Virus record (IMG/VR): IMGVR_UViG_3300037504_001227 | Coordinates: 1-37,628 of that record | Reading direction: 5' to 3' (one strand) | From: a virus | DNA length: 37,628 bases | Part shown: positions 1 to 37,628 of the stretch, one piece after another | Numbering within the stretch: position 1 is the first letter of the stretch | Layout of the letters: each line of letters starts with the position of its first letter | Translations under genes and position numbers: made by a program | Notes under the pieces: model-generated | Database searches by the model: none | Told to the model about the DNA's origin: nothing | What the model saw: the letters and a program-made list of their open reading frames with translations, nothing else

Positions 1-2
1 TA

Positions 3-305
3 AATAATAAAGAGAATACTAAAATTAGTTTGAAAACAATTGTTTCTTATATTAAAAATATAAATGATAATCTTAAACAATGTAATTTTTTAATTAAATT
101 TGAAAATAAAATAAAACAATTAAATGAAACTAATCAAAAAATAAAAAATAAAGATGAAAAAAAAGATAAATTAAAATATATAATTGATTTATTTTTAAAA
201 ATAAATGAAAAAATTAAAGAAATACAAGAAAAAATAAAAGAGGATTCTGATGAATATAATAAATTATTTGGTGATAATTGTCCTCTTTGTGGGAAAGCAA
301 AATGA
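3..305 (+). CDS. N-terminal half of split Rad50/SbcC, 3' end only (zinc hook)
   Basis: The frame is open to the left edge, so the 5' part with the expected Walker A motif lies outside the window. What remains is a Lys/Glu-rich coiled coil ending in a CPLCGKAK tail, the CxxC zinc hook found at the apex of Rad50/SbcC coils. The protein stops right after the hook, so this gene would supply only the first ATPase lobe and the ascending coil. A SbcD-like nuclease and a C-terminal Rad50 half lie downstream in the same operon, which supports the reading. The next gene overlaps the stop by ATGA. The assignment rests on the coil, hook and context; the ATPase motif itself cannot be seen. Confidence 0.6.
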   Translation, partial: NNKENTKISLKTIVSYIKNINDNLKQCNFLIKFENKIKQLNETNQKIKNKDEKKDKLKYIIDLFLKINEKIKEIQEKIKEDSDEYNKLFGDNCPLCGKAK

Positions 306-511
306 CTATAAATAATATGGTAGAACGTTCAGGAATTTCCTATTATGTAATAGAAAGACGTCTAAAAGCGTATTTAAAAGCAAAAAATTTGTATAAAAAT
401 AGATTAGAGAGAAATAAAAATTATCCAATAGAAATTTATTATATAATTAGAGATAAATCTAATTTTCGTTCTTTTTTTAATACCAAAGAATATAAATATA
501 TAGGAGAATAA
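302..511 (+). CDS. Small helical protein, possible helix-turn-helix
   Basis: This 69-residue basic protein starts at the ATG overlapping the previous stop (ATGA). An upstream in-frame TTG at 278 would run back into the zinc-hook gene and has no ribosome site. Residues 1-30 (TINNMVERSGISYYVIERRL) look like a short helix-turn-helix of the kind used for DNA binding. The rest is Lys/Tyr-rich. I do not recognise a family. The tight overlap means co-translation with the Rad50-like gene. Confidence 0.45.
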   Translation: MTINNMVERSGISYYVIERRLKAYLKAKNLYKNRLERNKNYPIEIYYIIRDKSNFRSFFNTKEYKYIGE

Positions 512-865
512 ATGAATAATATTATATTTATTTCCGGGGCTTATACAGCTTATTCTTATTCTGCAATTGATTATAATATTAGAAAAGCAAAAAATGCATC
601 TTTAAATCTTATAAAAAATGGATGGTATCCTATTACACCACATTTAAATACGTGTCATTTTGAAGAATTTGAAAATTTCTTAAATGTTGGATATCAATTT
701 TGGATAGATATGTATTTATCGATTTTAGAAAAATGTGATGGTTTGTTTTTATTAAATGGATGGGAAAAATCACCAGGTAGTAAACAAGAAAAAACAAGAG
801 CAGAAAAATTAAATAAAAAAATTTATTATCAAAAAAATAGTTATCCAATATTTAAAATAGAATAA
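512..865 (+). CDS. DUF4406 / nucleoside 2-deoxyribosyltransferase-like protein
   Basis: The 117-residue protein has the Rossmann-like outline of phage DUF4406 and nucleoside deoxyribosyltransferase-like proteins. These features are an N-terminal beta strand ending in FISGAYT, a helix with NIRKA, a GWYPITPHLNT segment, and a C-terminal CDGLFLLNGWEKSPGS block followed by E93 and A97. In the family the Glu after the Ser/Gly turn is the nucleophile that exchanges nucleobases on deoxyribose. Here E93 is in that place, but activity is inferred. A GGAG ribosome site overlaps the end of the previous gene. In phages such proteins are usually placed in nucleotide metabolism or base modification. Confidence 0.7.
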   Translation: MNNIIFISGAYTAYSYSAIDYNIRKAKNASLNLIKNGWYPITPHLNTCHFEEFENFLNVGYQFWIDMYLSILEKCDGLFLLNGWEKSPGSKQEKTRAEKLNKKIYYQKNSYPIFKIE

Positions 866-898
866 TTATTTTTTAAATTTATTTTTGTAGGAGAATAA

Positions 899-1270
899 AT
901 GAAACCAAGATCAGCTAAATCAAAAGGGATGACATTTCAAAAAGAAATCTGCAGACGTATTGCAAAATTACTGGGTATTGAATTTAATAATAAAGATGAT
1001 ACCTGCCCAATTCATTCTAGAGAATCAGGCCAATCCGGAACTGATGTTGTTATAAGAGATAAAAAATTATTAAAAAAATTTCCTTTTTCTATTGAATGTA
1101 AAAGAACAGAAAAATTACAGTTATATAAATCTATAAATCAGGCTCGGGAAAATAAATTACAAGAAACTGACTGGTTATTGATTGCAAGAAGAAATAGAGA
1201 AAATCCTATTGTAATTATGGATTTTGATACATTTGAAAAGTTATACAAAAATAACTATGCTTATTTATAA
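899..1270 (+). CDS. PD-(D/E)XK nuclease, phage Holliday-junction-resolvase-like
   Basis: This 123-residue protein matches the phage PD-(D/E)XK resolvase-like pattern. It has an N-terminal SKGMTFQKEI helix (E16), a GQSGTDVVI strand with D49, FPFSIECKR giving the E66-C-K68 catalytic pair, and a helix with Q81-A82. A late strand reads WLLIARRN. Such enzymes cut branched DNA or act as structure-selective endonucleases. A GGAG site lies 7 bases before the ATG. The last six codons are supplied by the first bases of intergenic repeat copy 1, so the C-terminus is set by the repeat. It sits with SbcC/SbcD-like genes, consistent with recombination or end processing. Confidence 0.78.
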   Translation: MKPRSAKSKGMTFQKEICRRIAKLLGIEFNNKDDTCPIHSRESGQSGTDVVIRDKKLLKKFPFSIECKRTEKLQLYKSINQARENKLQETDWLLIARRNRENPIVIMDFDTFEKLYKNNYAYL

Positions 1271-1501
1271 AATAAGATTGTTTATTTACAAGGCTTTACA
1301 AGGTTAAGGTTTTAAAAATAAAGATAAAAAAGGCTTAAAAACCTGTAAAGTATTGATAATAAACAATATACAGGATTTTTAACTTGTTAAATAACGTTAA
1401 AATAAGCAGTTTTATTTTAATTTTAATGTAATTATACTTATTTTAAAATAAAGTGGCTTAAAACGCTGTTATTTAATAGTTAATTTTTTGGAGTTTTAAA
1501 A
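1250..1501 (+). repeat. Long intergenic repeat, copy 1 (core orientation A)
   Basis: One of six related elements of about 245 bp, and the only one on the + strand, matching the local gene direction. It opens with AATAACTATGCTTATTTATA, then carries two TTTACAAGG motifs and a core at 1342-1374 bounded by CCTGTA and TACAGG. After that comes an AT-rich stem-loop with outer arms TTAAATAAC/GTTATTTAA. It ends in TTTTTTGGAGTTTTAAAA, shared with copy 2. The core reads CCTGTAAAG in the direction of transcription (orientation A). No ORF is present. It fills the gap between the nuclease and zinc-ribbon genes. Confidence 0.9.
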
Positions 1502-1566
1502 AATTTTAACATTTTTTATAAGAAAGTTAAAAAAATAATTATATTAATAATATATAGGAGGCAAAA

Positions 1567-1824
1567 ATGACCGATAAAGAATATAATGAAAAGCTAAAAG
1601 AGTTAAATATTAAAAATCAAGAAAAATTTAGTGTTTTTTTAGATAAAAGTATTAAATATTTAAATTTTATTTATAAAGACGAAAAAATAGTAACGGATGA
1701 AAATTATATATTATATAGTTTTCGCGATTATAGTTGTCCTGATTGTGGAGCGGTTATAAAAAGAAAAGATAATTTTTGTAATAATTGTGGAGTTAAATTG
1801 AATTGGAGATTAAAAGATGCTTAA
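1567..1824 (+). CDS. Small zinc-ribbon protein
   Basis: The 85-residue protein ends in a zinc ribbon: CPDCG, an 11-residue spacer, then CNNCG. The N-terminal 55 residues are predicted mostly helical and charged. It starts at an ATG behind AGGAGG at 1556-1561 and overlaps the following SbcD gene by 8 bases, so the two are translationally coupled. It is the first gene after repeat copy 1. Its role is unknown; the overlap suggests it works with the SbcCD-like complex. Confidence 0.65.
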   Translation: MTDKEYNEKLKELNIKNQEKFSVFLDKSIKYLNFIYKDEKIVTDENYILYSFRDYSCPDCGAVIKRKDNFCNNCGVKLNWRLKDA

Positions 1825-2680
1825 ATTTATTATTACTGGAGATTGGCATTTAAGACCTGATAATCCTGTTTGCAGAAAAGATAATTTTTTTAAAACACAA
1901 TATAAAACATTAGAATTTATAAAAAATTTAGCAATTGAAAATAATGCGGGTATCATAAATACTGGTGATATATTTCATAAACCTCGTTATCAATATCCAG
2001 ATATAATTTTAAACATAATAAGGGATATTTTTAAAAATATTCCTATTTATTATATAGCTGGTAATCATGATTTATTATTTCATAATTTAGAAAATATTAA
2101 AAAAGGCAATATAGGAATATTAAGTAGTTTTAAAAATTGGTATCATATCTCAAAATTCGATAATTTCGCTGGTTTTGATTATGGAAAAGATATAGAAAAT
2201 ACAACTAATGATTATGCTGTTATACATAAATATACTTCGGAAAAAAATTTACCTTTTTTTATAAAAAATGGAATTACTTCTGAAAATTTATCTAATTATG
2301 ATTATAAAACTATTTTTGCAGGCGATAATCATGAAGGTTTTATGGTTTTTAAAAATAATACATTAATTGTTAATCCTGGTTGTATAACTCGACAAACAAT
2401 AGATAAAAAAAATTATAAACCGCGAATTTATATTTACGATACAAAAAAAGATTCCTGCGTGCTTGTCTATCTCCCAGATAATAATATAGATGATATTGAT
2501 TCTGTATATATAGATGAAATTAAAAATAGAGAAAATAGAATTGATAGTTTTGTAGAAAAATTAAAGGGAAAAATAGATTTAAATTTATCTTTTGAAGATA
2601 ATATAAAAAAATATATAGAAGAAAATAATATTCAAAATGGAATTAAACAAAAATTATTGGAATGTATTAAAGAAAATTAA
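1817..2680 (+). CDS. sbcD: SbcD/Mre11-like DNA exonuclease subunit
   Basis: The 287-residue protein has all the metallophosphoesterase motifs of Mre11/SbcD in order: GDWH (D9, H11), GDIFH (D51), GNHD (N83, H84), a lone H137 and GDNH (D170, H172). These ligate two metal ions for 3'-5' exonuclease and endonuclease activity on double-stranded ends. It is shorter than cellular SbcD (about 400 residues), with a reduced C-terminal capping and coil-binding region, as is common in phages. Its partner should be the split SbcC encoded on both sides. It follows an 8-base overlap with the zinc-ribbon gene. T4 gp47 is the functional analogue. Confidence 0.88.
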   Translation: MLKFIITGDWHLRPDNPVCRKDNFFKTQYKTLEFIKNLAIENNAGIINTGDIFHKPRYQYPDIILNIIRDIFKNIPIYYIAGNHDLLFHNLENIKKGNIGILSSFKNWYHISKFDNFAGFDYGKDIENTTNDYAVIHKYTSEKNLPFFIKNGITSENLSNYDYKTIFAGDNHEGFMVFKNNTLIVNPGCITRQTIDKKNYKPRIYIYDTKKDSCVLVYLPDNNIDDIDSVYIDEIKNRENRIDSFVEKLKGKIDLNLSFEDNIKKYIEENNIQNGIKQKLLECIKEN

Positions 2681-2690
2681 GGAGTGAATT

Positions 2691-2942
2691 ATGAATGAAA
2701 ATTTAATACAAACATTATTAGAAAAAAAACAAGAGATTGAAGATGCTAAAATAAAAAAAGCAAATTTAACAGGTAGATTAGAAGAGTATCAATATCAGTT
2801 AAAAAATGAATTTGATTGTGATAATATTGAAGAGGCTAGCAAATTCTTAGAAAAAATTACCGATGAAATCGAAAAAGAATCTGAAAAATTACAATATGAT
2901 ATCAAAAATCTATTAGGGGAGATAGAAAAAAATGAAAACTGA
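2691..2942 (+). CDS. Coiled-coil protein, probable part of split Rad50/SbcC
   Basis: The 83 residues are almost entirely charged heptad-like helix (KKQEIEDAKIKKANLTGRLE and onward), with one conserved-looking FDCDNIEEA turn in the middle. An AAGGAG site precedes the ATG. The 3' end overlaps the Rad50 C-terminal gene by 11 bases in another frame. It looks like a segment of the descending Rad50 coil encoded as its own polypeptide, but it has only one Cys, so it does not carry the second hook half. An independent small coiled-coil partner is also possible. Confidence 0.5.
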   Translation: MNENLIQTLLEKKQEIEDAKIKKANLTGRLEEYQYQLKNEFDCDNIEEASKFLEKITDEIEKESEKLQYDIKNLLGEIEKNEN

Positions 2943-3543
2943 TTTAGAAAAATTGCAAAAATTTCTAAATAATAAACAGGGAGAATTAGAAATTTTGCGA
3001 AAATCTCTAAACGGAAATAGAAAAAACAGAAAAAATGCTAAATTAAATCTAGTACAATCAGAAAAAGCTCAAAAAATAATACAAGAAGTTGCTCAACAAA
3101 CACAAGAACAAATTAAATTTCATATTGAAGATATTGTTACAATGGCATTGGATGTAATTTTTCCTGATCCGTATCAATTTGAATTAGAATTTGTAGTTAA
3201 ACGAAATAAAACTGAATGTGATATGTGGTTTGTAAAAAATGAAAAAAAAATAAAACCAATTGATGCCGCAGGCGGTGGTGTAATTGACGTTGCTAGTTTC
3301 GCTTTAAGAATTGCTTTATGGAATTTAAAAAAAGGGAAAAAAAATAACACAATCATATTAGATGAAGCATTTCATTTTTTGAGTAAAGATTTACATGAAA
3401 AGGCAGGAGAATTATTAAAAAAATTAAGTGATAAATTAGGAATACAATTTATCCAAGTTACACATTCTAATGAATTAATAAATTCATCAGATAAAGTTTT
3501 TAAAATTATTAAAAAAAATGATAATAGTATCATCTATAATTAA
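2932..3543 (+). CDS. C-terminal half of split Rad50/SbcC ATPase
   Basis: The 203-residue protein carries the second ATPase lobe of an SMC-like ATPase. A coil covers residues 1-65, an ABC signature-like segment AAGGGVIDVAS lies at 112-122, Walker B TIILDE at 140-145 has catalytic E145, and the H-loop VTHS has H178. It lacks Walker A, which must come from the N-terminal gene at the left edge. Paired with SbcD it would clear hairpins or ends during replication or recombination, as T4 gp46/47 do. It is the last gene of the rightward operon and overlaps the coiled-coil gene before it. Confidence 0.82.
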   Translation: MKTDLEKLQKFLNNKQGELEILRKSLNGNRKNRKNAKLNLVQSEKAQKIIQEVAQQTQEQIKFHIEDIVTMALDVIFPDPYQFELEFVVKRNKTECDMWFVKNEKKIKPIDAAGGGVIDVASFALRIALWNLKKGKKNNTIILDEAFHFLSKDLHEKAGELLKKLSDKLGIQFIQVTHSNELINSSDKVFKIIKKNDNSIIYN

Positions 3544-3622
3544 ATTTTTATTAATGCATTTTTATATGGAGAAGGGTTTTGAAAAAATAAAAAAAATTAA
3601 AATTATATCTCTTTTTAAATAA

Positions 3623-3665
3623 AAACCCGGCATGATTGAGCGTGAAACAGAGGCTTGCCGGGTTT
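3623..3665. terminator. Bidirectional terminator at convergent junction
   Basis: A perfect 10-bp stem AAACCCGGCA/TGCCGGGTTT encloses 23 bases between the converging ends of the SbcC-like gene (3543) and the lipoprotein gene (3683). On the minus strand it is followed by TTTTTATTT, a good U-tract; on the plus strand only TTTCC follows. It is one of the few GC-rich spots in the region. Confidence 0.8.
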
Positions 3666-3682
3666 CCTAATTAAGGAGCCAA

Positions 3683-3961
3683 TTATTTTTTTAATTTTTC
3701 TTTTGTATTTATCACAATCACATTCCTACCATCAGCTAAATCAATCTGATGTTCTAAGAAATCTATATGATCTTTCATTATATTTATTTGCATAAGCAAA
3801 TCTTTTATAAATTTTTTATAATCTTCTTTTGCATATTTTTGTTTTAAAACAATATCATAATCTCTAATATGTATAATAGCATATTCATTTGTCTTGCAAG
3901 ATGTCATTAGCGATATTGACAAGATCATTAATACTATTAGCATTATTAATATTTTTTTCAT
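3683..3961 (-). CDS. Small lipoprotein, candidate outer-membrane spanin (Rz1-like)
   Basis: This 92-residue protein has a lipoprotein signal: MKK, a hydrophobic run, then LMTSC with the acceptor Cys at 22. The mature part is short, charged and helical. Its first 77 bases overlap the end of the preceding TM/coil gene in another frame, the arrangement of Rz/Rz1 pairs, where an inner-membrane coil and an outer-membrane lipoprotein join to fuse the membranes at lysis. The usual Pro-rich stretch is absent, so the call rests on architecture and location after the holin-like gene. It is the last gene of the leftward array. Confidence 0.55.
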   Translation of the reverse strand: MKKILIMLIVLMILSISLMTSCKTNEYAIIHIRDYDIVLKQKYAKEDYKKFIKDLLMQINIMKDHIDFLEHQIDLADGRNVIVINTKEKLKK

Positions 3962-4154
3962 ATTTTTTACTCCTTTCTCGTAATTTTTTCCTAAAATATT
4001 CTTTGTCTAACTCATTTTGTTTATTAATTTTAAAATTTTCTTTTTTCTTTTTCTCTAATAATTTTTTAAATATTATATTAACTATTAAAGAAATTAAAAA
4101 TAATAACCAGGGTAAAATTTTAATAATAATTCCTATAATTTGAATAATTGTCAT
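3885..4154 (-). CDS. Membrane-anchored coiled coil, candidate inner-membrane spanin (Rz-like)
   Basis: This 89-residue protein has one N-terminal hydrophobic segment (about 4-28) with almost no preceding residues, then a Lys/Glu-rich coiled coil to the end. This is the i-spanin layout, with the coil projecting into the periplasm. Its ATG overlaps the stop of the holin-like gene at 4154, and its 3' end overlaps the lipoprotein gene by 77 bases. Order and overlaps match a holin/Rz/Rz1 lysis module. An unrelated small membrane protein cannot be ruled out. Confidence 0.55.
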   Translation of the reverse strand: MTIIQIIGIIIKILPWLLFLISLIVNIIFKKLLEKKKKENFKINKQNELDKEYFRKKLRERSKKYEKNINNANSINDLVNIANDILQDK

Positions 4155-4387
4155 TATAATCCTCCTTTATATTTTTTTACAAATTTATCTATTATAATAT
4201 TTATATAAATTGGAGAAAAACAAATAAGAACATAACCTGATAATAATAATATTGATTTTTGCTCTTGTAAAGTTGGTATTTTTTTATTAATTATTAAATT
4301 ATAACAGTTGTAAGATATAGCAATTAGAGCAGATATAACCATTCCGATTTTACTAATATTTTTTGCTCTAAATTTATTTTTTCCCAT
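4154..4387 (-). CDS. Two-TM protein, holin candidate
   Basis: The 77 residues hold two hydrophobic segments (about 13-33 and 45-66) joined by a polar loop with KKIPTLQEQKS, with basic residues at both ends. This is a class II-type holin topology. AAGGAG precedes the ATG. The gene is followed at once by the spanin-like pair. The endolysin is not adjacent; the only M23 peptidase in the window is about 30 kb away. Holins have no diagnostic motif, so this is inferred from size, topology and neighbours. Confidence 0.5.
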   Translation of the reverse strand: MGKNKFRAKNISKIGMVISALIAISYNCYNLIINKKIPTLQEQKSILLLSGYVLICFSPIYINIIIDKFVKKYKGGL

Positions 4388-4396
4388 TATAACTCC

Positions 4397-5065
4397 TTAA
4401 TTTTCAGAATTCGTTAATTTATTTAAAATTCTATTTAAAGAATTTATATCATTTTTAATTTCTACTGAAATTGTACGAATGTCTTGAAATAGGATATTAA
4501 TATGATAATCATATATTTTCTTAACATCATTCAAAACCAAATTAGCGAATTCTTGATAGGGCATACCTACTAGTTTTTCTTTATGGGTTTTTTCAGCATA
4601 ATCTTTAATCTCAGAAAAAATCCATTGAATTTTTCTCTCTTTATATTTTATCCAATCAGATTCTGTTTTTTCAGCAATTCCATTATGATATACAACCTGT
4701 GTCATAAATTCATCAGTTTTAATTCTAAAATCATCTAATTTAGTTTTAACAACTAATTGTTTTAAACTCCCTTTTTTAATTTTTAATTTTTTTATATATA
4801 ATTTCAAGAATTCAGAATACATAATATCAGAAATTTCTTTAATTATTCTAAACTGATCTTTAATAATTTTATTTTCTAAGTGCGTGATTTGTTTAGACAC
4901 TTTTTCAATCCCTAAAAATTTTGCTTTAACTTCATATTTTTTTTTATTTTCTATTTTTTTATTTTTATTATCTTTTAATAAATCATAAATCACCTTAAAA
5001 CATAATCCAAATCCAATCAGTGCTGGAATTATGATTGATTTTACAAATATCCAATCTATATCCAT
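4397..5065 (-). CDS. Membrane-anchored coiled-coil protein of unknown function
   Basis: The 222-residue protein has one N-terminal hydrophobic segment (about 8-28) followed by a long, highly charged helical region. The short N-terminus and the KDNKNKK after the TM suggest the bulk faces the cytoplasm. I recognise no catalytic motif. It lies between the first gene after repeat copy 2 and the holin-like gene, so it may serve lysis timing or host-membrane interaction, but nothing in the sequence fixes this. Confidence 0.55.
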   Translation of the reverse strand: MDIDWIFVKSIIIPALIGFGLCFKVIYDLLKDNKNKKIENKKKYEVKAKFLGIEKVSKQITHLENKIIKDQFRIIKEISDIMYSEFLKLYIKKLKIKKGSLKQLVVKTKLDDFRIKTDEFMTQVVYHNGIAEKTESDWIKYKERKIQWIFSEIKDYAEKTHKEKLVGMPYQEFANLVLNDVKKIYDYHINILFQDIRTISVEIKNDINSLNRILNKLTNSEN

Positions 5066-5075
5066 TTCAATATCC

Positions 5076-5627
5076 TTATTTATTTAAAATTATTCTTAAA
5101 AAATCTCCTGGAAAATCAGGCATAACAGGAAATATGTTTGTATTATTAATATCAATCTCATCATATGTATAATTTTTCAAATCAATATCTTGGCTTAAAA
5201 AACTCATTTTCTCAAACCAAATTACCCAATCATCATATAATTGTTCAGTAATCAATCTGTCCTTTAAATTAATTCCTTTGCTATGTCCATACTCTTGCGC
5301 TGTCCAAACACTATTTATCCAAGTGGAGGCATTCAATAAATTAACCCTGATCTGATCTAATTTTTCTTTTTTCATAGTGGTAGTATTCAATAAAGCATCT
5401 ATTTCTGCTTGTATTTCCTGATAATCTTTTTTTATTAATTTTTCATTTTGATAATAATAATTATAAACGAATAAATCAGGTTTGATATATGTAAATAATT
5501 TCATTTTACAATGCCTCCCGGCATTTTCAAAAATTAATATAGAATCTTGATCAGGTTTTTTAAATGCATCAGAAAATGCTTCTATAACATTATTATCATT
5601 ATCTATTTTTATATAATGATTATTCAT
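5076..5627 (-). CDS. Hypothetical protein after the tail fibres, possible fibre-assembly protein
   Basis: The 183-residue protein begins YIKIDNDNNVIEAFSDAF, a beta-rich opening resembling N-termini of some tail-fibre assembly or XkdW-like proteins, but the match is weak. The middle (about 75-125) is helical; the C-terminus is acidic and aromatic. It is the first gene downstream of repeat copy 2 and uses AGGAGG just beyond the repeat. No membrane segment or signal is present. Function is unassigned. Confidence 0.5.
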   Translation of the reverse strand: MNNHYIKIDNDNNVIEAFSDAFKKPDQDSILIFENAGRHCKMKLFTYIKPDLFVYNYYYQNEKLIKKDYQEIQAEIDALLNTTTMKKEKLDQIRVNLLNASTWINSVWTAQEYGHSKGINLKDRLITEQLYDDWVIWFEKMSFLSQDIDLKNYTYDEIDINNTNIFPVMPDFPGDFLRIILNK

Positions 5628-5645
5628 TCATACCTCCTATTTTTT

Positions 5646-5896
5646 TTAAAACTCCAAAAAATTAACTATTAAATAACAGCGTTTTAAGCCACTTTATTTT
5701 AAAATAAGTATAATTACATTAAAATTAAAATAAAACTGCTTATTTTAACGTTATTTAACAAGGTAAAAATCCTGTAAAGTACTGATAATAAACAATATAC
5801 AGGATTTTAACTGTTTTTTATCCTTATTTTTAAACCCTTAGCCTTGTAAAGCCTTGTAAATAAACAATCTTATTTTATAAATAAGTATAGTTATTT
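5646..5896 (-). repeat. Long intergenic repeat, copy 2 (core orientation B)
   Basis: Element between the tail-fibre gene and the lysis-side genes, oriented with leftward transcription. It shares its downstream end (TTTTTTGGAGTTTTAAAA on the minus strand) with copy 1. It carries two TTTACAAGG motifs (5849-5872), a core at 5771-5803 and the two-part stem-loop. In the direction of transcription the core reads CCTGTATATTG, inverted relative to copy 1, while the flanks keep the same orientation. Confidence 0.9.
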
Positions 5897-5899
5897 ATT

Positions 5900-7054
5900 C
5901 TATAAACTTATCTCTGCATCTGCTGTATAAAAACCACTTAGAATTGCACCACCAGCTAAACTAGCAGAAGCAACTGCCAAACCTGTTGAATGTTCCCCTT
6001 GATACAATTCATTACTAACTGCAACATCTACTGAACCAACATTATCATATACATTATCAACATTTCCAGAATTATTAGACCACCATTTCATTGTTGGAAC
6101 ATCGCGTTTTTTACTAGCAAATGCTTTTTGTAATTTCAAAAATGTGCCCGCAATATTATGTTCTACAACGATAGCCCCTTGGTTTGTAATTGTTCCGGGA
6201 TCAGTATTAATATCATAAGATTTTTCATAATATCTTTGTGCTCTTAAAATTTCCAATGATAAATCTACAACAGTTTCTCTTATAGGTAATTTTCCTAAAT
6301 TAAATGTTATCCCGGTTATATAAAAATTATTAGCAGTGTTATCACATACATTAACTTGATTGGTGGAGCAAAAATAATTTCCAGTTTGCCATGCATCAGC
6401 AGAGGTTTGGTAAGTCGTTCCCCCAGCTAAACACCAACTAATTCTTAACCCTGCTCCATTTGTATAATCCCACGTTCCAGCAGATTCATCTAATTCAATT
6501 GTTATGGTTTTATATTCCCATGTATCAGCACTATCAACAGTATATTCAACAACATAACTTCTATCTTTACCATCATTTCGAAATGCTACACAATGTATTC
6601 CAGTTTTTGGACTTCTAACCCAAAATCCTAATGTTACAAAATGTGTAAGATATTTTCTAATATTATAACCTTCGATAACGTGAGTGATAGCACAATAATC
6701 ACCTGCAGCAATAGAAGCGTCTGCAGTAGTAACATCAATTTTCATAGAATAATTAAATTTAGTGTTTGGGAGAATTGATGCCTCTCTTGAAATAGTATGA
6801 ACCATTGCGCCTGATTTTTCATAACCCATTCTATCAGCCGTATAATCACCATCTGCAACTGCTGCAAAGGAAGAACCTCTTTGCCAAATATCCAACCCTC
6901 CATTTATTATTTCATTCATACACAAATATGATTGAATAAAATCAGAAGGCAACATTTTTTTATCTTCTGCTAATGCGTCTTTATACCCCATTAACAAATA
7001 ATGATTATCATCTAATAGTGTTAAATCATCGGTAGCGTTATAAATCCTAGGCAT
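5900..7054 (-). CDS. Tail fibre / carbohydrate-binding protein
   Basis: This 384-residue protein contains the block INGGLDIWQRG...YTADRM (about 50-75), typical of a receptor-binding module near the C-terminus of many phage tail fibres. A beta-rich jelly-roll-like region follows up to about residue 255. The N-terminal 45 residues (RIYNATDDLTLLDD) probably attach to the previous fibre or baseplate protein. The last 120 residues are Gly/Ala/Ser-rich beta. It ends in TAG directly before repeat copy 2 and follows the propeller protein by 12 bases. Confidence 0.75.
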   Translation of the reverse strand: MPRIYNATDDLTLLDDNHYLLMGYKDALAEDKKMLPSDFIQSYLCMNEIINGGLDIWQRGSSFAAVADGDYTADRMGYEKSGAMVHTISREASILPNTKFNYSMKIDVTTADASIAAGDYCAITHVIEGYNIRKYLTHFVTLGFWVRSPKTGIHCVAFRNDGKDRSYVVEYTVDSADTWEYKTITIELDESAGTWDYTNGAGLRISWCLAGGTTYQTSADAWQTGNYFCSTNQVNVCDNTANNFYITGITFNLGKLPIRETVVDLSLEILRAQRYYEKSYDINTDPGTITNQGAIVVEHNIAGTFLKLQKAFASKKRDVPTMKWWSNNSGNVDNVYDNVGSVDVAVSNELYQGEHSTGLAVASASLAGGAILSGFYTADAEISL

Positions 7055-7066
7055 TTTTTAAACTCC

Positions 7067-8590
7067 TTATTTATATAAATATTGTTTATCGTCTATATCA
7101 TATAATGTTTTAAAATTATTTACATACCAAGTTTTAGTCGCTCCTTCTCTGTTTTTATAAATAGTTATATAAGGGCTCCCACCATGAGCGACTGCTAAAT
7201 AGTTACCATCATAGGAAAAAGGACAACCTCTTGCTACAGCAGTAGGTAGAGTTGCAGGATTAGTTAATTTAGTAAAAGTGTCCCCACTCCTTTTATAAAT
7301 AGTAATATAAGGGCTTGAAGAATGAGCAACTGCTAAATAGTTACCATTATAGGAAAAAGCACAATCTTGTGCGGTTCCGGTTGGTAGAGTTGCAGGATTA
7401 GTTAATTTAGTAAATGTATCTCCGCTCCTTTTATATATAGTAATATAAGGGCTTGCAGCATGAGCAACTGCTAAATAGTTACCATCATAGGAAAAATCAC
7501 ACCCATATCCAACACCAGCAGGTAGGGTCCCCGGATTAGTTAATTTAGTAAAAGTGTCCCCACTCCTTTTATAAATAGTAATATAAGGGCTTGCAGAATG
7601 AGCAACTGCTAAATAGTTACCATCATAGGAAAAAGCACATCCAAACCCTATTCCAGTAGGTAGGGTCCCCGGATTAGTTAATTTAGTAAATGTATCTCCG
7701 CTCCTTTTATATATAGTAATATAAGGGCTTGAAGAATGAGCAACTGCTAAATAATTATCATCACGAGAAAAGGAACAATCTTGTCCATCTCCAGCAGGTA
7801 GGGTCCCCGGATTAGTTAATTTAGTAAATGTATCTCCGCTCCTTTTATATATAGTAATATAAGGGCTCCCATCATGAGCAACTGCTAAATAAGTTCCGTT
7901 ATAAGAAAAGTGACAACCTTGCCCGGCATCAGCAGGTAAGGTTCCCGGATTAGTTAATTTAGTAAATGTATCTCCGCTCCTTTTATAAATAGTGATATAA
8001 GGGCTTAGATCATGAGATACTGCTAAATAAGTTCCGTTATAAGAAAAAGCACATCCATATCCAGTGCTAGGAGGCAAAGTTGCAGGGTTAGATAATTTAC
8101 TCCCAGGTTCAATCCTTGCTAATCCAGTTCCTTTATAAATTAATTGTAAACTACTTTTTGAAGGTAAAATTAATTGTCCATCTGTGCCTTTCGTTGTAAA
8201 AAATTTATTTAATTCTGTTATGACTTCTTCTGCATTTGATTGTTGAATAATAGCCTGATCTTCTGTATATATTTCTATTATTTCGCCTTCATCAACATCT
8301 GATGTTGGTAATGTTAATGTTATAGTATCTGTACATTTATATTTATTTTGTATTTCTAAATTCGTATCTGAATCAATATTTACATAAGATTGTAATCCTA
8401 TTGTATAATTTAGAAATTTATAATATTCATATTTTAACCAATTTTCATACTCCCGAGAGGGTTTCTCTAATCTATCCCAGCCCTGACTTTTTTTAGTAGC
8501 ATTTGGAATAATTTTATTATTTACTCCTGTAACCGGGTCTGCGACATTTGTTAATGCCCACTCTATATTAGTAATATCTGGTTTTGCCAT
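7067..8590 (-). CDS. Tail fibre with seven 46-residue beta-propeller-like repeats
   Basis: The 507-residue protein has an N-terminal region of about 165 residues, then seven consecutive 46-residue repeats and a short C-terminal tail. Each repeat follows the pattern LTNPGTLP, a variable stretch, CxFSYDGNYLAVAH, two variable residues, SPYITIYKRSGDTFTK. The SYDGxYLAVAH and ITIYKR strands resemble WD40-like blades, so a closed seven-bladed propeller is likely. Seven copies are nearly identical at the DNA level (138-bp unit, 7150-8110) except in two short loops, probable ligand-contact sites. It lies between a DUF2612-like baseplate protein and a second fibre, as expected for host recognition. Confidence 0.8.
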   Translation of the reverse strand: MAKPDITNIEWALTNVADPVTGVNNKIIPNATKKSQGWDRLEKPSREYENWLKYEYYKFLNYTIGLQSYVNIDSDTNLEIQNKYKCTDTITLTLPTSDVDEGEIIEIYTEDQAIIQQSNAEEVITELNKFFTTKGTDGQLILPSKSSLQLIYKGTGLARIEPGSKLSNPATLPPSTGYGCAFSYNGTYLAVSHDLSPYITIYKRSGDTFTKLTNPGTLPADAGQGCHFSYNGTYLAVAHDGSPYITIYKRSGDTFTKLTNPGTLPAGDGQDCSFSRDDNYLAVAHSSSPYITIYKRSGDTFTKLTNPGTLPTGIGFGCAFSYDGNYLAVAHSASPYITIYKRSGDTFTKLTNPGTLPAGVGYGCDFSYDGNYLAVAHAASPYITIYKRSGDTFTKLTNPATLPTGTAQDCAFSYNGNYLAVAHSSSPYITIYKRSGDTFTKLTNPATLPTAVARGCPFSYDGNYLAVAHGGSPYITIYKNREGATKTWYVNNFKTLYDIDDKQYLYK

Positions 8591-8612
8591 TTATAACTCC
8601 CTATATTTATAT

Positions 8613-9284
8613 TTATGTAGGCCCAAGAATACTTTGATATTCTCCGCCCATTCCTGAATTTACTAAATCAAAAAACACATCTAATACCTCATCACCACTG
8701 CCAAAATCAACTTCCAAATCCTCATCACCACTGCCAAAATCAACCTCCAAAGTTTCAAAAATTAAATATCCATACCCATCGCCATCCGGATCATCATAAA
8801 ATACAAATGGGTTTGAACTACCTGCAACTAATATTAATTGTATTCCAGCTCCTACAATTTGTTGTATTTCTGCATAATCAGTAGTGGTCAAGGTTATATC
8901 AGCCCAAATATACAAAAATCCTGCTTTTCCTATTAATTGAGTGGTAGAAGCCCCATATATGTCAATAAGAGCCTTTATAATAGTTTCAGGTTCTCCACTC
9001 CCATTATTTATAACAATTTTAGCCTTTATAACCTTTCTATATTCACTATCAGTTCTACCATCTCTATCAATGCCCTGTATAGCACCTAACACATCAAGTT
9101 GATCCCCTTCTGCTGTATCAATCCAATATAAATCTCGTATTTCAAAAAGACAATCTTCAATTTGATTACTTTCCAAACTCAATTTTTGACAAATTTGAAT
9201 AAATTTATTTTTATTTTTAAATTGTTCTAATAGAATATCATTATTAACATCATAATCTGTAATTTGAACAATTTCTATAGCCAT
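8613..9284 (-). CDS. DUF2612-like baseplate/fibre-attachment protein
   Basis: The 223-residue protein matches the DUF2612 outline: an N-terminal helical region, then LYWIDTAEGDQLDVLGAIQG, RTDSEYRKVIKAKIVIN, and ALIDIYGAS. These proteins occupy the P2 gpI or Mu gp48 position and close the baseplate toward the fibres. The C-terminus carries two copies of LEVDFGSGDE in tandem, encoded by near-identical 30-base repeats. Its place right after the baseplate J gene agrees. Confidence 0.75.
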   Translation of the reverse strand: MAIEIVQITDYDVNNDILLEQFKNKNKFIQICQKLSLESNQIEDCLFEIRDLYWIDTAEGDQLDVLGAIQGIDRDGRTDSEYRKVIKAKIVINNGSGEPETIIKALIDIYGASTTQLIGKAGFLYIWADITLTTTDYAEIQQIVGAGIQLILVAGSSNPFVFYDDPDGDGYGYLIFETLEVDFGSGDEDLEVDFGSGDEVLDVFFDLVNSGMGGEYQSILGPT

Positions 9285-9293
9285 TCTAAATCC

Positions 9294-10751
9294 TTATAAA
9301 GTATCAACCTCTATCCTACTAACCGCAAACTCCGCTTTTTCCCTATCTCCAATACTAATATTAGTCGCAGAATAAACAGGGACATGAGGCAAAGTATCAC
9401 TAGAATCTAATTCAATTAAAATAGAACTAATTCCAGGTATTTCATATACAGGAATACTTAACCTCTGTCTTATAACATCTTTTCCAACGTTGATATTATT
9501 AGTGTTTAAACTCCAATCAACAATTGCATCTTTAATTAAATCATCACCATCATCTGGATAATCTTCCTCAGAATATAGACTTCTTTTTACTCTTACAAAA
9601 ATATAAATAGGTTCACTCCTACTAAATTTAATAACCTGCGTGTAACCCTGTGAATCAGTAATATTGATAGTAGTATTTCCATAGCTATTAATACCAGCAG
9701 GTTGGGTTTCCCATATTTTTTCAGCAATATCATTATCATCCCCTCCTTCTATTACACATTCGAATGTGTGTGGAGGACGACTTTCACTATCTGTGCTAGC
9801 AGTGCGATTACTATATATAGTAACATCAGTTATATTATCAACATCATTTAGCAAATTCCCTCTTATCGCTTCCTCAGTAGCATTTCCAATACCAGCGATA
9901 CTTTGCTCTCTCCTTATCCGTAAATCTTCATTAGTTTCAGTATCTCTTCCAGTTGTCCCTGCCTGATAATTTCTTGCATCATTCCAACCTACTACCGGAG
10001 TTACGATTTCTGTTAATGATTCTGCTGGCACTGTTATTGCACCTAATGTGTTACATGTAAAATCTCCAGCACTTCCAACCTCATCAATATCCAAATTTCC
10101 AGTAATAGAAAAACTAAAATCAGTATCATCATCTTGTAATTGCAATTGTTCATTATCAGTATCGACAGTAGCAGTCCCTGCCCATGTACCAGCAGTTATA
10201 GAAGATTGTAAATCATTTAGAATATCAACTTTACTCTCTCCGCCGCCTGCGGTATATGTATAGGTAGTACCATCAATCGTAACTTTATAATCACCAGCGG
10301 CAACGGTTGTTACAGAAATTAAACCCCATCTCGCATCCGCTTTATCTATTGTTACATTACTGTCTAGTGTAAATTCAATACTGGTGTCAGGTTCATCTGG
10401 CTGTCTTAATTTTTTCCCAGCTGCTATTGTAGTAGCATCATCTCCCTGTAAAATAACCTCTTCAACGGTTGTATAAGTCGCATCTAATCTTTCAAGCGCA
10501 TTCTCAGCTACTATATAATCTAAACTTGTCCCTATTGCTTCGGCAGGATTTCTCGCCGTATAGATTTCTTGTGCTAAATCCCACAGATCAGCTTTATCAT
10601 TTGCTAATTTTGCTATTAATTGACCAAAATTAGAAGAAGCCTCTAAATCTATATTTTCGCCAAATATTTCTTTAAACCCATCTTCCAAATCTTCTTTTAT
10701 TTCTGCAAATGTTTTTGTTTGTAAACCTGTCGAAGTTATATATATTCCCAT
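9294..10751 (-). CDS. Baseplate J-like protein (Mu gp47 type)
   Basis: The 485-residue protein has the baseplate J signature: ITSTGLQTKTFAEIKEDL at the start, ENIDLEASSNFGQLIAKLA at about 35-55, TARNPAEAIGTSLDYIVAEN, and later NYQAGTTGRDTETNEDLRIRRE with ATEEAIRGNLL. It forms wedge subunits around the hub. Residues about 145-230 are an inserted beta domain (YKVTIDGTTYTYTAG) that resembles inserts in the sheath and cement proteins here. Its start context, AGAGGATTAGGAAAAAATGGG, is shared with the head-closure gene because both follow closely related repeat copies (3 and 4). Confidence 0.88.
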   Translation of the reverse strand: MGIYITSTGLQTKTFAEIKEDLEDGFKEIFGENIDLEASSNFGQLIAKLANDKADLWDLAQEIYTARNPAEAIGTSLDYIVAENALERLDATYTTVEEVILQGDDATTIAAGKKLRQPDEPDTSIEFTLDSNVTIDKADARWGLISVTTVAAGDYKVTIDGTTYTYTAGGGESKVDILNDLQSSITAGTWAGTATVDTDNEQLQLQDDDTDFSFSITGNLDIDEVGSAGDFTCNTLGAITVPAESLTEIVTPVVGWNDARNYQAGTTGRDTETNEDLRIRREQSIAGIGNATEEAIRGNLLNDVDNITDVTIYSNRTASTDSESRPPHTFECVIEGGDDNDIAEKIWETQPAGINSYGNTTINITDSQGYTQVIKFSRSEPIYIFVRVKRSLYSEEDYPDDGDDLIKDAIVDWSLNTNNINVGKDVIRQRLSIPVYEIPGISSILIELDSSDTLPHVPVYSATNISIGDREKAEFAVSRIEVDTL

Positions 10752-10767
10752 TTTTTCCTAATCCTCT

Positions 10768-11008
10768 AAAAATTAACTATTAAATAACAGCCTTCTAAGC
10801 GGTTTTATTTTAAAATATATATAATTACCCTAAAATAATTTTAAAACCGCTTATTTTAACGTTATTTAATAAGGTAAAATCCCTGTATATTGTTTATCAT
10901 CAATAGTTTACAGGTTTTTAACTGTTTTTTATCCTTATTTTTAAAACCTTAATTCTGTAAACCCTTGTAAATAAACAATCTTATTTTATAAATAAGCATA
11001 GTTATTTA
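10768..11008 (-). repeat. Long intergenic repeat, copy 3 (core orientation A)
   Basis: Between the gp25-like and baseplate J genes. Core at 10882-10914 in orientation A. The inner stem of the downstream structure is perfect over 11 bp (10797-10807 with 10842-10852, AAGCGGTTTTA type). The outer arms are 10780-10788 and 10861-10869. The downstream end matches copy 4 through the ribosome site and start codon of the next gene. Confidence 0.9.
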
Positions 11009-11009
11009 T

Positions 11010-11417
11010 TTATATATTAAATCTTCTTGTTATAGTTTCTTCTTCTCCTATATCAACTTCTAATTCTACTGTTAAAGTCCTTGTAGAAGTTTCTAATGTT
11101 AAATCTAAATTTACAATATCTTCTACTTCATCAATATCTAAAATTTCATTTCTAAATAATGTTTTTATATAATTTAAATCTGGATTTTTTATATGTATAC
11201 CGGTTCCTCTAATTCGTCTACCAAATTCATCTTTTTCTCCAAAATAAGGCAAACCTAAATTTTTATTTAGTGGCCATTCGCCCTTTACAAATAATAATTT
11301 TTCTGTTATTTTTTGTGAAACATATTGTGTTTTATTTTTAGAAATTCTTAAATCATAATTTTCAACAATTAAATCATTGTTGGTTTCATCATTATATAAA
11401 TCAAATCTACTAGCCAT
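11010..11417 (-). CDS. gpW/gp25-like baseplate wedge protein
   Basis: The 135-residue protein has the gp25/gpW lysozyme-like fold pattern: an N-terminal strand with LYNDETNNDLIVENYDLR, YVSQKITEKLLFVKGEWPLNK, GLPYF, and a C-terminal region with NPDLNYIKTLFRNEILD and beta strands. In contractile tails it docks the wedge to sheath and tube and helps start sheath assembly. It overlaps no neighbour; 3 bases separate it from the spike gene upstream. Its stop is directly at the edge of repeat copy 3. Confidence 0.85.
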   Translation of the reverse strand: MASRFDLYNDETNNDLIVENYDLRISKNKTQYVSQKITEKLLFVKGEWPLNKNLGLPYFGEKDEFGRRIRGTGIHIKNPDLNYIKTLFRNEILDIDEVEDIVNLDLTLETSTRTLTVELEVDIGEEETITRRFNI

Positions 11418-11420
11418 TCA

Positions 11421-12083
11421 TTATTCGCCTTTTATTTTAGTACTTAACATATTTGTCAACAATCCTAACAATGTAGCTGCTGCTCCAGAAATAGCATTTA
11501 TTGCCGCTGCATTTGCTGCTTCATTTCCGCCTGTTTGAGTGCTTACAATCGTTAAATAATTTTCAAATCCAGTTTTCCAAGTATCTCCTTTTATAAAACT
11601 TTCAGTTGCCCCCAATAAATCAATCAAATTCCCATCAATGCTAACCTTCCCAGTTTCATCTATCTCTATATTTGTAGTTGCAGAATTTGGAGGATTGTTA
11701 AAAGAATACAATCCAGGTATTGCTATACAATCAGTTAACCCAAATCTAGTGTTATCGTCAGCTACCTCAGGTTTAGACCCCTGTCCTGTTAAATAATTTC
11801 CAATTGCCGCTTCGCTAAATAATAACAATATTCCATCTCCTTTTTTTAATGGGAATAATAAATTAAAATTAGAAGAACATGGAAAAATAACAGGCACATC
11901 ATCAATCGATTCTATTTTAACTTCTTGATTATTTGCATTTTTTAATTTTACCATAACTTTCACTTTTGCTTTTCTATTAGTATGCCCATAATATGTTTCA
12001 ATTTGTCCAGGTAAAATTGTATGGACATCATCAAGGATACTTTTTGCCCATTTTCCAAATACTTCTGTAATATCTTCAACCAT
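11421..12083 (-). CDS. Gp138-like baseplate spike protein
   Basis: The 220-residue protein matches the Gp138 N-terminal OB-like domain at about 20-115: PGQIETYYGHTNRKAKVKV, DVPVIFPCSSNF, FPLKKGDGILLLFSEAAIG. The following stretch (NIEIDETGKVSIDG) is the start of a spike-like beta segment, and the end is Ala-rich and helical. It would form the membrane-piercing tip below the hub. Its start overlaps the hub gene stop by one base. Confidence 0.78.
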   Translation of the reverse strand: MVEDITEVFGKWAKSILDDVHTILPGQIETYYGHTNRKAKVKVMVKLKNANNQEVKIESIDDVPVIFPCSSNFNLLFPLKKGDGILLLFSEAAIGNYLTGQGSKPEVADDNTRFGLTDCIAIPGLYSFNNPPNSATTNIEIDETGKVSIDGNLIDLLGATESFIKGDTWKTGFENYLTIVSTQTGGNEAANAAAINAISGAAATLLGLLTNMLSTKIKGE

Positions 12084-12934
12084 TATTCCACCGCCTCAAC
12101 TGTCATTTTAAAATTATTTCCTCCATAATTGTCACCAATAATTCTAATTTTTTCTGCAACAAAAACACCTTTTATATTTTCAGAATTTAAAATAAAAACT
12201 GAGTTAGGTTTTAATTTTGGGTTAATCATATAATCAAATTTTATCCTTTTTTTATTATCATCTTTATCTTTATTTGTTATTTGTTCTACATTTCCCAATA
12301 AACCTGTAAATTTTGTAATTCTTGCAATTGAAAATGCAGAATTTGCAGGTGCTATTCTGTATATAACTATTTCATTATTATCATAATAAAAACCTAAATT
12401 TTGATTATATAAAATATTAGAAATTCTTTTTATCAAATTTGTAAAATTGCCTGCGTAAACAAAACCATTATTTGTAATAAAAGTGACATTTTCTAAACCA
12501 GAAATTGGAATACCTAATTGTCCCGCAATATCTTGTAATATGGCAACAAAAGGGGTTTTTGATTTATAACTAATAGAAATAATTGCATATTCTAATTTGT
12601 CTTGATTTCCTAATAAATCTAAACATTCAATTTTTGTAATCCAATCAGTTCTTTTTTTCATAGAACTACTTTCTATAATTGTTCCGGTGCTAACAATACC
12701 AATATTTTTCTCATCCTCATACCCGGCTTTTAATATTACCAAATTTCCGTTTGTTAAAATTTTTTCCCTTGTATCCTGTTTTGCATTATAAATAGTAAAT
12801 TTAGATTCATTGTTTTGTCTGGTGTTTGTACGAGTAATATCAAAATCAATATCCAAATCACTAATTAGAACTCCACTGGAAATATTAGAATTTTGGCTAG
12901 CAATAATCATTTCAATTTCTCTTTTAAATGCCAT
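12083..12934 (-). CDS. Baseplate hub protein (gpD/gp27-like)
   Basis: The 283-residue protein lies between the plug-like and spike genes. It has the beta-rich hub pattern: an opening with LDIDFDITRTNTRQNNESKF, a TGTIIESSSMKKRTDWITKI segment, FVAILQDIAGQLGIPISGLE, and FVYAGNFTNLIKRI. A C-terminal OB-like strand pair ends in VFVAEKIRIIGD. Such hubs hold the spike and close the tail tube. The assignment rests on pattern and order. Confidence 0.75.
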   Translation of the reverse strand: MAFKREIEMIIASQNSNISSGVLISDLDIDFDITRTNTRQNNESKFTIYNAKQDTREKILTNGNLVILKAGYEDEKNIGIVSTGTIIESSSMKKRTDWITKIECLDLLGNQDKLEYAIISISYKSKTPFVAILQDIAGQLGIPISGLENVTFITNNGFVYAGNFTNLIKRISNILYNQNLGFYYDNNEIVIYRIAPANSAFSIARITKFTGLLGNVEQITNKDKDDNKKRIKFDYMINPKLKPNSVFILNSENIKGVFVAEKIRIIGDNYGGNNFKMTVEAVE

Positions 12935-12935
12935 T

Positions 12936-13298
12936 TTATTCTCTATCTATATTGTAAAAATCATACCAATCATTTAATTCTGATTCTGTAAAATATAATA
13001 AAATCCAATCAATACCAAAATTATCATAATTTATTTCATCGATTGCTTTTTCTGAAACTTTTAATGTTATAAAATCTCCGTCAAGTATTGCAAATAAAGC
13101 CTTATGCTGTTTCAATAAAGGATAATTTTCAACAATTCTTAAATTATCAATATTATAATTTTCAGTTTCTAAGCTCAAATACCAACTAGCTGTTCTTGTA
13201 GAATATCTAAACCGCATAGTAATATTTATATCTTCTATAATAATATTTTGTTTAAAAACTGAACTTTGAGTCTGATCAATAGGTATATTCAAAGCCAT
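12936..13298 (-). CDS. Baseplate plug-like protein
   Basis: The 120-residue protein follows the pattern of phage baseplate plug proteins (DUF6983-type): NIPIDQTQSSVFKQNIII, strands with MRFRYSTRTASWYLSLE, IVENYPLLKQHKALFAILDG and a C-terminal SELNDWYDF. It is beta-rich and located between the Dit-like protein and the hub. The upstream gene stop overlaps the ATG. The function is family knowledge, not shown directly. Confidence 0.65.
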   Translation of the reverse strand: MALNIPIDQTQSSVFKQNIIIEDINITMRFRYSTRTASWYLSLETENYNIDNLRIVENYPLLKQHKALFAILDGDFITLKVSEKAIDEINYDNFGIDWILLYFTESELNDWYDFYNIDRE

Positions 13299-13846
13299 TA
13301 AAATCTGCCTCCTAAATTAAAACTAGTAGGATTGGTTTTCCCTCTATTTAATTCATTAGATAATTTTCTATTAATATCAGAATCCATATTTTCTAAATTA
13401 ATACTGGCTTCAATTGTAACATCTTTTAAATTAACAATGTTAACCTCCTGAAATGAAATAGCAAATTCTAATACCTCTCCTGTATCCTCGGTTCTTATTG
13501 GATTTATATTTAATATTCCCACCTGTTGATATACATCATGAATTGTACTAATATCAACCAATTTTCTTTTTTTCCATAATTCTTTTAACTTATCAAATGT
13601 GTCTTGCGCTCTATTTGATAATATCCCGGCTTTTTTTAAAGAAAAATTACTTACTAATCCTGTTAAATCTCCAGTCCTCAAATTATTTTGAATATGGTCA
13701 GAAATAACACTACCATTTTCTATCCTATGCTGAGTAATAGTATTAGACATAGTATGCGATTCATCTATAATTAAATCAATAGGAATACTATCTATTTTAT
13801 ACTCTCGAATTCCTGCAAAATATAAATTAGCGGACACTTCTGCCAT
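13298..13846 (-). CDS. Dit-like / tail-baseplate connector protein
   Basis: The 182-residue protein begins with IDSIPIDLIIDESHTMSNTITQHRIENGSVISDHI, a pattern of Dit-like N-terminal domains in Mu-like myophages. Later LVDISTIHDVYQQVGILN and EFAISFQEVN continue the typical strands. The C-terminus is helical with Asn/Arg. It overlaps the tape-measure stop through TAATG. It probably links the tail tube to the hub. Confidence 0.7.
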   Translation of the reverse strand: MAEVSANLYFAGIREYKIDSIPIDLIIDESHTMSNTITQHRIENGSVISDHIQNNLRTGDLTGLVSNFSLKKAGILSNRAQDTFDKLKELWKKRKLVDISTIHDVYQQVGILNINPIRTEDTGEVLEFAISFQEVNIVNLKDVTIEASINLENMDSDINRKLSNELNRGKTNPTSFNLGGRF

Positions 13847-15552
13847 TAAAACCCTGCCTCAATCAGAACTTTTTTAAGTTCTAAATTAAAAATCGCTTTA
13901 GTTTTTTCCCCAACCGCATTACTAATATCATCACTATTATTAACACCAGAAAAATTATTATTTTGGTTTATATTAACATTGGTTTTTTTCGTATTATTCA
14001 TGATTTCCTGCGCCGGGTTAAATTTTTTTAATTCTCTTATTGATACTTTTGGGATTTTATTTAACTGTTTAATTAAAAAATTTATTTTTTCTATAATAAA
14101 ATCAATTACACCTAAAAAAATTCTTTTAACATTTTTAAAACTTAATAATTCTTCTGCTTTCTCTACAAAATTAAATAATTTATCATTAGCGGTATCAATT
14201 CCATCACCAATTCCTTTAAATAAAAAATTCCAAGGAGCAAATACAGTTTTTACTAGTGTTTTTCCTAATGCTATTAGAATTCTAAATATAGCCCCAATCG
14301 GTCTTAATAATTTTAGCGCAACTCCAATCGGTTTTATAAACGGTCCAAGCGCAGCCCCAACATGTTTAATTAAAGGAGGGAGAATGTCAGAAAAGAATCT
14401 TATCATTTGTTCAAATATCATTGCCAATCCAGATTCTTCAAATGCTTTATTACTAGCGGCTTCCATCCTCGATGTGAATTCATCACTAGCTCCGCTAAGC
14501 CCTTTAAATGCAAATGCAGCGGCCTTTTGAGCTGTTCCGGAAGCATCTTCATTTTTTTGTATCAATGTTTCTAATGAATTTACTTGTGCATTTGTAAATA
14601 TTTCTAATGCTCTTTTTCCACGACTAGCCTTTCCAAAACTTTCAAAAAATAATTTACGACTTGCTTCATCCAAATTTTCTATTTGTTTTAACAAACCAGA
14701 AAAATCTTTAAATTTACCAGACTGATCAATAAAATCAGATAAATTTATATTTGCTTTTTCAAACGCGGCTTGAATCTTATCTGTGGGACTTCTTAAATCT
14801 GTAATAGCATTTCTCAATAACGTACCAGCCAAACTCCCTTTAATACCATTATTTGCAAGAGTCCCAAAAGCTGCAGAAAGTTCTTCAATACTTAATCCAG
14901 CTAAATTACCAGTGGCTCCTAATGTAGAAAAAGCTTCTCCTAATCCTGCAACATTTGTATTTGCACTATTGGCAGTTTTTGCAAGTACATCATTAACTCT
15001 CCCTAGCTCTTCAACTTCAATTTTATTTGAAGCCATAATATTTGTTGAAATATCAGCAGCGCGGGCCAAATCCATTTCGGCCGCTGCCGCCAATTGTAAA
15101 GTTTTAGGCAACGCTTTAATAACTTGTTGTAAATTTAATCCTGCCATTGCAAGAAATTTCTGGGCTTCTGCCGCTTTTGCAGTTGAAAAAACACTCGCTC
15201 CACCAGCTTCGAGTGCTGATTCTTTTAATAATTGTTGCTGTTTGACATTTGCTTCTAATACCCTTGCAGCGCCTTTTAATCCTCTTTCAAATTTTTCAAA
15301 TCCTTTTCTCATTTTATTTATACCCGCAACAACGGCACCAATAGTAACTGCTATTGCTGCAAGTTTCATATTCGCAGATGAAAAAATACCAGATAATCTG
15401 CCTAATCCAGGAATTTGTCCTAGTATACCACCAAATTTGTCTTTTAATCCTTGCATATTAAATTTCATTTTATTGGTGGTACGATTAAATCTTTTTGCCT
15501 TTGTGTGATCTGTTTTGAAACCTAATTTAATAAATAATTCTCTTACAGTCAT
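13846..15552 (-). CDS. Tail tape measure protein
   Basis: The 568-residue protein contains the phage tail tape-measure core. An N-terminal basic helical region is followed by a hydrophobic segment at about 60-78, then ALEAGGASVFSTAKAAEAQKF, MDLARAADISTNIMAS, LAKTANSANTNVAGLGEAFS and AFGTLANNGIKGS. Hydrophobic stretches occur at about 380-440. It is short for a myovirus, predicting a tail of roughly 80 nm if the usual 0.15 nm per residue holds. Its ATG overlaps the TGA of the frameshift product of the upstream chaperone gene. Confidence 0.88.
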   Translation of the reverse strand: MTVRELFIKLGFKTDHTKAKRFNRTTNKMKFNMQGLKDKFGGILGQIPGLGRLSGIFSSANMKLAAIAVTIGAVVAGINKMRKGFEKFERGLKGAARVLEANVKQQQLLKESALEAGGASVFSTAKAAEAQKFLAMAGLNLQQVIKALPKTLQLAAAAEMDLARAADISTNIMASNKIEVEELGRVNDVLAKTANSANTNVAGLGEAFSTLGATGNLAGLSIEELSAAFGTLANNGIKGSLAGTLLRNAITDLRSPTDKIQAAFEKANINLSDFIDQSGKFKDFSGLLKQIENLDEASRKLFFESFGKASRGKRALEIFTNAQVNSLETLIQKNEDASGTAQKAAAFAFKGLSGASDEFTSRMEAASNKAFEESGLAMIFEQMIRFFSDILPPLIKHVGAALGPFIKPIGVALKLLRPIGAIFRILIALGKTLVKTVFAPWNFLFKGIGDGIDTANDKLFNFVEKAEELLSFKNVKRIFLGVIDFIIEKINFLIKQLNKIPKVSIRELKKFNPAQEIMNNTKKTNVNINQNNNFSGVNNSDDISNAVGEKTKAIFNLELKKVLIEAGF

Positions 15553-16255
15553 TTTTTATATTTTTCCTCTACATATGCATCATAACAGGATTTAAAATCA
15601 TCTGCCTGTTCTAACACTGCATAAAAATTTAGGACCTCTGGTAAACTGATATTATCTAATTCTGAAAAACTTAAATATCTTCTTTGTATCAAATTGTATG
15701 ATAAATAATAAATATCAGCATCGCCTTTTAACTCTCCAATATTACCAAGATTATTAACTATTTCTTTTTGTCTTTTTCGACTGAGTCTAATCCATTTATT
15801 TGACTCATGTCTAACCCACCCATCTTCTCCACCAATTCGAAAAAAGAAAATTTATTCAAACGCATTACTTCTACTAATAATCTATATATAGATAATAATC
15901 TTTTTTGAAAAACTTTATTTAAATTTTCCATACTATTTAATTCAATTGCAGGTTTTCCACTCTCATCAACTGTAATCCCTGAAAACATATCTAAAATATA
16001 TTTTTCATATTCAGAATCATTCAGACTGCTAAGCCCTTCAACCAAGCCCTCCATTACTTTGTGAAAATCAATCTTCATGTCCATTATTTTTGAAATATTA
16101 TTAAGAGTTGTATTTTTCCCTAAAAAACTCCCGATGGCTGGAAAAATCATTAGTGAAGTTTTTCGATCTAATAATAATGCCTTATTCACAGGGAGTAATC
16201 TAATATGAAAAATTACTCCCGGAATAATATTATCAATTTTTTCAATATCTAACAT
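15549..16255 (-). CDS. Tail assembly chaperone, -1 frameshift product (gpGT-like)
   Basis: Reading from 16255, ribosomes that slip -1 at C-AAA-AAG (15770-15764 on the minus strand), two codons before the TAG at 15758, continue in an open frame of 71 codons. The extension contains NNLGNIGELKGDADIYYLSY and ends at TGA 15549, overlapping the tape-measure ATG. This matches lambda G/GT and other tail chaperone pairs, which are made by a slip just upstream of the tape-measure gene. The extension has no ribosome site of its own. The frameshift is inferred from slippery site, open frame, length and position. Confidence 0.75.
15758..16255 (-). CDS. Tail assembly chaperone, unshifted product (gpG-like)
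   Basis: The 165-residue zero-frame product lies between the tube and tape-measure genes. It is mostly helical, with a hydrophobic start (IIPGVIFHIRLLPVNKALLL), a central helical region and a Lys-rich end (VEKDKKK) that contains the slippery sequence. In tailed phages this product coats the tape measure during assembly and is not in the virion. No other motif is recognised. Confidence 0.72.
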   Translation of the reverse strand: MLDIEKIDNIIPGVIFHIRLLPVNKALLLDRKTSLMIFPAIGSFLGKNTTLNNISKIMDMKIDFHKVMEGLVEGLSSLNDSEYEKYILDMFSGITVDESGKPAIELNSMENLNKVFQKRLLSIYRLLVEVMRLNKFSFFELVEKMGGLDMSQINGLDSVEKDKKK

Positions 16256-16278
16256 TTAAGCTCCTTAAATTAGAATTA

Positions 16279-16710
16279 TTATAAATTACCACCTGTGAAT
16301 TTTTCTGCTGGTCCAGTAGAAAAAACCCATTCTCTATTACCAAGAGAATCAGACTCTTCATCATCTGGATCTTTTTGTATCCATGCCTGTCTTGCAAAAA
16401 AAACAGTGGTTCCATTTAAATCTACTATTGATAACGGATTAACGCCAAAATTAGATTCCATATCTGTGATCATAATTGCAGATAATAAATCATTAACTTT
16501 TGATGTTTGCATTAATGTAATCGTAACATTAAAATGTTTATTCCTATTATTTTTTCTATCAATACTCCCATCAGCGCCTTTCCTGGTATCAAAAATATCA
16601 CCTTGCCTTGCAACCGTAATATACGTACCATCTGCATAACCAGAAAATAACACAGGTCCAAAACTAACCTTAACTCTATCGGGATCATATGTATATACAT
16701 TCGGATCCAT
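16279..16710 (-). CDS. Tail tube protein (DUF3277-type)
   Basis: The 143-residue beta-rich protein has the tube pattern of DUF3277: YDPDRVKVSFGPVLFSGYADGTYITVAR, DGSIDRKNNRNKHFNVTITL, SKVNDLLSAIM, and a C-terminal strand pair around EWVFSTGPAEKFTGG. It directly follows the sheath gene, as usual for myoviruses. It would stack as hexameric rings inside the sheath. AGGAGG precedes the ATG. Confidence 0.85.
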   Translation of the reverse strand: MDPNVYTYDPDRVKVSFGPVLFSGYADGTYITVARQGDIFDTRKGADGSIDRKNNRNKHFNVTITLMQTSKVNDLLSAIMITDMESNFGVNPLSIVDLNGTTVFFARQAWIQKDPDDEESDSLGNREWVFSTGPAEKFTGGNL

Positions 16711-16725
16711 TATTTTTCCTCCTTA

Positions 16726-18165
16726 TTAAGCACTTACTTTTCCTGTAATATTTGTAATATGAATTGCACCAGCCAAATCAGCCGAAAAATCCACATCATT
16801 TAATGTTCTTGCAGCTCTATCCGCAGAAGATGTCTCACTTCTCTCTGGATAGGTTATTTCAATTGTATCTCTAATATACAAATCATTATCAGCACCTTCA
16901 TAGAGCACACCTTTTACCTCTCCTACTATTAATTGAATTCCTGCATCAGTATATGGTACTTTTCTATTATTTATTTGTGCTCCAAAGACTCTTTCCTGAA
17001 TTCTAGCTATTGTCCAATCAATTCCTCTAATAACATCAATATATTCACCACTTCCAACTGTTCCCCATTGTGTAATAGAATTTCCTGCTTTTGATGTATA
17101 AACATTACAATTTTTCCCTACCGCTCTATTAAATTGAGCAGTGGTTAAAGAATATGCAACGACACCAGAGAGTGTTTTGAATGACCATGTTTGAGAACCC
17201 GGGTCATAAGGCATAGCTTCTCCTAATGCAGCAATATCAATATAATCTTCATCAGAATCATTATGATAATAAACAGCCGTTCTATCATAACTATTATCCT
17301 CCGCATAATTAGCAATATCCTCCTTTCCATCAACCGGACTATCAAGATTGGTAGCATAATCGGCTCCAAGCGCATCAATAACTCCTAACAAATCACCTGA
17401 TCCTGTTCCTGCCGTACCAGCAGCAATAACAATCGTAGAACTCTCACCAGTAGTTGCAGAAGTAACTTTTATTTTTCCATCCACTAATGCACAAGTTTCT
17501 GATGAACTTGTTGCATTTTGTATTGATGTCTCAATAGCTGCAACAATAGTAGTCCAATCATCAGCAATGTTAACAGATATATCTGCTAATTGATATGCTG
17601 TACCGTCAACTGTGATATCTAATTCATAATCTGATTGTGTCGCAATTCCTGGAACAGTTGCTCCAGTAAATGTTCCTAATGCTCCAGTATTTGATATTTC
17701 TGCATAACCAGCCGTTGGAGTATCAACATCAATAACATCATCATCAGTGGTTTTTGCAAAAAATAATACCGTTTGAGTTTCAGCCCAATCTGCAACTAAT
17801 TTTTGATCTGAAAATGTATCAGACTCAATCACTAGCCCATACCAATCCTGATCATATGCCAAAATAGCGTTCATAGCCGCTGTATAACTAGCATCACCAG
17901 TATCTTTTATCCCTATTTTGAATGTTCCTGGATTTGGGTTTTGCGATAAAAATTTTTGCGCATGTAAATATGCAGGGTCAGTTTCAACAAATCCCGCATC
18001 TGTTAATTCTGTTAATGAACCATACTCAGCCGTTCTAGTGCTTTGCGGTCCTGTTGATAAATCTTCATCCACAACAATCAAAACCGTATCAAAACTGGCT
18101 TGCTCAACTGTTTTTGTCGCTCTCGTTATAGTTACACTAACAATTCCATCTAATTCACCAGACAT
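16726..18165 (-). CDS. Tail sheath protein (DUF3383-type)
   Basis: The 479-residue protein fits DUF3383 sheath proteins. The N-terminus VSVTITRATKTVEQASFDTVLIV, AYLHAQKFLSQNPNPGTFKIG, a DQDWYGLVIES strand and a C-terminal AGAIHITNITGKVSA are typical. Residues about 180-265 form an inserted beta domain (LDITVDGTAYQLAD). I prefer the ATG at 18165: the GGAG lies 7 bases upstream, while the earlier ATG at 18171 overlaps the previous stop (ATGA) with a spacing too short. The sheath contracts on infection. Confidence 0.87.
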   Translation of the reverse strand: MSGELDGIVSVTITRATKTVEQASFDTVLIVVDEDLSTGPQSTRTAEYGSLTELTDAGFVETDPAYLHAQKFLSQNPNPGTFKIGIKDTGDASYTAAMNAILAYDQDWYGLVIESDTFSDQKLVADWAETQTVLFFAKTTDDDVIDVDTPTAGYAEISNTGALGTFTGATVPGIATQSDYELDITVDGTAYQLADISVNIADDWTTIVAAIETSIQNATSSSETCALVDGKIKVTSATTGESSTIVIAAGTAGTGSGDLLGVIDALGADYATNLDSPVDGKEDIANYAEDNSYDRTAVYYHNDSDEDYIDIAALGEAMPYDPGSQTWSFKTLSGVVAYSLTTAQFNRAVGKNCNVYTSKAGNSITQWGTVGSGEYIDVIRGIDWTIARIQERVFGAQINNRKVPYTDAGIQLIVGEVKGVLYEGADNDLYIRDTIEITYPERSETSSADRAARTLNDVDFSADLAGAIHITNITGKVSA

Positions 18166-18167
18166 AA

Positions 18168-18938
18168 TCATTCTCCTTCAATATTATAATCTACATCATA
18201 TTCTGCATAACCAGAATCAAATGAACCTGTTCCATTTACATTTTTAATATATGATGTATCTTCCGTCGTTTTATTTGTATAACAAATATACAAATCAACG
18301 TTAAATCGTTTTTTGAATAAATTCTCTATATTTGCAGGAATAGCAGTTACAGGCTCATTTCTCAAAAATGATATTCCTAACTCCCGCATTTTATCCATGT
18401 TAATTTGCCATTTGCTCTTTTCTATAATTTCTAATAATTTATCACCAAAACCATTTAATTCTTCAATAGATATCGTAGATTCATATTTTTGATAATAATC
18501 TAAATTACCAGTATCATCTGTACTATTAGCAGAATAAATCCTACCAACTGGGATTTGGGTAGGAGGATGTATCAACAAATATGTAGTAGGATTTTCAAAA
18601 CCATTTTTTTCAGGAGCAGGAGTTGATTCTTCTTCTACTATTATTCTTGTAACATCGCTTGTATATGAACTATCTCCAGTACCCGTATCATTCAGATAAT
18701 TATATTTTAATGTTAAAGTAGTTTCATTATCAACCGAATCTATCTCATACCATTGTCCATTATCATTTAATTTTACATACCCACCGGCACTTATAATAGC
18801 ACCAGTTATAAAATCAGTCCCGGTAACTGTTTTGGATCCCTTCGTAAATGTACAGGTACCAATATCACTATTTGGATTTATTATAAAATCTATCCAATCG
18901 TATACAGCATTTAAAAGGCTATTGGTAGAAATACTCAA
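18168..18938 (-). CDS. Neck/tail terminator-like protein with inserted beta domain
   Basis: The 256-residue protein has a core like phage neck terminator proteins: residues 1-22 SLLNAVYDWIDFI, then TTYLLIHPPTQIPVGRIYS, ELNGFGDKLLEIIEKSKW and a C-terminal FKKRFNVDLYIC. Residues about 27-108 are an insert (TCTFTKGSKTVTGTDF, WYEIDSVDNETTLTL) of a type found in phage decoration and fibre proteins. This may add a surface domain at the neck. It overlaps the head-closure gene by 4 bases and the sheath gene start. Confidence 0.65.
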   Translation of the reverse strand: MSISTNSLLNAVYDWIDFIINPNSDIGTCTFTKGSKTVTGTDFITGAIISAGGYVKLNDNGQWYEIDSVDNETTLTLKYNYLNDTGTGDSSYTSDVTRIIVEEESTPAPEKNGFENPTTYLLIHPPTQIPVGRIYSANSTDDTGNLDYYQKYESTISIEELNGFGDKLLEIIEKSKWQINMDKMRELGISFLRNEPVTAIPANIENLFKKRFNVDLYICYTNKTTEDTSYIKNVNGTGSFDSGYAEYDVDYNIEGE

Positions 18939-19282
18939 CTGTCCTCCCTCCTAAATTCTGCATAATATTTATAATGATTTATTATCCCAGATTGCCAAGG
19001 TTCTTTTGCAATTATTTCATATAAATCATTTTGAAATAATACCAAATCTCCTGTATAATCCTCATCAGGTTTACAAATTTGTAACTCTTCATCTGTATAA
19101 CATTTAATTTTCCCTACATTTCTCCTACCGACATTCATATTCTCTAATTCTTTTCCTGTAACTGGTTGGACACTCATAGAAATTGTTAAATCTGCTCTAT
19201 CCCCAGGTGTCCATTGACCCTTTATGTAGGTTCCTCCAGACATTCTTTTAACTGTATAATCATTTCTAAATGGATTGCCCAT
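18935..19282 (-). CDS. Head closure / head-tail joining protein
   Basis: The 115-residue protein is beta-rich, with GTYIKGQWTPGDRADLTISM, SVQPVTGKELENM, and YTGDLVLFQNDLYEIIAKEPW. This is the usual pattern of small head-tail stoppers between connector and tail-completion proteins. It follows repeat copy 4 and shares its start context with the baseplate J gene. Assigned by pattern and order. Confidence 0.68.
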   Translation of the reverse strand: MGNPFRNDYTVKRMSGGTYIKGQWTPGDRADLTISMSVQPVTGKELENMNVGRRNVGKIKCYTDEELQICKPDEDYTGDLVLFQNDLYEIIAKEPWQSGIINHYKYYAEFRREDS

Positions 19283-19290
19283 TTTTTCCT

Positions 19291-19536
19291 AATCCTCTAA
19301 AAATTAACTATTAAATAACAGCCTTCTAAGCGGTTTTATTTTAAAATATATATAATTACCCTAAAATAATTTTAAAACCGCTTATTTTAACGTTATTTAA
19401 CAGGTTAAAAATCCTGTATATTGTTTATTATCAATACTTTACAGGTTTTTAAGCCTTTTTTGCCCTTATTTCTAAACCTTTAATTCTGTAAACCCTTGTA
19501 AATAAACAATCTTATTTTATAAATAAGCATAGTTAT
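19291..19536 (-). repeat. Long intergenic repeat, copy 4 (core orientation A)
   Basis: Between the gp10-like and head-closure genes. Core at 19413-19445 in orientation A. The stem arms match copy 3 (AAGCGGTTTTA type), and the downstream end is identical to copy 3 into the next gene. Its upstream spacer reads AAAAAAGGCTTAAAAA as in copy 1, so copies are mosaics of one another. No ORF is inside. Confidence 0.9.
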
Positions 19537-19989
19537 TTATTCTATTTTTATATCAATAGAATTTACTAATTGTCCCTTATCAATTAATGGTTTTGAACTT
19601 CCTTTTTTTCTAATAGTTTCTGGCTTAAGCGGTTTAAAATCTCCATTTCTTATTTTATCTTGTATTTTTTCTTTCATAAATAAACCTATGGATTTTAAAA
19701 AACCTCCTGTTAAACTTTTTGATACTAGAAATTTATCTGTTAATTTATTTGTCTTTTTCATTAATTCTTTATTTTGTTCATCAAACGATGTCCGCATAAA
19801 TGAACGTTTAGGAATTCTCCTATCTTTTGTTCCAAACTCATGGATGGCTGCTCTTGCCGCAATATTAGTTTTAGGAGAATCTCCCTGTCCCCAATAACCA
19901 ATTTTTACGGTTTGATTATTTAAAGAAAATAATCCTTTTTGAATTTTATTCCATCCTAAATCTTTGTCTATTACTATTGTTCTACTCAT
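19537..19989 (-). CDS. HK97 gp10-like tail completion protein
   Basis: The 150-residue protein shows the gp10/virion-morphogenesis pattern: VKIGYWG, AARAAIHEFGTKDRRIPKRSFMRTSFD, and a C-terminal GDFKPLKPETIRKKGSSKPLIDKGQLVNSI. The IHEFG and PxRSFMR blocks are characteristic. It helps complete the tail and join it to the head. Its ATG touches the stop of the gene before it, and its TAA is at the edge of repeat copy 4. Confidence 0.82.
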   Translation of the reverse strand: MSRTIVIDKDLGWNKIQKGLFSLNNQTVKIGYWGQGDSPKTNIAARAAIHEFGTKDRRIPKRSFMRTSFDEQNKELMKKTNKLTDKFLVSKSLTGGFLKSIGLFMKEKIQDKIRNGDFKPLKPETIRKKGSSKPLIDKGQLVNSIDIKIE

Positions 19990-20355
19990 TTAAAATTCCA
20001 GTATATACGAATATGGTATAGCTCTATCAGCTCCTTCATCTACACCCTCTGTATATGTTAATTTAAATCCACCACTTATAGCTATTCTATAATTATAATT
20101 AGATCGGATAGGAACAGCATCTTCTAATCCAGCCGCTGTAAATGATAATGATTCAGATAGTCTATAATTACTACCATCTATTTTAGAATATAGTTTTAAT
20201 GTGCCATCTTGTGTCATATTACTCAAATCTAATAATATTCCAGTAATAAACAAATAATCAGTAGAATCAATTTCAATAATTGTCTGCTCTCCACCTGCAT
20301 CTTCGTATGTAGATGTACCTGATAATTTTTTATTTTCTTTTATCCATACACTCAT
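19990..20355 (-). CDS. Small beta-rich structural protein
   Basis: The 121 residues are predicted almost wholly beta, acidic and Ser/Thr/Tyr-rich, without signal or membrane segment. The run IIEIDSTDYLFITGILLDL and GTLKLYSKIDGSNYRL suggest a jelly-roll-like virion protein. It lies next to another small beta protein and before the gp10-like gene. I do not recognise the family. A decoration or head-fibre role is inferred from the location. Confidence 0.5.
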   Translation of the reverse strand: MSVWIKENKKLSGTSTYEDAGGEQTIIEIDSTDYLFITGILLDLSNMTQDGTLKLYSKIDGSNYRLSESLSFTAAGLEDAVPIRSNYNYRIAISGGFKLTYTEGVDEGADRAIPYSYILEF

Positions 20356-20365
20356 TTTTTAACTC

Positions 20366-20722
20366 CTAATATGCTATAAGTTCTATTTTAAAAGAACCTG
20401 AATTCCTAGCCCATCTTATAGCGTTTACACGTCTACAAACCATATCATCAGTTTCAGAAATAAGACCTTTATCCCAATCTTTCCAATTTGCAAAACCCGC
20501 TTCTATTATTTCTTTTGGAGTCGTACTGGTTTGTATTTTTGCAGAACCACTACTGATAATTAATCTTGCTAATACATATTCTACATTATTTGGGATCATA
20601 ATAATACCACTATATATTCCAGAATCTACATCGTCATAATAATAAAATACTTCATTATTTATTCTATCAGAATAATTGGTATTTTCTTCTCGTATCATTT
20701 TTAAAATTGTAGGCGCTGCCAT
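20366..20722 (-). CDS. Small beta-rich structural protein
   Basis: The 118-residue protein has strands around NNEVFYYYDDVDSGIYSGII and EYVLARLIISSGSAKIQTST and ends with SGSFKIELIAY. It looks like the neighbour downstream in size and character, though the sequences are not clearly related. AGGAGT precedes the ATG. A perfect hairpin lies just upstream at 20748-20770. Probably a virion protein; function unknown. Confidence 0.5.
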   Translation of the reverse strand: MAAPTILKMIREENTNYSDRINNEVFYYYDDVDSGIYSGIIMIPNNVEYVLARLIISSGSAKIQTSTTPKEIIEAGFANWKDWDKGLISETDDMVCRRVNAIRWARNSGSFKIELIAY

Positions 20723-20747
20723 ATTAACTCCTATTATTTATTCAACA

Positions 20748-20770
20748 AAGCACTCTATATTAGAGTGCTT
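20748..20770 (-). other. Intercistronic hairpin without U-tract
   Basis: A perfect 10-bp inverted repeat AAGCACTCTA/TAGAGTGCTT with a 3-base loop lies between two structural genes. On the minus strand TTGTTGAAT follows, not a U-run, so it is not a standard terminator. It could be an mRNA processing or stability element or a weak attenuator. Confidence 0.7.
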
Positions 20771-20784
20771 CATAAAACAAATAT

Positions 20785-21105
20785 TTAATTCATTATAAAT
20801 TTTTCATAAATAGTAAAATAATTTTCTGCTAATTTATTTTTCTGATCTAATTCTTTTAATTTTGCAATTATAATATCTTTACAAGTATTGGTAATTTTTA
20901 TATCTTTTTCTCCAATTTCTTTTTTTTCTTTTTCAATATTCCAATTTACATTATCTCCATTAACTGTAAATTCATATTCTTTAACCTCATCATCAGAAAA
21001 ACTTAAAAGTTCTTTTTGTTCACGTATAATTTTTAAGGTTAAAAAATTACCTTCTTTTGGCAAAAGTCCTAAAATTGCAAATCTTTCATTAACATTTAAT
21101 TTCAT
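20785..21105 (-). CDS. Hypothetical protein in the head gene cluster
   Basis: The 106-residue protein opens MKLNVNERFAILGLLPKEGNFLTLKIIREQKELLSF and has a mixed fold, with a helical C-terminal half (DIIIAKLKELDQKNKLAENYFTIYEKFI). Similar small proteins starting with NVxERFxILxLLP occur among phage structural genes, where their role is unknown. AGGAGC lies upstream. No catalytic motif is visible. Confidence 0.5.
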   Translation of the reverse strand: MKLNVNERFAILGLLPKEGNFLTLKIIREQKELLSFSDDEVKEYEFTVNGDNVNWNIEKEKKEIGEKDIKITNTCKDIIIAKLKELDQKNKLAENYFTIYEKFIMN

Positions 21106-21127
21106 ATAAGCTCCTTATAAATTAGTT

Positions 21128-21964
21128 CTAACTATTTTCTGCATCCCAATATCTAAGATATCTAATTTCATAACCAGAACCCTCATCAACCAAAATCCTA
21201 ATTGATCCGTTTGATTCAGTTGCCCCAGTAGAATTATTATTATATATCATTTTTCCTGATCCGGTACTTCCAGCAAATGCTATTGCATTTAACACATTTC
21301 CTACACCAGTTGCGTCGCCATTCGCTTTAATACTAACAATCGCATGTGTTGCGGGTAAATCAGAAGAAGAACCAGCCATATAAATTTCGCCTTGCAATGC
21401 AAATAATGTTCCAGTAGTTTCCGCTGCATCACCTATCAATAATTGACTGTCAACTCCAACTCCTAAACCACTAATTGCCCCTGCAGATTCACCTAAATCA
21501 AGACTGATATGCGCTCCTCTACAAGTCCCAAGCGCTCCTGTAATTTTTGAAAAAGCCCTTATAGCTTCGCCACCACCAGCACCGCTTCCAGATTGTTCAA
21601 ATCTTAAATATGCTAGTCTATTATCACCAGTATTAGAAGTATTTTTACATCTCAATTCAACAAATTTCGCATCCGCAGTACTAGTTTCAGCAGGATCGCC
21701 ACTTGTACCAACGCCCATCAACAAGCCACTTGCCGATTCTGCTCCAGATAAAAATCCAGCAAAATCTATTTTTCCATTTAAAACTAAATCACCAGTAATT
21801 GTAGCCCCACCAGTAATTGACAAACCACCAGCTATACTAGCAGTACCATTAAATGATAATTCTCCTGCATTACTAACCTCTATATAATTTGAACCGACAC
21901 CAACTTTTAATCCATTTAAATATGCTATTTTATTCCAAATAGCTCCTGCTCCATCTCCACTCAT
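21128..21964 (-). CDS. Gly/Ala-rich virion fibre or decoration protein
   Basis: The 278-residue protein has low-complexity beta-helix-like repeats at 30-75 (LSFNGTASIAGGLSITGGATITGDLVLNG), in the style of phage fibre stalks, then a Gly/Ser/Ala-rich globular region. The codon use and composition differ from the Lys/Asn-rich neighbours because of the Gly/Ala content. Located among head genes, it could be a head fibre. The C-terminus YEIRYLRYWDAENS is aromatic. Confidence 0.6.
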   Translation of the reverse strand: MSGDGAGAIWNKIAYLNGLKVGVGSNYIEVSNAGELSFNGTASIAGGLSITGGATITGDLVLNGKIDFAGFLSGAESASGLLMGVGTSGDPAETSTADAKFVELRCKNTSNTGDNRLAYLRFEQSGSGAGGGEAIRAFSKITGALGTCRGAHISLDLGESAGAISGLGVGVDSQLLIGDAAETTGTLFALQGEIYMAGSSSDLPATHAIVSIKANGDATGVGNVLNAIAFAGSTGSGKMIYNNNSTGATESNGSIRILVDEGSGYEIRYLRYWDAENS

Positions 21965-21983
21965 TTATATTTCCTCCATATTA

Positions 21984-22337
21984 TTATATTGTTGTATTCC
22001 CTACCACACTAGCAGCAGGTATATGGCTCCTAATCATTGTTAATAATTGTCTCCCATAAGAAGTTTGATTTAAATCTCCCGAACCGATAGAAATTTTTCC
22101 TCCATACGAGACGCTTAAATCACCTTCTTTTTTTGATTTAGCATTTCCAGCTAAATCTCCATCGTTCCTATTTGCAATTGTTAATGTGTGCGCTGCCCTT
22201 AACGCAATTGCATAATTTTTATTATTTCCAAATTTAGTTGTAGAAGTTCTTGCGGTTGCTAAATCTATATGGATTGATTTTTTAGAATCGCTTGCTAGCT
22301 CTGGTGCAATATTATCTAATATAGTTGTAGGTGTCAT
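21984..22337 (-). CDS. DUF4054-like head-tail connector protein
   Basis: From the ATG at 22337 the protein has 118 residues: TPTTILDNIAPELASD, an FGNNKNYAIALRAAHTLTIAN segment, and YGGKISIGSGDLNQTSYGRQLLTMIR. These match DUF4054 connector proteins. A longer reading from 22376 would start inside the hairpin at 22355-22384 and add a hydrophobic segment MVFSITLLLLRDI untypical of the family, so I reject it. GAGAGAT precedes the chosen ATG. It probably forms a ring below the portal. Confidence 0.72.
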   Translation of the reverse strand: MTPTTILDNIAPELASDSKKSIHIDLATARTSTTKFGNNKNYAIALRAAHTLTIANRNDGDLAGNAKSKKEGDLSVSYGGKISIGSGDLNQTSYGRQLLTMIRSHIPAASVVGNTTI

Positions 22338-22354
22338 AATATCTCTCAATAATA

Positions 22355-22384
22355 ATAGTGTAATGGAAAAAACCATTACACTAT
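22355..22384 (-). other. Intercistronic 12-bp hairpin
   Basis: A perfect 12-bp stem ATAGTGTAATGG/CCATTACACTAT has a six-base homopolymer loop (T on the minus strand). It lies between the 140-residue gene and the DUF4054-like gene. No U-run follows on the coding strand, so RNA processing or stability is more likely than termination. Confidence 0.75.
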
Positions 22385-22399
22385 AAAATAATTATCCCC

Positions 22400-22822
22400 T
22401 CATTTTTTACTATTTTTTATTTCCTTAATCTGATCTTCAATAAGTACTCGTGTACCCTCACCAACACCCTCAGTTTTTTTCCAATCCTGTAATATTTGAA
22501 CATTCCAAGTATTTTTTATAATTTCTTCCTGTTTTTCCACATCAAATTCTGCAAAATCTTTTTTGATAATTTTTTTCCCATTTTCTTCTTTTTCTTCTTT
22601 GATTTCTCTTAAATAATTGTGTTTAATTAATTCATTAATTCCATTAAAATTATCCTTAATTTTTTTCCAGAGTATATTTGGAATATCATTATATCCACTT
22701 ACTAAATTTATTTGATTTTTAAAAAATTTAGAAGCTTCTTTTTTCTCGTTCTGTTTTAATTTTCTTAAAACAGGCGCAAGGGGGATTGTAATTAATCCGG
22801 GTCTTTCATTATAAATCAACAT
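22400..22822 (-). CDS. Hypothetical capsid-neighbour protein
   Basis: The 140-residue protein has NLVSGYNDIPNILWKKIKDN at about 40-58, a pattern seen in small phage proteins placed next to the major capsid gene, followed by a Lys/Glu-rich helical tail. The start MLIYNERPGLITIPLAPV is beta and hydrophobic. Function unknown; likely virion-associated. An AAGGAG site lies upstream of the ATG. Confidence 0.5.
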   Translation of the reverse strand: MLIYNERPGLITIPLAPVLRKLKQNEKKEASKFFKNQINLVSGYNDIPNILWKKIKDNFNGINELIKHNYLREIKEEKEENGKKIIKKDFAEFDVEKQEEIIKNTWNVQILQDWKKTEGVGEGTRVLIEDQIKEIKNSKK

Positions 22823-22849
22823 AAATCTAACTCCTTAATAGTTTTAAAT

Positions 22850-23821
22850 TTAAATATTATCACCATATGCAACTGATAATGGATAATAAACAATAACACC
22901 AGCAGTCCTGGTTTCAGTTAATATTTCAAATCCATAACCTTTTTGCTGAGGCGGTAGAGTTGTATAAGGCAATGGTATTTCTAAAGTTAAATGATCTGCA
23001 TCTTTTGGATACACCATAAACCTATCAACACCACCCAATCCACCAGTATTTAATTCAGTTACCCAATCCACAGTTGTAATTAAACCATTAGTTTTCATAA
23101 AAAAACTTAAAATAGTTTCATCACTATTACCAGTCATTCTAGTAGTAGATACTAATCGATGTTGTTCAATCGGCATTATCATGGTATCAGGAATTTCTCT
23201 ACCATTAGTTGCATTAACAACCGCAGTAACAATGCCATTCATATCTTCGATTATTTCATCCGGAGTTTTAGTGCTCCATTGCGGAGAGCCAGCAGTACCG
23301 TTCGGAACAACATACGCCGAAATTCCAGAATAATCTATAAAACCTTCAATACTATAATCAGTATCTCCACTCCAAGCAATTCTATCAACCTCTTCATCAC
23401 TAGCCCTTTTAGCAGTATTTGCTCTTTTCTGATCTAATGATTTTCCTGCCATTTGTGAACGTCTTATTTCCTGCCTATCATATCCGAAACTATCGCCAAT
23501 TCTGTAAACCTTCCTTGAAGATTCTGAACCATATATATCTACTCTCGGAGCATCATTAGCATAATCAGCTATAATTTTTGCTTTTCCAACTTTTGTATAA
23601 CTTTGATATGTAATACTCTCAGCTCCTGCGTCCGCACTAGTATCAATAGGAAACAAATCAAAAGCTTTTAAATCTTTATATTTTGTATCATAACTTTTAG
23701 TTTTTATATATTCTAACTCTCTTAGAAAAAATGCAGATTCACCCGCGTCTCCAAGATAATTATTAACAATATTGAAATCTCTTTCATCAATTTTGACTCC
23801 ATCAATAATTATATCGCCCAT
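22850..23821 (-). CDS. Major capsid protein (DUF2184-type)
   Basis: The 323-residue protein follows the DUF2184 capsid pattern: YDTKYKDLKAFDLFPID, ITYQSYTKVGKAKIIADYANDAPRVDIYG, GDSFGYDRQEIRRSQMAGKSLDQKRANTAKRASDEEVDRIAW and TMIMPIEQHRLV, ending ETRTAGVIVYYPLSVAYGDNI. It has the HK97-like fold by family knowledge. The preceding genes encode the cement protein and the protease/scaffold, the normal head order. GGAGGAGAATAA precedes the ATG, a strong ribosome site suited to a very abundant protein. Confidence 0.9.
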   Translation of the reverse strand: MGDIIIDGVKIDERDFNIVNNYLGDAGESAFFLRELEYIKTKSYDTKYKDLKAFDLFPIDTSADAGAESITYQSYTKVGKAKIIADYANDAPRVDIYGSESSRKVYRIGDSFGYDRQEIRRSQMAGKSLDQKRANTAKRASDEEVDRIAWSGDTDYSIEGFIDYSGISAYVVPNGTAGSPQWSTKTPDEIIEDMNGIVTAVVNATNGREIPDTMIMPIEQHRLVSTTRMTGNSDETILSFFMKTNGLITTVDWVTELNTGGLGGVDRFMVYPKDADHLTLEIPLPYTTLPPQQKGYGFEILTETRTAGVIVYYPLSVAYGDNI

Positions 23822-23833
23822 TTATTCTCCTCC

Positions 23834-24607
23834 TTATGCCCACGCTCTTTCAGTATAAGGCTTATAACTACCATTGCATTCAATGATAGCAAGCTTATCC
23901 GAAGTTGTGGGATTATCATAATCATTACTTTTAAATTTGCAACTAACCGTTAACCCAGCAGTATCATCAAAAGTTCCATTTGTAGTTTCAATATAGGCAT
24001 CATCTTCTGCATTAACAGTACCTGTAATTGTTGCCCAAATAGTTCCTCTATTTACAATAGATACAGAATCATATTGTTCGTATTTTCCAGTACCACTAGA
24101 ATCAACATTTTTTGCAGTATACATAGCAACGCCTAAAAACACTTGTGAAGTTTCATATGTAATCGTTCCAGTAGGTTGACTTCCTCCGCCTGTAACGGCT
24201 TCTGATACAGTTCCGACTGCTGAACCTTTTGATTTTCTGATATAGATTGTTCTATTATCAGTATCCGTAGCATCCAACGATGCATCCCAACCCTCACCAG
24301 TCAATTCAGTTATAAGCGCATCCATAGTTGTATCATGATCGGTATCAAAAGAAACTGCATCTGCTGCAGTTCCGTCAACTGTAATCACAATAGAATTACT
24401 TGCAACAAAATCAGCATCAAATACTATTTTGGCGGTATCAAGATAAAATCCATAACATTTATCTTCTTCACCTAAATATCCCCAAACAGAGGCTCCAAAT
24501 GAAATACCACCAGAATCTTGAATTGCTCTTGATATAACTCTTGTTACATCATTATTATCAGCTTTTAATCCCGCAATTGCGGTATCAATGTTATTATAAG
24601 CACTCAT
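23834..24607 (-). CDS. Capsid cement / decoration protein with inserted beta domain
   Basis: The 257-residue protein begins with AIQDSGGISFGASVWGY and has a beta-rich C-terminal part with SVSIVNRGTIWATITGTVNAEDDAYI, typical of phage structural cement proteins beside DUF2184 capsids. Residues about 68-150 (NSIVITVDGTAADAVSFDT, TMDALITELTGEGW) are an insert similar to those in the sheath and baseplate J. Its ATG overlaps the stop of the protease/scaffold gene. It probably trims or stabilises capsid surfaces. Confidence 0.72.
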   Translation of the reverse strand: MSAYNNIDTAIAGLKADNNDVTRVISRAIQDSGGISFGASVWGYLGEEDKCYGFYLDTAKIVFDADFVASNSIVITVDGTAADAVSFDTDHDTTMDALITELTGEGWDASLDATDTDNRTIYIRKSKGSAVGTVSEAVTGGGSQPTGTITYETSQVFLGVAMYTAKNVDSSGTGKYEQYDSVSIVNRGTIWATITGTVNAEDDAYIETTNGTFDDTAGLTVSCKFKSNDYDNPTTSDKLAIIECNGSYKPYTERAWA

Positions 24608-25191
24608 TATTTATCCTCCTTTCCGTTCAACCTGTCGATATAATCTCGATAGGCTTTTTTCGAATCAATTATCACTTCTGATCCATCATTTTTTGGTAAA
24701 TTTCCGAAAACCTTTTTCTTATTATTAATAGTATTTTCATTTTCAGTTTTTAAAATATCAATAGCCGAATCATATCTTGCATCAATATAAATTACATCTT
24801 TTTCATCCAATTTTGCTTCAGGAAACACTTTCATAATAATTTCTTTTTTAATATCCAAATTGGATTTACCATCTGTTTTTTCAATTCCTGCTTTTTTAGC
24901 ATTATCTTTTAATTCAACCTTCTCTTGAACTGCTTTTTCAATAGCTTCATCAGAAATAGTTTCGTTTTTCAATTTTTCTATCTCTTCATTAGCTTTATTA
25001 AGTTTATCATTTGCAGTATCAAGATTTGCCTGTAATTGCGATAATTCTTTCTGTTTTTCAGTTTTGAAATTATCAAAATCTTTTTTTACCTTTTCATTGT
25101 CCTTTTTGATTTGTGTATAAGCGGTTACCACAGCGGCTTCTGCTTGATAATCAACTCCATCAAGAACAATTCTTTTCAAATTATCTGACAT
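24607..25191 (-). CDS. Nested scaffold protein from an internal start
   Basis: Inside the protease gene and in the same frame, GGAGG (25199-25203) lies 7 bases before an ATG at 25191. It begins MSDNLKRIVLDG and gives 194 residues. This is exactly the boundary between the protease domain and the coiled-coil scaffold. Lambda C/Nu3 and similar phages make scaffold this way. The signal is as strong as any genuine start in the window. The product is inferred and not shown. Confidence 0.65.
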   Translation of the reverse strand: MSDNLKRIVLDGVDYQAEAAVVTAYTQIKKDNEKVKKDFDNFKTEKQKELSQLQANLDTANDKLNKANEEIEKLKNETISDEAIEKAVQEKVELKDNAKKAGIEKTDGKSNLDIKKEIIMKVFPEAKLDEKDVIYIDARYDSAIDILKTENENTINNKKKVFGNLPKNDGSEVIIDSKKAYRDYIDRLNGKEDK

Positions 25192-25803
25192 ATTTTTTCC
25201 TCCATCGTCATTATTATCTATATACAAACTATCATTAATTAGGATAGCTTCATTACTGTCCAGTCGCATCACTGCTAAATCACCAGCTCTACCTTTATCA
25301 ACTATTGCCACATGATTATATCTGATATTTCTTTGTATAGCATCATAAGGGACTCCCATCCAATTTCCAGGAGTAAAATCTAAATCTGCTATATAACCAC
25401 AAGACAAAGCTCTCTTCCCATTTTTTATGTCATTTATTGATTTTTCGTCTCTTATTGATATTGGAACAGATACTGCATAAGAATCTTTATATACAGAATC
25501 TCCAGTTGTGCCTATTTCATATTTTTTAACATTATCAATTGTAACTAAATCTTTTGGATGATTGTTTGTAATTGGTTTTAATCTTAAAGTATTTAAACTA
25601 TTTTCATCAAATACCTCTTCCGGAGGTCTTAATTCTCGTATAATTTTTCCATCTTTATCCCTGTATGTAAATACTCCAACATTTGTAACAATAGGTGTCC
25701 CTGTAATAAACCCCTCTTTTTCTTCTCTAAATATATCAGTTAATATATATTTAGTCTCGTCCATTAAATCATAATGCTGTTTATTTTTAATTTCTTTTGG
25801 CAT
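24607..25803 (-). CDS. Capsid maturation protease fused to scaffold (DUF2213-type)
   Basis: The 398-residue protein has a DUF2213-like N-terminal half: EGFITGTPIVTNVGVFTY, ELRPPEEVFDENSLNTLRLKPITNNHP, ALSCGYIADLDFTPGNWMGVPYDAIQRNIRYNHVAIVDKGR. H at NHP and the SCGY and NHVA blocks are the usual conserved points. Residues 205-398 form a Lys/Glu-rich coiled scaffold. An internal ribosome site and ATG at 25191 would make that scaffold alone. Repeat copy 5 is directly upstream, so the head operon probably starts inside or near it. Confidence 0.82.
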   Translation of the reverse strand: MPKEIKNKQHYDLMDETKYILTDIFREEKEGFITGTPIVTNVGVFTYRDKDGKIIRELRPPEEVFDENSLNTLRLKPITNNHPKDLVTIDNVKKYEIGTTGDSVYKDSYAVSVPISIRDEKSINDIKNGKRALSCGYIADLDFTPGNWMGVPYDAIQRNIRYNHVAIVDKGRAGDLAVMRLDSNEAILINDSLYIDNNDDGGKNMSDNLKRIVLDGVDYQAEAAVVTAYTQIKKDNEKVKKDFDNFKTEKQKELSQLQANLDTANDKLNKANEEIEKLKNETISDEAIEKAVQEKVELKDNAKKAGIEKTDGKSNLDIKKEIIMKVFPEAKLDEKDVIYIDARYDSAIDILKTENENTINNKKKVFGNLPKNDGSEVIIDSKKAYRDYIDRLNGKEDK

Positions 25804-25819
25804 TTTTTATCCTATATGC

Positions 25820-26060
25820 AAAAAATTAACTATTAAATAACGGCGTTTTAAGCCACTTTATTTTAAAATAAGTATAATTATACTAAAATAATTTTAAAAC
25901 CGCTTATTTTAACGTTATTTAATAAGGTAAAAATCTTGTAAAGCACTGATAATAAACAATATACAGGTTTTTAACTGTTTTTTATCCTTATTTTTAAAAC
26001 CTTAACCTTGTAAAGCCTTGTAAATAAACAATCTTATTTTATAAATAAGTATAGTTATTT
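25820..26060 (-). repeat. Long intergenic repeat, copy 5 (core orientation B)
   Basis: Directly upstream of the protease/scaffold gene and directly downstream, in the leftward direction, of the terminator at 26093-26122. Core at 25935-25967 in orientation B, with one boundary diverged to CTTGTA. The stem centre has AGTATAATTATACT, including TATAAT. Since no gene lies between the terminator and this copy, head-gene transcription must pass the terminator or begin within this element, which makes it the best copy in which to look for promoter activity. Confidence 0.9.
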
Positions 26061-26092
26061 ATTTTATAAAACTATACTCTAATAAATAAAAA

Positions 26093-26122
26093 AGGCATTT
26101 ATCGACCTAACGATAAATGCCT
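26093..26122 (-). terminator. Terminator upstream of repeat copy 5
   Basis: A perfect 12-bp stem AGGCATTTATCG/CGATAAATGCCT with loop of 6. On the minus strand it is followed by TTTTTATTT; on the plus strand by AAGTTTTTC. It separates the rightward structured locus from the leftward head operon and may work in both directions. Confidence 0.85.
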
Positions 26123-26186
26123 AAGTTTTTCTCTTACATTTATTTTTTTAAAAGGAGTACAAAATAAATATATAATTTTTTTACTA

Positions 26187-26217
26187 TTTTTACAAGTATA
26201 TTTATAAATTGTAAAAA
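26187..26217 (+). promoter_or_regulatory. Inverted repeat, possible operator
   Basis: TTTTTACAA and TTGTAAAAA face each other across 13 bases, about 35 bases upstream of the -35 box of the structured locus. TTTACAA is also the core of the TTTACAAGG motifs in the six intergenic repeats, so one phage regulator could bind both. AT-rich inverted repeats arise easily by chance here, so confidence is modest. Confidence 0.35.
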
Positions 26218-26251
26218 AATGTAAAATAATAAATAAAATTAAAAAAAATAC

Positions 26252-26279
26252 TTGACTTATTATAATAATATGTTATTAT
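26252..26279 (+). promoter_or_regulatory. Sigma70-like promoter of the structured RNA locus
   Basis: TTGACT at 26252-26257 and TATTAT at 26274-26279 are 16 bases apart, and TG at 26271-26272 precedes the -10 as in extended -10 promoters. A start near 26286 puts a 9-bp hairpin (AAGTTGCTT/AAGCAACTT, 26288-26309) at the very 5' end of the RNA. It is the clearest host-type promoter I see in the window. Confidence 0.65.
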
Positions 26280-26320
26280 TAAATTATAAGTTGCTTAATA
26301 AAGCAACTTAAATAAATTAA

Positions 26321-26339
26321 AGCTGGGAGGCTGAAATGA
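26321..26339 (+). promoter_or_regulatory. Conserved 19-nt initiation block, copy A
   Basis: AGCTGGGAGGCTGAAATGA contains the Shine-Dalgarno GGGAGG and, 5 bases later, the ATG of the first ORF. The identical 19 bases recur at 26900-26918 before the second ORF. CTGGGAG here can pair with CTCCCAG at 26810-26816 in the 3' hairpin of the same unit, which could hide the ribosome site. Confidence 0.7.
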
Positions 26340-26806
26340 ATAAAAATCAAAAAGATATATTATCGTTAACAAAAACGATAATCAAAAATTCGAATATATC
26401 TTTAAAGATATATTCGAAAGAAGAAATCAAAAAAATAAAAATCTCCTGCGGGACAGGAGTTTTTGGATGGACAACAAACGAAGAGATTATAAAAAAATAT
26501 AATCTCGGATGTTCTGTCCAATTAGCAGGGGATGATAATGATTCTTTTGTTGTACCTGAAATAAAGACAATGAATTGTAAATCCAATTCATTGTCTTTAT
26601 TAAAAGAAGCCTTTAAAAAAATAAAGGCTTTAAAATTAAGAAAAAATATTGCAAGAAAAAGATTAAACCGAATAGCTGAAGAAATAGCTTATTCGGTATT
26701 AAAAAATATTAATATAAAAAGTGTACATATAAAAGAAAGACCTTGTCCTCCCCTAAAATGGGCGAACGAATGCAAGGTTTTAATAAATTGGGAGAGCAAT
26801 AGCTAA
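26336..26806 (+). CDS. ORF A of the structured locus, unknown protein
   Basis: The 156-residue product starts at the ATG in the conserved block and ends with a TAA placed in the loop of the first 3' hairpin. Residues 34-75 look beta-rich (KISCGTGVFGWTT, GCSVQLAGDDNDSFVV). Residues 85-130 look helical and basic (LLKEAFKKIKALKLRKNIAR). No family is recognised. A chance frame of this length is unlikely at this base composition, so it is probably translated, even though at least seven strong inverted repeats lie inside the codons. It runs opposite to the surrounding structural genes and could be a moron or early gene. Confidence 0.55.
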   Translation: MNKNQKDILSLTKTIIKNSNISLKIYSKEEIKKIKISCGTGVFGWTTNEEIIKKYNLGCSVQLAGDDNDSFVVPEIKTMNCKSNSLSLLKEAFKKIKALKLRKNIARKRLNRIAEEIAYSVLKNINIKSVHIKERPCPPLKWANECKVLINWESNS

Positions 26807-26840
26807 GCTCTCCCAGTAGGGATGGTGTAAAAGCCGTCTC
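26789..26840 (+). other. 3' hairpin pair, unit A (kissing-loop candidate)
   Basis: Stem TGGGAGAGC/GCTCTCCCA with 9-base loop AATAGCTAA (26789-26815) is followed after 3 bases by an 8-bp stem with loop GTAAAA (26819-26840, two or three G-U pairs). The same two loops recur in unit B on different stems. This second hairpin lacks a U-tract, so transcription should continue to unit B. Confidence 0.8.
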
Positions 26841-26884
26841 TGTAATGCAGCCAAGGCCGGTCGCAAGCCCGGGAAAATGCAGAG
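26838..26884 (+). other. GC-rich linker between the two units
   Basis: This noncoding stretch contains CTCTG (26838-26842) that can pair with CAGAG (26880-26884), enclosing CCGG/CCGG arms (26857-26860, 26869-26872) around loop TCGCAAGC. It is the most GC-rich stretch of the locus and is not explained by either ORF. Its first bases compete with the hairpin before it, which could allow a switch. Confidence 0.5.
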
Positions 26885-26899
26885 CGAAAAAAAATAAAT

Positions 26900-26918
26900 A
26901 GCTGGGAGGCTGAAATGA
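26900..26918 (+). promoter_or_regulatory. Conserved 19-nt initiation block, copy B
   Basis: Identical to 26321-26339, again with GGGAGG 5 bases before the ATG. AGCTGGGAG here can pair with CTCCTAGCT at 27181-27189, nine pairs including one G-U, so the ribosome site could be masked by the 3' module of its own unit. Confidence 0.7.
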
Positions 26919-27157
26919 GAAATATTTTAGTAGACACAAAAAATGATGTTATTGTTGCAATGAGTAACAAAAATATCAGATATGTTAAAAAAATAAATAG
27001 ACAATTGGAAATGGATCAAAATTCCAATTTGTCTAAAAGAGAAATATTGAACAAATTGAATAATTTGTTCAATATTATTCAAATAACAAACGAGGAATAT
27101 TCCTCGTTAAAAAAAGGAATTATTCCTGATAAATTTCCATATAGTTTATATTATTAA
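26915..27157 (+). CDS. ORF B of the structured locus, unknown protein
   Basis: The 80-residue product starts in the second conserved block: RNILVDTKNDVIVAMSNKN, then a helical region (LSKREILNKLNNLFNIIQ) and an aromatic end SLYY. I recognise no family and see no clear homology to ORF A. The codons contain a 13-bp stem with one bulge (26998-27035), a 15-bp perfect stem with a 4-base loop (27043-27076) and a 20-base palindrome (27089-27108). The stop lies just upstream of the 3' hairpin pair. Confidence 0.5.
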   Translation: MRNILVDTKNDVIVAMSNKNIRYVKKINRQLEMDQNSNLSKREILNKLNNLFNIIQITNEEYSSLKKGIIPDKFPYSLYY

Positions 27158-27159
27158 TA

Positions 27160-27186
27160 TAGGAGCGCAATAGCTAAGCGCTCCTA
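27160..27186 (+). other. 3' hairpin with AATAGCTAA loop, unit B
   Basis: Stem TAGGAGCGC/GCGCTCCTA with the same 9-base loop as unit A. Relative to unit A, two base pairs have changed on both sides (G-C to A-T, and A-T to C-G), so pairing is preserved while sequence differs. That is direct covariation within one molecule. Confidence 0.85.
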
Positions 27187-27190
27187 GCTG

Positions 27191-27219
27191 GAGGCAGTGT
27201 AAAAACTGCCTCTTTTTTT
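27191..27219 (+). terminator. Rho-independent terminator of the structured locus
   Basis: Perfect 8-bp stem GAGGCAGT/ACTGCCTC with loop GTAAAA, then TTTTTTT (27213-27219). The loop is the same as in the non-terminating hairpin of unit A. It also reaches the stop codon of the leftward gene at 27218. Confidence 0.9.
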
Positions 27220-27379
27220 ATCCCTTATGATAATTATCAGGCCCAATTCTTTCCCTTTTCTGCACTTCAATATCAATTTTATTTTTTCCTAAAACATGTA
27301 TAACAACCTTCCCATATTCTATATTTTTTAATTTCTCTTTTATAATTTCACAAGTAGATTGAATTAAATTATCATTCAT
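27218..27379 (-). CDS. Small hypothetical protein after the MuF-like gene
   Basis: A 53-residue frame starts at ATG 27379, 8 bases after the TAG of the MuF-like gene, with AGGGG as ribosome site, and ends in TAA at 27218. The product begins MNDNLIQSTCEIIKEKLKN and continues with GKVVIHVLGKNKIDIEVQKR, a helix followed by two beta strands. The tight spacing and good composition favour a real gene. Function unknown. It ends within the U-tract of the opposing terminator. Confidence 0.6.
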   Translation of the reverse strand: MNDNLIQSTCEIIKEKLKNIEYGKVVIHVLGKNKIDIEVQKRERIGPDNYHKG

Positions 27380-27387
27380 ATAAGCCC

Positions 27388-28530
27388 CTATATTTTATTT
27401 AACAAACTATCCCACCCAGGATTACTGCCACACCTGCATTGATAATCAGAGCCAGGAATCCCAATGTATCCATTTATCCCAGCCCTTGAAACCCAATCAA
27501 CACCATTATTAAAACTAATCACAGTATCATCATCCCATCTACATAGCCCACCATGTAAATTATTATGTTTAGGTCTAACTCGTTCGTCCCTGCTAGTTAT
27601 CCAGAAATAGGTTTCAATTCCTACCTCTGTTTGACGTTTTTTTGTTAACCTTCCATTTAATTTATTAACCTGATCCCTAGCTATCAACTCACTCCTGCTT
27701 TGTACCTTTTTTCTTCTTTTTTTACCTGTCTTTTTATCTATTACAGTTTTAGTTCTTCCAGTATATATTCTTTTATCAATCTTAATAAGTTCTTTTTCTA
27801 TAAAATCATGTGTCCGGCCTTCCTGCATACCTCTATATATAGTCTCAACAAATTTTTTTCTATACTCATTACTTAATCCTTTTATTAATGCGACATTTTC
27901 CCTGACCCAATTTTTAGAAATTGTATTTGTCCAACTTTCAGGCATTATATATTCAAAATTTAATTTTTCTTTAAATATTTTTTTAAATTGTTTTAAATTA
28001 AATTTATTTACCAATCCGAAAAAGAAAAATAATTTAGCGTTTAATCCTTCTTTTTGTTCATCAAATATTTCTTTTTCAGTTTTATCATATTTATCTAAAT
28101 TTTTATCAAGCTCATCTTGCCAATCATCTTTTATATAATTATCCTGTATTCTATTTTTATTTTCCTCGCCCCACCTTTCTAAATTTGGAATAATTTGTTT
28201 TTTTAAAATATTTCTAAATGGTTCAGAAATATCTAATATTTCTTTATTATATTTATTTATCATTGTTTTAGGAGGATCAATCCATTTTTTAGTTTTACCT
28301 TTTTTTATTTTTAACTTTCCAGTTTCTTTTAATGCTCTTAATTGAGATAATATATATTGTTCAGAATCAATAGAATCTTTTTTATAATTATCTTCTGGAA
28401 ACTCTCCCCCACCTATTGCCAACGCCTGAGCAATCGCTTTTTCTTTTGCATTCCTGCCAATATAACAGGTTCCCGACTCTCCCCATTTCCAACCTCTTTG
28501 ACCACTTTTTGTACATCTCTGAATTGGCAT
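27388..28530 (-). CDS. MuF-like head morphogenesis protein
   Basis: The 380-residue protein has the phage Mu gpF / SPP1 gp7 C-terminal domain: ELIARDQVNKLNGRLTKKRQ, WITSRDERVRPKHNNLHGG, GIPGSDYQCRC. The N-terminus (IQRCTKSGQRGWKWGESGTCYIG, then a helical segment) carries Cys pairs and may bind the portal. In the family this minor head protein is needed for infectivity and lies inside the capsid. AGGAGG at the end of repeat copy 6 provides its ribosome site. It is separated from portal by repeat copy 6 and a 74-residue gene. Confidence 0.85.
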   Translation of the reverse strand: MPIQRCTKSGQRGWKWGESGTCYIGRNAKEKAIAQALAIGGGEFPEDNYKKDSIDSEQYILSQLRALKETGKLKIKKGKTKKWIDPPKTMINKYNKEILDISEPFRNILKKQIIPNLERWGEENKNRIQDNYIKDDWQDELDKNLDKYDKTEKEIFDEQKEGLNAKLFFFFGLVNKFNLKQFKKIFKEKLNFEYIMPESWTNTISKNWVRENVALIKGLSNEYRKKFVETIYRGMQEGRTHDFIEKELIKIDKRIYTGRTKTVIDKKTGKKRRKKVQSRSELIARDQVNKLNGRLTKKRQTEVGIETYFWITSRDERVRPKHNNLHGGLCRWDDDTVISFNNGVDWVSRAGINGYIGIPGSDYQCRCGSNPGWDSLLNKI

Positions 28531-28546
28531 TTTTTCTTGACCTCCT

Positions 28547-28788
28547 AAAAATTAACTATTAAATAACGGTGTTTTAAGCCTCTTTATTTTAAAATAAGTA
28601 TAATTACACCAAAATAATTTTAAAACCGCTTATTTTAACGTTATTTAATAAGGTAAAAATCTTGTAAAGCACTGATAATAAACAATATACAGGTTTTTAA
28701 CTGTTTTTTATCCTTATTTTTCAACCCTTAGCCTTGTAAAGCCTTGTAAATAAACAATCTTATTTTAATAATAAGCATAGTTATTTTT
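28547..28788 (-). repeat. Long intergenic repeat, copy 6 (core orientation B)
   Basis: Between the small gene after portal and the MuF-like gene. Core at 28661-28693 in orientation B, almost identical to copy 5 including the CTTGTA boundary. The first bases of the element (AATAACTATGC) supply the stop codon of the upstream gene. Confidence 0.9.
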
Positions 28789-29005
28789 CTTTTAATAAAT
28801 CTTTTAAATATTCTTCTTCTGCTATTTGATCAGATGATTTTTGTTTAATTCTTTTTTTTATTTGCACAGTATCATTTAAACATTTTACGATATTATCTCT
28901 GATCATTCCTGAATCAGTATTGGTATATACTCCCACTATTTTTGATAACTCTGTTATTTTTTTACTAATTTTATTATTTATTTTTTCTTCTTTACTCTTC
29001 TTCAT
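28781..29005 (-). CDS. Small Lys-rich protein after portal
   Basis: The 74-residue helical protein (KKSKEEKINNKISKKITELS, then SGMIRDNIVKCLNDTVQIKKR) starts at ATG 29005, inside the last codons of the portal gene. A start at 29029 is less likely because the protein would lie deeper in portal and the ribosome site is worse. The TAA is formed by the first bases of repeat copy 6. Function unknown; position suggests a portal or packaging helper. Confidence 0.5.
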   Translation of the reverse strand: MKKSKEEKINNKISKKITELSKIVGVYTNTDSGMIRDNIVKCLNDTVQIKKRIKQKSSDQIAEEEYLKDLLKEK

Positions 29006-30446
29006 TTTCTTCTGGCTCCTCAAATTCAATATCTAACAATCCAGTCTCTAAACTATAACCATTCTCAAATCTGCTCACCCTAATTTCCTCATCTGATAAT
29101 ACTCCCATCTGATAATAAATATTATCAATTTCAGCTCTCATTTTTTTAACTTCAATAATTTCTTTATCTGATTGTTGAAACAGACTATTAAATAATACAT
29201 TAGGATTCTCAACCTTTTTATTCCCAATTTCTTTACTAACATTTATTAAATTTATCAAATCTTGTAATGGATTTTTTAGAACATTTTTTTGGCTTGATCT
29301 TACTATATCATAATAATTAACAATATCATTTTTTCCAGTTGCATTTTGACCAGCCGGACTTCTACCAAACAATCTTGTTACAGGATAATCCGAAACTCCT
29401 GCTATAAACATCATAAATCTATCTAATAATTCCGGTAAACCAGCAACCGAAATATTATCTCTTGTATAGTCCTCCTCACTATCTATTAATACAGACTGAA
29501 TCATAGATTTACTTAAATCAATAGCATTCATCCTATTCCTCAATAACTCCTCATTTCCTTCTGCCAACAACTCTGCTAATCCCTGCAATTTATATTTTCC
29601 AATAATAAATTCATATAACAATTTTGCAACATTTCTCCTGCCAGCTCCAACGTCTGTTAATTCATTCCAAATAGGTTGTAAACAACTCATCCCCCAATAC
29701 CAAAAATTACCAGTCTGAACATTATCAGGAACCTCAATCCCTTTAAAAACTAAACATCTATCTCTATGGATATTAAAAACCGTTCCAAAATTTGGAGAAA
29801 CCGTAAACCATTCTACTTCCCCGAATCCAGGACTATTTGGATCATTATCAAAATTATAATCCGTTAAATGAACATTAGTTCTAGGATATGTTTTTATCCA
29901 ATCGATAGATTTTATTGCATTTGGATTTACCGGTTCTGAAATATCCCTACCGTCATTAATCCCTATTGCTATTATAGCTCCACCAAATAATCTCTTCCAT
30001 TTAACAGCTAAATTAAATTCTTTTTCTGCTTTTAATTTTTCTAATTTATTACATAAAATATTCTCTTCATCATTTTCTATATTAATCCACTCTCTAGTCA
30101 TATCATCAGCTCTCGCAGACACTATTTTATGGCCTAGCCCTTCGCCTATCCACATCTCTCCAAGCATTTGATCTGTAAGATAATTATAACCAGAAAAATA
30201 TGTATAATAACTTTTATCTTGTGTCCCTCCCATGCCTGTTATAGCATTTATCCAATTATCAGCCCTAAACATATTTTTTATATTTTTATAATTTTCCTTA
30301 TTTTTTAATTCATTATCTTTTCTAATTTTTTCTTCTTGTTGTTTACTAATAACAGGACTCGCAATAGATTTTATTTTTCCTTTTTTTATATCATCCACAT
30401 ACCTATTAACATCTCGTCTATATTTTTCTCTCTTTTTATCAACCAT
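28992..30446 (-). CDS. Portal protein (DUF1073/Mu gp29-like)
   Basis: The 484-residue protein matches DUF1073-type portals: GEGLGHKIVSARADDMTREWINI, FKGIEVP, GMSCLQPIWNELTDVGAGRRNVAKLLYE, FMMFIAGVSDYPVTRLFGRSPAGQNATGKNDIVNYYDIV. Twelve copies form the vertex channel for DNA. The C-terminus is highly acidic (DIEFEEPEENEEE). The N-terminal 60 residues are basic. It follows TerL by 9 bases. Confidence 0.88.
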   Translation of the reverse strand: MVDKKREKYRRDVNRYVDDIKKGKIKSIASPVISKQQEEKIRKDNELKNKENYKNIKNMFRADNWINAITGMGGTQDKSYYTYFSGYNYLTDQMLGEMWIGEGLGHKIVSARADDMTREWINIENDEENILCNKLEKLKAEKEFNLAVKWKRLFGGAIIAIGINDGRDISEPVNPNAIKSIDWIKTYPRTNVHLTDYNFDNDPNSPGFGEVEWFTVSPNFGTVFNIHRDRCLVFKGIEVPDNVQTGNFWYWGMSCLQPIWNELTDVGAGRRNVAKLLYEFIIGKYKLQGLAELLAEGNEELLRNRMNAIDLSKSMIQSVLIDSEEDYTRDNISVAGLPELLDRFMMFIAGVSDYPVTRLFGRSPAGQNATGKNDIVNYYDIVRSSQKNVLKNPLQDLINLINVSKEIGNKKVENPNVLFNSLFQQSDKEIIEVKKMRAEIDNIYYQMGVLSDEEIRVSRFENGYSLETGLLDIEFEEPEENEEE

Positions 30447-30455
30447 TTATATCTC

Positions 30456-31718
30456 CTATTTGTATAAATTTATATAATTCTTTTTATGGAATTTTTCTCT
30501 TAATAATGATGCAGCAGAATCAGGACAATCATCAGGTTCCTGCCCCTCTATATAATCTAATATTTGATTAAGATATTCAGGATCTGTATCCTGATCCCAA
30601 TCTATTTTTGTCCAATATTTATATAAATAATTCGTTATTTTAACATGTTTATTTTCTTTTTCATGATAAGTTTGGACTGGTATACCTCTTTTTTTTAATT
30701 CGTCTGCCACAAATCCCTTATCAGCATTGTCTTCTAATAAAAAAGTACCGCAAAAGTATTTTTTCCATTTTTCTACTATAAAATCATATTTATTTTTTAC
30801 ATGATCTGGAAAACAAAATCCTACTCCCTGTATTCTACCATCATGTTTTTTTCTAAAAAATGTTAAACCATTAGTATGCTCTCCGGAATATTTAGCGTCT
30901 AAATGCCCAAAAATCCCTGTTCTTTTAAACTCCCATCTTTTAAAATTTGGGTTAGTAAATAACGCATCTTCTGATGCTATATGTTTTAATTCATAGTTTG
31001 CAGCGAATAACGATGGAGTTATTGTTTTTCTTTTTTCTGTTATTTCATTTTCTGTTAATATTCCCGTTTGCCTATAATCATATTTAATAGGAATAACCCC
31101 TGCATTATGTAAAAAATTCCAACAATCATCTTTATGCCATGGAGTGCCTATAAATTTTACAAATTTACCTGGATCAATAATATTTGTTATTATTTCCTGT
31201 ATAATTAATTTTGTCCTTTCCCTATCTGCCTTACTAACCCTATCTTTAATTGTAACAAAATCATCACAAATTATCAAATCATAGTGTTTCCCTGTAATTC
31301 CAGTATCAATACCATACGCATCAATATTTCCCTCCGGGGTTTGTGTTTGTTTAAAATTAAATTGTAATTTAGAATCTCTTTTAATTTTTAATTTCGGCTC
31401 TGTCCCATTATGTGCATATCTAAATAATTCTATTAATACAGGGATTGAAAAAATATTTCTTATTGTATATAAACATTCAGCGGCGTCTGTATATCTTTTT
31501 CTAATTATCGCTATCCTATCATTTGGATGAAATAATAACCACCAGATGCATCCAATAATTATTATAGAAGTTGTTTTAAAACTCCCTCTATGAGCCAGCA
31601 AACCCACATGAGCAAATGTGTCAAAAATATATAAAATCCAATTTGAATGAAGATAGGACAACTTAGTCTTACCAACTAAGTGTCCTAAAAGGTGAGGATA
31701 TTTACGAATTTTTATCAA
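30456..31718 (-). CDS. terL: Terminase large subunit (start uncertain)
   Basis: From the TTG at 31718 the product has 420 residues. The ATPase motif is HRGSFKTTS (43-51), a Walker A variant; Walker B is YDLIICDDF (D152, D153). The nuclease begins GHLDAKYSG (D274), with E329/D330 and a late PDDCPDS as other acidic ligands. The true start may be upstream: the frame stays open to 31742, and the residues before TTG (TQSHLIKIRKYPHLLGH) look family-like. The best ribosome site, GGGAG, is followed by ATG GAG TAG (31751-31743), an in-frame amber. An ATT at 31739 also has GGAG 6 bases upstream. Confidence 0.85.
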   Translation of the reverse strand: MIKIRKYPHLLGHLVGKTKLSYLHSNWILYIFDTFAHVGLLAHRGSFKTTSIIIIGCIWWLLFHPNDRIAIIRKRYTDAAECLYTIRNIFSIPVLIELFRYAHNGTEPKLKIKRDSKLQFNFKQTQTPEGNIDAYGIDTGITGKHYDLIICDDFVTIKDRVSKADRERTKLIIQEIITNIIDPGKFVKFIGTPWHKDDCWNFLHNAGVIPIKYDYRQTGILTENEITEKRKTITPSLFAANYELKHIASEDALFTNPNFKRWEFKRTGIFGHLDAKYSGEHTNGLTFFRKKHDGRIQGVGFCFPDHVKNKYDFIVEKWKKYFCGTFLLEDNADKGFVADELKKRGIPVQTYHEKENKHVKITNYLYKYWTKIDWDQDTDPEYLNQILDYIEGQEPDDCPDSAASLLREKFHKKNYINLYK

Positions 31719-31781
31719 ATGCGATTGAGTAAAATAAATAAACTACTCCATTTTACTCCCTTTTTAAATAAATAAATGCAT

Positions 31782-32159
31782 TTACATTATAACAAATTTT
31801 TTTAAATATTTTACTATTTTTTTAAATTGTTTTTTATTATCAATATTTAAAACTAAAATATCATTTTGTCCAAAAACAATTTTGATCGAATCAACAACAA
31901 TATATTTAGATTTTTCTAATCTTTTTATCATTGTTTCATGAGCTTCTGTTTTTTTAATTTCACCTGATTTAATTTTCTCTTTTAAACTATCTACCTGTCT
32001 TACATAAGAAGGCGCAATTTCATTATTTTCTGCATCTATTAAACATCTCCGATTTTCCATAGGAATAATAACATTCGGATTTCTTAAATTAAGATAATTA
32101 TCACCCTCCACCTGTAATAAATAATTTTTACCAAACAATTCTCTTAAAAATTTAATCAT
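31782..32159 (-). CDS. Hypothetical protein between TerS and TerL
   Basis: The 125-residue protein has a beta-rich opening (LLQVEGDNYLNLRNPNVII), a helical middle with KIKSGEIKKTEAHETMIKRL, and a C-terminal strand plus helix. The ATG overlaps the TGA of the zinc-ribbon gene. No catalytic or metal motif is visible. It may be a terminase accessory factor by position only. Confidence 0.5.
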   Translation of the reverse strand: MIKFLRELFGKNYLLQVEGDNYLNLRNPNVIIPMENRRCLIDAENNEIAPSYVRQVDSLKEKIKSGEIKKTEAHETMIKRLEKSKYIVVDSIKIVFGQNDILVLNIDNKKQFKKIVKYLKKFVIM

Positions 32160-32317
32160 TTCTTTTTTCTCTCCTTAATAGTTTTTAATTTAGCAATAGG
32201 ATAATTATCCTCTTTTGCTATTTTATCTAATTTATCACATTTTTTTGATAAATTATTTATTTCACAATCTGGACAAAAATCCAAATCATTTTCATTTTTA
32301 CAATTATTACATTTCAT
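32156..32317 (-). CDS. Small zinc-ribbon protein
   Basis: A 53-residue frame starts at ATG 32317 and begins MKCNNCKNENDLDFCPDCE, two CxxC pairs separated by 9 residues, a minimal zinc ribbon, followed by a Lys-rich helix. It fits with 1 base between the previous stop and its start, and its TGA overlaps the next ATG. AAGAG is upstream. The coupling and the motif make it a credible gene that is easy to miss. Function unknown. Confidence 0.7.
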   Translation of the reverse strand: MKCNNCKNENDLDFCPDCEINNLSKKCDKLDKIAKEDNYPIAKLKTIKERKKK

Positions 32318-32318
32318 T

Positions 32319-32555
32319 TTAACTCTTCCTATCTATCGTATATAATAAATGTACAATCTGTTTATCTATTTCCTCTGTATATTCATTAACAGGGATAAAA
32401 AAATTATAATAAATTTTTTGTTTTAAATATAAAAAAAATTCATAACCTATTTGTTTTTCTTTATTTTTAATTTCTCTTTCTTTTAATTGAATAATTAAAG
32501 AATCTACATCTTCATTTTTCACACTCATTTTTATAGTATCTGTGATTATTCTCAT
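32319..32555 (-). CDS. Hypothetical protein downstream of TerS
   Basis: The 78-residue protein (RIITDTIKMSVKNEDVDSLI, then KEKQIGYEFFLYLKQKIYYNFF) is mixed beta and helix with many aromatic residues and no motif that I recognise. Its ATG overlaps the TGA of the TerS gene, so it is translated together with it. Confidence 0.55.
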   Translation of the reverse strand: MRIITDTIKMSVKNEDVDSLIIQLKEREIKNKEKQIGYEFFLYLKQKIYYNFFIPVNEYTEEIDKQIVHLLYTIDRKS

Positions 32556-33160
32556 TTTTTTATTTCTGGATCTCTTTTATTTTGATTAAAAATCTCATCT
32601 AATGATTTCACAGTATCTTTTGTCAATCCCACATCAACTGATAATTCTTTTGTCATCTGTATATATTTATCCAATTTGTCAATCGCCCTATCTCTATCTG
32701 CTAATTTCAAAATTATAACGGAAGTGGTAGCATCTTTGCCATAATATTTTTTTTCTACACCATCCACACAGCATCGCCATTCATTCGGAATATCCTCTAA
32801 TTCTTTGAACTCTCCATTCTCATTTTGAAAAATAGAAATATCATAAAAAGCTCTTCGATAAAGTACATCAATTAATTCTTTTTCTAATTTGCCCCGTTTC
32901 TCTTCCAACCAATCTGTTATAACTATACGTAATGCTTCCCTAATCTTTGGATTCCTTAGCAACAAACAACCATTTGTATAAGCTGTATCCATAGTGATAT
33001 CAGGCTTCTTAGCTACATGTTTCAAATAAGCTTGTCCTGCATTCATCCCATTATTTAGATATTCTACTACAAATTTTATATGAGAAAGTTTTACTTTTTC
33101 TTTTTTTAATTTAAAATATAAATCTTTTCCTATATTATTTTTAATATTTTTTACTGTCAT
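32552..33160 (-). CDS. terS: Terminase small subunit
   Basis: The 202-residue protein has the terminase small-subunit layout. Residues 20-75 form an HTH-type DNA-binding region (LSHIKFVVEYLNNGMNAGQAYLKH, AYTNGCLLLRNPKIREALR), followed by a helical oligomerisation core and FQNENGEFKELEDIPNEWRC, characteristic of Terminase_2 proteins. The end (LADRDRAIDKLDKYIQM) is typical as well. Three small genes lie between it and TerL. An 18-codon frame overlaps its start. Confidence 0.83.
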   Translation of the reverse strand: MTVKNIKNNIGKDLYFKLKKEKVKLSHIKFVVEYLNNGMNAGQAYLKHVAKKPDITMDTAYTNGCLLLRNPKIREALRIVITDWLEEKRGKLEKELIDVLYRRAFYDISIFQNENGEFKELEDIPNEWRCCVDGVEKKYYGKDATTSVIILKLADRDRAIDKLDKYIQMTKELSVDVGLTKDTVKSLDEIFNQNKRDPEIKK

Positions 33161-33213
33161 TTTAACTCCTTTATTTTCTTATTTATTTCTATTTTTATAT
33201 CAATTAAATCCAT
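33157..33213 (-). CDS. Possible 18-codon leader peptide before TerS
   Basis: ATG 33213 is preceded by AGGAGG (33223-33228), stronger than most sites here, and the frame MDLIDIKIEINKKIKELK ends in TGA overlapping the TerS ATG. It may be a short leader that couples translation to TerS. The peptide is too short for homology to decide. Confidence 0.4.
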   Translation of the reverse strand: MDLIDIKIEINKKIKELK

Positions 33214-33234
33214 AATCTAATTCCTCCTAAATAT

Positions 33235-33390
33235 TCATTCATTTTTCATCCTCCACAATTGTTTACATATTTTAAAAAGTTTCTCATTTTGTTTTTTTAA
33301 TTCTTCATTTTCTTTTTCGAGTTGTTCGATTTATTCATCTTGCCAATTTATAATATTCGCACATTGTTCAGATTTTTCTGATATCATCAT
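33235..33390 (-). pseudogene. Small coiled-coil ORF with an in-frame TAA
   Basis: From ATG 33390 (AAGGAG upstream) the frame reads 19 codons to NWQDE, then TAA at 33333-33331, then continues in the same frame with IEQLEKENEELKKQNEKLFK to TGA at 33235. The part after the stop is a perfect-looking coiled coil in the same frame, so the TAA most likely interrupts a former 51-residue protein. A single-base change CAA or GAA to TAA, a sequencing error or readthrough could explain it. The region holds no other gene apart from the leader ORF. Confidence 0.5.
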
Positions 33391-33424
33391 AACTCCTTAG
33401 TTTTATATTTTATTTATTTTTTAT

Positions 33425-33955
33425 TTAAAAAAATTCTTTTAAAAATTTTATTTTACAAAAATAATATTCTTTTCCATCTATTACATTAAAAAATGTTAAA
33501 ATGCATATACCATTTTTGTATTTTTTTCTGCAAATAAAAAAATAATCATTTTCTAAAAATTTAAACTGCCTTGTACGAGCATAAAATTCATTATCTACAC
33601 TATAAACATCGCAATAATTTTCTCTTTTTGATTCTCCATATTTTAGAAAATGCCAATCCCATCTCTCAAACACAAAATAAACAGGTGTATCCATTGTATA
33701 CAATTCAAATCCCTTATATTCTCGATTTTGTCTGGTACAAAGAACCTCATGCAAAATCATTTTTTTTGCTGGCAAATCTAAAATTTGCATTACAACTAAT
33801 ATTCTATTAGTTCTTTTAATATCAATGCTAAACATTTTTTCTATTTTTTTATTATGCTCTTTATAATATCCCGCCCAATCAGGTGTAGCAGATTGGGCAA
33901 AAAGAAAAAGAAAAATAAATTGCAACAACAAAATCAATATTATTATTTTTTTCAT
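33425..33955 (-). CDS. Secreted hypothetical protein
   Basis: The 176-residue protein has a clear Sec signal peptide (MKK, a 15-residue hydrophobic core, AQSA cleavage site near 20-23), then a beta-rich, aromatic domain with DTPVYFVFERWDWHFLKYG and YFFICRKKYKNGICILTFF. No lipobox is present. Exported phage proteins of this size often modify the envelope or block superinfection, but no motif shows this. It lies upstream of TerS. Confidence 0.6.
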   Translation of the reverse strand: MKKIIILILLLQFIFLFLFAQSATPDWAGYYKEHNKKIEKMFSIDIKRTNRILVVMQILDLPAKKMILHEVLCTRQNREYKGFELYTMDTPVYFVFERWDWHFLKYGESKRENYCDVYSVDNEFYARTRQFKFLENDYFFICRKKYKNGICILTFFNVIDGKEYYFCKIKFLKEFF

Positions 33956-33992
33956 TTTTTATTCTCCTATTTCTTATAATTTTTAAATATTT

Positions 33993-34319
33993 CTATTTTT
34001 TACATTTTTTTCGTTCCTGAATATAGGAAATATAAGATTCAAACATTTTTATCATATCAAAATTAGTAAGTTCGTCATTTTTATTTTCTGTTATTATTAT
34101 TTTATTATTTTTTTTATCATATACACAAGTATTTAGTTCTATATTTGGAAAAATTTTTAAAATTAAATCCCAAAACTTTCTTTTTTCTGTAAACAAATTT
34201 ACAAAAAATTTTTTTAGTGCATTTTGATAAGATTCTATTTTTAGCATAGAATCCATTAAAACATTATGGTATTCCTCTGGAATATCTACAATATCACCTG
34301 GTTTATAATTTTTATCCAT
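33993..34319 (-). CDS. Hypothetical protein after the endolysin
   Basis: The 108-residue protein starts MDKNYKPGDIVDIPEEYHNVL, has a helical centre (IESYQNALKKFFVNLFTEKRKFWDLI) and a beta pair before a Lys-rich end. It looks like a small phage protein that is mainly helical, with a beginning reminiscent of a short beta barrel. AGGAGG lies upstream. Function unknown. Confidence 0.5.
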   Translation of the reverse strand: MDKNYKPGDIVDIPEEYHNVLMDSMLKIESYQNALKKFFVNLFTEKRKFWDLILKIFPNIELNTCVYDKKNNKIIITENKNDELTNFDMIKMFESYISYIQERKKCKK

Positions 34320-34334
34320 TTTTATTTTCCTCCT

Positions 34335-34967
34335 TTATAATTTTGTTAATAAATATTCACAATATTTAATTATAGAATCTGGATTTATATAATATTTCCC
34401 ATTTTTAATTACAAAATCATAAACATCAAAATCTATTAAATGTTTTAATTGTCTTAATTCATTTAATAATTTTGTCCCATATGTATAAAATTCTAAATGC
34501 AAATGAACTCCTTTTTTACATTCAAAATTTTGTTTTTCCATATCTGTAACAAATCGCCATTCCTCTCCCTCTCTCGTTTTTGAATAACCTGTATTACCCA
34601 TTTTCCCTAAAATTTCCCCTGGATGAATTAAATTTTTTTTCAATTTTTGTCTAGCATTACGAATAACAGAATTATTAATTTTTGATAAATGTTTATACAT
34701 GGAAAAAAACACACAATCAACCCCATTCATATATTTTAAATTATGTCTAATTTTAACAAATTTACCTGCAAATCTATCCTCTGGATGGAATTTATCAGTC
34801 CCCCCAAATTCATAAACATTTCCTGCTATCAAATTATAAACATCCTGTTTTTTAAACAAATTAGATGTGTAATCTTTGCCCCTATGTTTACCATATTTTC
34901 TTAAATCTCCAAAATCGCTACTAATTTTAAATGTATTTATTTTTTTATAATAATTTTCTTTAAACAT
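34335..34967 (-). CDS. M23 peptidase, probable endolysin
   Basis: The 210-residue protein has the LytM/M23 zinc-peptidase motifs: H28xxxD32 in YGKHRGKDYT, H93 in MYKHLSK, and H155xH157 in GVHLHLEFY, with GKMGNTGYS between. These residues bind zinc and catalyse cleavage of peptide cross-links in peptidoglycan. No signal peptide or cell-wall-binding domain is evident, so a holin would be needed for release. It lies about 30 kb from the holin-like and spanin-like genes. A virion-associated role cannot be excluded, but it is far from the tail genes. Confidence 0.8.
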   Translation of the reverse strand: MFKENYYKKINTFKISSDFGDLRKYGKHRGKDYTSNLFKKQDVYNLIAGNVYEFGGTDKFHPEDRFAGKFVKIRHNLKYMNGVDCVFFSMYKHLSKINNSVIRNARQKLKKNLIHPGEILGKMGNTGYSKTREGEEWRFVTDMEKQNFECKKGVHLHLEFYTYGTKLLNELRQLKHLIDFDVYDFVIKNGKYYINPDSIIKYCEYLLTKL

Positions 34968-34968
34968 T

Positions 34969-35217
34969 TCAAAATCCTTTTGCTAAAATTTTAGCTATTT
35001 TTTCTACTGCATTATCCATATACATTTTATCATTTAATTTATTTTTAATAATTTCTAATTCTTCTTTATTTTTCATTTTTTTTCTTGTCTTTGTTAACCC
35101 TGTTTTTCTTTTTATATTTTTATTATAGCAACATTTTTTACATATTTTATAAATTTTCCCATTTTTATATTTATAAAATTTATATAAATCTTTTTCACCA
35201 CATATTCTACAACTCAT
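34969..35217 (-). CDS. Small zinc-finger protein
   Basis: The 82-residue protein starts MSCRICGEKDLYKFYKYKNG and has CKKCC about 17 residues later, giving a CxxC-CxxC zinc site, then a basic region KRKTGLTKTRKKMKNK. A helical C-terminus follows. This resembles small phage zinc-finger/HNH-like leaders, but no HNH motif is seen. Its ATG overlaps the preceding gene and its stop is 1 base before the endolysin. Confidence 0.6.
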   Translation of the reverse strand: MSCRICGEKDLYKFYKYKNGKIYKICKKCCYNKNIKRKTGLTKTRKKMKNKEELEIIKNKLNDKMYMDNAVEKIAKILAKGF

Positions 35218-35378
35218 TTTCTTATCCTTATATATTTTTGCTGTCTTCTATTAATAGGAGTTGTAGAAAAATACCATTCAATAAATTTTTTTCTATCCAT
35301 ACATTTATCAGGAGGAACCAACGACACATTCGTTTTATTATATGCATCATAACAATTAGATTTAAATTTTTCTCCCAT
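35214..35378 (-). CDS. Small hypothetical protein
   Basis: From the ATG at 35378, with AGGAG 8 bases upstream, the product has 54 residues (MGEKFKSNCYDAYNKTNVSL, then PPDKCMDRKKFIEWYF). A start at 35429 would overlap the upstream gene and add a hydrophobic stretch with no ribosome site, so I reject it. Two Cys residues are present but no pattern. Function unknown. Confidence 0.5.
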   Translation of the reverse strand: MGEKFKSNCYDAYNKTNVSLVPPDKCMDRKKFIEWYFSTTPINRRQQKYIRIRK

Positions 35379-35397
35379 ATATCTAACTCCTATATAA

Positions 35398-36318
35398 TTA
35401 TTTATTATTTTTATAAAAAACAACTCCAAAACTAATCGGACTAATAATATCTACAAAAACCGCAAAAAGAAATTTTATCAAAAATTGAAAATAATGTTCA
35501 TCAATATTTAATATTTTTTTTAACCATTCATAATAAGTAATTTTTTCTTTTATATAAATAGTATCATTTGTAATATTATTTATTTTTTGATGCAATTTAT
35601 TTATTTGTTTTTTAAATTTTTCTATATCATTATTTTTTAATGCTATTCTATAATTAATGTCCTTATATTCCCTCGATAAATAATCTGATTTTTCTAAAAA
35701 TTCAAATAATTTTTTTCTTTCTTTTCGTTCTGCCTGCAAATCTATTTTTATTTCATTTATTTGATTTTTATAATTCTCATATAATTTTTTATTTTTTATA
35801 TTCTTAATATTATCTGTTTGATTTTTATTTTGCTTTTCCTGCTCTAATTGCAACTGCCCTCCAATAGTAGTAAACATATTGAAAAATAAAGAAATAAACC
35901 ATATAAAAAAAAATATATATTTCATAATTTTTTTAGATAACAATGCCATTTGTAATAATCCTATTGTAATTAGAATTATAGTTATACTATTTACAAATGC
36001 CATAAATAAATTAGTGTTTGTCTTAAAAAAAATAAAACTATTATAAACAGATAAAAAAGAGGTTATTACACCAATAATAATTATAAATAATATTAAAAAA
36101 GAAAAATTAAATTTATTATTTTTTACAGGCTTTTCAGGCAAAGAATAATTACTGCCCCTCCTTATTAAATTTTCTTCATTTTCTAACTCATGCAGAATAT
36201 TTATTACCTCACCTCTATCCAAATCAAATACCTGACACAATTCATTAACCTTTGGAAATTTAAATTTCTCTCTTGTTTGATAACAATTTTTTATATATTC
36301 TAATATTTTATTTTTCAT
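35398..36318 (-). CDS. Winged-helix protein with membrane anchor and coiled coil
   Basis: From ATG 36318 (AAGGA upstream) the protein has 306 residues. Residues 1-62 form a winged helix (FPKVNELCQVFDLDRGEVIN, then HELENEENLIRRG), as in GntR-like DNA-binding domains. Three hydrophobic segments follow at about 72-92, 100-122 and 128-148, a long charged coil at about 155-270, and a hydrophobic segment at about 278-298. DNA binding and membrane anchoring in one protein is rare in phages. It might tether phage DNA or sense membrane state. I do not recognise the full-length family. Confidence 0.6.
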   Translation of the reverse strand: MKNKILEYIKNCYQTREKFKFPKVNELCQVFDLDRGEVINILHELENEENLIRRGSNYSLPEKPVKNNKFNFSFLILFIIIIGVITSFLSVYNSFIFFKTNTNLFMAFVNSITIILITIGLLQMALLSKKIMKYIFFFIWFISLFFNMFTTIGGQLQLEQEKQNKNQTDNIKNIKNKKLYENYKNQINEIKIDLQAERKERKKLFEFLEKSDYLSREYKDINYRIALKNNDIEKFKKQINKLHQKINNITNDTIYIKEKITYYEWLKKILNIDEHYFQFLIKFLFAVFVDIISPISFGVVFYKNNK

Positions 36319-36589
36319 AATTTTCCTTATCAATATTATCATAAATCATAAATGCAAAATTAGCTATATCAAGACATTCCTGTTTGATAGCCTCTTTATC
36401 TAATTTATTAGAATTAATAAATTCAATTGCTAATTCATAAAATTCTTCTTCTAATAAAAATAATAAATCTAAACATGGCATAACACTCCAATGTAATTTT
36501 TTCCTATTTTTTTTTGTATTAAGCTTTTTTATCATATCATTTTTAAAATTATCTAAATTACTTAAATCTTCTTGTGTTAATTTTCTCAA
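36308..36589 (-). CDS. MazG-like NTP pyrophosphohydrolase
   Basis: The 93-residue helical protein has the all-alpha NTP-PPase pattern: EEEFYEL at 47-53 and, 18 residues later, ECLDIANFAF with E71 and D74. These acidic residues bind magnesium and hydrolyse nucleotides to monophosphates. Phage MazG-like enzymes clean the nucleotide pool or act on ppGpp. It lies 11 bases after the clamp-loader gene and overlaps the winged-helix gene. Confidence 0.72.
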   Translation of the reverse strand: MRKLTQEDLSNLDNFKNDMIKKLNTKKNRKKLHWSVMPCLDLLFLLEEEFYELAIEFINSNKLDKEAIKQECLDIANFAFMIYDNIDKENYEK

Positions 36590-36600
36590 TTATCTACCTC

Positions 36601-37512
36601 TCAATTAATTGAACCAAAACATGCCAAACTTAGACCCGCCTTACCACTATTATAAAAAGATTCTTCAAAATTTTCTATAACAATTGCCGCTTTTGAATTT
36701 CCAGAATTCAATAGTACACTATTCATATAACCTAAAACAGCATGCCTAACTTTTTCAGGATCATCATTTATTTTTTTTAACACCTCCGATATTTTATTCC
36801 AAGAATTTGACTTTAACAATATTCTACATAAATCAATTATTTCTTTTTGACTATCCGGAGTTGAACTAGCTATATGTAAAGCCTGCTCCTCATCATCTAT
36901 ATCAATAACTTTTTCTAATAATTTAATTGAATCTCTAACATGCCCTTCGCTAGTATCTGCTATTTTTTTAAGAATTTTACCGGAAACATTTTTATTTTCA
37001 TTTTTACAAATAAATTTTAATTTTTTTATAATTTCTATATTTGAACTTTTCTGTATATCAATTTTTATGCACCTACTCAAAATTGTATTTAATAATTTTT
37101 TTGAATCAGTTGTAACTAAAACAAAATAAACATGCTGCGGAGGCTCTTCTAATACTTTTAATATTGCTTCCTGATAATCCCTAGTCCAGCGATGACACTC
37201 ATCCATAATATAAGCCCTAATATCCGATCCATCAAGCGGCTTAAATTGAGCATTATCTATTACTCTTCTTGCAGTTTCAATTCCTCTATTATTAGAAGAA
37301 TTTATTTCTTCTATATTATAAATATTACAACCTAATCCCTTTAAAAAAATTCTCGCTAATGTCGTTTTACCAGTACCATAAGCCCCTGAAAATAAATAAG
37401 TATGCGGCCTGTTTTCGTTTTTTATAAAATTTTTTAAAATATTTATCTGGCTATCATTCCCTATAACATCATCAAATTTTTTTGGTCTATATTTTTCTGT
37501 TAATTCCATCAT
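36601..37512 (-). CDS. DnaX/RFC-like clamp loader ATPase
   Basis: The 303-residue protein has a complete AAA+ clamp-loader core: TEKYRPKKFDDVIGN, Walker A GAYGTGKTT (43-51), Walker B YIMDECHRW (D104, E105), and the SRC motif (146-148) with its Arg finger. The C-terminal collar is short. It resembles DnaX/RfcS and phage T4 gp44-type loaders and would load a sliding clamp for replication. AGGAG precedes two adjacent ATGs (37512 and 37509); either may be used. The gene opens the leftward array as far as it can be seen. Confidence 0.82.
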   Translation of the reverse strand: MMELTEKYRPKKFDDVIGNDSQINILKNFIKNENRPHTYLFSGAYGTGKTTLARIFLKGLGCNIYNIEEINSSNNRGIETARRVIDNAQFKPLDGSDIRAYIMDECHRWTRDYQEAILKVLEEPPQHVYFVLVTTDSKKLLNTILSRCIKIDIQKSSNIEIIKKLKFICKNENKNVSGKILKKIADTSEGHVRDSIKLLEKVIDIDDEEQALHIASSTPDSQKEIIDLCRILLKSNSWNKISEVLKKINDDPEKVRHAVLGYMNSVLLNSGNSKAAIVIENFEESFYNSGKAGLSLACFGSIN

Positions 37513-37628
37513 TTTACTCCTATTTCAAAAAGAAATTTTATCAAAATTTGTAATATTAACTCCTATTTATATCTATTATTTTCATTAGAATATTCATTTT
37601 TTTATAATATCGTCCTCTATTAATCCTA
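37513..37628 (-). other. Edge region: probable gene end and leader
   Basis: The 116 bases at the right edge hold a frame open from the edge to TGA at 37594, possibly the end of an upstream leftward gene, then a spacer with two AGGAGT-like ribosome sites, the second serving the clamp loader. A 13-codon frame from ATG 37597 overlaps the TGA but is too short to judge. I see no terminator or RNA gene. Confidence 0.35.

Follow-up and report, generated by a model that had tools for sequence, protein, structure and literature searches.

A dispersed non-coding cassette in six sense-oriented copies in the genome of a contractile-tail phage

Short non-coding cassettes that occur several times between the genes of a single phage have been described in T4-type phages as promoter-early stem-loop cassettes (PeSLs) (Arbiol et al. 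2010; Comeau et al. 2014; both cited in PMC4503421), and the account in PMC4503421 describes them as carrying regulation and mediating module shuffling. In bacteria, MITEs of the ERIC, Correia, and RUP types are 100 to 250 bp long, AT-rich, palindromic, and intergenic, and they can alter the transcript (PMC10969869). The put antitermination leaders of phage HK022 are a further point of comparison, being foldable non-coding phage sequences located upstream of genes.

The DNA analyzed here (the window; 37,628 nucleotides of IMG/VR record IMGVR_UViG_3300037504_001227) is the genome, or a large fragment of the genome, of a 37.6-kb contractile-tail phage encoding portal, MuF, protease, MCP, sheath, tape measure, and baseplate J proteins. 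It contains six related non-coding cassettes, c1 to c6 (Table 1), which are co-linear and gapless over 240 to 255 bp and share 81 to 94% identity. A 40-base probe taken from the left end has exactly six matches in the window at up to 3 mismatches and 0 in shuffled sequences. The copies have no ORF in common, and the longest start-to-stop frame, of 27 codons, is not shared. Every copy faces the same way as the gene that follows it, c1 on the + strand in a + strand operon and the other five on the − strand with − strand genes, an arrangement with a chance probability of 1/64. A first-pass annotation had reported co-oriented repeats of about 245 bp, free of ORFs, at positions 1250, 5646, 10768, 19291, 25820, and 28547; each of these points is borne out, with the copies reaching 255 bp. 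The cassette is a real, lineage-specific, dispersed non-coding unit that carries no gene. Repetition of another type is found at 7015 to 8142 (−), where seven tandem 138-bp units lie inside ORF 7067-8590, which likely encodes a repetitive fibre or beta-propeller-like protein.

Table 1. Positions of the six cassettes, their internal sites, and the neighboring terminator-like hairpin in the window
Feature	Position	Strand	Setting or remark
Cassette c1	1249-1503	+	Between PDDEXK/RusA-like ORF 899-1270 (ends inside c1) and zinc-ribbon ORF 1567-1824
Cassette c2	5642-5896	−	Between tail-fibre ORF 5900-7054 and ORF 5076-5627; inner segment flipped
Cassette c3	10753-11007	−	Between gp25-like wedge ORF 11010-11417 and baseplate J-like ORF 9294-10751
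Cassette c4	19284-19538	−	Between Neck1-like ORF 19537-19989 and ORF 18935-19282
Cassette c5	25806-26060	−	Upstream of head protease/MCP operon; inner segment flipped
Cassette c6	28532-28786	−	Between ORF 28781-29029 (ends inside c6) and MuF-like ORF 27388-28530; inner segment flipped
Part of invariant central block, TTAAATAACGTTAAAATAAGC	1393-1407	+	Approximately alignment columns 139-159; found without mismatch in the six cassettes and nowhere else
24-bp site 1 of c1, ATTGTTTATTTACAAGGCTTTACA	1277-1300	+	Motif match
24-bp site 1, other copies	5845-5868, 10956-10979, 19487-19510, 26009-26032, 28735-28758	−	Equivalents of site 1 of c1
24-bp site 2 of c1	1344-1367	−	Inside quasi-palindrome CCTGTA..TACAGG; strand opposite to site 1
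24-bp site 2 of c3 and c4	10889-10912 (c3), 19420-19443 (c4)	+	Strand opposite to site 1
24-bp site 2 of c2, c5, and c6	5773-5796, 25937-25960, 28663-28686	−	Same strand as site 1
Terminator-like hairpin	26093-26122	−	Stem of 12 bp and a T run; ranks first among intrinsic terminator-like hairpins in the window; lies upstream of c5 at a distance of 33 bp

Relatives were retrieved with the terminase and capsid proteins, which yielded 86 related viral loci (1.24 Mb, some overlapping), and a profile of the element had zero matches in them even at an E value of 10. Exact 25-mer, 19-mer, dyad, and 24-mer patterns had 0 matches in viral contigs, as did a 21-mer in genome contigs, and blastn of the element against phages and plasmids returned nothing above chance. 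The gene pair that flanks c3 lies at most 12 bp apart in 7/7 relatives, and the genes that flank c4 are at most 41 bp apart, often overlapping, in 41 of 46. Because these junctions are short and empty in syntenic relatives, the comparison marks at least c3 and c4 as insertions, in this lineage, into existing tight operon junctions. The gene order across the copies agrees with that of the relatives, which makes an assembly artefact an unlikely source of the copies. The insertion sites also qualify the earlier placement of the repeats at module borders, which is partly right and provides no general rule, since c3 separates two baseplate-wedge genes and c4 two neck/connector genes, both inside a functional module. 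The accompanying claim that each repeat fits between a stop codon and the next ribosome site does not apply to c1 and c6, whose upstream stop codon is inside the element, or to c5, which has no stop codon ahead of it and instead has the terminator-like hairpin and two divergent + strand genes upstream of it. The left end of every copy supplies stop codons in two or three frames, as borne out by the two upstream ORFs (899-1270 and 28781-29029) that end inside the element.

One relative, G002 (65 kb), is syntenic with the window across the structural region. Short look-alikes of the element in this genome are within chance, and its 122-bp intergenic repeat (locus L013, 6296 to 6416 and 9109 to 9223, in opposite orientation) is not this element; it has TTGACT-TATAAT sigma-70-like promoters and repeated TGTAAA motifs and is likely an early promoter/operator region. 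A 101-bp repeat in loci L079 and L020 is no cassette; it is coding and corresponds to a domain that occurs in two structural genes. An inversion between c1 and c2 is possible on paper and is unsupported by the gene order of G002. The TerL of G002 (L015, 4425 to 6878) is an 817-amino-acid ORF whose match to the TerL of the window is split in frame by about 1.2 kb, which suggests an intein, and the match of its DnaX-like clamp loader (L015, 16771 to 18597; 608 amino acids) is split by about 0.9 kb, possibly by another intein.

The copies have exchanged parts with one another and are mosaics: of 325 informative site pairs lying outside the flipped segment, 120 cannot be fitted to a single tree. 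In two pairs the likeness continues beyond the right end that all six have in common and takes in the ribosome site and start codon downstream: c3 and c4 are identical for 21 bp more (AGAGGATTAGGAAAAAATGGG), up to ATGGG, and c1 and c2 for 15 bp more (TGGAGTTTTAAAAAA). The gene downstream of c3 begins MGIYIT, matching MGAYIT in G002, and so ATGGG was probably native at c3 and then copied to c4, a direction that we infer from this match. The first-pass annotation had proposed homology tracts that allow phages to swap modules; recombination among the copies agrees with the homology part of this idea, but the module exchange that it predicted, with breakpoints in the elements, did not turn up, the element being absent from the related loci. 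An element-mediated swap of the MuF N-terminal domain beside c6 was considered and rejected as evidence of such exchange, since in locus L050 MuF carries this domain although the element is missing. This short domain (CTKSGQRGWKWGESGTCYIG.., window 28400 to 28530) is present on MuF in the window and in L050, on the protease in several relatives, and alone in L069 (loci L014, L017, L019, L032, L033, L050, and L069), a distribution that marks it as a movable head-gene domain.

In the six-copy alignment, near-invariant stretches occupy the left end (columns 1 to 45), the right end (220 to 240), and a central block (139 to 159), and the four longest invariant blocks are clustered in these end and middle positions with a permutation P value of 0.00045. 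A 24-bp motif, ATTGTTTATTNNCAANNCTTTACA, has 12 matches in the window, two per element and none outside the elements, against 0.11 expected. An internal segment of 33 to 43 bp, overlooked in the first-pass annotation, is reversed in c2, c5, and c6 relative to c1, c3, and c4, with the result that the paired 24-bp motifs are direct in the former and inverted in the latter. Small inversions linked to hairpins are common in other genomes, for example in chloroplast DNA. The flip of the inner quasi-palindrome would most simply arise by hairpin-mediated template switching; it is probably a by-product of the palindromic ends of the segment and need not be a switch.

The main rival to a regulatory origin is a MITE-like non-autonomous element that would have been mobilized by a transposase outside the record and would have survived only where it is harmless, in the sense orientation and from stop to start. 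Size (all copies are under 500 bp and have no ORF), AT richness, internal palindromes, intergenic sites, and invariant ends are typical MITE traits (PMC10969869), the junctions entered by the cassette are empty in relatives, and a weak 7-bp terminal inverted repeat, TAACTAT/ATAGTTA (P of 0.013 to 0.023 in shuffles), is flanked by TA in all six copies; the first-pass annotation had seen no terminal inverted repeats. Against this origin, no target-site duplication is visible outside the shared ends, either in the flanks or in the empty junctions of relatives, apart from a possible 2-bp TA duplication; AAATA and TAATTTTT are common to all six copies and are thus part of the element rather than six targets. 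The right ends differ between pairs, with extra flank shared by c1/c2 and by c3/c4, and together with the missing duplications this argues against precise transposition. No transposase or recombinase was found among the window ORFs tested, nor, among those searched, a transposase or autonomous relative sharing the ends of the cassette, with pattern scans also empty; the sampled relatives, phages, and plasmids hold no copy, and all six copies are in sense. The cassette is therefore comparable to ERIC, Correia, and RUP elements in size range, AT-rich palindromic makeup, and intergenic position, but it has a variable right end and a strictly sense orientation, resides in a phage with no partner transposase, and fails MITE membership on target duplication and transposase. 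The earlier judgment that a standard transposable element is unlikely is upheld by the same evidence, and we consider a MITE-like origin possible though doubtful.

A structured RNA leader or intercistronic RNA, acting in put-type antitermination, RNase III processing, or mRNA stabilization, would account for the long complementary arms of c1 to c4, whose sense strand folds better than shuffles (z of −4.1 to −6.0; −4.15 for c1 with its flank), but z is only −1.7 in c5 and −0.8 in c6. None of the 72 consensus pairs shows a two-sided change across the six copies, and lost Watson-Crick pairs have turned into G-T and A-C about equally often (7:6, 5:5, 5:4, 7:2, 4:6, and 4:4 with c1 to c6 as the reference copy), which gives no indication that the RNA strand is under selection. 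The flipped segment also alters the 5′ fold, and an Rfam search with the element matched no family. The cassette is, moreover, far longer than HK022 put, is present in six copies, and lies mostly inside the structural region. We regard an RNA leader as unlikely, and the processing site suggested earlier is likewise weakened. The DNA-level palindromes with no RNA-strand bias, the paired 24-bp sites, and the recombination of the copies would suit duplicated sites that serve some DNA process other than transcription (a replication origin or iteron-like sites, packaging sites, or recombination hot spots). Such sites would not be expected to show strict sense orientation and between-gene placement, and no replication protein or recombinase gene lies beside most copies, so that this is the least likely of the explanations weighed.

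The c5 setting bears most directly on transcription. The protease gene is at 25803, and c5 fills nearly all the space after the terminator-like hairpin; of the about 290 bp available for driving the head operon, most is c5. A promoter function of the cassette is suggested mainly by this terminator, although the hairpin could instead be part of the inserted + strand gene pair (26336-27157). That two-gene insert (26140-26340 and 26336-27157), antisense between MuF and the protease, has its own sigma-70-like promoter, TTGACT-16-TATTAT, at 26252-26279(+), with matching GGGAGGCTGAAATGA start regions. In a check for stem-loop terminators, the dyad CCTGTA..TACAGG, A-rich/T-rich with a T run, had only 3 G-C pairs and a long loop. 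The combined terminator/promoter unit proposed in the first-pass annotation may still apply, with the c5 setting as the one argument for its promoter half and with no sigma-70 site common to all six copies.

We consider it about an even chance (probability of roughly 0.5) that the six copies are a lineage-specific, dispersed regulatory or leader cassette acting in transcription. This reading draws on the six sense copies, the empty junctions, the absence of any copy from the 86 related loci, the mosaicism, the shared flanks, the invariant blocks, the paired 24-bp sites, and the terminator at c5. Against it stand the lack of a sigma-70 promoter in all six copies, though the virus has a good site of this type in the + strand insert, and the positions of c3 and c4 away from obvious transcription-unit borders; no cognate regulator was identified, and no cassette-bearing relative was found among the 86 loci. 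On this reading, recombination driven by homology or microhomology, and not a transposase, would have copied the cassette. The stop codons of its left end would close the upstream reading frame, the paired sites and conserved blocks of its interior would be where a phage-specific or host transcription factor binds and transcription starts, and its right end would lead into a ribosome site, so that each copy may restart expression of the gene set behind it. A more elaborate version, in which a stop-to-start expression cassette spreads within one genome with no transposase and carries an operator of two sites, the inner one invertible, through which a single control signal would be set differently from operon to operon, is quite improbable. 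In occurring as multiple short non-coding cassettes between the genes of one phage, the element behaves like the PeSLs as PMC4503421 summarizes them, a likeness drawn from description; relative to that summary, it is about 245 bp long, lies mostly in the structural-gene region, has weak hairpins and no recognizable early promoter, and offers no demonstrated shuffling between phages. Because it fails on the early promoter, the one PeSL feature that can be cleanly tested, we do not file it as a PeSL.

For a genome of about 38 kb, six long repeats that recombine with one another are a burden and would be expected to cause loss of the intervening genes; that all have been kept in sense orientation suggests that they are used. 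The c3 and c4 junctions offer clean empty-site comparisons for what may be a regulatory cassette entering a tight phage operon, with the ribosome site apparently copied along, and the paired 24-bp motif provides a handle for finding the regulator. The cassette is a sequence-level example of dispersed cassettes outside the T4-type phages.

Follow-up and report, generated by a model that had tools for sequence, protein, structure and literature searches.

The analysis covers an IMG/VR virus record 37,628 bases long, referred to here as the window. In the gap between its head morphogenesis and head protease genes lies an element of about 0.93 kb carried on the plus strand; the structural genes of the window are on the minus strand. 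From one end to the other, the unit consists of a leader, ORF1, hairpin A, hairpin B, a twister ribozyme, a second leader, ORF2, again hairpin A and hairpin B, and a U-run (Table 1). A sigma70-like promoter, a hairpin at the predicted +1 and a terminator closing the locus had already been proposed in a first-pass annotation and are all found, with the qualification that the promoter, taken alone, is a weak consensus match, as a scan returned 15 such sites in the sequence versus 11.8 in shuffles. The twister between the two ORFs and the repeated plan of leader and tail had been missed. Next to the element, an ORF of about 50 amino acids at 27220-27380 on the minus strand resembles by eye the DUF2292 short phage proteins, and its stop codon touches the element's terminator.

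Table 1. Positions in the window of the parts of the element and of the surrounding phage features.
Feature	Position	Strand	Description
Promoter-like site	26252-26279	+	TTGACT-16-TATTAT, TG before second hexamer; 10/12 consensus matches
Hairpin at predicted transcript 5′ end	26287-26310	+	perfect, 10 bp
Leader copy 1	26321-26338	+	AGCTGGGAGGCTGAAATG; Shine-Dalgarno and ORF1 start
ORF1	26336-26806	+	156 aa, no known family; hairpins of 6-18 bp
Tail 1 hairpin A	26789-26815	+	9 bp, loop AATAGCTAA; contains ORF1 stop codon
Tail 1 hairpin B	26818-26841	+	9 bp, loop GTAAAA; predicted cut 2 nt past its end
Type-P1 twister ribozyme (RF03160)	26839-26890	+	predicted cut U26843/A26844; permissive Rfam search
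Leader copy 2	26900-26917	+	identical with copy 1
ORF2	26915-27157	+	80 aa, no known family; helical by prediction, with hairpins of up to 15 bp
Tail 2 hairpin A	27160-27186	+	loop shared with tail 1; stem with two compensated changes
Tail 2 hairpin B, then U-run	27190-27220	+	intrinsic terminator
Terminator-like hairpin	26093-26122	not assigned	T-runs on both sides; between element and protease operon
Clamp loader gene	36601-37512	-	
Small terminase gene	32552-33160	-	
Large terminase gene	30456-31718	-	
Portal gene	28992-30446	-	
Head morphogenesis gene	27388-28530	-	
Head protease gene	24607-25803	-	
Major head protein gene	22850-23821	-	
Tape measure gene	13846-15552	-	
Leader repeat (about 270 nt), plus-strand copy	1246-1512	+	
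Leader repeat, minus-strand copies	5636-5905, 10747-11016, 19278-19547, 25800-26069, 28526-28796	-	
Start of gene behind the plus-strand repeat	1567	+	
Starts of genes behind the minus-strand repeats	5627, 10751, 19282, 25803, 28530	-	

The two halves of the unit share both their beginning and their end. The 18-nt leader AGCTGGGAGGCTGAAATG has two exact copies in the window, versus 0.02 expected by chance. In the tails, the loops are identical for hairpin A (AATAGCTAA) as well as for hairpin B (GTAAAA), and all of the 18 stem pairs are kept in both copies through four compensated and four one-sided changes. Specifically, hairpin A has two compensated changes among its nine pairs, and hairpin B keeps nine of nine pairs with two compensated and four one-sided changes. 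Shifting the pairing partner by 1-3 columns breaks the pairing; a shuffle control, in which 127 of 500 shuffles do as well, is without power because only two copies are compared. As hairpin B of tail 1 stands at the cut and hairpin B of tail 2 at the U-run, a single 3′-end design is predicted, made by the ribozyme in the first case and by the terminator in the second. In the global fold, the leader (AGCUGGGAG) may pair over a long range with a tail arm (CUCCYAG), but the arm pairs more strongly within its own hairpin. Pattern searches outside the window returned the leader in three unrelated places of IMG/VR (L052 adjoins a possible intron) and in 19 matches among GTDB genomes, none of them with dense hairpins. 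The tail-twister junction also gave 19 matches, none of which is a twister, and a match of the tail DNA pattern (L049) proved to be a chance occurrence inside a coding gene.

The frames of 156 and 80 codons had been described as covering the same bases. Both ORFs and their identical starts hold, but they are consecutive and do not overlap. Both reading frames are real. Judged by the phage's own codon use, the coding frame ranks best of the six frames in ORF1 and in ORF2, with a score per codon (0.13-0.16) that is less phage-like than that of the phage's other genes (0.30-0.37). No credible family was retrieved from Pfam or PHROGs with either protein, the best E-values being 0.008-0.2, and no homologue was found by peptide-pattern scans of IMG/VR, by tblastn in INPHARED or by a PDB search. 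Likewise, blastn in phages and plasmids gave no homologue of the element as a whole, which is therefore known from one instance, with no homologue in any collection searched. AlphaFold gives no usable model of ORF1 (pLDDT 33), and for ORF2 it gives two helices with a pLDDT of 67, which is too weak a model for a structure search.

The element is packed with predicted RNA structure. A folding energy of -300 kcal/mol is obtained for the 931 nt at 26285-27215, versus -165 +/- 6 in 20 dinucleotide shuffles (z = -21.9), and the fold is a row of local hairpins. The dense structure reported by the first-pass annotation is thus confirmed, whereas its count of about 16 stem-loops has to be raised to about 20 hairpin domains. 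When perfect hairpins are defined by a stem of at least 9 bp and a loop of 3-10 nt, nine fall within the 0.93 kb of the element, most of them inside the two ORFs, versus 12 in the other 36.7 kb of the window (0.33 per kb), in agreement with the claim that the neighbouring genes show nothing comparable. Other loci, 725 kb in all, carry such hairpins at 0.14 per kb, with never more than three in 930 nt. Several perfect stems of 12-17 bp had been described; three of at least 12 bp are present (13, 15 and 18 bp), but the remaining perfect stems are of 9-10 bp. To our knowledge, such hairpin-packed coding regions are unlike any described DNA-phage gene.

Base pairing has shaped the synonymous sites of both ORFs. 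When codons were swapped among synonymous positions, with the protein and the codon usage held constant, the sense strand gave z-scores of -9.2 for ORF1 and -5.6 for ORF2 (-9.8 and -5.7 in a repeat run), and ten other phage genes ranged from -2.5 to +1.3. This supports the first-pass view of a locus that is at once structured RNA and mRNA. Moreover, G-U pairs are absent from the long stems, and all three codon phases are represented among the stems, which implies that the amino-acid sequence has also been shaped by pairing. The antisense strand is structured to about the same degree as the sense strand, with antisense synonymous z-scores of -8.9 (ORF1) and -4.7 (ORF2) and dinucleotide z-scores for ORF1 of -10.8 in sense and -12.7 in antisense; this symmetry is no proof that selection acts on RNA. 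The sole comparable sequence among those tested is the RNA of MS2, whose coding segments give dinucleotide z-scores of -3.7 to -8.2 and synonymous z-scores of -4.1 to -10.7 with the same strand symmetry. By these statistics, the element is closer to single-stranded RNA phages than to the genes of a DNA phage. Like the Leviviricetes, it is a coding RNA full of local hairpins on both strands with synonymous sites shaped by pairing; unlike them, it resides in a DNA phage, with no replicase and no related protein found.

The start regions are less paired than the rest. The unpaired fraction is 0.63 in the ribosome-binding region of ORF1 versus 0.40 in its body, and 0.50 versus 0.35 in ORF2, where the comparison of this measure with other genes covers part of the control gene set. 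The suggestion that translation is controlled by structure finds no direct support here, the ribosome-binding region of ORF1 being more open than the body. Escape from a U-cutting nuclease through loss of unpaired U was also considered and rejected, since unpaired U has the same frequency here and in other genes. The linkers left single-stranded on either side of the hairpins are rich in A, so that sense transcription should not terminate at them.

The sequence between the ORFs matches the type-P1 twister with 50.3 bits and an E-value of 1.8e-8 over the whole 37.6-kb window. This is below the Rfam gathering score of 67.2, which only L020 passes among 11 loci chosen by the core pattern. The core is intact, with UAA at the cleavage site, GC.GCC, the CCGGUCxCAAGCCCGG loop of P4 and GC.GAG, and the pair in the T2 pseudoknot (GGUCxC with GAGxG) is G-C. 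In each of the 30 distinct phage twisters that were parsed, the window included, this variable T2 pair is of the Watson-Crick kind; four pair types occur among them. Unlike the family model, stem P1 forms only two of four pairs in the alignment, because its 5′ strand overlaps the tail hairpin; two or fewer P1 pairs are seen in 7 of the 30 phage twisters, among which the window counts through a misread register. A twister without P1 cleaves at a near wild-type rate, P1 being dispensable (PMC5408937). No ribozyme was found on the minus strand, nor a second one in tandem.

The position of the twister, between a stop codon and the next start, is that of other type-P1 twisters in phages. A core-pattern search yielded 43 IMG/VR contig stretches with twister-like cores (L006-L048). 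Of the sites measured, 24 of 32 lie within 62 nt after a stop codon, and many are within tens of nucleotides of the next start codon. Thirty-three distinct sites other than the window, which include some related contigs and are not all independent, were folded over the 32 nt that precede the cut; their median energy is -11.2 kcal/mol, with 82% of them at -8 or lower. This threshold is reached by 27% of the stretches 40-72 nt upstream of the cuts, by 9% of those after the twisters and, taking the best of three windows, by 38% after other stop codons (p ~1e-7). With -13.3 kcal/mol before its predicted cut, the element is in line with these sites. A stable hairpin is present at 27 of the 33, ending 0-6 nt before the cut in 26 cases and at 9 nt in one, and mostly just past a stop codon; accordingly, the hairpin-twister module looks general. 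The stretch that follows the phage type-P1 twisters is, as a rule, unstructured. No report of the hairpin-twister pairing was found in the literature searched. None of 205 tested ORFs neighbouring other twisters is as extreme in both structure statistics. On a 198-kb phage contig (L032, 3470-4830), a run of small genes has hairpins, a twister and, by eye, a hammerhead-like sequence between its members, the last of these with no Rfam match at the gathering score; a 77-aa ORF in this run has a dinucleotide z of -10.8 and a synonymous z of only -3.5.

The rest of the phage genome offers some further observations. A repeat of about 270 nt, with six copies that are about 80-92% alike, stands each time shortly upstream of a start codon and is apparently a repeated promoter or 5′ UTR of the phage's operons. 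In three of the six copies, the segment between CCTGTA and TACAGG is inverted, a sign of hairpin-mediated inversion in this genome. No relative of the repeat was found in INPHARED, and a search for related phages through the head morphogenesis protein returned none. In the tail region, the gene at 7067-8590 encodes a repeat protein, with a 138-nt (46-aa) unit present seven times at 7015-8142 on the minus strand (motif SPYITIYKRSGDTFTKL). A weak match to the abiF RNA family at 3625-3662 on the minus strand (28.6 bits, E = 0.32, gathering score 37) is probably due to chance.

On balance, the element is probably a moron-like cassette adjoining the late structural operon, with a bicistronic mRNA whose self-cleavage yields two long-lived, hairpin-capped messages. 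Its transcription and cleavage, the stability of the RNA with its reason, and the functions of the proteins are what we infer from the sequence. In particular, a host-type promoter would start the RNA at the 5′ hairpin, and the twister past ORF1 would cut it at 26843/26844 into two mRNAs of about 557 and 375 nt. The first would carry the 5′ hairpin at its start and end flush with tail hairpin B in a 2′,3′-cyclic phosphate; the second would begin with the folded twister, bearing a 5′-OH, and end with the same kind of tail followed by the terminator. The RNA would be double-stranded nearly throughout, save for the ribosome-binding sites and the A-rich linkers, and the long-lived messages would give rise to two small proteins. 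As to why the coding regions should be so highly double-stranded, the most likely reason is protection of the RNA against single-strand RNases by their hairpins of 9-18 bp, and the hairpins might also block annealing to antisense read-through of the structural operon. RNase III prefers roughly 20 bp, and the hairpins of the element are shorter.

Protection of the message is the explanation that we favour for the hairpins. We consider it unlikely that the palindromes are a product of the DNA level, arising by hairpin-templated strand switching in replication or by selection for cruciforms or single-stranded DNA hairpins, with RNA structure as a by-product. The equal structure of both strands, the absence of G-U pairs from the long stems and the occurrence of stems in all codon phases speak for such an origin, and the inverted segment of the 270-nt repeat indicates that hairpin-mediated rearrangement does occur in the phage genome. 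It leaves unexplained, however, why only 0.93 of 37.6 kb is affected, coinciding with one transcription unit, and why the ribosome-binding region of ORF1 is spared; furthermore, the signature on two strands is also that of MS2, whose genome is RNA. A little less probable again is a main function in insulation from antisense, that is, that the sense and antisense RNAs are too folded to anneal and that some hairpins terminate the structural-operon transcripts. The unit does run opposite to the structural genes, both of its strands are structured and four terminator-like hairpins lie inside it on the minus strand, but the U-runs of that strand are explained by the A-rich linkers on both sides of the hairpins, and minus-strand termination was for this reason rejected as their purpose.

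The likeness to MS2 also bears on a very improbable origin of the element from an RNA replicon or satellite, of which it would be a copy or a relative carried on DNA; such a replicon or satellite would be bipartite, having shared ends and a ribozyme. The structure statistics match or exceed those of the MS2 coding segments, and two modules with common ends are indeed accompanied by a ribozyme. Nevertheless, no replicase or reverse transcriptase match appears among the window proteins tested, and no Pfam or PHROG family of replicase, coat or maturation proteins, or any other RNA-phage family, is matched above chance by ORF1 or ORF2. A minus-strand or second tandem ribozyme is missing, and the promoter-like site and the terminator are of a normal kind. 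Hardly credible, finally, is a large ornate noncoding RNA with reading frames by chance. The first-pass annotation had drawn this comparison, and the GOLLD, ROOL and OLE RNAs (PMC12286853) do share with the element its size of about 930 nt, an extensive predicted structure and, for GOLLD and ROOL, a phage location. They are noncoding, whereas this RNA is coding, with 156- and 80-codon frames that have identical ribosome-binding leaders and rank best of six; its structure is a row of local hairpins, and none of the three covariance models finds a match in the window even at E-values up to 10.

Among the closest known systems are hammerheads flanking prophage genes, for which a role in dividing long phage transcripts into mRNAs of one gene each has been proposed; in one case, a hammerhead array, cleavage was seen in E. 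coli (PMC3088659). The element agrees with them in the proposed cutting between the genes of a phage transcript, and differs in having a twister with a stable hairpin directly before the cut, repeated with a U-run at the end of mRNA 2. More tentatively, and with more doubt than confidence, self-processing "armoured" mRNAs might be a new kind of DNA-phage expression unit, in which synonymous and amino-acid choices make the coding sequence double-stranded and the 3′ ends cut by a ribozyme or made by a terminator share one hairpin design. Selected proteins could thus be made while other RNA is destroyed, for example by an RNase-based host defence.

Twister ribozymes are very common, yet what they do biologically has been called largely speculative (PMC5408937). 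The hairpin that precedes most of the phage twister cuts offers a directly testable role, namely that of a maker of hairpin-capped mRNA 3′ ends, and the window bears on this role with a single tail design that is completed by the ribozyme after ORF1 and by the terminator after ORF2. In addition, its hairpin-packed coding regions would be well suited to testing if phage messages are protected by mRNA structure.
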